Positions 1 through 59,624 of a stretch of DNA of 59,624 bases are shown here, one piece after another; positions within the stretch are counted from its first letter, which is position 1; each line of letters begins with the position of its first letter. Origin of the DNA: Planctomycetota bacterium. GTDB taxonomy: Bacteria; Planctomycetota; Phycisphaerae; SM23-33. The notes beneath the pieces were generated by a model that ran no database searches, was not told the origin of the DNA, and worked only from the letters and a program-made list of their open reading frames with translations. Made by a program: the position numbers and the translations under genes. The stretch is from the NCBI GenBank assembly GCA_026693065.1, contig JAPLNA010000230.1, positions 1 to 59,624 on the forward strand. Direction: 5' to 3'.

Positions 1-4
1 CGGG

Positions 5-22
5 GCGAGAAGCTTTTCTCGC
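5..22. terminator. Hairpin at window start
   Basis: A perfect 7-bp stem (GCGAGAA / TTCTCGC) with a GCTT loop lies just before the promoter of the first gene. It has no following T-tract, so a terminator role for an unseen upstream gene is only a possibility. Confidence 0.3.
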
Positions 23-54
23 AACCCGCTATAGCCCGGGGCGGGGGGGCACGT

Positions 55-60
55 TATAAT
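55..60 (+). promoter_or_regulatory. Putative -10 box of the metalloprotease operon
   Basis: A consensus TATAAT hexamer stands 50 bases before the first gene start, downstream of a G-rich run. No convincing -35 hexamer is seen 17 bases upstream. It could drive the following five same-strand genes. Confidence 0.4.
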
Positions 61-110
61 CCGCCAACCGCTCGGCCGGTACGAGCCGGCGGGATCAAAG
101 GAATACGGAC

Positions 111-1499
111 ATGGCCATCAGCGGAAAGCACGGTTGGTTGGCAGTGACGGCCCTTGTGATGACGCTGGTCTGGGGCGGCGCCGCCCGGGCCGCCGATATC
201 GCCGTGGGAAACTTCACCGGCGGAGAGACGATCCGCTACTCCACCCCGCTGCTCATGGGTTCGCTGGCCGACCAGAAGGCCCAGGCGGTCGGGCTGGTGA
301 ACCTCTCGTCCCAGCGGCCGACGCGGAAGATGATCGGGCTGGCGCACAAGGGGCACTTCAAGGTGCTGGCTGACCTCGTGCCGGGGGAGAACAAGCTGGT
401 CGTGTCGGGGGGCGGGGCCTCGACGAATCTCACGCTCACCTTCAAGCCCCAGACCAACCCCTACATGGTGCGGGCGATCTTCTACACCGACAAGACCGGC
501 GACGCGGGCTACCTGAGCCCCAAGGCCAACGATAACCAGGACGTCAAGGGCAGGATGAGCACGGCGATGCTGCTGATGCAGAGTTTCAGCGCCGAGTCGA
601 TGCACCGCATGGGGTACGGGCGCAAGACCTTCAACGTGGAACTCGAGCCCGACGGCACGGCCAAGACGTTCGTCGTCAAGGGCGACCAGGCGCCCAACTC
701 CGGGCTCAACCAGGGCGCCATCGACGCGGCGATCAACGCCCAGGCCGCCAGGCCCAACACGCACTACCTCGTCCTGACCGGGCGAGGCATGGGCTACACC
801 GCCATCGGCGGGGGCGGCAAGGCCATGATGGGCGGGATCACGATTTACTCCTGGCCCGACAGCATCGCCAACGCCCAGGCGGCGTTCATGGACGCCACGC
901 CCATCGACGGCAAGTACCACGTCGACGCGATCGGGCGGGACGTGTACTGGGCCAATTCCTCCACCTGCATCGGGGCCTGCCTGCACGAGATCGACCACAC
1001 GTTCGGGCTGCCCCACAGCATGGACCCCTTCTGCATCATGACCCGCGGGCACGACTACTTCAACCGCTTCTTCACCCTCGTCGAGCCGCCCTCGAAGACC
1101 AGTCACAAGGCCGCCGACGTCAACGAAGACCAGATCGCCCGCTATTGCAGGGTGACGGCCAACAACCTCGCCTGCAACAAGTTCTTCGCGTTGGACGACA
1201 TCCAGTACCCCGACGTTCCGGCCCCGGAGATGGTCGTCGACCGCCAGGCCCGGCGGATCACGATCAAGAGCCAGGCGGGCATCGCCTTCGTCGGGCTGGA
1301 AGTGCCCTTCGCCAATCCCGGGGCGGACTACTGCGTGCCGATCGACCCGAAGAAGCCGGCCCCGAAGGAAATCGTCCTGGGGCCCAAGGACTGGAAGAGC
1401 CTCAATGGGCAGAGATTCCAGGTTCGGGTGATCGACGTCAACGACCGCGGCGGCACCGACCGCGACCCCTTCGGCGGCGACTACGGAAAGGACAAGTAG
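111..1499 (+). CDS. Secreted metzincin-like zinc metalloprotease
   Basis: A 462-residue protein with an N-terminal signal peptide (hydrophobic stretch about residues 10-27, cleavage plausible after ARA). Near residues 292-302 it carries HEIDHTFGLPH, which fits the extended zinc-binding motif HExxHxxGxxH of metzincins (His292, Glu293, His296, His302). A Met-turn candidate CIMTRG follows about ten residues later. The protein is therefore expected to be an exported zinc endopeptidase. The layout resembles the putative peptidase family known from the fungal YIL108W group (Pfam Metallopep), but I cannot confirm the family without a search. Substrate is unknown. It is first in a run of five same-strand genes (36-base gap to the next), so a link with the downstream membrane cassette is possible. 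Confidence 0.75.
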   Translation: MAISGKHGWLAVTALVMTLVWGGAARAADIAVGNFTGGETIRYSTPLLMGSLADQKAQAVGLVNLSSQRPTRKMIGLAHKGHFKVLADLVPGENKLVVSGGGASTNLTLTFKPQTNPYMVRAIFYTDKTGDAGYLSPKANDNQDVKGRMSTAMLLMQSFSAESMHRMGYGRKTFNVELEPDGTAKTFVVKGDQAPNSGLNQGAIDAAINAQAARPNTHYLVLTGRGMGYTAIGGGGKAMMGGITIYSWPDSIANAQAAFMDATPIDGKYHVDAIGRDVYWANSSTCIGACLHEIDHTFGLPHSMDPFCIMTRGHDYFNRFFTLVEPPSKTSHKAADVNEDQIARYCRVTANNLACNKFFALDDIQYPDVPAPEMVVDRQARRITIKSQAGIAFVGLEVPFANPGADYCVPIDPKKPAPKEIVLGPKDWKSLNGQRFQVRVIDVNDRGGTDRDPFGGDYGKDK

Positions 1500-1535
1500 C
1501 CCACACCGGCCCTGCAAGAACCCCGGACCAACACG

Positions 1536-3110
1536 ATGGCCTTCACGGAAACCAACACGACGACCCCCCGCCGCCGGCCGGTTATGCGCCGCGCCCGGGC
1601 CTGGGGGTTCGCCGCCGCCGGAGTCATGCTCCTGATCGCCGGGGCGCCCTCGCGAGGCCAACAGGCCGAGTCGCTCCCTGCCTCCGCGCCGGCCGCCGCC
1701 CCCGCTTCGGCGCCGGCGTCGGCGCCGGTTCCGTTGGAGATTCCCGCGCCCGAGTCGGTGAAGGCCTACGATTGCCCCAGCGACGACGGGTCGGCGATCA
1801 TCGTCGAGTGGGCCAAGCCCAAGATCGAAACTCCCGGCGCCGTATACGTCGTGGACGTGGCGGCGGCGAAAGAGGATTTCGCGGCCGGGGCCTTCAAGAC
1901 CGTCCAGGTCAAGCCCGGCCCCGAGGCCCTCAAGTCGGCCAACCAGAAGTTCTTCGGCGTTTCGCCGGCCAATGCGGGCCTCTACTATGCCCGCATCTGC
2001 CCGTCGAGCCTGTACCCGCCTGTCCCCGCCGGTGAGAGCCGGACCGAGAGCCTCACGCGGCACGCCAAGGCCGGGCATCTGAGTGCGGAGGAACTCCAAC
2101 GGGCCTTGGCAGCGTCGGACGCCGACGCGAAATGGCTCGCCCGCCTGATGGCCGACCTGACCGAGCGGGACACCACGGACGCCAAGGCCCGCACGAGGCG
2201 GATCAATGCGGCGACGTACTATCTGCGGCTGAGCGTGTCTCCGGACGGGGGCCGCGCCCGGGCGTACGTCTCGGATAAGGACGGCCAGCCGCTCGTGCTG
2301 TCGGCGGCGGCCCTGCCCAATCAGTTCAAGTGGTACAAACTCAACATCGCGATCTTCTCGGTGGCGTTTTGTGCGGTGGTGGCGGCGTTCATCTGGATCG
2401 CGCGGCGGAACCCCAACCTGTACATCCGCCGCATCGCCGGGCTGGACGCCGTCGATGAGGGCATCGGGCGGGCGACCGAGATGGGCCGACCGGTCTACTT
2501 CGTGCACGGCATCGCCGGCGTGGAAAGCATGGCCACCATGGCGTCCCTGACCATCCTGGGCCGAGTCGCCCGCAAGGCCGCCGAGTATGACACCCGCGTC
2601 CGCGTGATGAACTGGGACCCCATGGTGACGGCCGTCAGCCAGGAAGTCGTCCAGCAGGCCTACACCGAGGCCGGGCGACCCGACGCGTACAACCCCGACG
2701 ACGTCCTGTTCATTTCCACGGACAACTTCGCCTACGCGACGGCCGTCAGCGGGCTGGTGGTTCGCGAACGCCCGGCGGCGATCTTCATGCTGGGCACGTT
2801 CTTCGCCGAGAGCCTGTTCCTGGCCGAGACCGGCGCCTCCACCGGCGCGATCCAGATCTCCGGCACCGATTCCTACAGCCAGTTGCCCTTCCTGATCACC
2901 ACCTGCGACTACACGCTGATCGGGGAGGAGTTGTTCGCGGCCTCGGCGTATCTGTCGCGCGAGCCGAAGATGCTGGGCAGCCTCCGCGGGCAGGACGTCG
3001 GCAAGGCGTTCCTGATGGTCACCATCGTGGTCATCACGGCCGTACTGAGCGTGGCGGCGGCCCGGGGCGTTTCCCTGGACTGGCTCACCAACCTCTTCAA
3101 AACGTTCTAG
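1536..3110 (+). CDS. DUF6754-like membrane protein
   Basis: A 524-residue protein of unknown function. The N-terminus has a hydrophobic signal or anchor segment (about 24-42) followed by an Ala/Pro/Ser-rich linker, then a beta-rich region (about 65-150) resembling a fibronectin type III fold. A transmembrane helix lies at about 268-288 and a second near the C-terminus (about 490-512). Between them sits a roughly 190-residue soluble domain containing FVHGIAG and NPDDVLFIS segments. This two-helix bracketed domain matches my recollection of the uncharacterised DUF6754 family, which needs a profile search. It is followed after 15 bases by three further membrane-protein genes, suggesting one complex. 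Confidence 0.7.
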   Translation: MAFTETNTTTPRRRPVMRRARAWGFAAAGVMLLIAGAPSRGQQAESLPASAPAAAPASAPASAPVPLEIPAPESVKAYDCPSDDGSAIIVEWAKPKIETPGAVYVVDVAAAKEDFAAGAFKTVQVKPGPEALKSANQKFFGVSPANAGLYYARICPSSLYPPVPAGESRTESLTRHAKAGHLSAEELQRALAASDADAKWLARLMADLTERDTTDAKARTRRINAATYYLRLSVSPDGGRARAYVSDKDGQPLVLSAAALPNQFKWYKLNIAIFSVAFCAVVAAFIWIARRNPNLYIRRIAGLDAVDEGIGRATEMGRPVYFVHGIAGVESMATMASLTILGRVARKAAEYDTRVRVMNWDPMVTAVSQEVVQQAYTEAGRPDAYNPDDVLFISTDNFAYATAVSGLVVRERPAAIFMLGTFFAESLFLAETGASTGAIQISGTDSYSQLPFLITTCDYTLIGEELFAASAYLSREPKMLGSLRGQDVGKAFLMVTIVVITAVLSVAAARGVSLDWLTNLFKTF

Positions 3111-3125
3111 GACGACGGATTCGAC

Positions 3126-3800
3126 ATGTGGTACAAGCGAACGATACCCCTGATCCTGGTCTTCGCGATCGGCGTGGCCGCCTTCGTGCAGGAGTTCGTG
3201 CCCGCGCCGTGGGCGGGGCGATTCCGGGAGAACATCACCCTCTGGTTCCAGATCATCGGCAGTTTCGCCCTGTTCATCGGGCTCTACAGCCTCCTGCACA
3301 TGCACTGGACGCGGATCCGCCGCCAGACCCCCGGGTGGGCGTACAGCATCTTCGTATTCCTGGCCGCCGGCGGGATGATCGCCGTCGGGCTTTACAATGA
3401 GGGCAAGGGCCCGATCATCGACGTCGCCCAGGGCACGCGAACCTGGCTGGACCGGGGGTACGACTACCTCATCAAGCCCTGCACCGCGACGATCTACTCG
3501 AGCATGGCGTTCTTCATGGCCAGCGCGGCTTTCCGCACCTTCCGCGCCCGGAACACGGCGGCCGTGCTGATGCTCGTGGCGGCCCTGGTGGTCATGTTCG
3601 GCCGCGTGCCCGTCAGCGAGGTCCTCGGCGGCTGGCTGGGCGATCCGGAAATGTTCTCCCGGATCACCGACGTCCTGATGAAGTACCCCAACCTGGCCGC
3701 CAAGCGGGCGATCATGATGGGCATCAGCCTGGGGGCCATCGCCCAGTCGCTGCGAATCCTCCTGGGCGTCGAACGTTCGTACATGGGGGGAGGTGACTGA
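3126..3800 (+). CDS. Polytopic membrane protein of the DUF6754 cassette
   Basis: A 224-residue, strongly hydrophobic protein with about six predicted membrane segments (for example around residues 6-24, 35-58, 70-90, 123-140, 145-163, 190-212) and no recognisable catalytic motif. Its stop codon overlaps the start of the next gene (TGATG), implying translational coupling. The start follows the preceding stop by 15 bases. I do not recognise a named family; its role is likely structural or transport within the same membrane assembly as its neighbours. Confidence 0.65.
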   Translation: MWYKRTIPLILVFAIGVAAFVQEFVPAPWAGRFRENITLWFQIIGSFALFIGLYSLLHMHWTRIRRQTPGWAYSIFVFLAAGGMIAVGLYNEGKGPIIDVAQGTRTWLDRGYDYLIKPCTATIYSSMAFFMASAAFRTFRARNTAAVLMLVAALVVMFGRVPVSEVLGGWLGDPEMFSRITDVLMKYPNLAAKRAIMMGISLGAIAQSLRILLGVERSYMGGGD

Positions 3801-4633
3801 TGCCCGCCAACGATACCCAAGGCCTGATCCGCACCCGACGCATCATCTACCTGCTGGTGGCCGCGGCGATCATCGTGCCCTACGTGATCCAGATGCCCAT
3901 CCCCTCCTTCCACGCACAGGAAGAGGCTCACAAGGTCTATGACCGCGTCGAGAGCCTTCCCGCCGGGTCGCGCGTGCTGATCGCCATGGAATTCGACCCC
4001 AACTGCGAGGCGGAACTGCGCCCCATGGCCGAAGGCATCCTCAGGCACTGCTTCGCCAGGAAACTCGTGCCCATTCTGGTCACGACGAACTACATCGCCC
4101 CCGCCCTCATCAGCGACATCTGCCAGAAGATCGCCAAGGAAACCGGAACCGTCTCCGGCAAGGACTGGGTCTTCCTGGGATACCGCCCCGGCATGGCCAA
4201 CGTCGTGATCACCATGGGCGAGAGCATTCAGAGGACCTTCGAAACCGACAACTTCAGCCAGACCACCCGGGACATGCCCGCCCTGGCCGGGGTGAATTCG
4301 CTCAAGGACGTGTCCCTCATAACGGTCATCTCCCTGGGCGACACGGTGAACATGTGGATCCAGTACGGCTCGGACAGGCTCAAGGTTCCCCTGGTCGCCG
4401 GCGTAACGGCGGTGATGGCGCCGGACCTCTACCCGTACCTCAATACGGGGCAGGTCAAGGGCATCCTGGCCGGGCTGCGAGGCGCAGCCGATTACGAACT
4501 CCTCCTCCACCGCTCCGACGACGCCGCCAAGGGCATGCAAGTCCAGTCCGTCGCCCACGGGCTGCTCATCGCCCTGATCATCGGCGCCAACGTCCGTTTC
4601 CTCTTCCGCCGGGCCCAAGGAAAGGAGGCCTGA
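3800..4633 (+). CDS. Membrane-anchored protein of the DUF6754 cassette
   Basis: A 277-residue protein anchored at both ends: one helix at about residues 13-32 and one at about 252-270. The middle of about 210 residues is soluble and mixed alpha/beta (segments such as RVLIAMEFDP and KLVPILVTT look like alternating strands). Near the C-terminal helix is a GQVKGILAGLRGAADYE segment that looks conserved by composition. Its start overlaps the previous stop by one base and the next gene begins four bases after its stop. The double-anchored layout mirrors the DUF6754 protein two genes upstream. Function unknown. Confidence 0.65.
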   Translation: MPANDTQGLIRTRRIIYLLVAAAIIVPYVIQMPIPSFHAQEEAHKVYDRVESLPAGSRVLIAMEFDPNCEAELRPMAEGILRHCFARKLVPILVTTNYIAPALISDICQKIAKETGTVSGKDWVFLGYRPGMANVVITMGESIQRTFETDNFSQTTRDMPALAGVNSLKDVSLITVISLGDTVNMWIQYGSDRLKVPLVAGVTAVMAPDLYPYLNTGQVKGILAGLRGAADYELLLHRSDDAAKGMQVQSVAHGLLIALIIGANVRFLFRRAQGKEA

Positions 4634-4637
4634 CCTC

Positions 4638-5450
4638 ATGGAACCCCAGGCCCAAACCACCGAGAGCCCCATGCGACGCACCGTCGAAGCGGCCGTCATG
4701 ATCGCCCTGGGGACGGCCTTTGTCGTCGCCAGCATTCTCTGCCAGAAGGACAGCCTGTTCGGCAAGAACGCCAACGACCGGATCGAGGCCGTCGGTATCA
4801 TCATCGCCGCCGCCCTCACGCTGATCATGTACAGCTTCCTCTACCGCGACAACCCGCTTTTCAAGATCGCCGAGAATGTCTACATCGGCGCCCAACTGGG
4901 CTATGGCGCCATCAACACCTGGCGGCTGGCCCTGCGACCCCAGATCTACAACCCCCTGGCCCTGGCCCCGTCGAATCAGGCCCTCTGGGACGCCCTGGTC
5001 TTCCGCTCCGTCCCGATCCTGCTGGGCGTCCTGCTCCTGACCCGCCTGTCCCGCAAACACGGGTGGCTCAGCCGCTACTCCTACTCCATGATGGTCGGCT
5101 GGGGCGCGGGCATGACCATCCTGGTGATGACGGACACCAACATCCTCCAGCAACTCCAGGCCGCCGCCAAGCCCATCCAGGCCGGCGTCACCGCCGATGC
5201 CGGCTGGTGGGCCAACGCCGGCGCCGTCACCGGCGCCCTGACCGTCCTGGTCGGGACCGTCTGCGTCCTGTTCTACTTCTTCTTCTCCATCCCCCACGGC
5301 CCGGTCGGACAGAGGGTCTCCAAGACCGGCATCTGGTTCCTCATGCTCTCCTTCGGCGCGTCCTTCGGCTACACGGCCATGGCCCGCATCTCGCTCGTCA
5401 TCGGGCGAATGCGGTTCCTCCTGTTCGAGTGGCTGAAGATCCCGCAGTAA
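4638..5450 (+). CDS. Polytopic membrane protein of the DUF6754 cassette
   Basis: A 270-residue protein with about seven predicted membrane segments (about 15-32, 50-70, a central pair near 115-165, then 190-215 and 230-260). The ATG lies four bases after the preceding stop, and an AAGGAGG ribosome site sits inside the end of that gene. No known domain recognised. It is the last gene of the operon: the next gene is convergent and ends ten bases away, so transcription of the two strands must stop inside or close to the coding sequence. Confidence 0.65.
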   Translation: MEPQAQTTESPMRRTVEAAVMIALGTAFVVASILCQKDSLFGKNANDRIEAVGIIIAAALTLIMYSFLYRDNPLFKIAENVYIGAQLGYGAINTWRLALRPQIYNPLALAPSNQALWDALVFRSVPILLGVLLLTRLSRKHGWLSRYSYSMMVGWGAGMTILVMTDTNILQQLQAAAKPIQAGVTADAGWWANAGAVTGALTVLVGTVCVLFYFFFSIPHGPVGQRVSKTGIWFLMLSFGASFGYTAMARISLVIGRMRFLLFEWLKIPQ

Positions 5451-5459
5451 CTCCCCGCC

Positions 5460-6414
5460 TCAGGCCGGGCAGCTCCGCAGGTACTTCAGCAGGTCGTCCA
5501 GGTTGCACGTGGCCACGCCGACGTGCTGGTCCGCCCCGCCGTAGTAGACGAACAGCGTCCCGTCGATCACGACCGCCCCGCAGGGGAACACCACGCCGTT
5601 GTAGTACCCCTTCGTCTCGAAAGGCTCTTCCGGCTGGAGCAGCCAGTCGACCGATCGGTGGAGCACCTTCGAGGGGTCGTTCAGGTCCATCAGGATCGCC
5701 CCGACGCGGTAGTGCCAATCCGGGCCCACCCCGTGGTGCAGCATCAGCCACCCGTGCGGGGTCTTGATCGGCGGGGTGTTGGCCCCGACCTTGTTGACTT
5801 CCCACTCGTACCGCCCCGTCAGCAGCAGCTTGCTGTCGCGGCAGTCCAGCATGTCGTCCCCGCGGGCGATCCAGATCGACGGTTTCTCGCACGGATACCC
5901 AGGCCCGGCCCACTGCATCGGCCGCTGGATCATCACCCACTTGCCGTCGATGGGCTCGGGGAACAGGATCACATCGCGGTCGTCGACGAGGGGGCTGGTC
6001 ATACGCCCGGCCCGGAACCAGGTGCGGAAGTCTTTCGTCAGGGCCAGGCCGGTGGCGGTGCCCCGACAGCCAGTACTGGCCCGGCGGGAACGCGCGGCAG
6101 GCGTAGGTGACGAAGTACCACTCGCCGATCTTGATGATCCGCGGGTCCTCGATGCACCCGCCGTCGAACCCGTCGGCGCTCGGGCTGAAGACCGGCTTGT
6201 CGGAGGTTCGCGTGAAATGATACCCGTCCTTGCTGACGGCCAGGCCCAGGTGAACGCGGTGGGCGTCGTCCAGCCCGGCGGCGCGGTAGAGCATCAGCAC
6301 CTGTTGGGTCTTCTCGTCGTACCACGCGCCGGGGTTGGTCGCGACGGCGGCCTCCCAGGCATTGGCCCCGTTGGGGGACAGAATCGGATTGCCTTTGAAT
6401 CGCTGCAGTTTCAC
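5460..6414 (-). pseudogene. GH130 phosphorylase/hydrolase-like gene, frameshifted
   Basis: Read across one frameshift, this encodes about 318 residues of glycoside hydrolase family 130, whose members phosphorolyse or hydrolyse beta-mannosides. Frame one (from ATG at 6414) covers residues 1-118 and includes GCIEDPRIIKIG; the Asp of this motif (residue 90) sits where the family has its catalytic acid. Frame two resumes with TATGLALTKD and runs to 5460, including VVFPCGAVV and DGTLFVYYGG. The shift is at about 6057-6064, next to a four-base homopolymer; removing one base restores the frame. It is the last gene after the ABC permeases and has a close intact relative at 9876. Sequencing error and genuine inactivation cannot be separated here. 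Confidence 0.75.
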
Positions 6415-6445
6415 GCGAGTCTCCTTGTGGGGCGGCCGAGGCGTC

Positions 6446-7350
6446 TTAGCCCTTCACCGCGCCGACCGTAATGCCTTTTACCAGGTGCTTCTGAAGCAGC
6501 ACGTACACCGCCAGCGTCGGGGCCATCATGAGCACGAGGCCCGCGAAGCCCATCCCGTAGTCGGTGCGGTACTGGCTGACAATCGTAATCTTGGCCAGGC
6601 CCAGCGGCAAGGTGCGGAGGGCGTCGCTGTCGGGGCCCGAGAGGAACATGAAGGCCATCAGGAACTCGTTCCACGTGCCCAGGAACGTGAAGATGCCCAC
6701 GGTGATCAGCCCCGACCGGGCCAGGGGGAGCATGACGCGCCAGAACGCGCCCCACTCGCCCGCCCCGTCCAGCAGGGCCGCCTCGTGCAGGCTCGCGGGC
6801 AGGGTCTTGAAGAACCCCGTCAGCACGAAGATGGAAAACGGCATGCCGAAGGCCACGTACACCACCAGCAGCCCCAGCCGCGAGTCCAGCAGGCCCAGCG
6901 ACTTCATCTCGAAGAACAGCGGCACGATCGCCAGTTGCAGGGGCACCATCAGCCCGGCCAGGAAGTAGAAGAACACCGGGCGAACGCCGCGGAAGCGGAA
7001 GCGGGAGATCGCGTAGGCCGCCATCGCCGACAGAAGGACGGTCATCGCGACGGTCCCGACCGTCAGGAGCATTGCAGATCGCCCCACGCCGGCAGCCAAA
7101 GCGGGTGCGCGTAGAAGTCCTGCGACGTCCTGAGCGACGTGCACAGCAGCCAGAACATCGGGTAGACCACCACGCCCACGCCGATGGCCAGGATGGGGTA
7201 GAGGGCGGCCCGGCACATGAAAACGAACGCCCTCGCCACGACCAGGGCATACGGGCGCGCTTTCCCGAACAGGAAGACCGCCACCCTCGCCAGCAGCAGA
7301 AGCCAGGATGCCTTGCGGAGCCCAGATCGGTTTTGGGCGCTGTCGTTCAT
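6446..7350 (-). pseudogene. Sugar ABC permease, MalG/YcjP type, internally deleted
   Basis: Second inner-membrane subunit of a carbohydrate ABC importer. The N-terminal 90 residues (from ATG at 7350) contain two hydrophobic stretches and the typical SLRTSQDFYAHPLWLP segment. The rest, in another frame (to 6446), starts at AMLLTVGTVAMTVLL and contains the EAA-type loop HEAALLDGAGEWGAF and the ending YVLLQKHLVKGIT. Compared with typical family members, about 20 residues between these parts (the Asn-Tyr...Phe-Asn-Ser stretch) are missing and the frame changes at about 7070. So there is a deletion of roughly 60 bases, not divisible by three. The start abuts the stop of the partner permease without a gap. 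Confidence 0.75.
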
Positions 7351-8202
7351 CTAGAGCTCCACCCGCTCGCGGCGCATCAGGCGCAGCGTGACGGCCGTGC
7401 CGAAGAACACCATCAGGAACAGCAGCACGGCGATGGCGCTGGCCTCGCCGACGTTGAACTCGTTGAACATGGAGTAGACCATCTTCGTGCCGATGACGTG
7501 GGTGGCCGTCGTGGGCTGTTGCTCCGTCAGCAGCCAGATGAGCTCGAAGGCCTTCATTCCGCCGATGACCAGGAAGACGGTCGCGATGGCGATGACCTCC
7601 TGGAGAAGCGGCAGGGTGATGTTGCGGAACTGTCGCCAGGGGGAGGCCCCGTCGATATCGGCGGCCTCGTACAGCTCGCGGGGGATGCCCTGCATCGCCG
7701 CCAGGAACAGCACCATGTAGAACCCGCACGCCCCCCACACGGAAATGGGCACCATCGCCCAGTACAGGTGGTCGGGCGACAGCCAGGCGAATTCCTGGAA
7801 CGACACCAGCCAAAGGCCCATTCTCGTGAGCCCCCAGTGCGTGGCGACGTCGCCGGCCCAGGTCAGGAAGCCGTTGATCATGCCGGCCTTCGGGTTGTAC
7901 AGGTGCATCCAGAGCAGCGTCGCGGTCACCCCGCCCAAGAGGTTGGGGAAGAAGAACACCACGCGGAAGAAGCCCGCCCCCCGCACCCCCCGGCTGATGC
8001 ACCCGGCCAGGAACAGCGAAAGGGGCAGGACGAACATCGGGATCACCAGCATGATGAACAGGTTGTTCGTGAGGGCCACCCAGAACCCGTCGCTCTCGAA
8101 GAGCAGCCGCTGGAAGTGGACCAGCCCGACGGGGATCATCTTCGTCAGCCCGTCCCACCGCTGGGTGCTCCAGCCGAAGGACTGGGCGCTGGGAGCGATC
8201 AC
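7351..8202 (-). CDS. Sugar ABC permease, MalF/UgpA type, 5' end missing
   Basis: First membrane subunit of the importer; 283 residues from a GTG at 8202. The binding-protein-dependent transport core is complete, including the EAA loop LYEAADIDGASPWRQF and five or so membrane helices. What is missing is the start: the sequence begins with VIAPSAQSFGWSTQ, which in normal family members directly follows the first transmembrane helix. Upstream of 8205 no in-frame helix exists; instead a lower-GC stretch of different character begins. The annotated GTG is therefore probably not the native start and the protein as drawn lacks helix 1. The gene abuts malG-like 7350. Confidence 0.75.
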   Translation of the reverse strand: MIAPSAQSFGWSTQRWDGLTKMIPVGLVHFQRLLFESDGFWVALTNNLFIMLVIPMFVLPLSLFLAGCISRGVRGAGFFRVVFFFPNLLGGVTATLLWMHLYNPKAGMINGFLTWAGDVATHWGLTRMGLWLVSFQEFAWLSPDHLYWAMVPISVWGACGFYMVLFLAAMQGIPRELYEAADIDGASPWRQFRNITLPLLQEVIAIATVFLVIGGMKAFELIWLLTEQQPTTATHVIGTKMVYSMFNEFNVGEASAIAVLLFLMVFFGTAVTLRLMRRERVEL

Positions 8203-8205
8203 GAA

Positions 8206-8470
8206 CGGCCGCCTGGGATGGTACGGTGCTACGCCGGTTACCTTAGGACAACGACCGTTTCTGGCTTTGGTAGTTGATCTCGAGGGCGCCGGAAAATCCG
8301 GGCAATTGGCCGACGTTCAGTGCGTATTCGGCCGCTCCCAGATGCGCGTGGAATCGTTGTTGGGCTATCTCGATTTTGCCTATCCCAGCCGTTGGGTTAT
8401 CCCTTTCAACCGGACCGAGTTAGATCCTTGGTGGGGAGCATGGCAACCGTTCGTGTTTGCCATGGCTTCG
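8206..8470 (+). other. Foreign-looking fragment between ABC genes
   Basis: This 250-base stretch is visibly less GC-rich than both flanks and does not continue either neighbour. On the plus strand one frame translates without stops into protein-like sequence with segments such as RPFLALVVDLEGAG, YLDFAYPSRWVIPF and WWGAWQPFVFAM, rich in Trp and aromatic residues. It has no start or end of its own. It replaces the 5' end of the permease gene and touches the 3' end of the binding-protein gene, so it is either an inserted remnant of an unrelated gene (possibly a membrane protein N-terminus) or a chimeric join in the assembly. Confidence 0.4.
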
Positions 8471-9736
8471 CACGGACGCCGCCGCCCGCTCCATCATTTC
8501 GGCGGCGTCGTCGGGAGTGATCCGCTCCTCGTTGATGATCAGTTTGGTGATCATGTCCGCCCAGTGCTGGTCCATCTCGGGTCGGAGGGGCAAGTACGAA
8601 TAAATGCTCTTGGCCTGCTTGCCCATCGCCACCAGGCCGTCCAGGTCGCTCGAGAGGTTGCCCTCGGAGGCCCCGCGAATCGCCGCGGGCTGGTCTCGCT
8701 GGCGGCAGAACTCGGCGGCCATCTTCCGCGACGTCATGAACCGCAGAAAGTCCGCCGCTTCCCTCGGGTGGCGGCTGTGCTTCATCACCCAGAAGTACCC
8801 GTTCCAGGCATTGACCGCCGTCGGATCGCCCTTGCCCCCCGGCACGACCGGCAGGTTGAACGTCCCCAGGCGGAACCCGGGCGGGATATTGCCCTTCATC
8901 TCGCTCTTGAGCCACGACGCGCAGACGATCATCGCCGCCTGGCCCTGGAAGAACTGCATCTGGGCCTCGGTGTGGCTCATCCCCGACGAGCCCTTCTGGA
9001 AGTAGTTCACCGCCAGCCGCTGCGTCAGGGCCGCCGCCTCGCGGAACTCCGGGTTGTCGAAGCTCCCCTGGCGAACGTCGAGCATCGCCATGAACCGCTC
9101 CGCCCCCGCCAGGTGGTAATACGCCGACTGCAGCAGGCTGTTGGCGTAGGTGGGGTATCGCCCCATGAAGGCGATCGGGGCGATGCCGGCGGCCTTGACC
9201 TGCTCGCACAGGGCGTACAACTCATCCCACGTCCGCGCGGGCTTCCACCCGTGCTTCTCGAACATCGCCTTGTTGTACCAGATCCCCCACACCCAGTACG
9301 TCAGCGGCACGCCGTATACCTTGCCCCCGTCGGTGTACTGGTCCAGCGCCCCGGCCATGAACGAACTCCGCCACGTGCGGTCCTCGTCCCAGGCCGGTGC
9401 GTCCAGGAATTCGTCCATCGGCTGGACGAAACCCCCGCGAATGAGGTTCCAACTGGCCGACCCGTCCGGGATGTTCGTGATCTCCGGGTACGTGCCCTCC
9501 AAGATGCGGATCCGGACCTTGTCGGGCATCCGCGGATCGCCCGAGAGGTTCACCTTCACGTTGGGCCTGAGCTTCTCGTACTCCCGGGCGCACTGGAGAT
9601 AAAACTCCATCCCCTCGCCGCCGGCAAAGAGGAGCACCTCGATCTCCACGGGTTTGTCCGCCTCGCCGCACCACGCCGCCGCCGGCGCCGACAGCAAGGC
9701 CGCCAACCCTGTCAGTACGCACATCAGTCTGGACAT
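8420..9736 (-). CDS. Sugar ABC transporter substrate-binding protein
   Basis: An exported extracellular solute-binding protein of family 1, about 438 residues from ATG at 9736. A short signal peptide (MSRLMCVLTG to about residue 22) is followed by the usual first strand EIEVLLFAGGEG. The clamshell fold is recognisable by segments such as YGVPLTYWVWGIWYNKAMFEKHG (about 125-147) and AVNAWNGYFWVMKHS. Trp-rich sites suggest a carbohydrate ligand. The last about 15 residues run into the foreign-looking fragment, so the native C-terminus may be altered. It leads the importer genes and is divergent from the intact GH130 gene, 139 bases away, fitting oligomannoside or mannosyl-glycoside uptake. No ATPase gene is nearby; a shared ATPase elsewhere is common. 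Confidence 0.85.
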   Translation of the reverse strand: MSRLMCVLTGLAALLSAPAAAWCGEADKPVEIEVLLFAGGEGMEFYLQCAREYEKLRPNVKVNLSGDPRMPDKVRIRILEGTYPEITNIPDGSASWNLIRGGFVQPMDEFLDAPAWDEDRTWRSSFMAGALDQYTDGGKVYGVPLTYWVWGIWYNKAMFEKHGWKPARTWDELYALCEQVKAAGIAPIAFMGRYPTYANSLLQSAYYHLAGAERFMAMLDVRQGSFDNPEFREAAALTQRLAVNYFQKGSSGMSHTEAQMQFFQGQAAMIVCASWLKSEMKGNIPPGFRLGTFNLPVVPGGKGDPTAVNAWNGYFWVMKHSRHPREAADFLRFMTSRKMAAEFCRQRDQPAAIRGASEGNLSSDLDGLVAMGKQAKSIYSYLPLRPEMDQHWADMITKLIINEERITPDDAAEMMERAAASVRSHGKHERLPCSPPRI

Positions 9737-9875
9737 AATCGGCACTGTTGTCCCGTTCCGGGGGTGTGTTGTCAACGGGCAAATGCCCGGCCCGGGGGCT
9801 TTTCTTCTTGAGCCTCGCGGGCCCCCCGTGAATAATGTCCGGCCACGAGCCAACCCGCTCAGGAGACACCACCCG

Positions 9876-10889
9876 ATGCGACTGAAGAAATGGAACGGCA
9901 ACCCGATCCTCCTGCCCAAACCCGACAGCTACTGGGAACGCCAGGGCGTGCTCAACCCCGCCGCCATCTACGATAACGGCAAGGTCTCGCTGCTCTACCG
10001 CGCCTCCGGCGAGAGCGAAGACCTCCGCATCTACATCGGCCTGGCCGAAAGCCGCGACGGGTTCCACTTCGAACGCGTCGGCACGGAGCCCGTCCTGCCG
10101 CCCTCCGAAGACGGCTTCGACGCCGGCTGCGTCGAGGACCCCCGCGTGGTGAAGATGGGCGACACGTACTACATGGCCTACGCCGCCCGCGCCCATCCGC
10201 CGTGCGCCCACTGGGCCGGGCGGAAACGCAAAAACCTCCCCGCCCAGACCGGCACGTGGGTGGAGAACTGGACGCGATCCGGCATCGCCACCAGCAAGGA
10301 CCTGCGTAACTGGACCCGCCTGGGCCCCTGCACCAGCGACGAGATCGACAACCGCGACGTGATCCTCTTCCCCGAGAAGATCGGCGGGCGCTACGTCATG
10401 CTCCACCGCCCCATCGACCGCCGCAATCCCGTCAAGTACCCCCAGTACGAATCCACAGCCATCTGGCTGTCGACGTCCGAGGACCTGAAGACCTGGACGG
10501 GGGAGACCGCCATCGCCCGCCCCGAGCTGCCCTGGGAAGGCGGCTGGATGGGCGGCGGCTGCCCCCCCATCCGCACGCCCGAAGGCTGGCTGACGATCTA
10601 CCACGCCGTGGCCAACCTCGACGGCAAGGGCAACGCCTACCGCGCCGGGGCCATGCTGCTGGACCTGGAAGACCCCCGCAAGATCCTGGCCCGCCCGGAC
10701 GACTTCTTCCTCGAGCCGGCCGCCCCCTTCGAGCTCGAAGGCGCCACCGGCCGGGTAACCTTCCCCTGCGGCGCGGTCGTCATCGGCAAAGAGCTCTTCG
10801 TCTACTACGGCGCCGCCGACTCCGTCTGCTGCGTCGCCACCGCCAACCTGGCCGAACTGATGGCCTGGCTCCTCTCCTTCCGCAAGTAA
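9876..10889 (+). CDS. GH130 beta-mannoside phosphorylase-like enzyme
   Basis: An intact 337-residue GH130 protein, a five-bladed beta-propeller family acting on beta-mannosides by phosphorolysis or hydrolysis. The motif GCVEDPRVVKMG places Asp88 at the position of the catalytic acid. The family's downstream NRDVILFPEKIGGRYVMLHR and the C-terminal VTFPCGAVV and ELFVYYGAAD blocks are present. No signal peptide, so cytoplasmic. The ATG at 9876 has AGGAGA nine bases upstream; a longer in-frame start is not needed. Divergent from the ABC importer and paralogous to the broken GH130 at its far end, so the two probably processed imported oligosaccharides together. Phosphorolysis versus hydrolysis cannot be told from the motifs I can judge. 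Confidence 0.85.
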   Translation: MRLKKWNGNPILLPKPDSYWERQGVLNPAAIYDNGKVSLLYRASGESEDLRIYIGLAESRDGFHFERVGTEPVLPPSEDGFDAGCVEDPRVVKMGDTYYMAYAARAHPPCAHWAGRKRKNLPAQTGTWVENWTRSGIATSKDLRNWTRLGPCTSDEIDNRDVILFPEKIGGRYVMLHRPIDRRNPVKYPQYESTAIWLSTSEDLKTWTGETAIARPELPWEGGWMGGGCPPIRTPEGWLTIYHAVANLDGKGNAYRAGAMLLDLEDPRKILARPDDFFLEPAAPFELEGATGRVTFPCGAVVIGKELFVYYGAADSVCCVATANLAELMAWLLSFRK

Positions 10890-10897
10890 GCGGGAAA

Positions 10898-10988
10898 GGA
10901 ACTGGGAACTGGGAACTGGGAACTGAGATCTGAAATCCAAAATCTGAGATCTGAGATCTGAGAACCCGGAATCGGGAATCGCGAACGA
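10898..10988. repeat. Heptameric degenerate tandem array (13 units)
   Basis: Starting eight bases after the GH130 stop, thirteen contiguous 7-base units can be read: GGAACTG four times, then AGATCTG-type units, then GGAATCG-type units. The period of seven is kept although the unit sequence drifts. AGATCT makes parts of it self-complementary. The remaining bases up to the next gene show nothing else recognisable. Confidence 0.7.
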
Positions 10989-11245
10989 ACCGCATCTGTC
11001 GGACTGCTCGCTTCAGCGAGGCAGTTCCCCGTCGTATCGACCCCCGCGGAGCGACACGTAGAAGATAGGGAAACGTTTTGTCGATGTCCGGAACCGCGAT
11101 AGAATCATCGAAACGGCCCACGATGGTCGTGGTCGCAAGGCCATCTGGGAGACCCTTGCTAAAGGGCGGGATCTTTCGCGAAAGGCGGTGGCATACGCCC
11201 TCGGCTAGAGACCTGCTCGAACGCGGACGGCTTTCGGAGCAGCCA

Positions 11246-12109
11246 ATGGGAGTTAGCGTCTGGAGCGACCATGAGTTGCCCGCCGCGTTGGCGTGGGGCA
11301 TGTCCAGCGATGACCCCAAAGTGTGGTGGGACGCCTACCGGTCTCTTGTGGCACTGGAGGTGGAATGCCCCGCGGGATATACGCCGTCGTGGCGAACGTC
11401 ACTGGATGAGGCCGAAACGATCTGTAGAGCGGTATTCCGCAAACCGACAACCCTCAAGAGCCCGTATGCCGATTCGCCCTTTGGATCCGTAGACCTTTGG
11501 CCCCACCGTTTCATCTTTCTCACGGCCATGCCTTATGGGTCGGAACTGGCGTATCGTCTTCGAAAAGACGTCGCCGCCCTCGCCGAAGGCCCCCATGATG
11601 AGAAACTCCGTGTCCTGGCCATCAATACCTTAGATGGCCTGGGCTGGAGGGGGCGAGACTGTCTTCCGGCGCTCCAGAAGGCCGCCGCCGATACGAACGG
11701 GTGGGTGGCTTCACAAGCAAAGGATGCGATCCGTAACATTACGGCTTCGAAGCCATCGCCCTCGACGGACGCAGAGGAAGGCCCGCTCGAACTGCTCGAC
11801 CGGCACCTGGGCAATCTCAACGGCAATGAAAAGGAGCAGTTCTTGCGTGCGATCGGCAAGCAGGGCGTCCTCCAGACCGTCAGAGACCTGCAATACCCGA
11901 GTATCGTATGGTATGCCTATGTTGGCGCGTGCGGCCCCTATCACACCCCCCAGGGCCCCATGACCGACGCTGAATACCTTAAGTACGTCGAACAAACCTG
12001 CAGGATCACGGAAAGGCTCCGCGGGATAGCAGGCAACACGAGCCCCGTCATCCAGGCCAAGCCCGAGAGCAGGCCCCGGCCGCAGAACTCGCCCGTCCCC
12101 TCGCCATAA
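11246..12109 (+). CDS. Hypothetical protein with a HEAT-like repeat
   Basis: A 287-residue protein I do not recognise. The ATG at 11246 has GGAG about seven bases upstream; an in-frame ATG at 11078 exists but the extra 56 residues are Arg-rich and look non-coding. A helical pair at about residues 125-165 (LRVLAINTLDGLG..., ...WVASQAKDAIRNI) resembles a HEAT repeat. No signal peptide or membrane helix; the C-terminus is Pro-rich and disordered. Its base composition is clearly lower in GC than the GH130 and CstB-like neighbours, hinting at separate origin. It stands alone, flanked by long non-coding stretches. Confidence 0.55.
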   Translation: MGVSVWSDHELPAALAWGMSSDDPKVWWDAYRSLVALEVECPAGYTPSWRTSLDEAETICRAVFRKPTTLKSPYADSPFGSVDLWPHRFIFLTAMPYGSELAYRLRKDVAALAEGPHDEKLRVLAINTLDGLGWRGRDCLPALQKAAADTNGWVASQAKDAIRNITASKPSPSTDAEEGPLELLDRHLGNLNGNEKEQFLRAIGKQGVLQTVRDLQYPSIVWYAYVGACGPYHTPQGPMTDAEYLKYVEQTCRITERLRGIAGNTSPVIQAKPESRPRPQNSPVPSP

Positions 12110-12251
12110 CCCCGCCGGTGAAAGCGGCAACCCAGCAAAGGGATCGGGGGAGGATCGTGGGACGCAAGACTTGACTCGGGCTTCTGGCGGGGGGATTCGC
12201 TACTAGGGTCCGGTCGTCCAACTACCTCCCCACATTTCCCCCGGAATCCCC

Positions 12252-12280
12252 TTGACTGGACACCTGGTAGTTCGTATACT
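12252..12280 (+). promoter_or_regulatory. Strong sigma-70-type promoter
   Basis: TTGACT (12252-12257) and TATACT (12275-12280) are separated by exactly 17 bases, the best promoter in the window. Transcription would start near 12287, far from any coding start in that direction (the next gene begins at 12960), so it either makes a long leader or a small RNA. Confidence 0.6.
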
Positions 12281-12293
12281 GTTAGGGTGACAG

Positions 12294-12327
12294 CCGGCGT
12301 CTCGCTGAGGATGCGCCGGGGGTTTTT
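12294..12327 (+). terminator. Rho-independent terminator or attenuator directly after promoter
   Basis: CCGGCG (12294-12299) pairs with CGCCGG (12314-12319), with an inner CTC/GAG pairing, and is followed by GGG and TTTTT (12323-12327). It lies only a few bases after the predicted transcription start, so transcripts could end prematurely here. The rest of the gap to 12960 holds the repeats listed separately and no supported gene. Confidence 0.45.
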
Positions 12328-12397
12328 GGCCCAGAGCGCCCAGGCGGCGGGATTGGGCGGAAGGAACGGACGGTCGGGGGCCGGAGAGGAATTGCTG

Positions 12398-12477
12398 CGC
12401 CGAAGGCGGACCGATTTTCAATTGAAGAGAGAGCAGGCGTGCCGACGGAATTGCTTGTCAATTTCCCGCCTTCGGCG
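12398..12477. repeat. Inverted repeat with GCCGAAGG core
   Basis: CGCCGAAGGCGG (12398-12409) is exactly complementary to CCGCCTTCGGCG (12466-12477), with 56 bases between. Each arm is preceded by a GGAATTGCT segment (near 12389 and 12450). The left arm closely resembles the hairpin at 20513-20551 (ATTGCTCCGCCGAAGG), so it belongs to a small dispersed family. It could also end the transcript from the 12252 promoter. Confidence 0.5.
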
Positions 12478-12481
12478 GGCC

Positions 12482-12569
12482 AAGTATCCCTTAAGTATCC
12501 CTTGAGTATCCCTTAAGTATCCCTTGAGTATCCTTTAAGTATCCCTTGAGTATCCCTTGAGTATCCCGG
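12482..12569. repeat. Tandem array of eight 11-bp units
   Basis: Eight contiguous copies of RAGTATCCCTT alternate between AAG and GAG beginnings, with a single internal change in one copy and a changed ending in the last. The 11-base period is close to one helical turn, so each unit would present the same DNA face. The array lies between a strong promoter and the CstB-like gene. No coding frame through it is credible. Confidence 0.85.
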
Positions 12570-12959
12570 AAGCATCCTCTTTTCGGGGGGTTCGAGGGGG
12601 CGAGAAAACGGCAACGGTCTGATGGGACAAGGGTTACGGATCGGGAAGGGGAAACGATACGCGTTCGAGGGATGCTTGGGAGGACGGGCGCGGGCGGATG
12701 AGGGGGGCATCGGGGGGATTCACCCCGGCAGTCGGGGTGCCTTTGTCGAGGGGGGCGCAAGATCGGTGGTTTGCGCGGAGGGGTGGATGGAGGAGGGAAA
12801 CCTCCCCCCCGCGGACGCGGGGGAGTGGGAAAATCGTGCGGGGGGCGGGATTCCGGAGGCAGGGGACGCATAGGATGGGATGATCGGCGCCAGGCCGGAC
12901 GCGGAAATGTGGCGGCGCCGGCTGGGAAGCGGACAGACGAGTGAGAAGGAGAAAGAAGC

Positions 12960-14342
12960 ATGTTTTTTCGACAGTTCAAGGTTGAAGGGCTGGGGTGCTA
13001 TTCGTATCTGATCGGATGCCCGGCGGCGGCCGTCGCGTGCGTGGTCGATCCGGAACGGCACGTGGGGCAGTATCTGGAGGCCGCCCAGGCCAACGGGATG
13101 CAGATCACCGACGTGATCGATACGCATCTGCACGCCGACCACATCACGGGCAGCGCGGAGTTGGCGGCCCGGACGGGGGCGACGGTGCACGTGCACCCGG
13201 GCGTGCAGGCGGCGTATCCGCACAAGCCCCTGAAGGACGGCCAGCGGCTGCGGTTCGGCACGGCGGAGCTCGAGGTGATCGAGACCCCCGGGCACACCCC
13301 CAATTCCGTCTCGCTGGCGCTGACCGACCACGCCCGCTCGGGGGACGTCATGGCGATCCTCACGGGCGACCTGTTATTCGTGGGCGAGATCGGGCGGCCG
13401 GACCTGGCCGGGGCGGACCTGCTCGAGCAGCAGGTGCAGAACCTGTACGACAGCCTGTACAAGAAACTCGCCCGGTTCCCGGACTGGACGGAGGTGTACC
13501 CGGCGCACGGCGAGGGTTCGCTGTGCGGGCGGGGCATGAGCGCCAAGCCGATGACCACGCTGGGATTCGAACGCCGACACAACCCGCTGCTCAAGGCCAT
13601 GCCGTTCGAGGATTTCCGCAGCGTGATGACGGGCGGGTTCCAAATGCGTCCGCCGAACTTCGCGGCGATCGTGGAGACCAATCGCCGCGGGCCCGCCCTG
13701 CTGAGCCAGGGGCCCGCCTTCACCGCCCTCTCGACGGGGGAGGTGGAACTGGCGGTGCGGAACGGCGCTCGGCTGGTGGACGTTCGGCCCCAGACGGCCT
13801 TCGGGGCGGCTTTCGTGCCCGGGGCCATCAACATCGGCGGGGCGCCCAGCTCCGTCAACTGGCTGGGGATGGTGGTGGAGTCGCGGTCGGACATCATCAT
13901 CGTGGCCGACAGCGAAGCCCTCGCCCGCAAGGCCGCCCTCCGCTTCCGCCGGGCCGGGTACGACCGGCTGATCGGGTTCCTCCCCGACGGCGTGGCCGGG
14001 TGGGCCAGCCGGGGCAAGCCGCTGGACCACCTGCCCCAACTGACCCCCGCGGGCCTGAAGCACGTGCTGGAGAAATACTCCGACCACGTGGTGCTGGACG
14101 TGCGGACGACCCCCGAGTGGCAGGCCGGGCACATCGAGGGCGCCGTGCACAAACCGCTCTCCGACCTGATCGCCGGCGAGTTGGACGTGGACAAGGACAC
14201 CCACGTCACCGCCGTCTGCGGGTCGGGCTACCGCTCGAACATCGCGGGCAGCGTGCTGAAGTCGCGGGGGTACGCCCAGGTATTCAGCCTGATCGGCGGC
14301 ATGACGGCCTGGAACGCCTTCCGCCGCACCGGCGGGGCGTGA
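12960..14342 (+). CDS. CstB-like persulfide dioxygenase / sulfurtransferase
   Basis: A 460-residue three-domain protein. Residues 1-220 are a metallo-beta-lactamase fold of the persulfide dioxygenase type, with THLHADH at 55-61 and further metal ligands in ETPGHTPNS and VYPAHGEG. Residues about 255-350 form a rhodanese-like domain without catalytic Cys (IIIVADSE where the loop would be). Residues about 365-460 form a rhodanese with the active loop CGSGYRS (Cys420). This order matches CstB of Staphylococcus, which oxidises low-molecular-weight persulfides to thiosulfate, so a role in sulfide detoxification is inferred. Cytoplasmic. AAGGAG lies just upstream of the ATG. It stands alone behind an 850-base non-coding stretch. 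Confidence 0.85.
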   Translation: MFFRQFKVEGLGCYSYLIGCPAAAVACVVDPERHVGQYLEAAQANGMQITDVIDTHLHADHITGSAELAARTGATVHVHPGVQAAYPHKPLKDGQRLRFGTAELEVIETPGHTPNSVSLALTDHARSGDVMAILTGDLLFVGEIGRPDLAGADLLEQQVQNLYDSLYKKLARFPDWTEVYPAHGEGSLCGRGMSAKPMTTLGFERRHNPLLKAMPFEDFRSVMTGGFQMRPPNFAAIVETNRRGPALLSQGPAFTALSTGEVELAVRNGARLVDVRPQTAFGAAFVPGAINIGGAPSSVNWLGMVVESRSDIIIVADSEALARKAALRFRRAGYDRLIGFLPDGVAGWASRGKPLDHLPQLTPAGLKHVLEKYSDHVVLDVRTTPEWQAGHIEGAVHKPLSDLIAGELDVDKDTHVTAVCGSGYRSNIAGSVLKSRGYAQVFSLIGGMTAWNAFRRTGGA

Positions 14343-14465
14343 GGGAAAGCGCCTGTCGCACTGGCCCCGGCTTGACCGTCGCGGCGGCCGCTTCGATAAT
14401 GTGGGCGCTCACGGTCGGTGAGGCGCGGGACGGCGCAAGAACAACTGCAAGCGGAAGGCAAAGCC

Positions 14466-15308
14466 ATGATCTATCTGGGCGGGCCGGTGTTTGTCGAACA
14501 CGATGATCCGGAACTGCTGGCCAAGGCGCACCGGCAGGAAGGCTATCGGGCGGCGTACTGTCCGCCGGCTGAGCCGGGCGACACGGCACGGATCGCCGCG
14601 ATTCGCCGGGCGTTCGAGGTCGAGGGCGTGGTGATCGCCGAGGTGGGCGCCTGGTGCAACATGATTCACCCGGACCCGGTCCAGCGAAAGACCAACCAGG
14701 ACTACGTGCGGAAGCAGTTGACGCTGGCGGAGGAGGTCGGCGCCCGGTGCTGCCCGAACTTCCTGGGAACGCTGGACCCCGACTCGGCCTACGGGCCCCA
14801 TCCGGGCAATCTGACGGCCGCGACGTTCGACCTGGCCGTCGAGACCATCCGATCGATCGTCGACGCGGTCAAGCCGCGGCGGACGCGGTTCGCGTTGGAG
14901 ATGATGCAGTGGGTCCTGCCCGACAGCGTGGAGGTATACCTGGAGCTGATCCGGGCGGTGGACCGCCCCGCGTTCGGGGTACACCTGGACCCGGTGAACC
15001 TGATCCTGACGCCGCGGATGTATTACGACACCGCGTCGCTGCTGCGCGACTGTTTCCACCGGCTGGGCTCGTGGATCGCCTCCTGCCACGCCAAGGACAT
15101 CACCCTCCGCGGCGCGTTGGCCCTGCACCTGGACGAGGTTCCCCCGGGCCTGGGCAACCTGGACTACCGGACGTACTTGTCGGAGCTGGACCGCCTGAGC
15201 GGCTCGCCGCCGCTGATGCTCGAGCACCTTTCGACGGCGGAGGAATACCGGGCCGCCGCCGGCCGCCTCCGCGCCATCGCGGGCGGGCTGGGCATCGACA
15301 TGAAATGA
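14466..15308 (+). CDS. Sugar phosphate isomerase/epimerase-like TIM barrel
   Basis: A 280-residue member of the xylose-isomerase-like TIM barrel superfamily. Metal-binding residues expected at the strand ends are visible: Glu in FALEMMQW, His and Asp in FGVHLDPVN, His in ASCHAKDI and Glu near LMLEHL. Such proteins isomerise or epimerise ketoses, or act on inositol derivatives; the substrate cannot be named. The ATG at 14466 is preferred over the upstream in-frame ATG (14418) because the barrel begins at once (IYLGGPVFV) and GGAAGG lies upstream. About 120 bases separate it from the CstB-like gene on the same strand. No signal peptide; cytoplasmic. Confidence 0.75.
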   Translation: MIYLGGPVFVEHDDPELLAKAHRQEGYRAAYCPPAEPGDTARIAAIRRAFEVEGVVIAEVGAWCNMIHPDPVQRKTNQDYVRKQLTLAEEVGARCCPNFLGTLDPDSAYGPHPGNLTAATFDLAVETIRSIVDAVKPRRTRFALEMMQWVLPDSVEVYLELIRAVDRPAFGVHLDPVNLILTPRMYYDTASLLRDCFHRLGSWIASCHAKDITLRGALALHLDEVPPGLGNLDYRTYLSELDRLSGSPPLMLEHLSTAEEYRAAAGRLRAIAGGLGIDMK

Positions 15309-15343
15309 ACCGAAGCCGGTTCTGGCCCCTCGTTCTCGCTGGA

Positions 15344-15898
15344 CTATCGGAAGATATTCGATCGAAGCCCGTCGCGGAGGCTGCGCCCGTGGCGGTCGAA
15401 CTGGGCCCGCTGGATCAGCAGCCAGACCAGGAACGCCACCCACAGGAACACGGCCACCGCGATGACGACGCCCAGGGAAATGCTGCGGACCTTCTCGAGG
15501 ACACGGCTGGTGGGAATGGTGATGATGGGGCTCTGGCAGACGCCCCAGCCGGCGAGGACGGCCCCGAGGGCGGCGGTGCCGGCCTGGCAGAACGCGGAGA
15601 TCCACGCCCAGGAGATGCTCATCTTCTGACGCGAGCACGCCGCCACCAGGAACAGCGATACCACCAGCCAGGCCAGACCCACCAGGTCGATGAGGATGCC
15701 GTAATCGACAAACACCATGCGGACGGCCTGCGTCAGGTGCGGCATGGGCAGGTCGTCCTTGATGACGTAGGTGAGCATGTGGCTGACCGTGCTCCGCGCA
15801 ATGCCGGCCACCAGCGCCCAGACCAGATACGCCACGCCGGCAAACGCCAGCGCTAACCCGACATCCACACGGCTGACTCGTTGCAGTCGTCCAAGCAT
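15344..15898 (-). CDS. Small four-helix membrane protein, unknown function
   Basis: A 184-residue hydrophobic protein with four probable membrane segments (about 14-34, 66-88, 96-118, 138-160) and a basic C-terminus that should face the cytoplasm. No motif recognised. It is transcribed away from the TIGR03790 gene and towards the isomerase-like gene, from which its stop is 36 bases away. A TGTAAT box ends only six bases before the ATG, so the message may be leaderless. Confidence 0.6.
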   Translation of the reverse strand: MLGRLQRVSRVDVGLALAFAGVAYLVWALVAGIARSTVSHMLTYVIKDDLPMPHLTQAVRMVFVDYGILIDLVGLAWLVVSLFLVAACSRQKMSISWAWISAFCQAGTAALGAVLAGWGVCQSPIITIPTSRVLEKVRSISLGVVIAVAVFLWVAFLVWLLIQRAQFDRHGRSLRDGLRSNIFR

Positions 15899-15904
15899 GA
15901 CCCC

Positions 15905-15910
15905 ATTACA
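15905..15910 (-). promoter_or_regulatory. Putative -10 box abutting the start codon
   Basis: TGTAAT on the minus strand lies six bases before the ATG of the small membrane protein, which would place transcription start at or next to the start codon. The same geometry is seen at the ECF sigma and pyruvate kinase genes. Confidence 0.35.
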
Positions 15911-15946
15911 CCAATTTCCCCCGGCCAGGTCAAAGCAAACTCCCGG

Positions 15947-15964
15947 GCCGCTTGCGGCTTCGCG
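15947..15964. repeat. 18-bp hairpin repeat, copy 1
   Basis: GCCGCTTGCGGCTTCGCG is found here and, in reverse orientation, at 44739-44756. It contains a short palindrome (CCGC/GCGG). Both copies are intergenic. It may be a dispersed terminator-like element. Confidence 0.45.
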
Positions 15965-16096
15965 GCGTCACCCGTGCGTCCCACTCTCGTCTCGAACCTC
16001 TAACCTTTTCCCGCGTGGCGCTCGTATAAGATGAATGCGGGCGATTATCTGCCAACGACGCCGCCCTGCCGTTCCGATAAAGACACTGGAACCACT

Positions 16097-17848
16097 ATGA
16101 ACCGAACTCTCGCTCGTCTCCGTCGAAGCGGGCCGGCGCTGCTCCTGCTGGCCGTCTGCTCGCCCGCATGGTCCCTCACGCCCGCGGAAGTCCTCGTCGT
16201 GGCCAATCGCAAGCTGCCCGAGTCCGTCGAGCTGGCCAAGCTTTACATGCAGCTTCGCCACCTGCCGCCCGAGAACGTGGCCCTTCTCGACATGCCCACC
16301 ACCTACGAGATCGGCCGGGCGGATTACGAAAAGGACATCCGCGTCCCGATCGGTCGCTTCCTTCAGGAGCGCCAGCTCGACAAACAGATCCGCTGCCTCG
16401 TGCTGATGTGGGGCGTGCCGGTCCGGGTGATGGAAGGAGAAGACCTCCGCCAGAAGGAGGCGGTCTACCAGTCCGCCGTCAAAGACTCCCTCGCCCGCAT
16501 CGTCATGCTCCGCGCGTTGGTGGAGAAAGTGGGTTCCCTGCCGCCCAAACAACCGGACCTTCTTCTGCCGCCGGAGGGACAGTTCCCGCCCGTGCCCCCG
16601 CCGGCCGAGCCGACGCTGGCGCCCGACAAACTCAAGGACCAACTGGCCGACCTCATCGCCGCCAGGCAGGTCGAGGTGGCGCGGATCGCCGACCCGGGGA
16701 AGAAGCGGGCGTTCTCCCGCCAGGTGATGGCCCTGACGCTGGAGGGGTACGGGCTCAGCGGGCTGATCCGCTACCTCACCAGCGACTCCCCGCCCGACGC
16801 CCCGCCGGTCGAGCCCCTTCGCAAGCAACTGGCGGACATCGAGGCGAAGATCCAGCTTCTCCGCGGCGAGGAACTCTCCGCCACGGGCCTGAAGAAGAAG
16901 ATCGACCTCCTCCGCGCCTCCGACGGCGTGGTTCACCTGCACGGCTACGCCGAGCAATACGCCAACCGCCCGGCCGCCGCCGTCATCACCGACCCGGTCA
17001 AGACTCCCAACGCCGCCGTGGACAGCGAGCTGAGCCTGCTGTGGTGGGGGGCGTATCCGGTCGAGGGGTGGATGATCAACCCGCTCCACTGGACGTTCGC
17101 CGAGAAGCTCGAAGCCCGCCCGCACCCGCCGGTGCTGATGACCTCGCGTCTGGACGGCCCGACGCCCGCCCTGGCCGCCCGGATGCTCCGGGACAGCGTC
17201 GCCGTCGAGCGGAGCGGCCTGACCGGCACGTTCTACATCGACGCCGGCGGGCCCGCGCGACTCGGCAACGCCGCCGCCGCCATGGACAACCGCCTCAAGC
17301 AACTGGCCGCCCTGGCCCGCGACAACACGCGCGTCCGCGTCGTCCTGGACACCTCGCCGCAGGTCTTCGCCCCCGGCGCCTGCCCCGACGCGGCCTTGTA
17401 CGTCGGCTGGTACAGTCTGCGGAAGTACGTCCCCGCCTTCACCTGGGCCAGGGGGGCCGTCGGGTATCACATCGCCAGCTTCGAAGCCGTCGCCCTCCGG
17501 GCCGCCGACTCGCCCGAATGGTGCCCGCAGATGATCTCCACCGGCGTGGCCGCCACGATCGGGCCCGTGGCCGAGCCCTTCCTCGGGGCCTTCCCTTTGC
17601 CCGAGGAGTTCTTCTCCCTCCTGCTCACCGGGCACTACACCCTCGCCGAGTGCTACTGGCGGACCGTCCCCCAGGCAAGCTGGCAGATGATCCTCTTGGG
17701 CGACGGGCTCTACAACCCCTTCGCCGCCAACCCCCAGCTCGACCCGCGCGTCCTCCCGCCCGGGCTGGCGCCCCGCGTATCGGCCTCCCGCCCGGCCTCC
17801 CACCCCGCTTCCTCCGCAATTTCCTCGCGACCGGCAGGCCCCCGTTGA
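16097..17848 (+). CDS. TIGR03790 family secreted protein
   Basis: A 583-residue exported protein. Signal peptide: RLRRSGPALLLLAVCSPAWS after the ATG at 16097. The mature start LTPAEVLVVANRKLPES and the region with IRCLVLMWGVPVRV are the hallmarks of the TIGR03790 family, described as occurring sporadically and only in genomes carrying exosortase, with no known activity. An insert of about 130 charged residues (about 150-280) interrupts the family core, and the C-terminus is a Ser/Pro/Ala-rich tail. An in-frame ATG at 16031 is rejected because it directly abuts a TATAAG box (16025-16030) that more likely serves as the promoter. Expected location: periplasm or cell surface. Confidence 0.75.
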   Translation: MNRTLARLRRSGPALLLLAVCSPAWSLTPAEVLVVANRKLPESVELAKLYMQLRHLPPENVALLDMPTTYEIGRADYEKDIRVPIGRFLQERQLDKQIRCLVLMWGVPVRVMEGEDLRQKEAVYQSAVKDSLARIVMLRALVEKVGSLPPKQPDLLLPPEGQFPPVPPPAEPTLAPDKLKDQLADLIAARQVEVARIADPGKKRAFSRQVMALTLEGYGLSGLIRYLTSDSPPDAPPVEPLRKQLADIEAKIQLLRGEELSATGLKKKIDLLRASDGVVHLHGYAEQYANRPAAAVITDPVKTPNAAVDSELSLLWWGAYPVEGWMINPLHWTFAEKLEARPHPPVLMTSRLDGPTPALAARMLRDSVAVERSGLTGTFYIDAGGPARLGNAAAAMDNRLKQLAALARDNTRVRVVLDTSPQVFAPGACPDAALYVGWYSLRKYVPAFTWARGAVGYHIASFEAVALRAADSPEWCPQMISTGVAATIGPVAEPFLGAFPLPEEFFSLLLTGHYTLAECYWRTVPQASWQMILLGDGLYNPFAANPQLDPRVLPPGLAPRVSASRPASHPASSAISSRPAGPR

Positions 17849-17973
17849 CTTTATAACCCCCCGAACCCGCTTGCCCTTTGGGCGACGCATGGATACCATT
17901 CACCCTCGTGTCGGCCGGCGGTCTCGTACCCCCGTGACCCCCCATGACCGCCCGCGCCCAGAAGGAGATTGCG

Positions 17974-18885
17974 ATGCTCGTGCATTGCCCCTCGTGCGGC
18001 CGCGCCCACCAGGCCTCCGATTCCCTCCTCGGCCAGCGCGTCCGCTGCACCGAATGCCACCATGTGTTCGTCGTGCAGGAAGACGTCGACGACGCCCCGG
18101 CCACGACGCCGGCGCCCACGCCGCCCACGGACACCGTCGCGGGCGAGGCCGCCCCGTCGCCCACCCCGCCGCCGGCGGAGGCGCCCGCCGCCCCGGCCCC
18201 CACGCCGCAGGAACCGGCCGCCTCTCCTGCGCCGCAGGAAGCCCTCACGCCCGCGCCCGCCCAGGCCCCGCACGTGCCGCACATTCCTCACACCCCGCAC
18301 CCGACGCCGTGGGCCTCGCTGGCCCGTCCGTCGGCCCCGGCCCCCCAGGCCCCCGCCGGCGCACCGCGATTCCTCGGCCGCTTCGACCCCGCTCGCGCCC
18401 TCCGCTTCGGACGCGTGCTCCTCATGGCCGGGCTGGTCCTCGTCGTGCTTGTCCGCGGGATGGAGACCATCACCATCCGCGGCGCCGCCCGCCACCACGC
18501 CAAGGCCTCCTACGAGCCGGCCGTGTTCGAAGAGGCCTGGGCCGACCGCATCAAGACCGCCACCAAAGACCTCCACGAGCCCGAACGAGGCAAGCTCCTC
18601 AAGGAACTCCAGGACAAGCGCAACGCCGAGCGGGCCGAGCTCGTCGAGGGCGATTGGCAGGACCTCAAACGCGCCGACGACCACGCCGTCGAACGCGGCA
18701 CCATGCGGATTTACTGGCTCGAGTGGGTCTTCCTCGTCGGCGCCCTGGCGCTGACGATCGGCCTGGTCACCGTCGCCAGCCTGAGCACAGGCCCCGAGCG
18801 GGTGATCTGCCTCATTCTGATCGCCGTCCTGGCCTTCAGCGTCTTCGTGGGCGGGTCGGCCTGGCGGACGGCCTTCCTGCCGTAG
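17974..18885 (+). CDS. MJ0042-type zinc-ribbon membrane protein
   Basis: A 303-residue protein. The first 35 residues form a zinc ribbon of the MJ0042 type (CPSCG near residues 5-9 and CTECH near 25-29). A Pro/Ala-rich disordered linker of about 110 residues follows, then a helix FGRVLLMAGLVLVVLV (about 145-162), a charged coiled stretch (about 185-235), and two helices at the C-terminus (about 250-300). The ATG at 17974 has AAGGAG seven bases upstream and starts directly at the ribbon, so it is preferred over 17944. Such proteins are frequent in Planctomycetota; function unknown. A perfect inverted repeat follows the stop. Confidence 0.7.
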   Translation: MLVHCPSCGRAHQASDSLLGQRVRCTECHHVFVVQEDVDDAPATTPAPTPPTDTVAGEAAPSPTPPPAEAPAAPAPTPQEPAASPAPQEALTPAPAQAPHVPHIPHTPHPTPWASLARPSAPAPQAPAGAPRFLGRFDPARALRFGRVLLMAGLVLVVLVRGMETITIRGAARHHAKASYEPAVFEEAWADRIKTATKDLHEPERGKLLKELQDKRNAERAELVEGDWQDLKRADDHAVERGTMRIYWLEWVFLVGALALTIGLVTVASLSTGPERVICLILIAVLAFSVFVGGSAWRTAFLP

Positions 18886-18927
18886 CGCCCCTGACGCCCA
18901 CCCGCCGCAATCGATACCCCTGCCCCG

Positions 18928-19012
18928 GGTGCCATGCTTCTACGCGCTGCGGAGAAGCATGCGGGCCGATCGCGGGACATGCTTCTCCGCTGCGCGTAGA
19001 AGCATGGCACCC
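18928..19012. repeat. Long near-perfect inverted repeat
   Basis: A 34-base arm beginning GGTGCCATGCTTCTACGC (18928-18961) is complementary to 18979-19012 with one mismatch, around a loop of about 17 bases. Each arm is itself partly palindromic (CATGCTTCT ... AGAAGCATG), so either one long stem or two small hairpins can form. It lies between convergent genes (stop at 18885 and stop at 19040), compatible with bidirectional termination or a mobile palindromic element. Confidence 0.85.
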
Positions 19013-19039
19013 AACGCAAGAAGAGCGCCCGCCCGACGC

Positions 19040-19910
19040 TCACGGCGCGGCGAAGAAGAGTTTCTCGGCCGTCCGGGCGTCGCAGCGCTGATACTTGGCA
19101 TAGGCCCCGCCGGCAGCGACCTGGACGTCGCGCCCGCTCTTGCCCTCCGACCAGCTTCGCACGATCGCGTCGAGGCAATAGGCCTCGGGGGCCATCAGGC
19201 CCGTGGTGGTGATCAGCGGGCGGCAGCCCGCCTGGCGGAGGGGCGAGAGGAAGTAGTCTTTGCTTCGGCAGGCCAGCACGACCGCCGCCGTCGGGCCCCC
19301 GCGCTGCCGGGCGGGAACCTCAGGCGACGGAACGTCCATCAGTCCGTTATGCCCCACGAAGGCCACCATGTCCGCCCACCCGCCGGCCTGGAGGCGGACG
19401 GCGGGTTCCTGCCCGCCGGTGACGAACTCCACCCGCCCGGCCCCGGAGGCCGCCGTGAAGAAGTCCGCCAGGGCCTCGCGCATGCGCGAGCCGTCGTAGG
19501 CCTCGGCCCCCCCCGGCGGCGTCGCAGAAGATCGCCCGGTCGAGCACGTACGGGCGCGTCGGGGCCGTTCGAACCACTCGCCCTCGCCAGTGGGGCGACC
19601 GCGAGAAGAACGACTTGAGCCCGTACTGCGCCCCCCAATACAAGTTCGCCCCGGGCGCCTGCCCATTGCCCAGCGCCGCCGGAACCGGCTGGATGCTCTG
19701 GTTGGCGTTGTCGCACAAGGCCACGAACACGTGCACGACCTTGTACGTCCGCGCCCGCCGGGCCGTCTCCTGCGGATCCCGCGCCGCATGCCCCGTCGGG
19801 CTGGCCGTCCCGCCCGTTCGCCGGGGCGCCCGCTCGCATCCGGCCGCTGCCAGCACCGTCACGCACGCCGCCGCGGCCCCGGCCCACGTCCAGACCTTGT
19901 TTGCGTTCAT
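19040..19910 (-). pseudogene. Caspase-like lipoprotein, frameshifted at a C8 run
   Basis: Start at 19910: a lipoprotein signal (hydrophobic AAAACVTVLAAAGC with the lipobox Cys at about residue 23) followed by YKVVHVFVALCDNANQ and NLYWGAQYGLKSFF. After VLDRAIFCDAA the frame is lost at an eight-C run (19507-19514) and continues in the next frame with AYDGSRMREALADFF to 19040. The second half has FVGHNGLMDV followed about 30 residues later by VVLACRSKDYF. A strand-His-Asn-Gly and strand-Ala-Cys order like this is what one sees in caspase-fold peptidases, but I cannot name a family. Divergent from the NUDIX gene through a shared promoter. About 290 residues if repaired. Confidence 0.6.
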
Positions 19911-19933
19911 GGGTTCCTTCCCTGTATCGTATC

Positions 19934-19941
19934 GTATTATA
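19934..19941. promoter_or_regulatory. Symmetric bidirectional -10 region
   Basis: GTATTATAC (around 19934-19942) reads TATTAT towards the NUDIX gene and TATAAT towards the lipoprotein gene. The two divergent genes (starts at 19976 and 19910) would share overlapping -10 boxes, so RNA polymerase bound in one direction excludes the other. The lipoprotein side has GGGAAGGAA as ribosome site. Confidence 0.4.
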
Positions 19942-19975
19942 CCGGTCCGCCCCACAACACCATAGGTTACATCCA

Positions 19976-20512
19976 ATGCCGACAAATCCCGCCGACGAGC
20001 GAATCCTGGCCGAAGGAAAGTATCTGCGGTTCCTCATCCGCGACGGGTGGGAGTTCATCCGGCGCGTGAACGTCAGCGGCATCATCGGCATCGTGCCGGT
20101 GACGAACGAAGGCAAACTGGTGCTCGTGGAACAGTACCGCCCGCCGGTGGACTGCAGCGTGATCGAGTTGCCCGCCGGGCTCGTCGGCGACGTAGCCGGC
20201 CAAGAGGGCGAGACCCTCGAGACCGCCGCCGCCCGCGAGCTCGAAGAGGAAACCGGCTACCGCGCCGCCCACTGGGCCCGGGTCGCCGACGGCGCCCCCT
20301 CCGCCGGCGCCAGCGGCGAACGCATGACGATCTTCCTGGCCACCGGCCTGACGAAAGTCGGCCCGGGCGGCGGCGACCACACCGAGTCCATCCGCGTCCA
20401 CGAAGTCCCCCTCGCCGAAGTCCCCGACTGGCTCATCTGGCAGAAGCAACGCGGCGTCGAAGTCGATCTGAAGGTCTACGCGGGTCTGTTCTTCGCCCAA
20501 ACCAGTAAATGA
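19976..20512 (+). CDS. NUDIX hydrolase, ADP-sugar pyrophosphatase type
   Basis: A 178-residue NUDIX protein. The Nudix box is visible around residues 81-101, with GETLETAAARELEEETGY containing the metal-binding RELEEETG core. The preceding EQYRPPVDCSVIELPAG is typical of ADP-ribose pyrophosphatase (NudF/YffH-like) members, which clear ADP-ribose and ADP-sugars. The ATG at 19976 is chosen because the family N-terminus starts soon after; the longer frame reads through the promoter region. No signal peptide; cytoplasmic. Ends 38 bases from the convergent VIT-domain gene, with a hairpin between. Confidence 0.8.
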   Translation: MPTNPADERILAEGKYLRFLIRDGWEFIRRVNVSGIIGIVPVTNEGKLVLVEQYRPPVDCSVIELPAGLVGDVAGQEGETLETAAARELEEETGYRAAHWARVADGAPSAGASGERMTIFLATGLTKVGPGGGDHTESIRVHEVPLAEVPDWLIWQKQRGVEVDLKVYAGLFFAQTSK

Positions 20513-20551
20513 ATTGCCGATTGCTCCGCCGAAGGTGGACCAATTGGCAAT
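20513..20551. terminator. Hairpin between convergent genes, GCCGAAGG repeat family
   Basis: ATTGCCGATTG (20513-20523) pairs with CAATTGGCAAT (20541-20551) with one mismatch, around a loop containing CCGCCGAAGG. It fills the gap between two converging stop codons, so a bidirectional terminator is plausible. Its core matches the left arm of the inverted repeat at 12398. Confidence 0.5.
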
Positions 20552-20552
20552 G

Positions 20553-23500
20553 TCACCCCCCAAGTTTCTCCTTCGCCTTCGCTTTCAGTGCCTTGTACTT
20601 CTCGGGCCACTGTCCCTCCGCAACTCGCGAGTAGAGTGCCCGGGCCTCCTGGGCCTTGCCCAGCCGCGACAGCACGCTGGCGTGGTCCCAGAGAATCCCC
20701 GGGTCGGCCGGGTCGATCCTCGCGACCGTCTCATACGCCCGGGCCGCCAGGTCGTACTGTCCCTTCCCAACCAGCCATCGCGCCAACTGCAACCACGGCT
20801 CGGGCTCCTCCGGCATATCGGCCAGCGGGGTGGTGGCGTATTCCCACGCCAGATCGCCGGCCCCGAGGATCGCCAGCACGTCGGCGGCGGCCTTGCAGGC
20901 GCCGCCTTCCTCGTCAAGCGCCCGCCAGCGGTCGGCCGCCCGGAGGGCCGCGTCCGTCACGTCGCCGACGGCCCCGGGGCCCAGCGTCGCCACCGACCGC
21001 GCCAGGTCTCGATACCGCAGGAACAATTCCTCGTAGTCTTCGCGGAGGTTGACGTCGTCGGGCTTTTCCTGCATGCGGCGGATATCGATCTCGACCGCCC
21101 GTTCAAATCGCCTCGCCGCCAGCGCCGCCCAGCCGCGCTTCGCCGCCACGCGAGAGGCCACACGCCACGTCCGGGCGTCCTTCGCGAACGCCGGGGCGGC
21201 CAGCAGGACGCCCATCTGCTCGTCGGCGGCCTCCCACTGCTGCGTCCACGCGTAGTAACTCACCGCCTCCACCGCCAGCGCCTCCCGCTGACTCGCCGGG
21301 GCCGTCTGCAACGCCGACCGCACCGCCCAGTTGCCCCAGTCCCTTGCCCCGGCGTCCCAGCACTGGCGGCCCAACTCGATCGCCGCCGCCCGCGCGTCCC
21401 GGGCGATCATCTCCGTCACCGCCGTGCGAACCAGCCCGCCCAGTGGCCCCGTTTCGGTCGCCCGCACGAAGTCCGGGTCGATCATGGGCATCCATCCGCG
21501 GGCTATCGTGGCCCGGAACAACGTCGCGAAGGCCTCGCCGTCCTTGCGGGCGCGGGCGGCCTCGTACCGCCCCGTGTACGTGCCGAACCGCTCGAACGCC
21601 TCCGCCAGCCGCTCGGCGTCCTTCCCCGCCCCCTGCCGGGCCACCTCCGCCAGCAGGGCCCACGTGAATTCGGTCGGCCCGGTCCGTTCGGCGTATGCCA
21701 GCGCCGCCTCCCGCCACGCGGCGAGGTTCTTCTCGCGTCCGTCCGGGGCGCCGGGGGCCCACCCGGCCCACCAGAGCTGGCGGAACGCCCCGACCCGCCC
21801 GATGAACCCGCCGCCCCAGTCCGCCGCCCCCGCCGGGGTCGCCTTCCGCCACCTGCGGCCCTGTGCCTCGTCGTCCTTCAACGATTCGCCCTTCGCGTCG
21901 GCGCTGCAGGTCAGGAAACGGCCCAGGGGCGTGTTCTTCATCTCCTCGGAAACCGGCGCCTCCCCGCACACCGCCGCGACCAGCACCTGCCACCCGATCC
22001 GCCGATCGCCCTTGTCCACGAATCGCCGCATGATCGCATCCGCCCCCGCGCCGGCGTGCCAGCGCCCAAAGACCTTGCCGGCAATCCACTCGAGCGCATG
22101 CGCCTCATCCCACGCCGGTGCCGTGGCCGTTTGCACCGGATCGGGCACATCACGCAACGGCATCGGCAGCACGACCATGTCATCCAGAGCCGGCTTCAGA
22201 TTCGGCGCCGCCGCCGGAACTACGCTGCACTTCCAAACGGCCAGTTCCCTTCCGCTCTCGTCGAACAGGGCCACCGTTCCGTCGGGCGCGTACGCCTGCC
22301 GACGGAGCAGCTTGCCCGACGGCATCGACACAAACCTCCGCTCGACCAGCCGCCCACCCTCGCCGAAGGCCATCCGCAGCGCCGCGTAGGGCACGGGGCG
22401 GCCCTGCTTGTCCCGGGCCGACGAAGCCCCGATCGGCGTCAGCACCACCGTCCGCCCGTCGTCGCACGACACGTCCATCCCGGCGGCGAGGTCGTCCACC
22501 GGCGCCACCAGCCAGGGGAACGCCGTCACGGCGTCGGCCCGGTGGAAACGGCTGACCGCTCGCCTCGCCCCCAGCCCGATCTCCGGATACACCTGCACCA
22601 GCGTCGTCCCGTCGCAGAGGGCCCATTCGATGATCCCGCCGGGCCCGTGCCCGCGGTAGGAGAACCGTCCCTCGCCGTCGAAGACCACCGACGCCCCGAT
22701 CCCGCCCGCGTCCTCCCACGTCGCCATCCGCCAGACCGGAGACCGCGCCGCCGCGATCAACCGCCTCGCCCGCGGATCGACCTGCCCTGCCTTCACGCGT
22801 TCGGCGGCCGGGGCGCTTGCCTCCAGCACGGCCTGAACGTCCGCACAGGACGTGTTCAACGCGGGGGCGTACAACGTCAGGTCGATCAAGTACCGGTTAA
22901 CGCCCGAGAACGCCGGCCGCTGATACCACCAGAGCGGAGCGTTGGACCTGTCCGACTCGACGTCCAGCACGCCGCGGATGGGCTCGAGCTCCTGGTCGCC
23001 TGCCGGACCGGCCCCGCCCCCGAAGAGCCCGCTGTTGTCGTTGCTCTGCATGTTCTGACCCAGTTTGGATATCTCGATCCGGGGTCCGATGAAGTTGGGA
23101 ACCGATACGAGCCTGTCCCTGATGTCGTAGTCCATGGACCGCCGCCCCGCCCCCAGCGCCTGCACAGGCGGGTACTCGGCCCTCGGCGAAGGGCTCTCGC
23201 CGCCCACTCGTAACCAGGCGTTCATGGCGTCGGAACCGGCGTGAGACGTCCATCCGCCCATCGACAATCCCGGGTAGTAGATCCACCCGCTGCCCACCCG
23301 CCGTCTCTCCACACCGGGCGCCCAGCCGGCAGGGAACATCCTCGCCTGGCTGCGGGCATCCAGAAGCGAGAAGTCCTGCGAGCATGCAACCCCCCCGGCC
23401 GCTTCGGACTGCCCGACGTAACCGAGATTGTCCCTCAAGTGCCCGAAATCGTCCCGGCCTTCGAACTCGTCCTCCTGGCGATCTCGCGACAGCGTCCACT

Positions 23501-25913
23501 GAGCAGCATCCTGCAGGATGTTGTTCGTTCTGAAGACAATCCTTCGCTGGGAGAGTCTGACGAAATCTTCCTGGACCGACGGGACCGAATAGTCTAGGTC
23601 GCCAAGGTCCAACGACGGATCCTTGTCGGCGTCAGCGAAGTTGGACCTCCTGTCTCCCATCTCCCCGTAGGGCCACCGTTCGATCTGGCCGATGCGCCCG
23701 GTGCTGTTGGACCTGTCGATCCACTCGCGGATCGGATCCCGCTGGCCCTTCCCGCCGCCCTTGAAGCCCCCCAGCAGCACAGTCCCGCCTTCCGGTACGG
23801 TGACCGAGCTCTGCAAGTCCTGCGACTCGATATTGGGCAGGACTATCCATATGGCCGGGAAGAGCATGTCCCACGCGCTCCTCACCTCCCTGCCGTCATG
23901 GTCCGTCCGCGGGTCGTCCTGCCTCCAGGATTCCGGCTGCAGGAACGGCACCGAAACCCACACCAACACCCGGCTCAACGCCTTCTCCTGCCACGACCTC
24001 ATCTCCTGCCACGACGGCTCCCGCTCCGCGCCGCGAGTCTGAACCGGCTCGACCTTGGGCGCCGTCGGGATCGTCTCCGGGCAGTCGTACATCGCCCAGT
24101 GGTCCTTGCGCCCGCGCTCCACGCCGTACCGGGCGTACATCGCCTCGTTCTCCAGCACCAGCAGCGAGGCGAACGGACTCATCACGTACATCGTCCGCGA
24201 CAGTTCGGTGATCGCCGCCTTGTTCGCCTCGGCCCCGGCGGCCAGAAGGCGGTCGATCTCCAGACGCGCCCACGTTCGCGGCAGGTATCCGGCGCCGGCG
24301 GCGACGTTCGCCACGGGCAGCGTCTGGAGAAACTCCTTGCCGTCCCGCCGCCCGCGGATCGTCACCGACGCCGGCAGGGCCTTGCCCTTGTCCAGCCTCG
24401 CGACCGCCCAGAACTCCTCCCCGGCCGACACCGCGTCCGTCCCGGCGAGCATCGCCACATCCCCCGCCGTCGCCGCCGCCCCCACCAGCCGCGAGCCATT
24501 CAAGGCCGCCATCACGTCCATCGCCCGCCACTTCAGGTTCTCATCCGGATTGATCTGGGTGAAATACCCACCCGTCCCGGCGGCTGCCTCCCTCATGAAC
24601 GTACGATTCCACTTCTTCCCCACCCCGATCCCGACGTACTCGCAATCCGTCCCCACTGTCCGAACCAGTTCCTTCTGGTCCCTCACCCCCAACACCGGAT
24701 TCCCCGACCCGAGGTACACCAATCGCTCCGCACTCCCCCGCTTGCGGTTTCGCAGTTCTCCCGCGACCGTCAGCGCATTCCCCACGTCCATCGCCCCCAC
24801 CAACCTCGCGCTCTCCGCAAATTCCACCGCCCGCGCAATGTTCTCTTTCGTCACCGCCTCCGGCGCCTGTGAGAAAACCCGCGCCCGCGTCCCCGCCGTC
24901 GCCACGTTGAACGTGTCGGCGTGCTCGGCCGCCTGGAGCATCTCGCGCATGATCTCGATCTGCGTTCTCGCCAGCAGCGGGTTGCGGTCGCCGGAGGTCT
25001 CCAGCAGGAATACCCAATGTCTCGGCTCCTTGGTTCTCGGGGCCGCCGCCGGCGCGGGACGGTATCGCACCATCAAGTACTTCGCCCCCTCCTGCTCGAA
25101 CGAGCTGAACCGGGCGGCCTCCTCCCCCGCCGCCGACGGCTCGTGGAGCGTGAGCACGACGTCGTCGCCCTGGGCCTTCTCGTCGCCCTTGTCCGTCAGC
25201 ACCAGGTCGTCGCCATCCTTCGCCGGCGTCAGGGCGTGCGAGGGACACTCCCAGGCCGTGCCCCCCGCGCTCCGCACCCGCACGTTCAGCGACCACCCGG
25301 CCGCCTTCCCCAGCGAATGCCCGCCGGGGAATCGATACGTCGCCTGCCCGGCAAGCCAGGGCAGTTTCTGCGTGTAACTCAGGACGATCCGCTTCTCCTG
25401 CCTCGCCTCGATGGGAAACACCCGCATCTTGAACGTCGTGCCGTCCACCCATTCCAGCAGGGCCGGGTCCTTCAGCTTCGCCACGATCGACTCGTAGATC
25501 CTCCTCGCCTCCGTCCGCTCGACCATCCCGCCTTCCATCCGCCGCCCGTCCACGTACATCGCCAGCCGCGACAGCGAGGCGTCGGCCGGCAAGGGAAAGT
25601 AGAACGTCCCCTCCGTCCGGTTCGTGCCCGGGTTGAAGTAGGTCTGGTCGATGGTGGTCCGTGCAAAGCCGTCCTCGACGTGGACGTCGAGATGGTACTT
25701 CCGCAGTTCCATGGCCAGTTCCCCACCACCCACCGTCCTCGCGGCCAGCGCCCCGCCGGCATAGGCCGACCGCGGCACCAGCGGCTCGACGGCCGTGCCG
25801 ACCAGCTCCCTCGCCCATTCCATCGCCGCCCGCCCTTTCGTCGCCGGCGCGGCCCCGGCCGCCCCCGGCGCCAACTGTTCGCCCGCCTGCAACGGCGCCG
25901 CCACGCCCTCCAC
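20553..25913 (-). CDS. Giant VIT / vWA-like / TPR protein (main part)
   Basis: About 1,786 residues forming the bulk of a FecR-VIT protein whose N-terminal 210 residues are in another frame (see next entry). Order: a linker; a VIT domain (about 50-200, with ARTTIDQTYFNP and TEGTFYFPLP); a von Willebrand A-like domain (about 260-440) whose metal site is degenerate, reading LLETSGDRN instead of DxSxS; a long unassigned middle with VPEGGTVLLGGFKGG (about 720), similar to the end of secretin domains; a further 800 residues; and C-terminal TPR helices (ARAYETVARIDP region). Likely membrane-anchored through the missing N-terminus. Partner of the ECF sigma gene upstream. Function unknown; the family is common in Planctomycetota. 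Confidence 0.75.
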   Translation of the reverse strand: MEGVAAPLQAGEQLAPGAAGAAPATKGRAAMEWARELVGTAVEPLVPRSAYAGGALAARTVGGGELAMELRKYHLDVHVEDGFARTTIDQTYFNPGTNRTEGTFYFPLPADASLSRLAMYVDGRRMEGGMVERTEARRIYESIVAKLKDPALLEWVDGTTFKMRVFPIEARQEKRIVLSYTQKLPWLAGQATYRFPGGHSLGKAAGWSLNVRVRSAGGTAWECPSHALTPAKDGDDLVLTDKGDEKAQGDDVVLTLHEPSAAGEEAARFSSFEQEGAKYLMVRYRPAPAAAPRTKEPRHWVFLLETSGDRNPLLARTQIEIMREMLQAAEHADTFNVATAGTRARVFSQAPEAVTKENIARAVEFAESARLVGAMDVGNALTVAGELRNRKRGSAERLVYLGSGNPVLGVRDQKELVRTVGTDCEYVGIGVGKKWNRTFMREAAAGTGGYFTQINPDENLKWRAMDVMAALNGSRLVGAAATAGDVAMLAGTDAVSAGEEFWAVARLDKGKALPASVTIRGRRDGKEFLQTLPVANVAAGAGYLPRTWARLEIDRLLAAGAEANKAAITELSRTMYVMSPFASLLVLENEAMYARYGVERGRKDHWAMYDCPETIPTAPKVEPVQTRGAEREPSWQEMRSWQEKALSRVLVWVSVPFLQPESWRQDDPRTDHDGREVRSAWDMLFPAIWIVLPNIESQDLQSSVTVPEGGTVLLGGFKGGGKGQRDPIREWIDRSNSTGRIGQIERWPYGEMGDRRSNFADADKDPSLDLGDLDYSVPSVQEDFVRLSQRRIVFRTNNILQDAAQWTLSRDRQEDEFEGRDDFGHLRDNLGYVGQSEAAGGVACSQDFSLLDARSQARMFPAGWAPGVERRRVGSGWIYYPGLSMGGWTSHAGSDAMNAWLRVGGESPSPRAEYPPVQALGAGRRSMDYDIRDRLVSVPNFIGPRIEISKLGQNMQSNDNSGLFGGGAGPAGDQELEPIRGVLDVESDRSNAPLWWYQRPAFSGVNRYLIDLTLYAPALNTSCADVQAVLEASAPAAERVKAGQVDPRARRLIAAARSPVWRMATWEDAGGIGASVVFDGEGRFSYRGHGPGGIIEWALCDGTTLVQVYPEIGLGARRAVSRFHRADAVTAFPWLVAPVDDLAAGMDVSCDDGRTVVLTPIGASSARDKQGRPVPYAALRMAFGEGGRLVERRFVSMPSGKLLRRQAYAPDGTVALFDESGRELAVWKCSVVPAAAPNLKPALDDMVVLPMPLRDVPDPVQTATAPAWDEAHALEWIAGKVFGRWHAGAGADAIMRRFVDKGDRRIGWQVLVAAVCGEAPVSEEMKNTPLGRFLTCSADAKGESLKDDEAQGRRWRKATPAGAADWGGGFIGRVGAFRQLWWAGWAPGAPDGREKNLAAWREAALAYAERTGPTEFTWALLAEVARQGAGKDAERLAEAFERFGTYTGRYEAARARKDGEAFATLFRATIARGWMPMIDPDFVRATETGPLGGLVRTAVTEMIARDARAAAIELGRQCWDAGARDWGNWAVRSALQTAPASQREALAVEAVSYYAWTQQWEAADEQMGVLLAAPAFAKDARTWRVASRVAAKRGWAALAARRFERAVEIDIRRMQEKPDDVNLREDYEELFLRYRDLARSVATLGPGAVGDVTDAALRAADRWRALDEEGGACKAAADVLAILGAGDLAWEYATTPLADMPEEPEPWLQLARWLVGKGQYDLAARAYETVARIDPADPGILWDHASVLSRLGKAQEARALYSRVAEGQWPEKYKALKAKAKEKLGG

Positions 25914-25919
25914 CGCCCC

Positions 25920-26554
25920 CTTGCCCCCGCCAGCCGCGTCCCCACCGCCTTCACCGTCCGGTCGGGCGTCTGGAGCGTCAACGGCCCGTCCTTGTCGGGC
26001 GCCACCTCCAGATACACCCGCCCCGCCGACACTTTCACGCTCCGCCGCCCGGTCACCTCGACGGTCGTTCCGGCGTCAACGTACAGCGCGCTGCCATCGG
26101 GCATGGCCAGCCGCCGCTGCTGTCGGGGCCCGGTCTTCACGACCTCACCGACGGCGACGGGCGCCGCGGGCCTGCTCGCCGGCGCCGGCCGGGCCGTCAA
26201 CCGACCGGCCACAAACCCCGCCTCGCGTTCGATCGCGGGCGTTTGGCCCGACGGCCGCGACGGCGACAAGGGCAGCGTCGCTACCGGGCGGGGAATCCGC
26301 CCGATGCTCTGCACGAGAAACACTCCCGCGGCCAGGACCACCGCGGCGGCCGCCGCCGTCCCGACCGCTCCCCACACCCACGCGCGCCGCCCGCGACGCC
26401 GCGCCTGCGCCTGCATCAGACTGAGCGTCTGGGCGACGAACTCCGCCTCGGGCTGGGCCGGGGAATACGCCCGGGACAGCAACTGCGAAATGTTCTCGTC
26501 CAGCGCGTCCCACCCGCCCTCGTTCTCGGATGCGTTCTTGGGTTCGTTCGTCAT
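25920..26554 (-). CDS. FecR-like/anti-sigma N-terminal part of the VIT protein
   Basis: From ATG at 26554: a short acidic cytoplasmic segment (NISQLLSRAYSPAQPEAEF), a helix at about residues 58-80 (VWGAVGTAAAAAVVLAAGVF), a disordered Pro/Ala region, and a FecR domain (LAMPDGSALYVDAGTTVEV ... KVSAGRVYLEV ... TVKAVGTRLA). After GTRLAG the frame is lost at a C5 run (25924-25928) and the VIT part continues in another frame; one base restores a single protein of about 2,000 residues. The ATG overlaps the sigma gene stop (ATGA), the arrangement of a cognate anti-sigma factor. The frame itself stays open to 25472, but that tail is Arg/Trp-rich and not credible. Confidence 0.75.
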
Positions 26555-27174
26555 CTTGCACCTTCCATCGGGCCCGCCAAAGCCAGGAACGTCGCACGGA
26601 ACGCTTCTCTGGCCCTGGCCAGGAGCGACTCCGCCGCCTTCACCGTCGTGCCCATCGCGGCGGCCATCTCGCCGACGCTCCGCCGCGACACATACTTGTC
26701 CTGCAGGGCCTGTCCGTAGTGCGGGGGCAGTTGGGCCATCGTGGCGTTGACGATCTCCCGCGTTTCGGCCCGTTCGAGCAGGTCGCCGGCGAAGGGCTCG
26801 GTCTCGAGCATGGCGTAGAGGCTTCGCAGTTCGTCGTCCACCCGTCGCCAGAATTCCGCCAGCGTCGCGGGGGCCTTCTCCCTCGCCAGCACGCGGCGGA
26901 TCTCGTTGCGAGCCAGCCCGGTCAGCCACCCGAAGATCGCCCCGCCCGCCCGGGCCGGATCGTACGTCTTCAGCCGCCGGATCGCCTGCAGCAGCGTCTC
27001 CTGCACGACCTCCTCGCAGAGATGGTGGTTGCCCCCGAGCCTCGTCAGGCAGAAGCGATACAGCGGCGCGATGCCCGCCTCGGCCAGGCGCGCCACCGCG
27101 TTCGGCTCGCCCGCCAACGCCATCCCGTGCCAGCGCTCGTCGAAGTCTGCCTGCACGCGGCCGTTCCTTTCCAC
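26551..27174 (-). CDS. ECF-type RNA polymerase sigma factor
   Basis: A 207-residue sigma-70 family protein. Region 2 is visible around residues 45-95 (CEEVVQETLLQAIRRL, GWLTGLARNEIRRVL) and region 4 around 150-195 (LPPHYGQALQDKYV, SVGEMAAAMGTTVKAAESLL), separated by a linker. The GTG at 27174 is chosen because the protein then begins with normal family sequence (NGRVQADFDERW) and a TATAGT box ends six bases upstream; longer in-frame starts run into the divergent pyk gene. It overlaps the FecR-VIT gene by four bases, so they are translationally coupled and the partner probably controls it. Target promoters unknown. Confidence 0.85.
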   Translation of the reverse strand: MERNGRVQADFDERWHGMALAGEPNAVARLAEAGIAPLYRFCLTRLGGNHHLCEEVVQETLLQAIRRLKTYDPARAGGAIFGWLTGLARNEIRRVLAREKAPATLAEFWRRVDDELRSLYAMLETEPFAGDLLERAETREIVNATMAQLPPHYGQALQDKYVSRRSVGEMAAAMGTTVKAAESLLARAREAFRATFLALAGPMEGAR

Positions 27175-27180
27175 CCCCCG

Positions 27181-27186
27181 ACTATA
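27181..27186 (-). promoter_or_regulatory. Putative -10 box of the sigma/FecR-VIT operon
   Basis: TATAGT on the minus strand ends six bases before the proposed GTG start, implying a leaderless transcript. No clear -35. The 135-base gap to pyk holds this and the pyk box and nothing else that I recognise. Confidence 0.35.
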
Positions 27187-27295
27187 CCGCGGCCCGGGGA
27201 TGCCTGCACACAAAGACATGTCAGCCCGCCGGCGGAATCCTTCGCGGGAATTCGGGAATCCGGGCGGGTGTGTTTCGCCCGATCCCGCGTTGGTG

Positions 27296-27301
27296 TAGAA
27301 T
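27296..27301 (+). promoter_or_regulatory. Putative -10 box of pyk
   Basis: TAGAAT lies eight bases before the ATG at 27310, so the transcript would have almost no leader. No ribosome site is seen before this start, consistent with leaderless initiation. Confidence 0.4.
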
Positions 27302-27309
27302 CGGCTCCC

Positions 27310-28728
27310 ATGATCATACGAACCAAGGTCGTGGCCACCGTCGGGCCGGCGAGTTCGTCGCCTGAGATGCTCGAGGCCCTTGCCCGGGCCGGGGTGGATG
27401 TGTTCCGGATCAACTTCTCCCACGGGGACGAGCAGACGCACGAACAGTCGCTGCGGAACATCCGGGCGGTCGAGGCAAAGATCGGCGAGCCGATCGCCGT
27501 CATGGGCGACTTGTGCGGGCCGAAAATCCGCGTCGGGAAAATCGCGGGGGAGAAGTTCACGCTCAAGGCCGGGGCGACGCTGACGATCCAGAGCGAGCCG
27601 ATCGAAGGGACGGCCGGGCGGATTTCCACCACGCTGGCGGAGCTGCCCGCCGAGGCCGCCGTCGGACAGACGATACTCATCAACGACGGGGCCATCCGCC
27701 TCGAGGTCGTCGAGGTCCGCCCGCCGCGGGAGATCGTCTGCCTCGTGAAGGTCGGCGGGGAACTCTCCAGCGGCAAGGGCGTCAACCTGCCCGACACCGT
27801 CCTGTCTCTGCCGGCGATGACGGAAAAGGACCGGCGGGACGCGGCGTGGATCGCGGCCCGGGAGTTTGACTACGTCGCCCTCTCGTTCGTGCGGACGGCC
27901 CGCGACATCGAGGGCCTTCGCGACGTGCTGAACGCGGCCGGGTGCGGAGCGAAGGTCGTCGCGAAGATCGAAAAGCCCCAGGCCCTCGAGAACATCGAGA
28001 GCATCATCGACGCCGCGGACGTCGTCATGGTCGCGCGGGGCGACCTGGGGGTGGAGATGGACCTACCGGCCGTGCCGTTCGCCCAGAAGCGGATCGCCCG
28101 GCTGTGCCAGGAACGGGGCAAGTGCTGCATTATCGCCACGCAGATGCTCGAGAGCATGACGCACTCGCCGGTGCCCACACGGGCGGAGGTGTCCGACGTC
28201 GCCAACGCCGTGCTGGACGCCACCGACGCGGTGATGCTCTCGGGGGAGACGGCGGTCGGGGAGTACCCGGTGGCGGCGGTGGAGATCATGAACCGCATCG
28301 GCGCCCAGGCCCAGGCGTACTACGACCGCCAGAATCCCGACCCGCACGTGGCGTACGCCCCCGCGCGGACGGAGGCCTCGCTGGCGGCGGCGGTCCACAA
28401 GATCGTCGAGGCCGAGCCGGTCGCCGCGGTGGCCGTCTTCACCATGACGGGCACGACCGCCCGGATGTTCGCCAAGCACCGCCCCGCCTGCCCGATCCTG
28501 GGGCTGACCACCGACGTCAAAACCGCCCGCGGCATGTGCCTCTACTACGGCGTGGTCCCCGTGACCGTCGCCCCCTGCCACCACACCCGCGAAGTGCTCG
28601 CGATGGCGGCTGACCTGGCGGTAAAGAAAGGGCTGGCAAAACAGGGCGATCGCATCGTCGTGGTCTCCGGCCGACCCCTGGGCGCGCCGGGAAACACCAA
28701 CACCCTCGTTATTCATACGATCGAATAG
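27310..28728 (+). CDS. pyk: Pyruvate kinase
   Basis: A 472-residue pyruvate kinase, converting phosphoenolpyruvate and ADP to pyruvate and ATP in glycolysis. Diagnostic segments in order: RTKVVATVGPASS at the start, FRINFSHGDE, GDLCGPKIRVGKI, KVVAKIEKPQALENI (catalytic Lys), VMVARGDLGVEM (metal ligands) and CCIIATQMLESM, then the C-terminal regulatory-type domain ending NTLVIHTIE. Full length for the family, no B-domain loss. Cytoplasmic. Divergent from the ECF sigma gene; the ATG lies eight bases after a TAGAAT box. Confidence 0.95.
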   Translation: MIIRTKVVATVGPASSSPEMLEALARAGVDVFRINFSHGDEQTHEQSLRNIRAVEAKIGEPIAVMGDLCGPKIRVGKIAGEKFTLKAGATLTIQSEPIEGTAGRISTTLAELPAEAAVGQTILINDGAIRLEVVEVRPPREIVCLVKVGGELSSGKGVNLPDTVLSLPAMTEKDRRDAAWIAAREFDYVALSFVRTARDIEGLRDVLNAAGCGAKVVAKIEKPQALENIESIIDAADVVMVARGDLGVEMDLPAVPFAQKRIARLCQERGKCCIIATQMLESMTHSPVPTRAEVSDVANAVLDATDAVMLSGETAVGEYPVAAVEIMNRIGAQAQAYYDRQNPDPHVAYAPARTEASLAAAVHKIVEAEPVAAVAVFTMTGTTARMFAKHRPACPILGLTTDVKTARGMCLYYGVVPVTVAPCHHTREVLAMAADLAVKKGLAKQGDRIVVVSGRPLGAPGNTNTLVIHTIE

Positions 28729-28764
28729 TCTCTGGCAAGCCCAGGCGGCCTATGTCGCGACCAA

Positions 28765-28792
28765 AGTAGCCGGTAGCCAGTAGCCGGTAGCC
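28765..28792. repeat. Heptameric array, four units
   Basis: Four contiguous 7-base units alternate AGTAGCC and GGTAGCC, shortly after the pyk stop. No inverted partner is seen nearby. The 387-base gap 28729-29115 otherwise holds one possible small gene. Confidence 0.65.
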
Positions 28793-28831
28793 GGGGGAAC
28801 CGCGAACCGCCCTCGGAGAATGTGGGTCTTC

Positions 28832-29020
28832 TCAGACCGCCGTGCGGTGGGGCCCGGCTAGTTCGGGCGCCATGTGCCGGGCGCGGAAGATCGCCTGGCG
28901 AAGCCGTATCTTCGTGATCATCGCCCGCCGATACAGGGCTGCCTGATCGAGTGCGTTCGTTTCGCCTGGGCTCGGCTGCGCCGGCGCGGCCGCTGCTGGC
29001 GTGTCGTGTTGGAAGTCCAT
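28832..29020 (-). CDS. Possible small hypothetical protein
   Basis: A 62-residue frame from ATG at 29020, with GGAAAG about 12 bases upstream. The middle is Pro/Ala-rich (AAAAPAQPSPG), the C-terminal half is a plausible basic amphipathic helix (YRRAMITKIRLRQAIFRARH). It lies between pyk and recQ, on the recQ strand. No family recognised; short length makes it uncertain that it is translated. Confidence 0.35.
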   Translation of the reverse strand: MDFQHDTPAAAAPAQPSPGETNALDQAALYRRAMITKIRLRQAIFRARHMAPELAGPHRTAV

Positions 29021-29115
29021 GATGTGCACTTTCCGCGGCGTTGGTCCCCGCCGGATGGCCGCGTTAACCGTATCGGCCGGCCCCATCGCGGGAGTTGACC
29101 CCAAATCGCCCGCCC

Positions 29116-32034
29116 CTACCGCCCCGCGGCCAGCACGTTCAGGGCCTTCTGGGCGCACTGCCGGGCCGGGCCGTCGGGGTCTTCCATCATCGCCTTCAGC
29201 GAGTCGCTCAGCGCCGCCAGGGCGTCCCGGGAACTCACCTGGGCGGCGAGCATTCGCCCGGCGACCTTGCCCGCGGCCCCGGCCGCCAGAGACCGCACGT
29301 CGGGCGCGGGAGATTGCATGGCCTGGGCGAGGAAGTCAGCGGCCTCGGGCCCGGACAACTCGCCGGCGGCCCAGACGGCGCGGGCCTTCACCTGGAGCGG
29401 CGCGGGCCCGGCGCACCAGCCCGCCAGCGCCTCGGTGATCCGCCCCGGCTCGAATGCCCGCAACTGCCCCAGCAGGGGCTCGACCTCCCCTCGCGTGGCC
29501 CCCAGCAGCCGCTCAACGAGCCCGGCGAGCATCGCCTCGGGCGAGGTCGCCGCCGGCGCCGCGGGCGCGGGAGTTTCCGCCACAACCACCGGCTTCGTCG
29601 CGGCCGCCGGCTTGGGCTCCGGCGCCGCCGGCGGTTTGGACGCCGCCGGAACGCCCATCGCCGCCAGGCCCTTCTCCGTCAGCGCCAGCACCGGATACGC
29701 CGCCCCGGCGTCGCGGGCGAGCAGGCCCTTGCCCACCATCGCCCCCACGACGGCCTTCACCTCATCCTGCGTCGCCTCGATCGTGCCGTACACGGCCAGC
29801 GAGTCGGCGGCCATCTCCTTCACCCAGGCCGAGCCCGATCCCGTCAGGATCGCCGCGACCTTCGAAATGCCCACGGGCGCGGACATCTTCGCCACGCACT
29901 CCAGGGCCGCCCGCTCGATCGCCGTAACATCCCCGCGCGGGGCCTTCGCCGGCGCGGCCGCCGGACGCTTGAGAAGCTCGGCGGCGCTCAGGCCCTCGAT
30001 CGCCCGCCGACCCGCCTCCGTCAGCACGACCACCGGGCGGTCGTAGTCGCCCTCGCGCCCGAGCAGGCCCTCGTGCAGCAACTGGCCGATCGCCTTCTTG
30101 GCCTCCTCCTGCCGCCCCCGAAACGCCCCGTAGCAGGGGTTGGTGTCGCAGCCCCATTGGATCAGGTTCTTCTCCTTCGAGCCGGTGAGCACCAGGGCGA
30201 TCCGCCCGGCCCCCATCGGGAACCGCAGCTTCTGCACGCACAACAGCGCCAGCAGCCGCTGGCGGTCGTCTCCGCCGGGCGCCCCCACCCCCGCCGGCCG
30301 GGCCGCGCGGCAGCAGTCACACGTCCCGCACAGCAGGTCCGTCTCCTCCCCGAAGTACGTCAGCACGTGCCGGCGCCGGCAGACGCTCTCGCGGATGTAG
30401 CCCTCCATCGCGTTGAGTTTTTCGTACTCCAGCCCGCGGAGGAACTCCTGCCGCGTCCAGTCGATGTCGATGGCGTCGAAGTCGTCGACGGCCTCGAGAA
30501 GTTTCTCCACCCCGCGTCCGCGGAAGGGCGGCTCGTAGCGGATGTGCCCGGCCTCGTCCAGGGCCGCCAGAGCGCGACGCGCCTGCTCCGGGCTCATGCC
30601 CGCCGACCCGGCCAGGTGCACCACGTCCACCTCAAACCGCCCGGGCTCTTCCAGGTCGAACTCGGCGGCGATGGCCTCGAACACCGCCCGCTGACTGCGC
30701 CCGCGGATCCGCGGCAGGATCGCCGCCCCGGGTTTGTCGATCGTCACCCCCGCCGCCGCGTGCCCCGCCAGCGCCCGCGTAACCCCCGCCTCGTCCAGCA
30801 GCCGCACCGCCGCCGCCACGTGCCCGCTCTTGACGTCCTGGCCGCACTGCTCGGCGATCTGCTCGTACGTCAGCATCACGGGGTTGGCGTCGATGTCCCA
30901 CAACCCCTCCTGCACCCGCTGCACGATCTCCCGCGGCGGGTAGTTCATGTCGATGAAGAATTCCCGCAGCGACCGGTCGCTGGCTGAGTAGAGCAGCACG
31001 CACTCGGAAGGTTGCCCGTCGCGCCCCGCCCGCCCGATCCCCTGGTAATACTGCTCCACCGAGCCGGGGAAGTGGTAATGCACCACGAACCGCACGTCGG
31101 CCTTGTCGATGCCCATCCCGAACGCCAGCGTCGCCACGGCCACCCGCGCCCGCCCGGTCAGGAACGCCTCCTGCGCCGCCGTGCGGTCGGCCTCCTCCAG
31201 CCCGGCGTGATAGACCACCGTCGCCGGCTCGACTTGCCGAATCCGCTCGGCGATTTCGTCGGCCTTCTTCCGCGTGCCGACGTAGATGATCCCCGGGCCT
31301 GTCTGCCTCGCCAGCAGGTCCAGCAGGAAGCGGTCCTTGTCATCCCGCCCGTAGGCGTCCACCACGCTCAGGGCCAGGTTGGGCCTGTCGAAACCGTGCA
31401 CGTGCACGTCCACTTCGCCGGCGCCCAGCCCGAGGCACTCGAGAATGTCCGCCCGCACCCGCGGCGTCGCGGTGGCGGTCAACGCCGTCACCGGCGGCGT
31501 GCCGATCCGGGCGCGGAATTCCTTCAGCCGCCGGTAATCCGGCCGAAAGTCGTGCCCCCACGCGCTGATGCAGTGGGCCTCGTCCACCGCCAGACGCGAG
31601 ACCTTCACCTTCGCAATCGCCGCCGAGAACGCCGCATTGCGGAACCGTTCCGGGGCCACATACAGCAGGCGAATCTCCCCGGCGGCGCACCGGGCCAGCC
31701 GGTCCCGCTGTTCCGGCAGAGGCAGGCTGGAATTCACGAACGCCGCGGGAACCCCCTTGGCCGTCAGTTCGTCGACCTGGTCCTTCATCAACGCGATCAG
31801 CGGCGAGACGACGACGGTCAGCCCGCCGTCGAGCATCGCGGGCAACTGATACAACAGACTCTTGCCGCTGCCGGTGGGCATGACGGCCAGCACGTTTCGC
31901 CCGGCCAGCACGCTGGTGAGGGCCTCGCCCTGCCCCATGCGAAAATCGGCGTACCCGAAGCTCTGCCTGAGCATCGCCCGGGCAGCGGCCAGCGGATCGC
32001 CCGCCGTGATATCTTGTCCCCGCGTCGGTTCCAT
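29116..32034 (-). CDS. recQ: RecQ-type DNA helicase with extended C-terminus
   Basis: A 972-residue ATP-dependent 3'-5' DNA helicase, far longer than the usual 600-700. Helicase core (residues 1-350): MPTGSGKSLLYQLP (Walker A), VDEAHCISAWGHDFRPDY (motif II and RecQ loop), TALTATATP, and VATLAFGMGIDKADVRFV with IGRAGRDG. A zinc-binding region follows near 520-600 (VCRRRHVLTYFGE, CGTCDCC). Then come two successive winged-helix-like RQC segments, each starting with LTGS (around 620-690 and 715-790), an Ala/Pro linker, and about 140 residues of HEAT-like helical repeats. No HRDC domain was recognised. Probably acts in recombination and replication repair. The ATG at 32034 has GGAAAGG just upstream. 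Confidence 0.9.
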   Translation of the reverse strand: MEPTRGQDITAGDPLAAARAMLRQSFGYADFRMGQGEALTSVLAGRNVLAVMPTGSGKSLLYQLPAMLDGGLTVVVSPLIALMKDQVDELTAKGVPAAFVNSSLPLPEQRDRLARCAAGEIRLLYVAPERFRNAAFSAAIAKVKVSRLAVDEAHCISAWGHDFRPDYRRLKEFRARIGTPPVTALTATATPRVRADILECLGLGAGEVDVHVHGFDRPNLALSVVDAYGRDDKDRFLLDLLARQTGPGIIYVGTRKKADEIAERIRQVEPATVVYHAGLEEADRTAAQEAFLTGRARVAVATLAFGMGIDKADVRFVVHYHFPGSVEQYYQGIGRAGRDGQPSECVLLYSASDRSLREFFIDMNYPPREIVQRVQEGLWDIDANPVMLTYEQIAEQCGQDVKSGHVAAAVRLLDEAGVTRALAGHAAAGVTIDKPGAAILPRIRGRSQRAVFEAIAAEFDLEEPGRFEVDVVHLAGSAGMSPEQARRALAALDEAGHIRYEPPFRGRGVEKLLEAVDDFDAIDIDWTRQEFLRGLEYEKLNAMEGYIRESVCRRRHVLTYFGEETDLLCGTCDCCRAARPAGVGAPGGDDRQRLLALLCVQKLRFPMGAGRIALVLTGSKEKNLIQWGCDTNPCYGAFRGRQEEAKKAIGQLLHEGLLGREGDYDRPVVVLTEAGRRAIEGLSAAELLKRPAAAPAKAPRGDVTAIERAALECVAKMSAPVGISKVAAILTGSGSAWVKEMAADSLAVYGTIEATQDEVKAVVGAMVGKGLLARDAGAAYPVLALTEKGLAAMGVPAASKPPAAPEPKPAAATKPVVVAETPAPAAPAATSPEAMLAGLVERLLGATRGEVEPLLGQLRAFEPGRITEALAGWCAGPAPLQVKARAVWAAGELSGPEAADFLAQAMQSPAPDVRSLAAGAAGKVAGRMLAAQVSSRDALAALSDSLKAMMEDPDGPARQCAQKALNVLAAGR

Positions 32035-32117
32035 ACCCTTTCCAGCCTACGGTCCCCGCCGGCGGAAAACAACCTCCGCGGCGCCCGTTTTTGAGCCCAA
32101 TCGCGTGGCAGCCCTTC

Positions 32118-32549
32118 TCAGGGCGCTGCTTTTCGCGCCGGTCCGTCCGACCAGCCGATCGCCCACGTGATTAGCGCCACCACCATGCTGACGGCGCACC
32201 CCCCGCCGGCGAGGAAGAACCAACCGAACGCGCCGCCATCGTCGCCGCCGGGCCAGGATATCATCGCCACCAACCACGGGATCCCCAGCAGTCCGATCAG
32301 CAGCGAACTGATCCAGAGGCAGGCGCCGGCGTGCCTGTGCGTCGCCAGACCGGCCAAGGCCATCGCCGCCGCCACGCCCGCCTGGCAGATGACCCATAGC
32401 GTCTGTGGATAGAATCGCAGTGCGTTGCCCGTCGCCAGGTGGTGGGTCAGCCACACCATCGCAGCCCCGGTGGCCATGTTGACCAGCAACATCGCCTGCC
32501 TCTTCGGGCTGCCCTTCCACTCGCTACCGTTTTCTCGCACCGGTTCCAT
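32118..32549 (-). CDS. Small membrane protein, unknown function
   Basis: A 143-residue protein from ATG at 32549 with four predicted helices (about 22-42, 52-70, 78-98, 112-136). No family recognised. Longer in-frame starts exist: ATG 32555 and a TTG at 32567 that has AAGAAGG seven bases upstream and would add MAVYMS. Those extra codons resemble the beginning of a PIN toxin (see the antitoxin entry). It overlaps the 3' half of the antitoxin frame. Confidence 0.5.
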   Translation of the reverse strand: MEPVRENGSEWKGSPKRQAMLLVNMATGAAMVWLTHHLATGNALRFYPQTLWVICQAGVAAAMALAGLATHRHAGACLWISSLLIGLLGIPWLVAMISWPGGDDGGAFGWFFLAGGGCAVSMVVALITWAIGWSDGPARKAAP

Positions 32550-32803
32550 AGACATGTATACCGCCAATACCGGGCCTTCTTGCGGCGGGTAGTGACGACC
32601 CGCGATAGCAGAGGGCCCTTGATCTTGATAGAGGCCCGGAACCCAGTCAGATCGGGCAGGGACTTTCCTTGGGCGAGCGGCATTGGGGCGACCCGGACCA
32701 CCGGACGGCCTTGCCGGGTAATGATGGTCGGTTCGCCTCGCTCGGCGGCGGCTACGATGTTGCTCAGCAGGCGACGGGCCTCACACACGTCCACACGGTT
32801 CAT
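32447..32803 (-). CDS. Phd/YefM-type antitoxin, toxin apparently lost
   Basis: From ATG at 32803 with GGAG seven bases upstream, the first 75 residues have the Phd/YefM antitoxin pattern: VDVCEARRLLSNIVAAAERGEPTIIT with the RQGRPVVRV segment. In family members the C-terminus usually ends soon after a basic motif like SRVVTTRRKKARY; here the frame runs on for 43 residues of unlikely composition (Trp/Arg/Cys-rich) to 32447, overlapping the membrane-protein gene. No toxin gene follows. The TTG-started MAVYMS in the next frame looks like the first codons of a VapC-type PIN toxin, so a deletion may have removed the toxin. Confidence 0.65.
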   Translation of the reverse strand: MNRVDVCEARRLLSNIVAAAERGEPTIITRQGRPVVRVAPMPLAQGKSLPDLTGFRASIKIKGPLLSRVVTTRRKKARYWRYTCLWNRCEKTVASGRAARRGRRCCWSTWPPGLRWCG

Positions 32804-32896
32804 GGTAACGCTCCGGAATCTGCACGTTCATTCTACACAACGGCGTGCCACCCGCCAAGACTTGGAACGGCAATCCGGAGAGGACAGGCGACAGCA

Positions 32897-35368
32897 TCAC
32901 TTGCCGATCTGGATGCTCTGGATCAGGTCGATGGCTTCTTTGCGGAGGGCGGCGGTCGTGCCCGCCAACCAGCCGGTGTCGTCGACCGAGCCGGCGGTCT
33001 GGGAGACCTTCGCGCCGCTGACGGTGGTCAGGTAGCCCACCTGCAATCGTACGGCCCCGTGATCGAGCACGGCGAAGCCGGCCTGGTTGGTGCCGCTGAA
33101 CTGCCATCCGTTCGGGCCCGGGAGTTTGGAGGTGCGCAGCTCGGCGAGCGTGCCCTTCCAGCCGCTCAGGTCCAGCGGGGACGACTGCGGCATCAACTGC
33201 CCGTAGTTGTAAACGTAGCGGAACTGGCCCTTGCAGAGGTCCTCAGGGGTCTCCGGGCGGGAGGCGTCGGGGAAGTAGCGGAATTGCGCCCAGACTTTGC
33301 CCTCGGCGCCGGCGGCCCCGACGGTGTGGGCGAAGGACTGCGCCGCGAAATCATTGCCCGCGGGCGGGCGCCGGCCCTCCACCGTCTTGACGAACGTCAA
33401 CCCCGTCTCGCCGGCCGTCAGCTTCCAGCCGGCCCCCGGAGTGAAGCCCTTCACGAACAGCGGGCAGACCTTCAGCGTGATGGGTCGGTTGATCCGCTCG
33501 ACGATCTTGCCGCCCGCATCGAGCGCGATCGCTCCGATCACGGGCGTCCGTTCGGAGGCCCCGGGGCGGTACTTGTGCATGAAACTGGTGTTCGTGACGC
33601 CCTGGTAGGTCATGGGCTCGCCCGGGGCGGCGAAGTCGGCCTGGGCGGGCGTGGGCTTCAGGCGGATGGGAAACATCATGGCCATTCGCTTTTCGTCGAA
33701 CTTGGGCACGGCCTCCATCGAGGTCAGCCATTTCACCTTCGCCACGCGTCCGGCCAGACCCGCGGGAATCCGCAGCGAGTACTGCACGATCTCGCCCTCG
33801 GTCACGACGGCCGGGCCGGCGATTTCCAGCGCCGACGCCGGCGAGGCCGGGACGGCGGGGGTTACGTCGATGGCGTTGGATTTGACCAGCACCCCGCCCA
33901 GGTCGACGGCGACGGCGAACGCCGACGGGCCGACGTTCGGGCCCTTGGGGAACAGGTCCGGGGGGAGTTGGGCCTGGAACGCCCCGTCGGCCGCAACGTC
34001 CACATCGACGCTCGTGGCGCCCAGGCGGCCGTTCGCCAGGAAGGCCATGTGCACCCGCTTGATCGCGGGAAGGTTCTTGAGGGCCTTGATCGTGCCTGAC
34101 GCCAGGCCGCCCGAGACGTCCACGCCCTCCAGCGTGACGATCATCTCCGGCATGACCATCTCGATGAGCCTGGCCTCAGCGGCGACAGTGAGAGGGACGA
34201 GCCGACGGGCCTGGCTGTCGGCGCAGGCCGACGTCACTTGCAGCCCGGTGTACCGCATGACGGGGTGGCCGTCCTTGTCTTCGACGGGCACGCCGATCCA
34301 CTGCACCGGCTGGTCGACGTTGGGGGCGGGCCCGGGCTTGAGCCGGCCCACCTGCTTGGGCCGCGTCACCTGAGACCAGCACTCCCCCGCCAGCAGCACC
34401 TGGCCCATGTAGTCTTGGCGCACGAGGTATCCGCCCTGGTAGTCCTCGACGGCGGCCTTGGGCGAGGGGTACGCGGCGCACCCGTTGCGATTGCGGATCG
34501 CGATACCATCGGGGCTCACGCCGCTCATCGTGTCCTGCGAGATGAAGTTCTCGTTCGTGTACCTCGCGAGGATGTCAAAAAGCTCCTCGGGGGTGGTGGC
34601 CATTCCGATGGCCGCCAGGGTGACCGGGTCGACCAGGTTGTTGGCGTACTTGTGCACCGTGTCGTCGAGCACAAAGTTCTCGTACGGGTCGCTGCGCCAC
34701 TTGGCGAACACGTCCGACCAGCCCCCCGGCGTGCCGGGATGCGCGTCGTTGCGAACGTGGGCGGGCACGGTCATGTCGGCCAGCAGGTGAAGCGTCTCGC
34801 CCAGACACCGCCACGCGTCGGCTCCCCGCGTCCGCTGGGCGGTGGTCGAAAGCAGGCTCTTCATCGACACGTCGAACTGACGCAGGGAATATCGGGACTC
34901 CTTCTCCGGCCCGCCCGTGCCCAGCGCCCACTGCTTGGCCGTGATCAGCGGGTTGAACTCCTGCAACTTCGCCGTCGTGGCCCACTCGTCGGCCAGGTCG
35001 CTGATCCACGCCGACTGGTTGTTCATCGCCAGCGGATCGTAGAAATGCCGATATGCCATCTCCACGCCGGAGTAGTTGATGTCCGCGGTGAACCCGCCCT
35101 GGACGACCCACCCGAACGCCGTCTGCGCCCCGACGTCCTCGGGCAGAAGCGTCGTGTTGGTCGTCATGTACCGGAACGCCTTGCCCCCGGCGTCAGGGTA
35201 GAACTCATACATCCGAAAGGCGGCGAGGTTGTCGTCGGCCTTCGCCTTGGCGATGAACCGTTCCATCGCGACCGTGTTGAACGCCCGGTGGGCCTTCATG
35301 TTGTCGTACGCCGCCGCCTCGCTCGCCGAAACCAGCACGGCCACGAGCAGAAAGGTGGTGCGTTTCAT
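32897..35368 (-). CDS. Secreted phospholipase C/P1-nuclease-fold protein
   Basis: An 823-residue exported protein. Signal peptide MKRTTFLLVAVLVSASEAAA from ATG at 35368; the longer in-frame start is rejected as it precedes this signal. Residues about 20-300 look like the zinc-dependent phospholipase C/S1-P1 nuclease fold: GETLHLLADMTVPAHVRND has the His-x3-Asp-x3-Pro-x-His spacing of the metal site, with NMKAHRAFN at the mature start. The remaining 500 residues are beta-rich, probably several Ig-like modules (GVDVSGGLASG, VTEGEIVQYSLRIP). Whether it cleaves phospholipids or nucleic acid cannot be said. It follows a lipoprotein gene by 29 bases, so they are likely cotranscribed. Confidence 0.65.
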   Translation of the reverse strand: MKRTTFLLVAVLVSASEAAAYDNMKAHRAFNTVAMERFIAKAKADDNLAAFRMYEFYPDAGGKAFRYMTTNTTLLPEDVGAQTAFGWVVQGGFTADINYSGVEMAYRHFYDPLAMNNQSAWISDLADEWATTAKLQEFNPLITAKQWALGTGGPEKESRYSLRQFDVSMKSLLSTTAQRTRGADAWRCLGETLHLLADMTVPAHVRNDAHPGTPGGWSDVFAKWRSDPYENFVLDDTVHKYANNLVDPVTLAAIGMATTPEELFDILARYTNENFISQDTMSGVSPDGIAIRNRNGCAAYPSPKAAVEDYQGGYLVRQDYMGQVLLAGECWSQVTRPKQVGRLKPGPAPNVDQPVQWIGVPVEDKDGHPVMRYTGLQVTSACADSQARRLVPLTVAAEARLIEMVMPEMIVTLEGVDVSGGLASGTIKALKNLPAIKRVHMAFLANGRLGATSVDVDVAADGAFQAQLPPDLFPKGPNVGPSAFAVAVDLGGVLVKSNAIDVTPAVPASPASALEIAGPAVVTEGEIVQYSLRIPAGLAGRVAKVKWLTSMEAVPKFDEKRMAMMFPIRLKPTPAQADFAAPGEPMTYQGVTNTSFMHKYRPGASERTPVIGAIALDAGGKIVERINRPITLKVCPLFVKGFTPGAGWKLTAGETGLTFVKTVEGRRPPAGNDFAAQSFAHTVGAAGAEGKVWAQFRYFPDASRPETPEDLCKGQFRYVYNYGQLMPQSSPLDLSGWKGTLAELRTSKLPGPNGWQFSGTNQAGFAVLDHGAVRLQVGYLTTVSGAKVSQTAGSVDDTGWLAGTTAALRKEAIDLIQSIQIGK

Positions 35369-35397
35369 CGCGGATGTCCTCGTCATGTTCGTCGCCC

Positions 35398-35784
35398 TCA
35401 CAGCCCCATCAGCCGCCACTGTCCGTCCACCAGCTCGAACGTAAGGGCGAACGTCTTGCCGTCTTCGGTGACCTCATACTCGGCCAGCCGCCCGCGTTCC
35501 ATCCGCAGTTTCCGCGTGGCCAGCAGCTTGCCCACGCGAGGCATGGCGTCCTTGTTGGCCTGGAAGTTCCGCCGGTACTGCTCTTCCAGCCGCGGGTCCA
35601 TCAGCTTGGCCGCCGCGTCGGCGTCGCACGCGGCGAAGGCTTTTTCCAGCGAAGCCGCCGCCGGGTCGGACCGGGCCGGGGTGGGTTGCGTCGCACTCGG
35701 CGAAGGCGAGTCCTTCTTGTCCGGGCAACCGCCCATCGCCCCGATCATCGCCGCCGTCAGCAGGCACAGCAGTAGCGTTCTCAT
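35398..35784 (-). CDS. Small lipoprotein
   Basis: A 128-residue lipoprotein from ATG at 35784, which has AGGAGA six bases upstream. Signal and lipobox: LLLCLLTAAMIGAMGGC (Cys at about residue 19). After a Ser/Pro-rich spacer comes a domain of about 90 residues (SLEKAFAACDADAAAKLMDP ... TFALTFELVDGQWRLMGL) like the NTF2/DUF4878 type folds that often sit on bacterial lipoproteins. No catalytic function is claimed. First gene of a two-gene unit with the phospholipase C-like gene. Confidence 0.65.
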   Translation of the reverse strand: MRTLLLCLLTAAMIGAMGGCPDKKDSPSPSATQPTPARSDPAAASLEKAFAACDADAAAKLMDPRLEEQYRRNFQANKDAMPRVGKLLATRKLRMERGRLAEYEVTEDGKTFALTFELVDGQWRLMGL

Positions 35785-35943
35785 CCGTCGTCTCCTGGAC
35801 ATGGCAGTCCACTTCGGCCGCCGGGCCGGCGCCATTAATGTCGGCCAATTCCCGGGCCTCGCTTAGTTGCCCCACCCCGATTCTCGGAACGTTCGCGGCA
35901 GCCTATTGTGGCCGGCGCGGGCATCGATTGAAATACATGCACG

Positions 35944-36882
35944 ATGTTACCGACACCGGAGATTCTTCGAGGCAATCGGATCGGCGCGGCCGTGCTGGCG
36001 GCGCTGCTGGGCGGGCTTTGTCCGGGCGCGGCCCTTCTCCTCGAGGCCGACGGAGAGGTGTTGGCGGCCTTGGGGGCCCTGGGCGCGGGCCTGGGCGCGG
36101 GAGTGTATTGGCTGGTCACCCGACGCTGGCGGCGACGCGCCCACGTGCTCCGACGCCCCTTCCCCCCGCGGTGGCGGAAGATCCTCGAAGAGCAGGTCGC
36201 CTACTACGCCGCCCTCCGGGCCGACCTCCAGCAGCGATTCCGCGACATGGTCCTGGTCTTCCTGGCCGAGACGCCCATCCAGCCGGTCCACTGCGAGCTC
36301 GACGACGTCACTCGCGTCCTGATCGCCGCCTCGGCCGTCATCCCCGTGCTGAATCTGCCCGGGTGGGAGTACGGCGTGCTCCGCGAGATTCTGGTGTATC
36401 CCGACTACTTTGACTCGGCCGTCGGGCTCGAGGACGAGGGGTACGTCGACGAGGAAGGTTCGATGGGGATGGTGGGCGAGACGGGCACGGCCTTCAACGG
36501 GCTGATGATGCTCTCGGGGCCTGACGTGGTGTACGGTTTCGGTCCGCAGGACCCGCGGGACGAGGTCGAGAACGTGGGCATCCACGAGTTCGCCCACCTG
36601 ATCGACAAGGCCGACGGGTTCATCAGCGGCCTGCCGCCCGGGCTGACGCATGGCTCGCGGGCGAGGTGGATCGCCGAGGTGCGCAAGGAGCTCCGCCGGC
36701 CCAAGCGCCGCTCGGGCATTCCCGAGTACGCCTACACCGACGAGGAGGAGTTCTTCGCCGTCATGGTCGAGTGTTTCTTCACCCGCCCGGCGAAACTGGC
36801 CGCCCGCCACCCGGAGCTGTACACTCTCCTGACCCAGGCCCTGCGTCAGGACCCAAGGCAGGTGATGGGCGGGAAGCGGTGA
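35944..36882 (+). CDS. mtfA: MtfA-type zinc peptidase
   Basis: A 312-residue protein with two N-terminal hydrophobic segments (about 12-32 and 36-58) followed by the MtfA (Mlc titration factor) domain. GIHEFAHLIDK carries HExxH (His214, Glu215, His218), and EEFFAVMVECFFTRP supplies the downstream Glu expected as third ligand. MtfA of Escherichia coli binds the glucose repressor Mlc and has aminopeptidase activity; whether the Mlc link holds here is unknown. The N-terminal membrane segments are longer than in the enterobacterial protein. An ATG immediately after an upstream in-frame region without coding character fixes the start. Confidence 0.85.
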   Translation: MLPTPEILRGNRIGAAVLAALLGGLCPGAALLLEADGEVLAALGALGAGLGAGVYWLVTRRWRRRAHVLRRPFPPRWRKILEEQVAYYAALRADLQQRFRDMVLVFLAETPIQPVHCELDDVTRVLIAASAVIPVLNLPGWEYGVLREILVYPDYFDSAVGLEDEGYVDEEGSMGMVGETGTAFNGLMMLSGPDVVYGFGPQDPRDEVENVGIHEFAHLIDKADGFISGLPPGLTHGSRARWIAEVRKELRRPKRRSGIPEYAYTDEEEFFAVMVECFFTRPAKLAARHPELYTLLTQALRQDPRQVMGGKR

Positions 36883-36900
36883 AGAGAACGGGACAAAGGT

Positions 36901-37051
36901 CCACGGATTACGCGGATTGCACGGATTGAGAAGAAGAAACAAGCGGACGAGCCGTCCATGAATGGCACGAACGTCACGCATGGGAAACGAGAAATGGAGA
37001 ACCGCTTCTGCTTTCCCTCTTTTCAATCCGTGGAATCCGAGTAATCTGTGG
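36901..37051. repeat. Nonameric inverted-repeat element
   Basis: The left arm reads three 9-base units ending in GGATT (CCACGGATT, ACGCGGATT, GCACGGATT). The right arm (37022-37051) is its imperfect reverse complement with the same 9-base period. About 90 bases separate the arms. It fills the gap between mtfA and cysM. Confidence 0.75.
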
Positions 37052-37095
37052 ATGATGCGTTTCCCCCGCCATCCCGGCGGCATACGAGGTAATCG

Positions 37096-38004
37096 ATGAG
37101 CGTACTGACCGTGATTGGCAACACGCCGCTGGTGGAGCTGACGAGGATCAACCCGAACCCCCGCGTCCGGGTGCTGGCCAAACTCGAGGGCGACAACCCC
37201 GGCGGCTCCGTGAAGGATCGCCCGGCCCTGTACATGATCCGCCAGGCCGAGCGCGCCGGAACGCTCACCCGGGACAAGATCATCCTCGAGCCCACCTCGG
37301 GCAACACGGGAATCGCCCTGGCGATGATCGCCGCCGCGGGCGGATATCGCATCACGCTGACCTTGCCCGAGTGCGTCAGCGTCGAGCGCCGCCAGGTGTT
37401 GCAGGCCTACGGCGCGCGGGTCGTCCTCACCCCGGCCCGGGAGAGCACCGACGGGGCCATCCGGATGGCCCAGCGAATGCTCGCGGAAAGGCCCGAGATG
37501 TACTTCATGCCCGACCAGTTCACCAACCCCGCCAACGTGCAGGCGCACTACGAGACCACCGGCCCGGAGATCTGGCAGCAGAGCGGCGGCGAGGTGGACG
37601 TCTTCGTCACCGGGATGGGAACGACCGGCACGCTCATGGGCGTCTCGCGGTATCTCAAGGAACGTAAGCCCGCCGTGAAGGTCTTCGGCGTCGAGCCCGT
37701 CGCCGGCCACACCATCCAGGGCCTCAAGAACATGACCGAGTCCATCGTGCCCGGGATCTACGACCGATCGCGGCTGGACGGCGTGCTGGCGATGGCGGAC
37801 GAGCCGGCCTTCGAGATCACGCGGCGGCTGGCGGTCGAGGAGGGCATCTTCGCCGGGCTCTCCTCCGGCGCCGCCGTCGCCGGCGCCCTGCAACTGGCCG
37901 CCGACATGACCAGCGGCACCGTCGTCACGCTCATCCCCGACCGCGGCGACCGCTACCTCTCCACCGCCCTCTTCCGATCCATCTGCGCCAAGTGCCCGCC
38001 GTGA
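37096..38004 (+). CDS. cysM: Cysteine synthase, CysM type
   Basis: A 302-residue PLP enzyme making L-cysteine from O-acetylserine and sulfide or thiosulfate. The N-terminal VIGNTPLVEL, KLEGDNPGGSVKDRPAL (PLP-binding Lys40), LEPTSGNTGIALAMIAA (substrate loop) and the phosphate-binding GMGTTGTLMG are all present. The EGDNPGGSVKDR wording is that of the CysM branch rather than CysK. Ends with an unusual CAKCPP, two Cys near the C-terminus. GAGGT lies seven bases before the ATG. It stands between two repeat elements and is not obviously in an operon. Confidence 0.9.
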   Translation: MSVLTVIGNTPLVELTRINPNPRVRVLAKLEGDNPGGSVKDRPALYMIRQAERAGTLTRDKIILEPTSGNTGIALAMIAAAGGYRITLTLPECVSVERRQVLQAYGARVVLTPARESTDGAIRMAQRMLAERPEMYFMPDQFTNPANVQAHYETTGPEIWQQSGGEVDVFVTGMGTTGTLMGVSRYLKERKPAVKVFGVEPVAGHTIQGLKNMTESIVPGIYDRSRLDGVLAMADEPAFEITRRLAVEEGIFAGLSSGAAVAGALQLAADMTSGTVVTLIPDRGDRYLSTALFRSICAKCPP

Positions 38005-38011
38005 ACCGGCA

Positions 38012-38088
38012 GAGAAACGGGCTGTGCGTGCGTTCGTTTCTTCTGCCCGTTCTCGTTTCGTTCCGTGCAATCCGTGTAATCCGTGGAC
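38012..38088. repeat. Inverted repeat with nonamer-like right arm
   Basis: GAGAAACGGGC (38012-38022) is nearly complementary to GCCCGTTCTC (38045-38054). Just after follow units of the GGATT family on the other strand (GCAATCCGT, GTAATCCGT at about 38066-38084). It appears to be a shortened relative of the element at 36901-37051. Confidence 0.5.
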
Positions 38089-38132
38089 AGAACTTCTTCG
38101 CCATCCGCGCGGCGTGGCCGTCGAGCTTGGCG

Positions 38133-38138
38133 TATAAT
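38133..38138 (+). promoter_or_regulatory. Putative -10 box of the AOR operon
   Basis: A consensus TATAAT lies 11 bases before the ATG at 38150, leaving a leader of only about five bases. No -35 and no ribosome site are seen. Confidence 0.4.
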
Positions 38139-38149
38139 GCCGCTCTACC

Positions 38150-39860
38150 ATGAGTGCACCAATCACAGGCTGGACGGGCAAGCTCCTCCGCGTCGATCTC
38201 ACGACCGGGCGGCATGAGTTTGAAACCATCCCCGAATCGCTTCGCCACGAGTGCCTCGGCGGGCGCGGGCTGGCTGGGCATTACCTGCGCCCGGCCGTCA
38301 CGAAGCCCTGGGACGACCCCGATTCGCCCCTGCTGCTGTTCACCGGCCCGCTGACGGGCACGGCCTGCCCGACGTCCGGGCTGATGGTGCTCGCCGGACG
38401 CTCGCCCCTGACCGGCACGATCACCACCGCCGGCGTGGGCGGCTCGCTCGGCACGGAGATCCAGCACGCCGGGCTCGACGGCATCATTATCACGGGCCGG
38501 GCGCCCGGGCTTCGAGGTCTGGAGATCCACGACGGGGCCGTCCGGCTCGTCAACGCCGAGCCCCTGCGCGGCGCGGAGGTCGGGGCGGTCTTCCACGCCC
38601 TCGGCGACGCCCCCGGCGCGGCGATCGGCCCGGCGGGCGAGAACCGCTCCCTCCTGGCGGCCGTCCTGGTCGACCGCTACTACACCGCCGGGCGAGGCGG
38701 GCTCGGCGCCGCCTGGGGCGCCAAGGGCCTCAAGTTCATCAGCGTTCGCGGCACCGGGCGGGTCGCCGTCGCCGACGAACAGGCCCTGGCCGGGGCCAGC
38801 CAGGCCATCGGGCGCCTCATCGACGCCTCCCCCGCCCTCATGGGCGAACTGGGCATCGCCCACTTCGGCACGGGCGCTCTCTACGACCTGATCGGCTCGC
38901 GACGAATGATGCCCACCGCCAACTTCCGCCGCACCCACTTCCACAACGCCGCGGCCATGAACGCCTGGGCCTATCGCCAGGCGTATCACCCCACCTCCGC
39001 CGGCTGTCGCGGCTGCCAGGTGCTCTGCAAGCTCCGCCGGAACGACGGGCACATCCTGCCCGAGTTCGAGACGATGTCGCACTTCTCCGCCCTCATCGAG
39101 AACGACAGCCTCCCCGCCGTCGTCGAGGCCAACGACCGCTGCCGCGAGCTCGGGCTCGAACCGATCTCCGTCGCCGGCGCCATTGCCTGCCGGGCCGAGC
39201 TGCTGGGACAAACCACCACGCCCGAGCGAGCTGGCCGACGGGTCGTGGCGATACGCCGCCGCCCAAGGTCGGCCCGAGCTATCCATGTCCGTCAAGAAAC
39301 AAGAACTGCCCGCCTGCGACCCGCGCGGGGCCTACGGGCTGGCCCTGGGCTACGCCACCAGCACCGCCGGCGGCGACCACCTGCGGGCCTACCCCATCAC
39401 CCACGAGGTCCTGCGAAAGCCCGTCGCCACCGACCGCTTCACGTTCAGCGGCAAGGCCCGCATCATCAAGATCTCCGAAGACGCCAACGCCGCCGTCGAT
39501 TCCCTGACGGCCTGTCAGTTCATCTTCTTCGCCTGCTCGCTGGAGGAATACTCCCGCGCCTTCTCGGCCGTCACGGGCCAGGGGGCCTCCGCCCAGCAAC
39601 TCCTCAACGCCGGCGAGCGGATCTATTACAACGAGCGGATGATGAACGCCACTAACGGTTTTGCCGCTGCGGACGACGACCTGCCTGCCCGCTTCTTCAC
39701 CGAGCCCGGCTCCAGCGGCGATGGCATCGACGTCCACCCCATCGACCGGGCCGATTTTCTCCAGGCCCGCGCCAACTACTACAAAGTCCGGGGCCTGAAC
39801 GAAAACGGAATGCCCACTCGCGAGAAGGCCCGCCAACTGAATCTGCCATGGAACGATTGA
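38150..39860 (+). pseudogene. Tungsten aldehyde ferredoxin oxidoreductase, internally deleted
   Basis: Family of tungstopterin enzymes oxidising aldehydes to acids with ferredoxin. The N-terminal frame (38150 to about 39220) contains WTGKLLRVDLTTG, the cofactor-binding GGRGLAGHYL and three cluster Cys in CRGCQVLC (286, 289, 293). It ends after ACRAELLGQTT. The C-terminal frame resumes with SELADGSWRYAAAQGRPELS and ends at 39860; it holds the fourth cluster Cys (SLTACQFIFF) and the strongly conserved KKQELPACDPRGAYGLALGY. Compared with family members, roughly 20 residues between the halves are missing and the frame changes near 39222. The next gene starts 13 bases before its stop, so they form an operon. 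Confidence 0.8.
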
Positions 39861-41038
39861 TCCGCAAATACGCCGACAAGCTCGTCTCGCACGGCCTGGC
39901 GGCCCCGGGCGAGCCCCTGCTGGCCGGGCTGGACTCCGAGATTGTCTGGAACCGCCCGGACAAGCGGACGGCCCTGCTGGCGACGCTGTTCGACACCCTC
40001 AGCATCAACTCGCTGCTGTTCGCCCGCCCAGCCCAGCCCTACGCGGCCATCATCGACTACCTCGCCGCCCGCGCCGACGAGGCCATCTTTCCCATCGACT
40101 GCGAAAGCCGCACGTTCTTCCACGACCTTCCCGTGGCCCGGGAGTTTTCCGCCAAGACCATCGCCGCCGCCCTCCGCCGACGAAAGAGCGTCACCATCCC
40201 GGGCGAGGGCATCGTCACCTTCGGGGCGGTCAGCCCCGAGCAGGCCTTCGTCACCTTCAGCTCCGTGTGCTTTGCCTGTTACGTGAAATTCCACCTGGAC
40301 TACCTGCGAGACGCCCGCGCCGGCACACTCACGCCTGAGCAGCGGGCGGTCTTCGAGCTGGCCGCTGCCATGCCCAACCCCCTGCCGGAAACTCCCCCGG
40401 CCGTCCGGCGCGGGCCCTTCACCAGCGACTCAGCCGTGCTCGAAGCCATCTGGGAGGCCGGGCGGCTCACCGTCGAGTACCACATGGTCGATTCGTTCTT
40501 CGGCAACGTCTCCTGCCGCCGCGGGGACACCCTCTTCATCACGCAAACCGGCAGCAGCCTGGACGAACTTCCCGGCCGCATCGACGGCTGCCCGATGGAC
40601 GGCTCGAGCTGCGCCGGCCTGACGGCCTCCAGCGAGCTGAAAGCCCACCACGAGATCGCCCTCCGCAGCGGCTGCACCGCCGTGCTGCACGGGCACCCCA
40701 AGTTCAGCGTGATCCTCTCGATGGACTGCCCCAAGGCCCACTGCGATCGCGAGGGCGAGTGTCACATCAAGTGCCCCGAGATCCGCTCCGTCTGCGGCGT
40801 CCCGGTCGTCCCGGGCGAAGTGGGCGCGGGCCAGTTCGGCCTGGCCACCACCCTCCCCCCCGTCTTCGCCTCCGGCCACACCGCGGGCATCGTCTACGGC
40901 CACGGGCTCTTCACCACGGGTGCTGTGGATTTCTCTGATGCGTTTGCGACGATGCTCTCCGTGGAACGCAACTGCCGGGAAGAATACTTCCGTCGCGTGG
41001 CGCAGGCGGGGCTTGACCGGGGCGAAGCGGCGCGGTAA
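39848..41038 (+). CDS. Tandem class II aldolase/adducin-domain protein
   Basis: A 396-residue protein made of two class II aldolase-like halves. The C-terminal half (about 200-375) is conventional: SELKAHHEIALRSGCTAVLHGHPKFS contains the zinc-site His pair HGH, and GIVYGHGLFTTG supplies the later His. The N-terminal half looks like a decayed copy, with KSVTIPGEGIVTFGAVSPEQAF occupying the place of the usual LLRNHG segment but without its His. It has an extra Cys-rich patch (DCPKAHCDREGECHIKC). The enzyme class cleaves or modifies phosphosugars through an enediolate and can release an aldehyde. Start overlaps the AOR stop by 13 bases, so it may supply the aldehyde that AOR oxidises. Confidence 0.75.
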   Translation: MERLIRKYADKLVSHGLAAPGEPLLAGLDSEIVWNRPDKRTALLATLFDTLSINSLLFARPAQPYAAIIDYLAARADEAIFPIDCESRTFFHDLPVAREFSAKTIAAALRRRKSVTIPGEGIVTFGAVSPEQAFVTFSSVCFACYVKFHLDYLRDARAGTLTPEQRAVFELAAAMPNPLPETPPAVRRGPFTSDSAVLEAIWEAGRLTVEYHMVDSFFGNVSCRRGDTLFITQTGSSLDELPGRIDGCPMDGSSCAGLTASSELKAHHEIALRSGCTAVLHGHPKFSVILSMDCPKAHCDREGECHIKCPEIRSVCGVPVVPGEVGAGQFGLATTLPPVFASGHTAGIVYGHGLFTTGAVDFSDAFATMLSVERNCREEYFRRVAQAGLDRGEAAR

Positions 41039-41077
41039 AGTGAATCGCAGTGGCCGACTTTCGGCGAGGAACAGACC

Positions 41078-41533
41078 ATGACGCCAGCGGCATTGGGAAA
41101 CGTGATCCGGTTGAACTGCAACGACCAGGGGAAGGTTGTGGTGACGGCCCAGGACCAGGATCGTTTCGTGTTGACGATCGAGCAGGCGGCGGCGGCGTGC
41201 GCCGAGGGAGACAAGGCCATTCGCTTCGGCAAGCAGCTCGAAAACGTCCTGTTGCCCAAACTGGGCGCGTGGCTGGCAGCCCACAAGGCAACCGTCCGCA
41301 AGGCCTTCCTGACCCAACGCGAGGGGCGGCTGTTGTTTCTCGTCGTCCAATCCACCGCGCGATACGACCGCCACCTGGCCGACGACTTGACGGCACTGGA
41401 CATGGACGTCGCCCGGGATGAATCGCTCGACCTGATTCCGCTGGACGTAATGGCGCTTCCCGCCGTCGACGACAGCGGGGCGGCATCCTTCATGGAATCG
41501 GGCCAGGTGATGGTCTTCGCCAATGCCAAGTAA
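41078..41533 (+). CDS. Hypothetical protein
   Basis: A 151-residue soluble protein, GAGGA upstream of the ATG. Composition is balanced (segments VVVTAQDQDRFVLTIEQAA and LLFLVVQSTARYDRHLADDL look like strands and helices of a real fold), but I recognise no family. Its stop lies 11 bases inside the following gene, so the two are translated together. It begins a run of small genes unrelated to the AOR operon before it. Confidence 0.55.
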   Translation: MTPAALGNVIRLNCNDQGKVVVTAQDQDRFVLTIEQAAAACAEGDKAIRFGKQLENVLLPKLGAWLAAHKATVRKAFLTQREGRLLFLVVQSTARYDRHLADDLTALDMDVARDESLDLIPLDVMALPAVDDSGAASFMESGQVMVFANAK

Positions 41534-41855
41534 TGCGGCTGTGCATTTCGTGGAAGCCTTGTTCGCCCATGAGCACCCCATGGAACACGGGCGGAATCAC
41601 CAGATCCGCGAGGGCCTGCTCCGCGGCAATCGGCGATACGACGAGATCTGGAAGCACTACCGCCCCCTGAAGGACGCCTCGTGCGTCGCCCGGTATCTGG
41701 CTTCCGCCCAGGGGACCGAGTATCGTACATTCGCGGATTACGCCACGATCGATCAAGTCCGCCACGAGTTCGTCGACCACCGCCTTCGCCACGTAGAAGC
41801 CTCCGTTCTGAAGTTGATCGCCTCGCCTCCCGACCGGAAGAATCGGAACCGGTAG
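41523..41855 (+). CDS. Hypothetical protein, coupled to preceding gene
   Basis: A 110-residue helical, His-rich protein (HFVEALFAHEHPMEHGRNHQI at the start). It overlaps the preceding gene by 11 bases and is followed 50 bases later by a toxin-binding-domain gene. No family recognised, and no PIN, RES or GNAT toxin motif is seen, so a toxin role would be speculation from position only. Confidence 0.5.
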   Translation: MPSNAAVHFVEALFAHEHPMEHGRNHQIREGLLRGNRRYDEIWKHYRPLKDASCVARYLASAQGTEYRTFADYATIDQVRHEFVDHRLRHVEASVLKLIASPPDRKNRNR

Positions 41856-41905
41856 AGGACTTCGCCGGAGTGCATGATCGGGCATCGGCAACCGGAATCC
41901 ATCGT

Positions 41906-42124
41906 ATGGCCGGCAAGAAGAAACAACACGGCAACGCCGCCCGCGACCTGAAGGCCCTGCGTCGTGCCTTGGCCCACGTCGTCAAGGCCGAGGTCATCGA
42001 CCCCTGGCTCCAGAAGCCCAACCCCTCCTTCGACGGCCTGACACCCCTGGAAGTCATCGAACGCGGGCAGATCGACCGCCCCTGGGCCATGGTCTACCGC
42101 CTCGAATCCGGCGTCCCCGGGTGA
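41906..42124 (+). CDS. MbcA/ParS/Xre antitoxin-type toxin-binding domain protein
   Basis: A 72-residue protein from ATG at 41906. After a basic Lys/Asn start it contains WLQKPNPSFDGLTPLEVIERG, which fits the DUF2384 (MbcA/ParS/Xre) domain that antitoxins use to bind RES-type toxins. The helix-turn-helix that normally precedes this domain in Xre-type members is absent. No RES toxin gene is adjacent. The frame extends upstream to 41681 but that part overlaps the previous gene out of frame. It may be a solitary regulator or part of a three-gene cassette with the two genes before it. Confidence 0.6.
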   Translation: MAGKKKQHGNAARDLKALRRALAHVVKAEVIDPWLQKPNPSFDGLTPLEVIERGQIDRPWAMVYRLESGVPG

Positions 42125-42224
42125 CCGCCCACCCGAGAGCGTCCCGATCCTTGGATGAGAAGGTTTCTTGGATCCATTGACGAGAGGGTCTTGAAGAGTT
42201 CCGCGATTGAAATGATACTTCTGA

Positions 42225-42632
42225 ATGACCGAACGGCCGCTTGCTGGCCAAGTACCCGAGAGAGGCACGACTACGGAACGTCCTACCGGGATTGAGCAGA
42301 AGTTCCACCAAGAGATGTTGGGGATCTACGAAGCGGCGTTGCGTTTGAAGCCGCCCTATCGCGCCACGCGGTTCCTGCGAATGGTGAATGAGCGCGGGGG
42401 CATCGGCGCTGCGCAAGCATTGTTGGCGACCGGCCAGCCTTCCGATGGATTCACTGAACTCTACTTGCGGGGATGTCGTCTGGACCTGAGCGTTGAGTAC
42501 CTCGTGCTGAAGTGCCCTTGGCGAGGCCTGTTTTCCCCAGAACAGTTAGCTATCGCCCGTCGCCGGCTCGAGGAGCACCAGTTCGCTCCTCCTCCGGAGG
42601 ATTCCTGCAATCCGGGAGACTTGCCGAAATGA
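42225..42632 (+). CDS. Conserved hypothetical protein
   Basis: A 135-residue soluble protein. The central part FHQEMLGIYEAALRLKPPYR ... RFLRMVNERGG and DLSVEYLVLKCPWRGLFSPEQLAIARRRL looks like a widespread uncharacterised bacterial family that I recall by sequence but cannot name. The first 25 residues are variable. Base composition is lower in GC than the surroundings, as for the next gene, suggesting acquired DNA. No partner gene is evident. Confidence 0.6.
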   Translation: MTERPLAGQVPERGTTTERPTGIEQKFHQEMLGIYEAALRLKPPYRATRFLRMVNERGGIGAAQALLATGQPSDGFTELYLRGCRLDLSVEYLVLKCPWRGLFSPEQLAIARRRLEEHQFAPPPEDSCNPGDLPK

Positions 42633-42710
42633 GGGCAAGCCTGCCGATTCCCGGACGGAAGGAGCATTTGCCTCCCATCTCATCTTTCGACGGTGCAAGA
42701 AGGAGAAGTC

Positions 42711-43055
42711 ATGCGGAACCTACTAATCGGTGGAATCGTGGGACTGATTCTTGGCGTTGCCGTAACGCTAACGGTAGCACACCTGTGGCCAACTCCAGAA
42801 AAGCGTGAAGAGGCCGCATTGCGAGCTGCCGTGAAGAAGGCTTGGCCCCAATTCAGCGATAAGGAGGTGATGGGTTTGATATCCAAGTGGAGGACCGAGT
42901 CTCCGTATGCGAGCACCAAGATGTTGATCGACCGTATGCCCGAGATCCAGGCCGAGGCCGAGGTACTTCTGCAGAGGGCCCGGGAATACGCTGCTCGAAA
43001 GAATGCAGAGGAGTCGACTACCCGCCCGACGAACCTGGAGGGCCAGGAGAACTGA
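42711..43055 (+). CDS. Small membrane-anchored hypothetical protein
   Basis: A 114-residue protein with one N-terminal helix (NLLIGGIVGLILGVAVTLTVAH, residues 3-24) and a charged, helical periplasmic or cytoplasmic tail (EEAALRAAVKKAWPQFSDKE onward). The ATG at 42711 has AAGGAGA seven bases upstream and is preferred over 42693. GC content is low for this window. Followed by a terminator-like hairpin. No family recognised. Confidence 0.55.
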   Translation: MRNLLIGGIVGLILGVAVTLTVAHLWPTPEKREEAALRAAVKKAWPQFSDKEVMGLISKWRTESPYASTKMLIDRMPEIQAEAEVLLQRAREYAARKNAEESTTRPTNLEGQEN

Positions 43056-43056
43056 G

Positions 43057-43084
43057 GAAAGGGCCGAATTACTTTCGCCCTTTC
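43057..43084. terminator. Terminator-like hairpin between convergent genes
   Basis: GAAAGGGC (43057-43064) pairs perfectly with GCCCTTTC (43077-43084) around 12 bases, just after the preceding stop. Further on (about 43175-43232) an AAGGGAC/GTCCCT pair encloses CTCGGCGTT-type repeats. The stretch 43056-43241 contains no supported gene. Confidence 0.5.
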
Positions 43085-43241
43085 AGGGCTCAAAGATGGG
43101 GCGGCCACGGCCACCCAGGGCGCCGCCATCGCGGGCTGTGCCCCGGGCCGTATTCCCAACGGGTCTTCAGGCCGAAAAGGGACATCTTCTTCTCTGCGTT
43201 CTCGGCGTTCTCGGCGGTTAGTCCCTCCCCCGCTACTTCCT

Positions 43242-44675
43242 TCAGTCCGTCTTCCTCTGGATCAACTCCCCAAATCGCTTCGCGATCGCCAGGGCCGGGT
43301 CGAGGGGAACGTCGACGGGTTGGCAGTCGGCGGGGATGCTGATGGTGGGGGTGGGGCGGATGGTCTTGCCGGCGAACTGGGGCAGCCACGCGCGCTGGGC
43401 TTCGAGCATCTCGGAGCACATGTCGCGGATTTCCTTGAGGGTGCAGACGGCGCTGGTGAGAGGGTCCATGGCGACGGCGTGGACGATGGCTTCGGTGTCG
43501 CCGGAAAGGCCGGCGATGGCGGCGAGGGTCTGGACGTTGATGTTGCTCTGGCAGGCCGCGGCGAGTTGGGGAGGGAGATCGCCGATGACGGTAGGATGCA
43601 GGCCGGTAGCGTCGGCGAAGGTGGGCACTTCCACGCAGGCCCCGTCGGGGAGGTTGGTGATGTAGCCGCGGTTGGGCACGTTGCCCATGAAGCCGAAGGG
43701 TTTACCCGTGACGATGGCCTCCATGATGTAGGAGCAGTACTCGCAGGAACGACGGGTGATTTTGGCGTCCTCGAACTCGAGGGGATCGTGGTTGGCGTAC
43801 TTGGCCTCCAGGGCCTTGGAGTAGTGGTAGTAGGCGCCGCTCTCGCCGCCGAAGGCCGGCTCGTCGCAGTAGAGGTCCAAGGCCTTGCGATTCTTGCGGA
43901 ACCAGGGGACGTACTCGCTCAGGTGGCCGGTGGATTCGGTCATGAAGTACCCGAAGTGGCGGAAGACTTCGCCGCGGACCTTTTCGTTCTTGTAGTACTC
44001 GGGCTTCTCGAAAAGCTCGCGGAGTTGCGGGTACAAATCCCGGCCGTTGTGTTCGAGCTTGAGGAACCAGTCCATGTGGTTGATGCCGCCGCAGACGTAG
44101 CGGATCTCGTCCTTGGGCACGCGACAGTAGCCGGCGATCAGGTCGAGGGTGGTCTGCACGCCGTGACACAGGCCCACGAAGGGCACGTTGGTCGCGCGGC
44201 CGAGGGCGAGGCAGTTGGCGGCCATCGGGTTGGCGTATTGCAGCATGACGGCCCCGGGGCGAGCGAGGCGCTCCATGTCGCGGGCGATGTCGGTGAGCAC
44301 GGGGGTGCTGCGGAGCCCGCGGAAAACGCCGCCCGGGCCGAGTGAATCGCCGATGCACTGGTCCACGCCGTACTTGAGCGGGACGTGGTAGTCGATGCCG
44401 AAGGCCTCGGTCCCGCCGACCTGGATCATGACGACGACGAAGTCGGCGTCCTTGATGGCGGCCCCGCGATCGAGCGTGCTCCAGACGGTGGCCTTCAGGC
44501 CGTTCTCTTGGATCATCCGCCGGGCGAAGGCCTCCATCCGCTTGAGCTTGGGTTCGGTGCGGCTCATGAGGGCGAACTGGCTGTCGGCGAGGGCGGGGGT
44601 GGCCAGGATGTCGCTCATGAGCGTCTTGCAGAACACGACGCTACCGGCCCCGATCATCGCGATCTTCTTTGCCAT
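43242..44675 (-). CDS. GH4 alpha-galactosidase/alpha-glucosidase-like enzyme
   Basis: A 477-residue glycoside hydrolase family 4 protein from ATG at 44675 (AAAGGA upstream). Family 4 enzymes use NAD+ and a divalent metal and work by oxidation-elimination inside the cell. Visible: dinucleotide-binding MIGAGSVVFCK, DFVVVMIQVGG, YGVDQCIGDSLGPGG, and the metal-binding Cys/His segments GLCHGVQ and CGGINHMDW (around residues 172-205). The wording is nearest to MelA-type alpha-galactosidases, but specificity within GH4 is not safe to predict. A second GH4 gene lies at 48982. Separate promoter candidate at 44716-44721. Confidence 0.85.
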   Translation of the reverse strand: MAKKIAMIGAGSVVFCKTLMSDILATPALADSQFALMSRTEPKLKRMEAFARRMIQENGLKATVWSTLDRGAAIKDADFVVVMIQVGGTEAFGIDYHVPLKYGVDQCIGDSLGPGGVFRGLRSTPVLTDIARDMERLARPGAVMLQYANPMAANCLALGRATNVPFVGLCHGVQTTLDLIAGYCRVPKDEIRYVCGGINHMDWFLKLEHNGRDLYPQLRELFEKPEYYKNEKVRGEVFRHFGYFMTESTGHLSEYVPWFRKNRKALDLYCDEPAFGGESGAYYHYSKALEAKYANHDPLEFEDAKITRRSCEYCSYIMEAIVTGKPFGFMGNVPNRGYITNLPDGACVEVPTFADATGLHPTVIGDLPPQLAAACQSNINVQTLAAIAGLSGDTEAIVHAVAMDPLTSAVCTLKEIRDMCSEMLEAQRAWLPQFAGKTIRPTPTISIPADCQPVDVPLDPALAIAKRFGELIQRKTD

Positions 44676-44715
44676 GGTGGTGGTCCTTTCGTGGGGAGCG
44701 AGGGAACGAGGGGAT

Positions 44716-44721
44716 AGTATA
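44716..44721 (-). promoter_or_regulatory. Putative -10 box of the GH4 gene
   Basis: TATACT on the minus strand lies 40 bases before the ATG at 44675. The -35 position carries only a weak TTCGCG. It indicates the gene can be expressed apart from the purine permease upstream. Confidence 0.35.
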
Positions 44722-44738
44722 ACGGGAAGGAGAGCCCT

Positions 44739-44756
44739 CGCGAAGCCGCAAGCGGC
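44739..44756. repeat. 18-bp hairpin repeat, copy 2
   Basis: Reverse-orientation copy of the element at 15947-15964. In this copy AAGCCGC and GCGGCTT form a 7-bp stem with a two-base loop, between the stop of the purine permease and the GH4 promoter, where a terminator would be expected. Confidence 0.45.
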
Positions 44757-44779
44757 TTGGGGAAGGGGATGGGAGCGGA

Positions 44780-46150
44780 TCAGTGAGGCATGACCAGGTA
44801 TTGGAGGATGAACAGGGCAGCGAGAATGTAAACGGCGAGGGGGCACTGGCGCGGGCGGGCGGTCAGAAGTTTCAGGGCGGCGTAACTGATGAAGCCGATG
44901 GCGATGCCCGCGGCGATCGAGTAGCCGAAGGGCATCATGACCATGGTGAGGAAGGCGGGGAGGGCTTCGGTGACGTCGTCCCAGGGGATGTCGCGGAGGG
45001 ATCGCATCATCATGGCCCCGACGAGGATCAGGGCCGGGGCGATCGTCGGGTAGGCCAGCCCCTTGCCCACGGGGATTCCCGCCCCGACCATGCCCACCAG
45101 CGGCTGGAAAAACAGGGCGGCGACCAGGCACAACCCGGTGACGATAGTGGCCAGACCCGTGCGGGCGCCGGCCGTCACGCCCGCGGCCGACTCGATGTAG
45201 CACGTGACGGTGCTCGTGCCCAGGGCGGCCCCGACGACGGTGCCGGCGGCGTCCGCGGCGAGGGCGCGTTCGGCCCGGAGGAGCCGCCCATCCCGCATCA
45301 GCCCCGCTCGCTGCCCCACCCCCACCAGCGTGCCGACTGTGTCGAAGACGGCCATGAACAGAAGCACGAAGCCCAGGATCACCACGTTGAGGGAGTCTTT
45401 GCTGAGAAGCTTGTCCCACAGTCCGGCAAAGCCGGCGAGCAGACCGCCGGCGGTGGCCTCCAGCCCGTGCGGCGTGCCGACGGGATACCGCCACGCGACG
45501 GCGGGCACGTGCCAGATCTGCCCGGCCGCCCAGGCCGCGGCGGTGGTGAAGAGGATGCCCAGCAGGATGGCCCCCGGCACGCGGTAGGCCACCAGGGCGC
45601 CCGTGACGGCCAGGCCCAGCAGGGCCAGCCCCGCCACGTAGTTGCCCGGCATGGGCGCCAGCGTGACGCTGGTGGCTGGGCTGGCGACAACGACGTTGGC
45701 GTACTGGAGCCCGATGAGCGTGATGAACAGCCCGATGCCCGCGGTGATGCCGGTCTTCAGGCTCGCGGGGATGGCCGCCAGGATCTTCGAGCGGAATTCC
45801 ACCAGCGACAACGCCAGGAACACCACGCCCACGACGGCCGTCAGCGCCAGGGCCTCCTGCCAGGAGAGCTTGAAGCTCCCCCCTGCCACGCCGCACAGGG
45901 TGAACACGAAGAAGAAGTTCTCGCCCATACCCGGGGCCAGGGCGACGGGGTAATTGGCCAGCAGGCCCATGAGGAAGCACGCGGCGGCCGAGGACAGGCA
46001 GGTGGCCATAAAAACCCCGCCGCGGTCCATGCCCGCCAGGGCCAGCACCTCCGGCTGGACGAAGAGGATGTAGCTCATCGCCATGAAGGTGGTCAGCCCG
46101 CCGATGACCTCGCGGTGAACCGAACTGCCGCTTTCGCGAATGCCGAACAT
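44780..46150 (-). CDS. NCS2 family purine permease, AzgA/PbuG type
   Basis: A 456-residue polytopic transporter with about 13-14 membrane segments. The start GGLTTFMAMSYILFVQPEVL, GMGENFFFVFTL, TAGIGLFITLIGLQYANVV and the later MAVFDTVGTLVGVGQRAGL with GTSTVTCYIESAAGV are characteristic of AzgA-like adenine/guanine/hypoxanthine:H+ symporters. Substrate choice within purines cannot be read from sequence alone. Located between tadA and a GH4 gene on the same strand, 72 bases after tadA. No purine riboswitch was recognised in its short upstream gap. Confidence 0.9.
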   Translation of the reverse strand: MFGIRESGSSVHREVIGGLTTFMAMSYILFVQPEVLALAGMDRGGVFMATCLSSAAACFLMGLLANYPVALAPGMGENFFFVFTLCGVAGGSFKLSWQEALALTAVVGVVFLALSLVEFRSKILAAIPASLKTGITAGIGLFITLIGLQYANVVVASPATSVTLAPMPGNYVAGLALLGLAVTGALVAYRVPGAILLGILFTTAAAWAAGQIWHVPAVAWRYPVGTPHGLEATAGGLLAGFAGLWDKLLSKDSLNVVILGFVLLFMAVFDTVGTLVGVGQRAGLMRDGRLLRAERALAADAAGTVVGAALGTSTVTCYIESAAGVTAGARTGLATIVTGLCLVAALFFQPLVGMVGAGIPVGKGLAYPTIAPALILVGAMMMRSLRDIPWDDVTEALPAFLTMVMMPFGYSIAAGIAIGFISYAALKLLTARPRQCPLAVYILAALFILQYLVMPH

Positions 46151-46222
46151 GCCGTTTCTCCCACGGACAAACGTGTCGGAACGCCTACATCCGTATTGTA
46201 GAGCCCGCGGCGAGACGGGGCT

Positions 46223-46699
46223 TCATTTCTTGCCCATCGCCCGCTGCTTGCGGAAGAACTCGGTGAGCAGGTCGCCACACTCCCGCGCCCGGACGCCCGC
46301 GACGACGTCGACCTGGTGGTTGAGGCGGGGGTCGTTGCACAGGCGATACAGCGTATCGACGGCGCCGGCCTTCGGGTCGGCGGCGCCGTAGACCACGCGT
46401 TCGATCCGCGCCAGCACGATCGCCCCGGCGCACATGCAGCACGGTTCGAGCGTGACGACGAGCGTGCAGCCTTCCAGCCGCCAGTCGCCCAGGGCGGCCG
46501 CGGCGGCGCGAATCGCCAGCAGCTCGGCGTGCGCGGTCGGGTCGGCGTCGATGATCCGCCGGTTGTGCGCCCGGGCGACGACAAGGCCCTCCCGTGCGAT
46601 CACGGCGCCGATGGGCACGTCGCCGGCGGCCTCGGCCGCGGCCGCTTCTTCGAGGGCGGCGGACATCCAGGTGTCGTGTTGTTGTTCGATGATCGTCAT
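46223..46699 (-). CDS. tadA: tRNA-specific adenosine deaminase
   Basis: A 158-residue zinc deaminase that converts adenosine-34 to inosine in tRNA. Zinc site: HAE at residues 57-59 (His57, catalytic Glu59) and PCCMC at 86-90 (Cys87, Cys90). The C-terminal half (VVYGAADPKAGAVDTLY, then NHQVDVVAGV and the ending ECGDLLTEFFRKQR) matches TadA closely, which argues against guanine deaminase despite the purine permease next door. ATG at 46699 chosen because the longer frame reads into a repeat element. Confidence 0.9.
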   Translation of the reverse strand: MTIIEQQHDTWMSAALEEAAAAEAAGDVPIGAVIAREGLVVARAHNRRIIDADPTAHAELLAIRAAAAALGDWRLEGCTLVVTLEPCCMCAGAIVLARIERVVYGAADPKAGAVDTLYRLCNDPRLNHQVDVVAGVRARECGDLLTEFFRKQRAMGKK

Positions 46700-46720
46700 G
46701 CCGATGGGCCGCGGAGGCGA

Positions 46721-46893
46721 CAAATCCGAAATTCGAAGCACGAAATCCGAAACAAATCCAAAACGGAAAAACTCAAATGTCCAAAACACCGGAAGGAATC
46801 CCTGCGCCGGCGGATGTCCTTGTGTAGTTTCGGATTTCGGTCATTTGAGTTTGGGTATTGTTTCGAGTTTCGGATTTCGTGCTTCGGATTTGG
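46721..46893. repeat. Heptameric long inverted-repeat element
   Basis: A left arm of about 58 bases starting CAAATCCGAAATTCGAAGC is the imperfect reverse complement of the right arm 46842-46893. Both arms are built of 7-base units (GAAATTC, GAAGCAC, GAAATCC; TTTCGAG, TTTCGGA, TTTCGTG). About 60 bases lie between. It occupies the entire gap between tadA and the ribulokinase gene and is AT-rich against its surroundings. Confidence 0.85.
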
Positions 46894-46905
46894 CTCTCCG
46901 AGCCG

Positions 46906-48588
46906 TCACTTCCTCGCCTCGTTGCGGATCGTCAGCAGATCCTTCATTACGTTATGCAGGTTGCCCTTCGCCGTCGTCGTGCCCAGGGCGTCGTGCAGTT
47001 GGCGGTAGAGGGCGTAGAGTCTGGCGTAGACCTTGTGGGCGGCCCGGTTGGGTTTGTAGGCCTTGGGCTTGAGGGCGCTCATGGCCTTCTGGGCGGCGGC
47101 GAAGGTGGCATGCCCGCCGGCCTTCTTGCCCGCGGCGACCGCCCCGGCCATCGCCGAACCCAACGCACACGTCTGGGACGACCGCGAGATCTTCATCGGG
47201 CGGCCGGTCACGTCGGCGTAGATCTGCATCAGCAGCGGGTTCTTCTCGGCGATGCCGCCGGCGGTGACAACCTGGCGGACCTTCACGCCGTATTCCTCGA
47301 AGCGGTTGATGATCGTCAGCGCCCCGAAGGCCGTCGCCTCGATCAGGGCGCGGTAGATCTCCGCCGGCGTGGTGTAAAGCGTCTGCCCGAGCAGCAGCCC
47401 GGTGAGCCGCTGGTCGACAAGGATCGTGCGGTTGCCGTTGTTCCAGTCGAGGGCGAGCAGCCCGCTCTCGCCGGGTGCGAGTTTGGCGGCGCCGGCCGTC
47501 AGGGCCTCGTGTGTGCCGGCCTTGCCGCCGGGCTGAATGTAGTTCACGAACCAGTTGAAGATATCCCCCACAGCCGACTGGCCCGCCTCCAGCCCGAAGT
47601 AGCCCGGCAGGATGCTCTCGGGCACGATGCCGCACAGCCCGGGCACGTCGGGCAGGGCCTGGGCGAGCGGGGCCACCATCATGTCGCACCCGCTCGTGCC
47701 GATGATTTTTACCAGCGTGCCCGGGGCGATTCCCGCGCCGACGGCGCCGAGGTGGGCGTCGAAGGCCCCAACGGCGACCGGGATGCCCGCGGCCAGGCCG
47801 GTGCGCCGGGCCCACTGGTCCGTCAGCCCGCCCACGGAGCGGTCGATGGCGTGGGCCTTGTCTTTGAGCCGCCCGCGGAGTGCGCCCAGTTCCGGATCGA
47901 GGGCGGAGAGAAACTCCGCGTCGGGGTAGCCACCCCACTGGTCGTGGTACATCGCCTTGTGCCCGGCGGCGCAGACGCAGACGGTGAGTTTGTCGGGCGC
48001 CTCCGTGCCCGTCAGGGCCGCGGGAATCCAGTCGGCGATCTCCACCCACGTGTACGCCGCCCGGAACACGCGCGGGCTGGTCCGCAGGCAGTGCAGCAGT
48101 TTGCTGAAGAACCACTCGCTGCTGTACGTGCCGCCGCACTTGGCGAGGTACTGCGGGCGGGTGGTGCGGGCCAGGGCGGTGATCTCCGAAGCCTCGGCGA
48201 CGCCGGTGTGGTCCTTCCATAGCCAGGCCATCGCGGCGGGGTCTTTGGCGAAGGGCTTCTTGAACGCCAGGGGCACGCCGGCCTTGTCCACGGGCAGCGG
48301 GGTCGAGCCGGTGGTGTCCACGCCGATGCCGATGACGTCGGCGGGCTTGAAGCCCTTGACGGCCTTGCGCGCCGCGGCGAGGACCTGGCCGATGGTGGTT
48401 TCGGCCCCTTTGAGGTAGTCGGCCGGGTGCTGGCGGGCGAGGTTGGGGTCTCGTGAGAGGATCACGCCCTGTCGCCCGTGGGCGTAGGTCCAGACGGCGG
48501 TGGCCACTTCGCGGCCGTCGGCGACGTCGACGAGCAGCGCCCGCACCGAGTTTGTCCCGTAATCCAGCCCGATCGTATATTTGGCCAT
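46906..48588 (-). CDS. araB: Ribulokinase, FGGY family
   Basis: A 560-residue FGGY sugar kinase; the length and segments IGLDYGTNSVRALLVD, GIGVDTTGSTPLPVD, GGTYSSEWFFSKLLH and VTAGGIAEKNPLLMQIYADV match AraB-type L-ribulokinase rather than shorter xylulokinases. It phosphorylates L-ribulose (AraB enzymes also accept other 2-ketopentitols) for the pentose phosphate route. AGGAGT lies seven bases before the ATG at 48588. Divergent from the second GH4 gene across a repeat element; araA and araD are not in the window. Fits use of arabinose-containing glycans together with GH172. Confidence 0.85.
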   Translation of the reverse strand: MAKYTIGLDYGTNSVRALLVDVADGREVATAVWTYAHGRQGVILSRDPNLARQHPADYLKGAETTIGQVLAAARKAVKGFKPADVIGIGVDTTGSTPLPVDKAGVPLAFKKPFAKDPAAMAWLWKDHTGVAEASEITALARTTRPQYLAKCGGTYSSEWFFSKLLHCLRTSPRVFRAAYTWVEIADWIPAALTGTEAPDKLTVCVCAAGHKAMYHDQWGGYPDAEFLSALDPELGALRGRLKDKAHAIDRSVGGLTDQWARRTGLAAGIPVAVGAFDAHLGAVGAGIAPGTLVKIIGTSGCDMMVAPLAQALPDVPGLCGIVPESILPGYFGLEAGQSAVGDIFNWFVNYIQPGGKAGTHEALTAGAAKLAPGESGLLALDWNNGNRTILVDQRLTGLLLGQTLYTTPAEIYRALIEATAFGALTIINRFEEYGVKVRQVVTAGGIAEKNPLLMQIYADVTGRPMKISRSSQTCALGSAMAGAVAAGKKAGGHATFAAAQKAMSALKPKAYKPNRAAHKVYARLYALYRQLHDALGTTTAKGNLHNVMKDLLTIRNEARK

Positions 48589-48658
48589 GTGGCGACTCCT
48601 TCCGGAATGGTTCGGCCGGTGAGTCTAAGCGAAGGCAGCACTGTGAACAAGAGGGCGA

Positions 48659-48846
48659 GGGGGAACCACGAAGGACACGAAGACCACGAAGGACACAAAG
48701 GACAGCAAGACGGAAAGAGAAGGGCCGGGAGAACGGAAGAAGGAGCAAGCACCTCGGGTGAGTCGAAAGCCTTTGCGGCTCTTTGTTCTATTTCCCGCTG
48801 CTCTTTGTGCTCTTTGTGTTCTTTGTGTTCTTCGTGGTTCCCCCCA
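48659..48846. repeat. Nonameric (CACGAAG) long inverted-repeat element, copy 1
   Basis: The left arm carries 9-base units CCACGAAGG, ACACGAAGA, CCACGAAGG, ACACAAAGG (from about 48665). The right arm (to 48846) is its reverse complement with drift, both ending in a shared GGGGGAACCACGAAG terminus. About 90 bases of unrelated sequence lie between. It fills most of the 393-base gap between divergent araB and GH4 genes. A second copy is at 52887. Confidence 0.85.
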
Positions 48847-48981
48847 CGTCGCATGGCCGCGGATCACGACCACCGCGAGAGGGCGAATGGGCTTGACTTG
48901 AGCGGCGATTGCGGATACCAGCAACGGAACGAAGAAAGCGTCCGGCGGACCGGACGGGCGTATTTCAAGAGGAGTCTGACA

Positions 48982-50529
48982 GTGGCTATCAAAGTGGCGT
49001 TCATCGGGGCCGGCAGCGTGGGGTTCACGCGCGGGCTGTTCCGCGACATACTGGCCGTGCCCGAGTTGAAGGACACGCAGTTCGGTTTCACGGACATCAA
49101 CAAGCGGAACCTGGACATGGTGACCGCCCTGTGCCGGAAGGATATCCGCGAGAACAAGCTGCCGGCGACGATCGACGCGACGACCAATCGCCTCAAGGTC
49201 CTCGAGGGGGCCGACTACGTCATCAACTGCACCCGCATCGGCGGGCTGGAGGCCTTCAAGCTCGATATCGACATTCCGCTCAAGTACGGCGTGGACCAGT
49301 GCGTGGGCGACACGCTGTGCGCCGGCGGGATCATGTACGGCCAGCGGAATATCCCCTGCGTGCTGGATTTCTGCCACGACATCCGCGAGGTCGCCAACGA
49401 GAACGCCCTGTTCCTGAACTACGCCAACCCCAACGCGATGAACACCTGGGCGGCCAATCACTTCGGCGGCGTGCCGACGATCGGGCTCTGCCACGGCGTG
49501 ATGGGCGGGCACTGGCAGATCGCCACGGTGATCGAGTTGCTCGTCAACAAGGGCAAGAAGCCCGGCAGGCCCGGCTACACGAAGGTCTCGACCAGGGACG
49601 TCGACATCATCTGCGCCGGCATCAATCACCAGACGTGGTACGTCCAGGTGATCTACAAGGGCGAAGACTGGTGCGACCGCCTGCTGGAAGGCTTCCAGAA
49701 GCACCCGGAGTATTCGAAGACCGAGAAGGTCCGCATCGACATGCTCAAGCGGTTCGGCTACTACAGCACCGAATCCAACGGGCACCTGTCGGAGTACGTG
49801 CCCTGGTATCGCAAGCGGACGAAGGAGATCAAGAACTGGATCGACCTGGGCTGCTGGATCAACGGCGAGACGGGCGGGTATCTCCGCGTGTGCACGGAGG
49901 GGCGTAACTGGTTCGAGACGGACTTCGACAACTGGCTGAAGGCCGACGTGCCGCCGATCTCGCCCCAGCACCGCGGCGGGGAGCACGGCAGTTACATCAT
50001 CGAGGGGCTCGAGACCGGGAAGGTCTACCGCGGGCACTTCAACGTGCCCAATAACGGGTGCATCACCAACCTGCCCGACGACGCCATCGTCGAAGTGCCC
50101 GGGTACGTCGACCGCAACGGGGTGAGCATCCCGAAGGTGGGCGACCTGCCGTTGGGCTGTGCGGCCGTGTGCAGCGCGTCGATCCACGTGCAGCGGCTGG
50201 CCGTCGAGGCGGCTGTGTACGGCGACGTCGACCTGCTCAAGCAGGCGATGATGATGGACCCCCTCGTCGGGGCCGTCTGCGACCCCAACGAGATCTCCCA
50301 GATGACCGACGAGATGCTCGTCGCCCAGGCCAAGTGGCTGCCGCAGTACCGCGGCGAGATTGCCAAGGCCGCCAAGAGGCTTGCGAGCGAGAAGCGGCTG
50401 GGGACGAAGGGCACGAAGGGCGTGGCGAGGCTGCACACCAAGACGGTGACGGAGATGAAGAAGGACCGGGCGGCGGCCCGGCGAATCGCCGCCGCCTCGG
50501 ACAAGGCGAATCTGGCGAAGAAGAAGTAA
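48982..50529 (+). CDS. GH4 family glycosidase, second copy, with basic tail
   Basis: A 515-residue GH4 enzyme from GTG at 48982, with AAGAGGAG eight bases upstream; no closer ATG exists and the NAD-binding FIGAGSVGFTRGLFRD begins at once. Further motifs: NCTRIGGLEAFKLD, YGVDQCVGDTLCAGG, GLCHGVMGG, CAGINHQTW (metal site) and NGHLSEYVPWYRKR. Related to the gene at 43242 but clearly distinct (longer by 38 residues). The last about 60 residues are a Lys/Ala-rich tail beginning GTKGTKGVAR; its DNA (GGCACGAAGG) resembles the CACGAAG repeat units of the adjacent intergenic element. Substrate unknown; cytoplasmic. Confidence 0.85.
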   Translation: MAIKVAFIGAGSVGFTRGLFRDILAVPELKDTQFGFTDINKRNLDMVTALCRKDIRENKLPATIDATTNRLKVLEGADYVINCTRIGGLEAFKLDIDIPLKYGVDQCVGDTLCAGGIMYGQRNIPCVLDFCHDIREVANENALFLNYANPNAMNTWAANHFGGVPTIGLCHGVMGGHWQIATVIELLVNKGKKPGRPGYTKVSTRDVDIICAGINHQTWYVQVIYKGEDWCDRLLEGFQKHPEYSKTEKVRIDMLKRFGYYSTESNGHLSEYVPWYRKRTKEIKNWIDLGCWINGETGGYLRVCTEGRNWFETDFDNWLKADVPPISPQHRGGEHGSYIIEGLETGKVYRGHFNVPNNGCITNLPDDAIVEVPGYVDRNGVSIPKVGDLPLGCAAVCSASIHVQRLAVEAAVYGDVDLLKQAMMMDPLVGAVCDPNEISQMTDEMLVAQAKWLPQYRGEIAKAAKRLASEKRLGTKGTKGVARLHTKTVTEMKKDRAAARRIAAASDKANLAKKK

Positions 50530-50534
50530 AACCT

Positions 50535-50630
50535 ACCGGTTTACCGATTACCGATTACTGGTTACTGATTACGCGTCACAGTCTGACGATCGCGTAACCC
50601 GTAATCAGTAACCAGTAATTCGTTAACCGA
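50535..50630. repeat. Heptameric inverted-repeat element between convergent genes
   Basis: The left arm has five 7-base units (TTACCGA twice, TTACTGG, TTACTGA, TTACGCG; 50541-50575). The right arm (50591-50630) is the reverse complement with the same period. Only 15 bases separate them. It sits six bases after one stop and eight before the other, and can form a stem of about 40 bp, so it may act as a bidirectional terminator. Confidence 0.85.
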
Positions 50631-50637
50631 TGCTTCT

Positions 50638-51729
50638 TCAGTACGTCCCCATCTCCAGCCCGCGGTCGCGGAAGAAGCGGTAGGTCTTGTAGTCCACGCT
50701 CTGGGGGATGCTGTGGTCGGAGTGCAGGATGTACCCGCCGCCGGCCATCGCGATGGGGAGCTTGGCGTCCAGCTCGGCCTGGACGATCGCCAGGTCGTTG
50801 GTCTCGAGCTTTCGCACGTCCATGCCGCCACAGAAGGAGATGCGGTCGCCGTAGGCTTTCTTGAGCCGCACGAGATCCATGCCGGCCTTGGTTTCGATGG
50901 CCTGAAGGCAGTCCATGCCCGCCTCGATCAGCCCGGGCACGAGGGGCTCGACGAACCCGCAGGAGTGCACCACGATGGGCACGTTGTGACGCTTGGCGAC
51001 GGCGAAGGTCTTCTTGTGGGCCGGCAGGATGAACTCGTTGTACATCGCCGGCGACATGAAGGGGCGTTCCTTGAAGCCCATGTCCTCGTAGAACCACATG
51101 ATGTCCGGCGTGCCGCCCTCGGAGAACATGATCTCGAGGCAGGCGGCGATCATGTCGCCGAAGACGTGGCACATGTCGTGGACCCACTCCGGTTCGGCGA
51201 TCATGCCCATGAGCATGTGCTCGTGCCCGCAGAGCGGGTGCATGCACTCGAATACATTAATGCTCATGCACTTGTAGCATTTGCCGTCGGCCTCGCAGGA
51301 GACCCGGGTGTTCTTGCACCAGTCGACGGTGCTCCGCCGGCGGTACAGCGACGTATCCGCCAGGAACGGCCGGGCGTGCTCCTCCCACGAGCGGCGGTCC
51401 TTGACGGTGAAGTCCACGTGCTCGGGCGTGCCGCTGCGCCCCTTCCACCACCGCAGCTTCGCCCCGTTGCCGTCGAGCACGAGTTTGTGCTCGTCGTTCT
51501 CCTCGATGACCTGGTCTTTCCAGTCCAGGTTGGCCGTGGGGGTGACCCACCCGGCCTCGCGGGCGTCGAGGGCGAAGTGGCGTTCCGGGTCTTCCTCGGC
51601 CCCCAGGTGCCCTTCCTTGCGCCACCGCACGAGCGTGTCGGGCCAGAAGCCCTCGAGCACCCCGATCCGGTCGACGCTCTGGCGGCGGACGATCCGCGGG
51701 ATCCGCTCTTTGCTTGTCATGGCAGCCAT
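50638..51729 (-). CDS. Uroporphyrinogen decarboxylase-superfamily protein
   Basis: A 363-residue TIM-barrel protein of the URO-D superfamily. It has the typical start SKERIPRIVRRQSVDRIGV, the conserved FKERPFMSPAMYNEFILPAHKK and the late VVHSCGFVEPLVP with CGGMDVRKLE. The HSCG and other Cys suggest a metal or methyltransferase-type site as in MtaA/CmuA relatives rather than haem synthesis, where HemE would lack these. ATG at 51729 has GAGGAG six bases upstream. It follows GH172 by 22 bases, so it belongs to the saccharide operon, a pairing whose biochemical sense is unknown. Confidence 0.8.
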   Translation of the reverse strand: MAAMTSKERIPRIVRRQSVDRIGVLEGFWPDTLVRWRKEGHLGAEEDPERHFALDAREAGWVTPTANLDWKDQVIEENDEHKLVLDGNGAKLRWWKGRSGTPEHVDFTVKDRRSWEEHARPFLADTSLYRRRSTVDWCKNTRVSCEADGKCYKCMSINVFECMHPLCGHEHMLMGMIAEPEWVHDMCHVFGDMIAACLEIMFSEGGTPDIMWFYEDMGFKERPFMSPAMYNEFILPAHKKTFAVAKRHNVPIVVHSCGFVEPLVPGLIEAGMDCLQAIETKAGMDLVRLKKAYGDRISFCGGMDVRKLETNDLAIVQAELDAKLPIAMAGGGYILHSDHSIPQSVDYKTYRFFRDRGLEMGTY

Positions 51730-51751
51730 GAATTGCTCCTCGGTAATGAAC

Positions 51752-52846
51752 TCAAACGATTTCCAACGCGTTGCGGTCGCCCAGCGCGGGGAACGGGGCC
51801 GCCGGAAGCGTCTGATACCAGTACGCCACCGAGCACAGGTCGTGCTGCCCGGGGTAGTACCGCCCCTCCGTCCGCCAGCCCAGGGCCTGGATCCGCACGC
51901 GGAGGTCCTTCCCGAACCGCACCGGGTCCATCACGTGCCAGCGGTACATGCCGTGGCGGTGCTGGCTCTGGTACGTGCCGTCGGGGCGGTGGACGTAGTG
52001 CATGCCCATGAAGGCCGTCGAATACTCGACGTACTTGCCGTTGACGTCCCAGTTGTACGAGCCGCCGAAGTAATCCTCCGTGCCCGTGCCGCAGATCGTC
52101 GGGAACTCGCCGTCGCCGTCGATGAAGAACTTGATCTCGCCCTCGCCGAACCAGCCGCTGTTGTTGACCCCCCACCCCATCACCGTGCCGACGTAATGCC
52201 CGCGCCCCTTCACGCCGTCCAGGATCACGTACTCCTGGGCGTACGGCAGCGGATTCACGCGGCGGAACTGGGCGTGGAAGTACGCGCAGTCGTCCGGCAC
52301 GCTCGTGAGGGTGTAGTTGATCTGGTGGAAGCACCCCCCGACGGCCGTCGGGTGGCGGTTCTCGACCGTCACGCGGCAGCTCTTGCGGAAGGGCATCTCC
52401 CAGAAACAGTTCAGCCCCGCGCGGGGGTTGACCGCCACGGGCAGGCTGTTGACGGGACAGTAGGGCCAGCCCATGCACTGCGTCGACCAGGGCATGGCGA
52501 AGAAGTCCGAGATGGGGACCTCGACGGACGGAGCGGCCTGGCCGTCCCAGTAGATCCGCAGGATGAAGTCGCGGCTGACCACGCTGCCGGCGAACCACAT
52601 GCTCTGAATCGCCCCGGGCCCTTCAATGTCCGCCAGTGTCACCGTCTGTCCGGGAGCAACATCGTGACAGGGCCTGCATTTCCAGCCTCGCCCGAGCTCC
52701 CGCGCCGGGCCGTTCGGGTCCGCCGGCGCCATCGCCCCGGCCCCCTTCCCGCCCGTGGGGTTCTCGGCGGAAATGCTCCGCGTCTGGGCGGAGGACAGGC
52801 GCGACAGGTTACCGAGGGACATTCCCAGGCCGTTGAATTCTGACAT
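51752..52846 (-). CDS. GH172 (DUF2961) glycosidase-like protein
   Basis: A 364-residue protein of the DUF2961 family, now GH172, with members acting on alpha-D-fructofuranosyl and D-arabinofuranosyl linkages. Start FNGLGMSLGNLSRL, MWFAGSVVSRDFILRIYWDG, EVPISDFFAMPW and the central GEGEIKFFIDGDGEFPTICGTGTEDYFGG region are characteristic; glutamates in GEGEIKF and GTGTEDYF are the likely catalytic pair. No signal peptide is seen, so it would act inside the cell on imported oligosaccharides. GGAG lies before the ATG. Followed by the UroD-like gene, preceded by GH116 across a repeat element. Confidence 0.85.
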   Translation of the reverse strand: MSEFNGLGMSLGNLSRLSSAQTRSISAENPTGGKGAGAMAPADPNGPARELGRGWKCRPCHDVAPGQTVTLADIEGPGAIQSMWFAGSVVSRDFILRIYWDGQAAPSVEVPISDFFAMPWSTQCMGWPYCPVNSLPVAVNPRAGLNCFWEMPFRKSCRVTVENRHPTAVGGCFHQINYTLTSVPDDCAYFHAQFRRVNPLPYAQEYVILDGVKGRGHYVGTVMGWGVNNSGWFGEGEIKFFIDGDGEFPTICGTGTEDYFGGSYNWDVNGKYVEYSTAFMGMHYVHRPDGTYQSQHRHGMYRWHVMDPVRFGKDLRVRIQALGWRTEGRYYPGQHDLCSVAYWYQTLPAAPFPALGDRNALEIV

Positions 52847-52886
52847 CGTCGTGACTCCAAAGGAGTGTTATAGGTTAGGGGCGGCA

Positions 52887-53069
52887 AGGGGAACCACGAA
52901 GCACACAAAGGTCACGAAGATCACAAAGGGCGGAAGAAGAGGGACGAGAAGGCATCGCGGCCGAAACAGCAAAGCGCCCGGGCGGTGTCTTTCTTCCATT
53001 CCTCATCATTCTCTTCTTTTCTTTCCGTCCTTCGTGTTCTTCGTGATCTTTGTGTGCTTCGTGGTTCCC
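52887..53069. repeat. Nonameric (CACGAAG) long inverted-repeat element, copy 2
   Basis: Left arm units CCACGAAGC, ACACAAAGG, TCACGAAGA, TCACAAAGG; the right arm (about 53030-53069) matches its reverse complement in nearly all of 39 positions. Arms begin and end with the same GGGAACCACGAAG terminus as the element at 48659, but the interior differs. It occupies the gap between GH116 and GH172. Confidence 0.85.
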
Positions 53070-53092
53070 TGGCCGCCGGATTCCAAAAAGCC

Positions 53093-55642
53093 CTATTTCT
53101 TGACAGTCACCGTCAGACTCTTGCCCGCGGGAATCGTCTTGAGGTCACCGAGGCACTTGCAGCCGACGCCGGCCAGCTCGAAGCAGCCCAGGGCCACCTG
53201 CCCGCCCAGGACGGCGAGCTTGGCGGTGAAGCCGCCCTTGGCCTTGGCGATGGTGCACGTGCCCCACGCGTAGCCGTTGGACCAGAAGTGCTCGCCCGGC
53301 ACGGCGGCGAAGGACATGCTCTTGTCCACGCCGGAATACCGGAAGCCCGTCAGGGTCGGAATCGCCGCCCAGGCCGCCATCGCGCGGGCGTAGTGGTGCC
53401 CGCACTCGGCCTCGTTGAACGGGTTCCGCCGCCAGCCGTCGTACCGGTCGCGGATATTGCGAATGCACTCGAGCCCGGCGGCGGTCTGCCCTTCCTGCAA
53501 CATGCCGATCGCCGCGGCGTACTCGAAGCCCGTCATCACCTCGGTGAAGTACGGGAACGGGTTCCGCGGGCGGTCCTTGGGGTAGGCCGCCATCAGCAGG
53601 GCCTTCTCCTGGCCCACCACGAAACTCCGCATGCAGTTGAAGTGCCCCGTGAAGTCCGTCCGGTAGTTGTACTTCATGATCGCCTTGTACGTCTTGGCGA
53701 CGTTCTCGGGTTTGACGAGATAGCCCAGCCCGGCCACGTGGGCCAGGTACTGCCCCACGAGCTGATCGACCAAACACGCGGCCCCGAGCTGGTAGTCGGC
53801 GTTCTTCGGGTCGCCGGGGGTCCATTTGCCCAGCGCCAGCCCGGGAGCGATCTCCCCGGCCGGGGCCTGGATCTTGTGCTCGTAGAACTCGCCGTTGAAG
53901 AGGTTCTCGTCGAGCCACTTACTGCCCCGCTCGAAGAGCCCGCGGCAGGTGGCGGCGAATTCGGCGTCGCCCATGGCCTTGGCCATTTCCTCGCCTGCCC
54001 GCAACGCGCCCAGATACCACACGCCCATCTGCCCGTTCGGGCCGTAGTATTCCACATCCATCGTGTTGTGCTGGCAGCCTTCCATCACGCCGTCCTGGTC
54101 GGCGTCCCACCCGCCGGGCACCCAGCAGAAGGCCAGGGCCTTCTTCACGTTGGGCCAGAGCCGCTCCAGCGTCGCCGTGTCGCCCGAGAGCTGCCAATCG
54201 CGGTACATCTTGATCAGGCAGCCCATCTGCCCGTCCGCGGCGGCGAGTTGGCTCTCCTTGGCGCGGTCGAGGGGCAGTTTCGCGCGGAAGCTCATGTACC
54301 CGTTCTCGTGCGTGGCATAGGCGAACTCGACGTCGCGCATGCTCATCGCCAGGTCGCCGAACAGGAACGCGGCCGTGTTCTCGTAGTTCCATACGTGGGT
54401 GCACGAACCCTCGCAGCACCCGCACGTGTCGCCGCAGCCCTCCCAGCCGAACAGGTGGCCGTCAGGCGTGCGGAAGCAGGTCTGCGTCCTCAGCGTGGAC
54501 AGGTTGGCCAGGGCGGCGTCCTTGACCTCCAGGGGCAGCTTGGCGTCGCAGACCGCCCGGACGAACTGGACGGTGCGGGCCTCCAGGGCCGGAAGCTCGC
54601 CCGCGACCCGCTCGGCCACCGCCCAGGCGTCGGCATACTGCGTGCAGTAGTGGTTACCGATCCAGTCGCTGGGCTCCAGGCAGGTCTTCTTGGTGTCGCC
54701 GCAGCAATTCTCCTTCGTCCGGGGCCACCAGTTGTAGCGGTTGGGGAAGTGCCACGTGATCAGGAACGTGACTTCCTTGACGGCCTTGGGGGGCAGTTTG
54801 ATCTCGACGGCCAGCGAGGCCACGGGCAGCTTCTGGCCCGGTGCGGCGGTGCGGGGTTCGAGCCTGCCGTCGGCGCTGAAGTCGTCCCAGAAGTCCAGAG
54901 CGCTCGTGCCCCACCCCGCCGGCAGCCAGGCCGTCCGATGCGTCAGGGCGCCCCTGGTGGTCGTCGTCAGGGCCATCGTGCCCCAGGCCGGCGTGGTCTG
55001 GTCGGCCGCCGCCGACGTCATGGAAATGCCGCGAACGGCCGCGCCCTCGCGGTAGGCGTTGGCGTTGCCCTCGACCATCGAGTGTGTGCCGTCGGACCCG
55101 ATGAAGTTGGGCATCACGCCGCACACCGACGCCGTCACGGGCTTGTTCGTGCGGTTGGTGACGACGTACCGGAGAATCGCCACCGGGATGCTGCTGACGG
55201 CGGCGTCGGTCGGAACGAGCGGGTTGAATGCCTGCAACGTGACGGAGACGGGCATGGCCGGGTCGCTCAGGAACACCTGCCCCAGCGGATACGCGGCGGC
55301 AAAGGAACACTTGGCGAACCGCGGCAGGCCGTGGTTGGGCACCGGGCAGCCGTTGTCGCCGTAGTCGGCGGTGTCGATGGGGCCCATGAGCGCCCTGGTG
55401 ACGGCCTCGCCGCCGGCGGGCTTGGCGTAGATGGCAAAGAACGCCGCGTGCACGCCGTCGCCGCCGGGCGTGAAACCCTTGGCCGGTCGGTTGGCGATTT
55501 CCCAGTCCCTGAAATGGCCCAGCCCGCCCAGGCTCACCGTCCCGGTCCCGATCCCGCCCAGGGGCAGCGCCAGCCGCCGCAGGTGCGCCTGGTCGTATCG
55601 CTTCAGTATCGGCCATTCGTTCCGCTTGTTCGTTTTCGCCAT
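53093..55642 (-). CDS. GH116 family glycosidase
   Basis: An 849-residue protein of family GH116 (beta-glucosidase, beta-xylosidase, glucosylceramidase-type retaining enzymes). The N-terminal beta-sandwich starts at LPLGGIGTGTVSLGG; the (alpha/alpha)6 barrel holds CTHVWNYENTAAFLFGDL, whose Glu421 is in the nucleophile position, and GCQHNTMDVEYYGPNGQM, whose Asp529 is in the acid/base position. Length matches the family. No signal peptide; probably cytoplasmic. ATG at 55642 chosen with AAGGA nine bases upstream; the longer frame runs into repeats. First gene of the GH116-GH172-UroD series. Confidence 0.9.
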   Translation of the reverse strand: MAKTNKRNEWPILKRYDQAHLRRLALPLGGIGTGTVSLGGLGHFRDWEIANRPAKGFTPGGDGVHAAFFAIYAKPAGGEAVTRALMGPIDTADYGDNGCPVPNHGLPRFAKCSFAAAYPLGQVFLSDPAMPVSVTLQAFNPLVPTDAAVSSIPVAILRYVVTNRTNKPVTASVCGVMPNFIGSDGTHSMVEGNANAYREGAAVRGISMTSAAADQTTPAWGTMALTTTTRGALTHRTAWLPAGWGTSALDFWDDFSADGRLEPRTAAPGQKLPVASLAVEIKLPPKAVKEVTFLITWHFPNRYNWWPRTKENCCGDTKKTCLEPSDWIGNHYCTQYADAWAVAERVAGELPALEARTVQFVRAVCDAKLPLEVKDAALANLSTLRTQTCFRTPDGHLFGWEGCGDTCGCCEGSCTHVWNYENTAAFLFGDLAMSMRDVEFAYATHENGYMSFRAKLPLDRAKESQLAAADGQMGCLIKMYRDWQLSGDTATLERLWPNVKKALAFCWVPGGWDADQDGVMEGCQHNTMDVEYYGPNGQMGVWYLGALRAGEEMAKAMGDAEFAATCRGLFERGSKWLDENLFNGEFYEHKIQAPAGEIAPGLALGKWTPGDPKNADYQLGAACLVDQLVGQYLAHVAGLGYLVKPENVAKTYKAIMKYNYRTDFTGHFNCMRSFVVGQEKALLMAAYPKDRPRNPFPYFTEVMTGFEYAAAIGMLQEGQTAAGLECIRNIRDRYDGWRRNPFNEAECGHHYARAMAAWAAIPTLTGFRYSGVDKSMSFAAVPGEHFWSNGYAWGTCTIAKAKGGFTAKLAVLGGQVALGCFELAGVGCKCLGDLKTIPAGKSLTVTVKK

Positions 55643-55779
55643 GGCTGTCCGTTCCTTTTCTCGCGGGGGTTTCTCTGTGCGACAGAAGCACCTTTCATAC
55701 CTTTTCGCGTGCAAATGTCCATGGAATTCCCGCCCCGCGCCCATGGTCGGAAAGCGGGCCGGTGGCGGCTGGGCGAGTG

Positions 55780-55947
55780 AGACTGGGATTAGGGGATTCA
55801 AAGGGATGGGAGGACAAAGAGATTGGGAGAGAAACACCCGGGATACAGAATCTCAGATCCAAGATCTCAGATCCGAGATTCCAGAAGACCTCTCCCAATC
55901 CATTTATCCTAATCCCCCAATCCAGAAATCCCCTAATCCCCGTCTCT
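55780..55947. repeat. Long inverted-repeat element with heptameric centre
   Basis: Left arm GAGACTGGGATTAGGGGATT (from 55780) pairs imperfectly with the right arm ending CCCCTAATCCCCGTCTC (to 55947), and GATTGGGAGAG pairs with CTCTCCCAATC. The centre contains 7-base units ATCTCAG, ATCCAAG, ATCTCAG, ATCCGAG, ATTCCAG. It lies between the divergent GH116 and nfeD genes; nothing else is recognised in this 412-base gap. Confidence 0.8.
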
Positions 55948-56054
55948 TTCCTTCGCCTACAGACCGCCCCCGGCCTTGCCGTCGACGTCCGGAAAGGCGA
56001 GAGCTTGCCATTTGCCGGAGAAGGGAGGATAATGCGGGGGAAAGGGTTTGCGGG

Positions 56055-57668
56055 ATGGCGAAGAGCACTGCCAAGCGTCTGGCGTTCCTGACGGTCGTCG
56101 CATTGACAGCGGCGGCGTGGGGACAGACGACCAGGCCCGAGAACGCGCGAGTCAGGGCGGACGGGTGGTTCCCGGCCCGGGCGGGTCAGTCGTCGCGGCC
56201 CGCGAGGCCGGGTGAGGTCCGCAACGCCTTCGTCATTCCCATCCACGGCGAAATCAACGCGAGTCTCCTGGAGACCGTCGAACGCAAGATCGTCCTGTGC
56301 CGGGGCAAAGGGGCCGACCTCGTCATCTTCGACGTCGATACGTACGGCGGCGAGATCACCGCCATGGACCGGATCTGCCAGGCCATCACCCGCGACCTGG
56401 CTCAGACGTACACCGTCGCGTTCGTGAACCCCAAGGCCATCAGCGCCGGGGCGATCATCTCGCTGGCCTGCAGCGAAATCGTCGTCCGCCGGGGCAGCGT
56501 GATCGGCGACGCTCTGGCCGTCCGGATCGGGCCCGACGGGCGGATGGAACACGCCGCCGACGAGGAAGTGCGGAACAAGTTGCGATCCTACAAGTACGCC
56601 GGCGCGCGGGCGCTGGCGCAGTTGAACGGCTACAGCGAGGACTTGTGCGCGGCGATGGAGAAGACGCACGTGGAGGTCTGGCTGATCCGCCACCGCGCCA
56701 CCGGGCGGCTGGACACCGTCGACCCGGACAAGAACCGCTGGCGGTCGCGGGTAGCCGGCGCCCCCGGCACCTCCGGCGGGGCCGGCGCTGAAGAAACGCT
56801 CGAATGGGAATACCTCCGCCGCATCGTGCCCGGCAACGAGGTGCTGACGCTGACGGCGGATGAGGCCTTCGCGTTCGCCCTGGCCGAGCGGGTCGTGCCC
56901 GACGAGGCGGCCCTGCTGGCCGGGCTGCACGTGCAGGGGGACCCCACGCGGCTGAGCGACACCGCCCTCGATACGCTGATCGCCATCATGACCTCGACGT
57001 GGATGACGACGCTCCTGATCGCCGCGGGCGTGTTCCTGGCCTACGCCGAGCTGCACGCCCCCGGGCACGCCGTCTCGGGCGTCGGGGCGATCCTGTGCTT
57101 CGCCGCCCTGTTCGGCGGGCGATACATCGCCGGGCTCGCCGGGCCCATCGAGATGATCGTCTTCGTCCTCGGGGCCGTCCTGATCCTCGTGGAGATCTTC
57201 GTCATCCCCGGGTTCGCCGTCTCGGGCGTCGTGGGGATCCTCTGCTGCCTGGCAGCCCTGGTGGCCGTGATGATCCCGCACGCGCCGGGCGAGGTGCCCA
57301 TCCCTCGCAGCCCGTTGGACTGGCAGGTTCTCCAGCGCGGGCTCGCGGGCCTGGGGCTGGGCGTCGTCGGGGCGATCGTCCTGGCGGCAATGCTGATGCG
57401 GTATTTTGAGAAGGTGCCGCTGGCCAACAAGCTGCTCCTGCCCGAGGCGGCGGGGGCCTCCGGCGTCCCCGTGCCCGAGGGCTCGCCCGTCCTGCGAATC
57501 CGCGAGGGCGACCGGGGCGTCGTCGCGGGCATGTGCAGGCCCGTCGGCGTCGTCCGCTTCGGCAACGACCTCTTCGACGCCATGACCGAGGGCGAACCCC
57601 TGGACCCCGGAACGAACGTGCGAGTCATCCGTTGCGAAGGAAACCGGCTCGTCGTGGAGAAGGTGTAA
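56055..57668 (+). CDS. NfeD1b-type membrane serine protease
   Basis: A 537-residue protein. Signal peptide (AKSTAKRLAFLTVVALTAAA), then a ClpP-class protease domain (about 55-300): FVIPIHGEINASLLETVER, then VNPKAISAGAIISLAC with Ser130 at the nucleophile position of SAGA. About 120 residues in the middle include a Gly-rich insert. Four or five membrane helices follow (about 310-460, e.g. VEIFVIPGFAVSGVVGIL), and a C-terminal OB-fold NfeD domain (about 480-537, GDRGVVAGMCRPVGVVRFG). Homologues partner with flotillin-like proteins; here floA lies two genes on. The next gene's ATG directly abuts its stop. Confidence 0.85.
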   Translation: MAKSTAKRLAFLTVVALTAAAWGQTTRPENARVRADGWFPARAGQSSRPARPGEVRNAFVIPIHGEINASLLETVERKIVLCRGKGADLVIFDVDTYGGEITAMDRICQAITRDLAQTYTVAFVNPKAISAGAIISLACSEIVVRRGSVIGDALAVRIGPDGRMEHAADEEVRNKLRSYKYAGARALAQLNGYSEDLCAAMEKTHVEVWLIRHRATGRLDTVDPDKNRWRSRVAGAPGTSGGAGAEETLEWEYLRRIVPGNEVLTLTADEAFAFALAERVVPDEAALLAGLHVQGDPTRLSDTALDTLIAIMTSTWMTTLLIAAGVFLAYAELHAPGHAVSGVGAILCFAALFGGRYIAGLAGPIEMIVFVLGAVLILVEIFVIPGFAVSGVVGILCCLAALVAVMIPHAPGEVPIPRSPLDWQVLQRGLAGLGLGVVGAIVLAAMLMRYFEKVPLANKLLLPEAAGASGVPVPEGSPVLRIREGDRGVVAGMCRPVGVVRFGNDLFDAMTEGEPLDPGTNVRVIRCEGNRLVVEKV

Positions 57669-58160
57669 ATGGAACCCGTATGGATCATCGTGCTCCTGCT
57701 GGCGGCCTCGCTGGTCGTGCTGTTCCTGGAAATCCTCACGCCCACCTTCGGGCTGCTCGCGGTGCTGGGTACGGCCGGGCTGGTCGGAGCGGCCTGGGTC
57801 GCCTTCACGGTGAGCACCGCCGCGGGAGTCGGAGTCTCGGCGGGCATTCTCGTCGGCGTGCCGATCTACCTGACGGCCCTGGTGAAGATCCTGCCCAGGA
57901 CGCGGCTCGGGCAGATGCTCTTTCTCAAGAGCACCGAGGTCGGCAAGGCCGAGGGAATCCCCGAGGCGGAGTTTTACGAGAAGCTCATCGACAGCGTCGG
58001 CGTGGCCGAGACGCCCCTTCGCCCGGCCGGCGCCGTCCGAGCGGGCGGGCGGCGGATCGACGCGATGGCCGAGGGCGGGCTCATCGAGCGGGGGGGGAAG
58101 GTCCGCATCATCCGCGTTTCGGGCTCCAGTTGCATCGTGCGAAAGGTTGAGGACGCCTAG
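57669..58160 (+). CDS. Short NfeD-like membrane protein
   Basis: A 163-residue protein with two or three N-terminal membrane helices (about 3-25, 28-45, 55-75: LEILTPTFGLLAVLGTAGL is the NfeD signature) and a small C-terminal beta domain (about 110-160) with the OB-fold end GGKVRIIRVSGSSCIVRKV. It lacks the protease part of its neighbour, so it is the second NfeD of the operon. ATG starts at the base after the preceding stop; floA follows after 63 bases. Confidence 0.75.
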   Translation: MEPVWIIVLLLAASLVVLFLEILTPTFGLLAVLGTAGLVGAAWVAFTVSTAAGVGVSAGILVGVPIYLTALVKILPRTRLGQMLFLKSTEVGKAEGIPEAEFYEKLIDSVGVAETPLRPAGAVRAGGRRIDAMAEGGLIERGGKVRIIRVSGSSCIVRKVEDA

Positions 58161-58223
58161 CGTTCAGGGTATAAGCACTGTGCCGCCTCCGGGCGGTCGC
58201 ACAACATATTGAAAGGGCACACA

Positions 58224-59282
58224 ATGATAGCGACGATTCTGGCGGCGGATACTCCGGTTCCTCCGGGCGCGTGGGTCATGCTGGCCATTCTGGTGGTGAT
58301 CGGGCTGGTAATCATGGGCATGATCCTGCCCCTGTTCGGGCTGTGGGTGCAGGCGTTGGCGGCCCGGGCGGGCGTGGGCATCTTGGCGCTGGTGGGCATG
58401 CGGCTGAGAAAGGTCAACCCCAGCGTGATCGTGCTCTCTCGCATCCAGGCAGTGCGGGCGGGGCTGAAGCTCTCCACCGTGGAGCTCGAGAGCCACTACC
58501 TCGCCGGCGGTCGCCCGGTGAACGTCGTCCGCGCCCTCATCGCCGCCAACCGCGCCAACATCAACCTGGACTGGAAGCTCGCCACCGCGATCGACCTGGC
58601 CGGGCGAGACATCCTCGAGGCCATCCAGACCTCCGTCAACCCGAAGGTCATCGACTGCCCCAACCCCGCCAGCGGCAAGGTGACGATCGACGCGGTAGCC
58701 AAGGACGGCATTCAGGTGAAGGTCAAGGCCCGCGTCACCGTCCGCACGAACATCTCGCGGCTGGTGGGCGGTGCGACGGAAGAAACGATTATCGCCCGCG
58801 TGGGCGAGGGCATCGTCACGTCGATCGGCTCGGCCGAAAGCTACAAGACCGTGCTGGAGAACCCCGACCGGATTTCCAAGACCGTGCTGCAGAAGGGCCT
58901 GGACGCCGGGACGGCGTTCGAGATTCTCTCGATCGACATCGCCGACGTGGACGTCGGGGAGAACGTCGGCGCCAAGCTGCAGGCCGACCAGGCCGAGGCC
59001 GACAAGCGGCGGTTCCAGGCCGAGGCCGAGAAACGCCGTGCGATGGCCATGGCACAGGAACAGGAAATGAAGGCCAAGGTGCAGGAGAACCGCGCGAAGG
59101 TCGTGCTGGCCGAGGCGGAGGTTCCGCTGGCGATCGCGGAGGCCTTCCGCAAAGGCAACCTGGGCATCATGGACTTTTACCGGCTGAAGAACATCCAGTC
59201 GGACACACGGATGCGGGAGAGCATCGCGGGCGAAGAGGGCGGCCGGCCGGACTCGCCCCGCAGCGAACAGCCGCGAATCTGA
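58224..59282 (+). CDS. floA: Flotillin-like protein FloA
   Basis: A 352-residue SPFH/flotillin-like protein that assembles in functional membrane microdomains. The N-terminal hydrophobic hairpin (about 15-60, [20 protein letters not shown]) anchors it. The SPFH-type domain contains [20 protein letters not shown] and [23 protein letters not shown]. The C-terminal third is the Ala/Glu-rich coiled region ([28 protein letters not shown] would continue it) used for oligomerisation. The order and length agree with FloA (YqfA) rather than eukaryote-like flotillins. GAAAGGG before the ATG. Operon with two NfeD genes. Confidence 0.9.
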
Positions 59283-59288
59283 TCGACC

Positions 59289-59624
59289 ATGGAACCCATC
59301 CACGTCATCCTGGGCGCCGGAGGCGACGGCGCCGGCGGCATCATTGGCCTGATCGTGCTGGCGGTCTTCATGGTCGTCGGCAGCCTGGTTAAAGGCGCCG
59401 CCAAGGCGAGGGAGGAGAAGGAGGCCCAGGAGCGAGAGGCCGCCCGCCGCCGTCGCCCGGGCGTCGGACCCCAGGGGCAGGCGGAGGAATTGCATGTTCC
59501 GCGTCCGCCCCTGCTGTCCAAGGCCGCTCGGCGCGCCGCCGCGGCGGCCGCCGCTCAGGCTGCCCAGGTCGCCAAACGCCCCCCGCGGCGGGAAACGCTG
59601 GGCGAGGGCGTGCAGGAAGAGCTC
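59289..59624 (+). CDS. Membrane protein, partial at window end
   Basis: From ATG at 59289 a frame of 112 codons runs off the window without a stop. It starts with a short Gly-rich stretch and a single helix (GIIGLIVLAVFMVVGSLV, about 17-35), then becomes highly charged (AREEKEAQEREAARRRR) and later Ala/Arg-rich. It begins six bases after the floA stop, so it belongs to the same operon. Function unknown; the C-terminus lies outside the window. Confidence 0.6.
   Translation, partial: MEPIHVILGAGGDGAGGIIGLIVLAVFMVVGSLVKGAAKAREEKEAQEREAARRRRPGVGPQGQAEELHVPRPPLLSKAARRAAAAAAAQAAQVAKRPPRRETLGEGVQEEL

Follow-up and report, generated by a model that had tools for sequence, protein, structure and literature searches.

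The window, by which we mean the whole stretch of 59,624 nucleotides that was analysed, contains four adjacent genes, A to D, at positions 1536-5450. All four lie on the + strand and are separated by 15, -1 and 4 bases, so that the coordinates, strand and spacing given in a preliminary description of this DNA were confirmed. The features of the window copy are as follows.

1536..3110, + strand: gene A, 524 aa, from the open reading frame list, matching PF20539
2319..3053, + strand: DUF6754 of A with its two flanking transmembrane helices, alpha/beta, predicted to be cytosolic
About 2346-2405 and 3006-3065, + strand: the transmembrane helices that flank DUF6754, from the model and the charge topology
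3126..3800, + strand: gene B, 224 aa, six-helix membrane protein, from charge topology
3800..4633, + strand: gene C, 277 aa, helix, extracytoplasmic alpha/beta domain and helix, from the AlphaFold2 model
4556..4591, + strand: H253 and N264 of C, polar residues inside the C-terminal membrane helix (model helix 241-272)
4638..5450, + strand: gene D, 270 aa, polytopic membrane protein with a conserved motif

Gene A had been described as DUF6754-like, and its score against PF20539 (365.6 bits, Pfam cut-off 27; E 1.5e-109) makes it a full member of that family. The protein consists of a signal peptide, an Ala/Pro-rich linker, an FnIII-like and helical region, a helix, DUF6754 and a second helix. 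The signal peptide and the extracytoplasmic FnIII-type domain had been missed. An fn3 match was found in the N-terminal part of 3 of 32 relatives of A (best 1e-6), and charge bias in the family alignment places the fn3 region outside the membrane and DUF6754 inside. The model of A is moderate (72.4), with a Rossmann-like DUF6754. A fold search of the PDB with this model gave FnIII structures among weak, generic Rossmann/FnIII matches and no convincing relative. About 50 columns are invariant in an alignment of 18 DUF6754 sequences, and a single Cys is invariant in A.

The remaining proteins gave no credible family match in Pfam, NCBIfam or the PDB. They are, as first described, two polytopic proteins (B and D) and one anchored by a single helix at either end (C). 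B has six helices and, from the charge bias of its family, both termini in the cytosol, the K+R values of successive segments alternating as 1.8, 0.3, 4.0, 1.1, 3.1, 0.7 and 2.2. Its residues R137, F139 and R140 are invariant in 100 of 100 homologues. C was modelled by AlphaFold2 with high scores (pLDDT 93.9, pTM 0.87), and family charge bias puts its soluble domain outside the membrane. The two polar residues in its C-terminal helix are nearly universal (H253 in 114 and N264 in 116 of 117 sequences), and no Cys is invariant. A fold search with C against the PDB and viral models returned weak, generic Rossmann/FnIII matches, none of them convincing. D carries the conserved motif FGxxFGYTxMxRxSLxIGR and the near-invariant residues E79 and R250, and its topology is ambiguous by family charge bias. 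The helix-soluble domain-helix layout attributed to two members was found in C and in A, where two helices flank DUF6754. The order of secondary structure elements looks similar in the two domains; profile comparison did not show homology between them (2.5%), and it found none between B and D. Some lineages carry inserts: B contains an FHA domain in one of them, and C contains HEAT repeats in another.

The genome from which the window comes holds two sets of A-D, one M and one L, the last two being partner genes described below. The second set lies on contig C163 (locus L036) within a full operon. The C proteins of the window and of C163 are sisters (support 0.99), so the A-D block of the window is a lineage-level duplicate. 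It has neither M nor L beside it, on a contig that begins at window base 1 and shows nothing further upstream, and the profile searches of this genome, which is 93% complete, gave no further M or L. Directly upstream of A on the same strand, as had been noted, is a metalloprotease; this PF12044 metallopeptidase ends 36 bases before A. No homologue of it occurs near the other Planctomycetota cassettes collected, so it was rejected as a component and is most likely a bystander.

A contig scan with the sequence of A alone gave no match. The DUF6754 alignment, used in its place, detected at least 573 confirmed loci, 80 of which were examined among the matches listed. In addition, 40 stretches from cassette genomes and their relatives were retrieved and their genes called, and most of them have the order A-B-C-D. 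The usual order, seen across at least 15 phyla, many of them little studied, is (T)-S-M-L-A-B-C-D, and tandem copies of A-D frequently follow a single M-L pair. The matches listed include Planctomycetota (anammox genera too), Latescibacterota, Gemmatimonadota, Nitrospirota, Methylomirabilis, WOR-3/Stahlbacteria, Eisenbacteria, Poribacteria, Fermentibacteria/Aegiribacteria, Cloacimonadota, TA06, Zixiibacteriota, Edwardsbacteria, Elusimicrobia, Armatimonadetes and others; these names were taken from the titles of records that are mostly metagenome bins, and individual ones may be wrong. Identity between phyla is about 50% for L and about 35% for C. The four-gene unit first described is therefore real as far as A-D is concerned, and elsewhere it belongs to a larger system with M, L, usually S and often T.

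M and L are soluble proteins of about 600 and 375 aa that are often encoded just upstream of A-D. M matches the full 450-position model of PF13941, MutL/GlmL (442.1 bits, cut-off 27; E 2.8e-132), and belongs to the ASKHA family, with two Gly-rich motifs. It is currently labelled "glutamate mutase L". M falls below the NCBIfam cut-offs for the GlmL equivalog (240.1 bits, cut-off 475), Or-4 (214 bits, cut-off 600) and glmL_fam (175.9 bits, cut-off 204.05). These scores and the absence of glutamate mutase from the cassette genomes (below) identify M as a separate GlmL/MutL branch that accompanies the membrane core. Judging from its family, M would turn over nucleotide as an ATPase. L combines a barrel-sandwich hybrid, with RnfC_N, Biotin_lipoyl and NQRA_N matches, and a C-terminal KOW/SH3-like domain. 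In its family 22 of 26 proteins have an RnfC_N match (best 1.6e-6; below the cut-off in the member displayed) and 10 of 26 an NQRA_N match. Profile comparison found no homology between L and A, and a sequence search of the PDB with A, B, C, D and L gave nothing credible. S (about 115 aa, motif FLESxxPLxFxGSQ) and T (about 135 aa) were present in 49 and 18 loci, respectively, among the matches listed.

Co-inheritance was analysed in 149 Planctomycetota genomes with profiles of A (DUF6754), B, C, D, L and M, M being counted as matches over the Pfam cut-off. The genomes with a match are almost the same for every profile (A 41, B 41, C 42, D 41, L 38, M 42), with hypergeometric P values of 1e-24 to 1e-36, uncorrected for kinship. 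Mismatches between the sets are mostly in incomplete genomes. All six genes occur in 23 of the 26 cassette genomes that are at least 90% complete. The other three are G099, which has no L match, and G037 and G050, which have A-D with no match for M or L; in these two the M and L genes could be on missing contigs, or the complexes could be independent of M. In G024, a single contig, the six genes are in five places (A and L near 0.29 Mb, M at 0.79, D at 2.30, B at 3.48 and C at 3.53 Mb) and all are retained. A similar scattering with full retention is seen in G137. That the six genes are kept although unlinked is the best indication that they share a function. The preliminary description had inferred a multi-subunit membrane complex from gene packing, and co-inheritance of the unlinked subunits supports that reading. 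Two tests had been set against it beforehand, namely whether the four genes co-occur elsewhere and whether any belongs to a known transporter family. A-D co-occur across phyla and in the 149 Planctomycetota genomes, and no membership in a transporter family was found for them in Pfam, NCBIfam or PDB sequences.

For these reasons A, B, C and D very probably are the subunits of one obligate inner-membrane complex. It would work with M and L as cytosolic partners, joined by S and T. The predictions place two domains outside the membrane, FnIII of A and alpha/beta of C, and DUF6754 inside, with B and D forming a membrane bundle. Nucleotide turnover by M may be relayed through L to DUF6754 and to the loops of B and D on the cytosolic side, and the change that this relay drives across the membrane would serve to handle an extracytoplasmic client. 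Such handling could be transport or the assembly of an envelope component, and candidate clients include a peptide-like solute, an envelope protein or some other substrate. In that case one ATPase may serve different clients, which would account for the variation in the N-terminal domain of A and for the many duplications of A-D. We assign a probability of roughly 0.45 to this ATP-driven transport or assembly mechanism. It is a more doubtful proposition that this is a class of ATP-driven machine in which a GlmL-family ASKHA ATPase, with an actin/Hsp70 fold, powers cross-membrane work instead of an ABC, AAA+ or SecA-type motor, acting by way of a barrel-sandwich-hybrid adaptor and the four-protein core.

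Several other readings were considered. First, the complex may be an envelope sensor in which A and C detect a signal outside the cytoplasm and relay it to M and L, transport playing no part. The external FnIII domain of A fits this role, as do the SHOCT-like match in the A protein encoded on C163 and the FHA and HEAT inserts, which would suit sensing as well and were counted against a transport or assembly mechanism. However, the operon has no conserved partner of the kinase, cyclase, sigma-factor or DNA-binding kind, and a sensor would not need a pair of polytopic subunits in which polar residues are invariant. A purely sensory complex is thus unlikely, although it is the best of the alternatives.

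Secondly, the RnfC_N and NQRA_N hybrids that are the best domain matches of L, together with the conserved polar residues of several polytopic subunits, could point to an ion-pumping or redox complex of the Rnf/Nqr type with L in the role of RnfC/NqrA. This has a low probability. Searches of Pfam, NCBIfam and PDB sequences with A-D and L matched no other Rnf/Nqr subunit or cofactor-binding domain, the KOW/SH3 end of L and an ASKHA ATPase are foreign to Rnf/Nqr, and the Cys counts in A (one invariant) and C (none) exclude Fe-S ligands in these two proteins.

Third, the cassette might be an accessory of Opp/Dpp-type ABC peptide importers, the genes of which flank or interrupt it in four phyla (Gemmatimonadota L089; Elusimicrobiota L142; Planctomycetota L046, L068 and L074; Latescibacterota L077, L086, L091 and L096). 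For example, L089, a Gemmatimonadota bin, has the order SBP-OppB-OppC-L-A-B-C-D-OppD-OppF, and L142, an Elusimicrobia bin, has L-[SBP-OppBCDF]-A-B-C-D. Within Planctomycetota, at least four genomes have SBP_bac_5 no more than 5 kb from A-D, where 0.30 would be expected (P 3e-4). However, most cassette loci have no such neighbour, anammox genomes have the cassette with no Opp-type importer, and SBP_bac_5 is absent, among the matches listed, from six cassette genomes (G049, G070, G088, G106, G122 and G138), five of them 99-100% complete and one 96% complete. These near-complete genomes weaken an obligatory accessory role and show that the importer link is optional, and an accessory function is about as improbable as a complex of the Rnf/Nqr type. 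A link with lipoate and glycine cleavage, suggested by gcv genes, lplA and lipA beside the cassette, was dropped as it is limited to a few lineages.

Fourth, the membership of M in the GlmL/MutL family would fit a helper of B12-dependent mutases, with the membrane proteins serving B12 delivery or reactivation. Among B12 enzymes the search covered glutamate mutase. Glutamate mutase E (PF06368) exceeded the cut-off in 3 of the 149 genomes (G010, G040 and G098), all of which lack the cassette yet have PF13941, and in none of the 42 cassette genomes. M as a glutamate mutase helper was rejected on this distribution, and with M also under all three NCBIfam GlmL cut-offs a B12 role is very unlikely. 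Lastly, tight packing alone could arise by chance, but neighbours of no shared function would hardly be co-retained when scattered over a chromosome, and no viral or plasmid copies were found to suggest mobile or prophage cargo; these results contradict this reading, the least probable of all.

The lack of any named function for a gene set conserved so strictly is a real gap, and groups of central ecological importance carry the set (anammox planctomycetes, Nitrospira, Gemmatimonadota and Latescibacterota). If an ASKHA ATPase does power the complex, such a membrane machine would be shared by at least 15 phyla, with anammox and nitrite-oxidising lineages among them. The gene set is now defined and amenable to deletion and purification. 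For annotation, GlmL/MutL-family proteins in cassette genomes should not be taken as evidence of glutamate mutase.

The cassette was compared with the known systems that it most resembles. The Pfam entry to which A belongs is a domain of unknown function, and a search of the open-access literature gave nothing for DUF6754, PF20539 or PF13941. M shares the ASKHA core of GlmL/MutL (PF13941, TIGR01319) over the full Pfam model, but it differs in about 120 extra C-terminal residues and sub-cut-off NCBIfam scores, and it accompanies A-D and L rather than glutamate mutase. L appears to have a barrel-sandwich-hybrid domain similar to that of RnfC/NqrA in Rnf and Na+-NQR, but differs in its KOW/SH3-like C-terminus and ASKHA partner. 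Opp/Dpp importers of the SBP_bac_5 type are genomic neighbours in four phyla, whereas A-D have no homology to an ABC permease, ATPase or binding protein. None of the named systems tested has this make-up, a statement that concerns architecture rather than a proven activity.

The genes flanking the four-gene membrane cassette A-D in the window are as follows.

111-1499, plus strand: putative secreted metallopeptidase (PF12044), 36 bases upstream of A
5460-6414, minus strand: GH130 glycoside-phosphorylase gene, adjoining D, with profile matches in two frames
6446-7350, minus strand: sugar-ABC permease (BPD_transp_1), apparently in two frames (6446-7087 and 7063-7350)
7351-8202: second permease
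8420-9919: SBP_bac_1 binding protein

No homologue of the metallopeptidase was identified beside the other Planctomycetota cassettes among the loci collected. On the other side of the cassette, the GH130 gene is broken across two frames, with profile positions 32-118 matched in one and positions 158-319 in the other, which points to a frameshift in the gene or else to a mistake in the assembly. The adjacent BPD_transp_1 permease also seems to be split over two frames, which suggests local sequence errors.

In family f30 (loci L156, L157 and L165), helices 3 and 4 of B are separated by an insert of approximately 380 residues. Some members of this family have the six genes A, B, C, D, L and M dispersed across the chromosome. 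In the Nitrospira-type bins (L122, L137, L138, L140, L149, L150, L152 and L153), D is followed on the same strand by a conserved protein of approximately 415 residues, a candidate MEMO-like protein as judged by eye. In the Fermentibacteria-like bins (L114, L121, L123, L126, L127, L129 and L155), the glycine-cleavage genes gcvT, gcvH and gcvP precede the operon and a TonB-receptor-like protein follows it, with ExbB/ExbD-like genes next in some of these bins; all were identified by eye.

The window's own genome has a second cassette (L036, G000:C163), and downstream of it lies a further gene.

19106-20000, plus strand: large beta-helix protein, starting MMEGLEPRILFDWV

This N-terminus is LEPR-like, of a kind known from planctomycete surface proteins.

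Follow-up and report, generated by a model that had tools for sequence, protein, structure and literature searches.

In a 59,624-nt stretch of a Planctomycetota genome (hereafter the window), gaps between genes hold arrays of short, imperfectly repeated words, several of them facing each other as long inverted repeats, which raises the question of what these loci are and how they arose. Based on their anatomy, their relatives in the same genome and the genes that such arms enclose, we consider it probable (roughly 0.6) that the loci in the window belong, as MITE-like copies without a gene, to two related kinds of small selfish hairpin elements, akin to the intervening sequences (IVSs) of 23S rRNA.

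A preliminary description of the window had listed eight main loci and three relatives. According to TRF and inverted-repeat searches, six of the eight, i.e. 36900, 46721, 48659, 50541, 52889 and 55779, are true inverted repeats with arm periods of 7, 8 or 9 (Table 1), while those at 10898 and 28766 are direct arrays only and fold no better than shuffled sequence (z -1.5 for 10898-10990 and -0.3 for 28766-28794). As for the relatives, that at 38062 is a single arm belonging to the 36900 family, and those at 12482 and 18927 fall outside the class. The RNA folds of four inverted loci have z values from -7.1 to -8.7, i.e. -7.1 at 55779, -7.5 at 50541, -7.8 at 36900 (inverted repeat of 40 nt, 85 %) and -8.7 at 48659 (69 nt, 74 %); for the truncated sequence of 46721, whose inverted arms measure 49 nt (73 %; inner 25 nt, 96 %), z is -2.6. 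A search of the window for known RNA families in Rfam gave no match. The neighbours of the window loci are ordinary metabolic genes, e.g. those for an FGGY kinase, GH4, URO-D family, DUF2961, GH116, an M90 peptidase and PALP, and the 50541 element occupies most of a 109-bp gap with convergent genes on either side. Arrays like that at 10898 occur at around a dozen other places in the genome, the heptamer stretch nested at 55850-55885 resembles 10923-10963, and one gene-bearing element of the same genome (L012, described below as IVP-bearing) has GAGATTT arms.

Table 1. Repeat features of the window, with their class and the words of which they are built
Feature	Position	Strand	Words and remarks
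Direct heptamer arrays	10898..10990	none	three words end to end (GGGAACT, GAGATCT, CGGGAAT); no inverted partner
11/22-base direct array	12482..12567	none	AAGTATCCCTT; outside the class; fold z -0.45
Near-perfect hairpin	18927..19012	none	non-periodic; outside the class; like hairpins at L025 16159 and L053 12804
Direct heptamer array	28766..28794	none	GTAGCCG; no inverted partner; fold z -0.26
Gene-less element, GxxExxY class	36900..37052	none	arms CACGGATTA-CGCGGATTG-CACGGATTG; period 9
Lone arm, 36900 family	38062..38090	none	TCCGTGCAATCCGTGTAATCCGTGGA; period 9 in TRF
Gene-less element, heptamer (IVP) class	46721..46892	none	AAATCCG AAATTCG AAGCACG AAATCCG; period 7
Gene-less element, GxxExxY class	48659..48844	none	arms (CACGAAG+2)n, outer GGGGGAACC; spacer ~90 nt; period 9
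Gene-less element, heptamer (IVP) class	50541..50619	none	TTACCGA/TTACTGG; period 7
Gene-less element, GxxExxY class	52889..53069	none	arms (CACRAAG+2)n, 47 nt, 91 % complementary; period 9
Gene-less element, GxxExxY class by arms	55779..55946	none	GAGACTGGGATTAGGGGATT...AATCCCCTAATCCCCGTCTC; period 7-9 mixed
Heptamer stretch nested inside the 55779 element	55850..55885	none	AGATCYV; TRF period 14, consensus ATCTCAGATCCAAG

Other repeats lie among these loci. The eleven-base array at 12482-12567 alternates AAGTATCCCTT with GAGTATCCCTT, giving a 22-base unit, and the hairpins at 18927-19012, L025 16159 and L053 12804 form a dispersed REP-like family (GGGTGCC...GGCACCC), distinct from the elements reported here. 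Two more dispersed repeats, of which the genome holds many partial copies, are found at 10968-11027 and 11078-11163, one of them containing the hairpin CTGCTCGCTTCAGCGAGGCAG, and non-periodic inverted repeats with a common CGGCGGGGACAC end (L046 13851 and L053 5765) make up another dispersed family.

Chance and coding periodicity as an origin were ruled out by comparison with shuffled sequence: in the 0.589 Mb of the same genome that was sampled, 26 inverted repeats scored at least 20, compared with none in a Markov shuffle. These collapse to 22 loci, nearly all intergenic, 11-12 of which are periodic depending on the cut-off. On the same sampled stretches, period-7 arrays reach 17 per Mb, against 0 after shuffling and around 1.7 for periods 5 and 13. 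The preliminary description, which had proposed an intergenic architecture recurring with divergent units and a scan for its enrichment over shuffled sequence, is borne out on both counts. Its AT-richness, on the other hand, exists only relative to a host of ~63-67 % GC and is not intrinsic to the elements.

Two GxxExxY and three 23S_rRNA_IVP (IVP) genes were found in this genome, and all five have periodic arms of the window type, the right side of L010 being lost at a contig end. In L009, the ACCACGAAGGACACAAAGG arms around a GxxExxY gene can be aligned with 48659 and 52889, two loci that also align with each other; in L010, the arm beside the GxxExxY gene hardly differs from the arms of 55779 and from those of L046 and L047, two gene-less copies elsewhere. 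These matches to L009 and L010 make the window loci look like counterparts of gene-bearing elements that lack the gene. No gene-bearing copy with arms identical to 36900, 46721 or 50541 was found in the same genome; the words of 36900 belong to the class of two GxxExxY-bearing loci of the same phylum (L112 and L105). The units fall into two gene-linked classes, and the earlier view that no single transposon had been copied is right. The IVP proteins form a four-helix-bundle family that matches 2GSC, i.e. XCC0516 of Xanthomonas campestris, in a PDB search (E 8e-27). GxxExxY proteins, which are PD-(D/E)XK nuclease-like, match Pfam PDDEXK_3, with conserved D, ExK and QxxxY-like residues, and had no match in the PDB. 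Viral contigs gave few matches to either family (2 GxxExxY, 10 IVP).

The association between gene and arms extends far beyond this genome. Among 119 genomes of the same phylum, IVP was found in 58 and GxxExxY in 55, and both together in 41, against 26.8 expected (p 1.8e-7). Considering the 30 best loci of each gene, a flanking inverted repeat scoring at least 17 was present at 25 IVP and 26 GxxExxY loci and at none of 30 ribosomal L21 genes from this phylum; these matched L21 pairs are the usable control, since the mismatched L21 null is inflated by conserved operons that were left unoriented. Mismatched pairs of IVP flanks from the phylum never scored above 15. On a wider scale, 66 of 80 IVP loci scored at least 15, with arms of period 7 and a few of 8, in a set that is biased towards one IVP subfamily and its best matches, because 18 diverse IVP proteins were too divergent to serve as a search alignment and a subset was used. 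The set spans more than 12 phyla and includes Cyanobacteria, Alphaproteobacteria, Bacteroidota, Acidobacteria, Chloroflexota, Nitrospirota, Desulfobacterota, Clostridia and Patescibacteria. Mismatched flanks reached 15 in 53 of 397 pairs of this set, and 17 in 13 of 232 GxxExxY pairs, because different elements have words in common. At 12 IVP loci with a weak or absent flanking repeat, rRNA was looked for and none was found. Flanking heptamer arms likewise accompany IVP loci on cyanobacterial plasmids. On two such plasmids (L194 and L196), IVP lies between cas6 and cas4, both times with heptamer arms, which makes CRISPR operons look like places of insertion; the presence of IVP within cas operons has been reported (PMC3936711) and would be explained as insertions if the link between gene and arms holds.

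The words themselves follow rules. IVP arms of the same phylum are mostly plain heptamers; the IVP-linked class reads inward as GG(C/G)A(A/G)T plus a variable last base, in agreement with the GGGANTN published for Xanthomonas (PMC4692102). The GxxExxY-linked class consists of CRCRRAK words at a spacing of 8, 9 or 10, at least two of which were present in 21/28 GxxExxY arms vs 1/25 IVP arms. The inward strand is purine-rich at 61 of 63 IVP loci outside the phylum, 23 of 28 GxxExxY loci and 10 of the 11 periodic repeats of the genome studied here, 50541 being the sole exception in that sample; for the IVP arms of the same phylum the polarity is not significant (16/25, p 0.23). The unit, said at the outset to differ from locus to locus, is indeed divergent but not arbitrary, i.e. 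there are two classes that have words and, for the most part, a purine-rich polarity in common. Arm units did not co-vary measurably with protein sequence (Mantel r 0.10, p 0.10; across phyla p 0.30), which argues against tight matching of arm and protein. That the inward purine-rich polarity on both sides arises because a telomere-like, template-copying reaction adds the words at either end of a break is a highly improbable sub-case of the broadest reading given below.

Occupied and unoccupied sites can be compared between close relatives. Among three congeneric genomes, one (G095) has an IVP element between groES and groEL where the gap in the others (G002 and G034) measures 66 bp; between groEL and dnaJ, G034 and G095 carry a GxxExxY element that G002 lacks. 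At least five gene-less copies in G095 carry the arms of its IVP element. In Mesorhizobium, six species share an IVP element at one site, flanked by an acyl-CoA-dehydrogenase-like gene and a second dehydrogenase-like gene (read from their translated ends); at that site, the genes of M. sangaii are 27 bp apart, and a further relative has a short hairpin that looks decayed. Two Mesorhizobium species carry a gene-less copy that a third one lacks. No target-site duplication was visible in the groES-groEL-dnaJ and Mesorhizobium comparisons, where the element replaces the spacer rather than interrupting it. Judged from these alignments, the presence or absence among congeners could reflect either gain or loss of the element.

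From these data, the following life cycle may be proposed. A full element of ~400-700 bp consists of two inverted arms of iterated words that enclose a single small gene, IVP or GxxExxY; the words have 7 bases in one class and a 7-base core plus 1-3 linker bases in the other. Such elements would settle in intergenic gaps, often within operons and just past a stop codon, where they would be read through with the host genes, and the transcript would fold into a long hairpin. RNase III, which has been shown to remove the intervening sequences of rRNA, can probably remove this hairpin from the transcript, by analogy. The encoded IVP or GxxExxY protein would act on the arms, recognising them as cruciform DNA or hairpin RNA, and would promote copying into new gaps. 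Gene-less copies would spread in trans, arms grow and shrink by slippage, and decay of the elements would leave lone heptamer arrays.

An alternative that we regard as unlikely is that the arms are host regulatory modules, i.e. processing or terminator hairpins (RNase III sites, mRNA stabilizers), with IVP and GxxExxY as domesticated binders, and that they spread by ordinary recombination and inheritance rather than through any mobility of their own. IVP is under strong purifying selection (dN/dS 0.06 over 15 pairs), and the protein therefore matters to the element or to the host; the constancy of the element at one site in six Mesorhizobium species would fit a gene of use to the host as well. 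Likewise, IVP is co-directional with the upstream gene in a ratio of 47:9 and with the downstream gene of 38:10, the RNA folds are strong, and some G095 copies have terminator-like hairpins between their arms. However, the neighbouring genes have no common theme, congeners differ in presence and absence, the families are dispersed with genome-specific units, and position is not conserved between phyla.

A purely mutational origin, in which heptamers arise by slippage and are inverted by recombination while IVP and GxxExxY are there by coincidence or because such gaps tolerate insertion, is quite improbable. The 'slippage plus inversion' suggested earlier is right as far as slippage goes, since heptamer copy number differs between the arms of Mesorhizobium orthologues, and lone direct arrays do exist (10898, 28766 and most of those in Moorena bouillonii, which has 36 period-7 arrays in 80 kb). 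The units, however, follow rules, words and polarity are conserved across phyla, and the flanking arms described above accompany most IVP and GxxExxY genes and none of the controls. In 400-kb stretches each, sampled non-randomly from drafts or samples of genomes, period-7 arrays numbered 7 (17.5/Mb) where IVP and GxxExxY are plentiful vs 0 where both are lacking, these being small counts, and periodic inverted repeats 6 vs 1. Furthermore, the array units of four cyanobacteria were found in the IVP arms of their own genome in 19 of 42 cases, compared with 11 of 168 for the arms of other genomes. No period-7 array was found in 80 kb of Calothrix PCC 7103, in which the sampled IVP genes are mostly without periodic arms. 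On the other hand, cyanobacterial arrays mostly lack a close inverted partner (4/36 have one), a point against the hairpin elements proposed above.

Arm-less IVP copies, found in G079, G013 and Calothrix PCC 7103, indicate that the gene can also travel otherwise or be domesticated. In the first two genomes (L144-L154 and L155-L157), with 13 and 21 IVP-like matches, the copies examined have no arms and belong to a divergent subfamily. Near-identical IVP copies in Calothrix PCC 7103 (L358, L364, L368 and L374) share ~1.2-1.7 kb of identical sequence without heptamer arms. They were considered as markers of element boundaries and set aside, as the identity, in which arms are absent, reaches ~650-1140 bp on the upstream side and 575 bp on the downstream side; based on these arm-less blocks of identity, IVP is there probably the cargo of a larger element.

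Retro-elements, in which IVP, like the Avd protein of diversity-generating retroelements (DGRs), would partner a reverse transcriptase copying the hairpin RNA, are very improbable. IVP proteins weakly match Pfam bAvd (E 1e-8 to 2e-3), homology of Avd and PF05635 has been reported (PMC10053308), and insertions are transcript-sense and operon-internal. Yet the presence of reverse transcriptase shows no significant association with IVP (37 genomes vs 32.2 expected, p 0.10), and the complete G095 and near-complete G034 genomes carry elements with no detected RVT_1. A reverse transcriptase gene was seen directly beside GxxExxY in one genome (G049:C21:9152-10266) and beside IVP in another (G037:C2:10721-11840). 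As an obligate partner, reverse transcriptase is unsupported, with neither it nor a Y1 transposase detected in 12 element-gene genomes. Least probable of all is a REP/RAYT-type system moved by Y1 (HUH) transposases, since, despite the association of Y1 with IVP (p 0.004) and GxxExxY (p 6e-5) and the 7 Y1 matches of the genome studied here, the arms are periodic long stems unlike short REP hairpins, and no Y1 was detected in 18 of the 72 genomes with element genes, among them the near-complete G034 (2 contigs; one IVP, three GxxExxY), which contradicts RAYT as an obligate partner. Neither RAYT nor reverse transcriptase is required. The preliminary description had recommended looking for a linked transposase or RAYT gene; a linked gene does exist, but it is not RAYT.

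The link between gene and arms suggests a source for the seven-base repeats scattered through many bacterial genomes. Heptamers GGGANTN in Xanthomonas, of which 186 have been published, and GGGGAYT in Nostoc have been described, with 70 and 75 convergent inverted pairs in two xanthomonads (PMC4692102), which the preliminary description leaves out. That study found no general association with mobile elements (PMC4692102), no mechanism was evident to the authors describing TAACTGA repeats (PMC4679880), and heptanucleotide elements are also described from Geobacter (PMC2700814); in this open-licence literature on heptamer repeats (PMC4692102, PMC4679880 and PMC2700814) we found no link to IVP or GxxExxY. 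It is tempting to go further and see here a new kind of mobile element, whose hairpin arms iterate words of 7-10 bases and which owes its spread to one or the other of two unrelated small proteins (Avd-like IVP or PD-(D/E)XK-like GxxExxY), with the 23S rRNA IVSs as a special case and the heptamer repeats (STRR and kin) of many phyla as its remains, a generalization to which we give somewhat less than even odds. Three puzzles, i.e. the roles of 'S23'/IVP, the roles of GxxExxY and the origin of heptamer repeats in cyanobacteria, xanthomonads and others, may be one. Should the link hold, the presence of such repeats in a genome, and their unit, could be predicted from it, and Mesorhizobium and Nostoc offer culturable hosts for direct tests of mobility.

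Among known systems, DGRs share with these elements a distant homologue, Avd, of IVP, but reverse transcriptase is dispensable here at the genome level, being undetected in the element-carrying G034 and G095. REP/RAYT systems (REPtrons) are similar in that intergenic palindromes go with a small gene found at scattered places; they differ in the length of the stem, in periodicity and in the partner gene, and a linked Y1 gene is not a constant companion here (none detected in 18 genomes). The window loci resemble MITEs in being short and gene-less with inverted ends, and in that dispersed intergenic copies share their ends with a gene-bearing copy of the same genome (L010/L046/L047/55779; L009/48659/52889; G095). 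Unlike MITEs, they end in iterated words that vary in length, no duplication of the target can be seen and the partner genes are not known transposases. The heptamer class, and only this one, resembles the repeats of Xanthomonas, Nostoc and the cyanobacterial STRR in its period of 7, its often G-rich word with the same conserved positions, its intergenic location and its genome-specific unit. Closest to the gene-bearing elements of the heptamer class are the 23S IVSs, found with an S23p/IVP ORF in Coxiella, Leptospira and others, sporadically distributed and called selfish elements; the Coxiella IVS has an S23p ORF, 28-bp inverted ends and, on the 5' side of the ORF, GACAGAT heptamers of strain-variable number (PMC4990558). 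Both have an IVP ORF between terminal inverted repeats that form a stable long stem. In contrast to the 23S IVSs, the site is a gap between protein genes and not a 23S (or 16S) helix, consistent with the lack of an Rfam match in the window, the arms are heptamer arrays throughout, many gene-less copies occur per genome, and a parallel class carries GxxExxY. Because the rRNA location that defines an IVS is missing, we do not file the elements as IVSs but describe them as an intergenic variant with a second, GxxExxY-bearing class.
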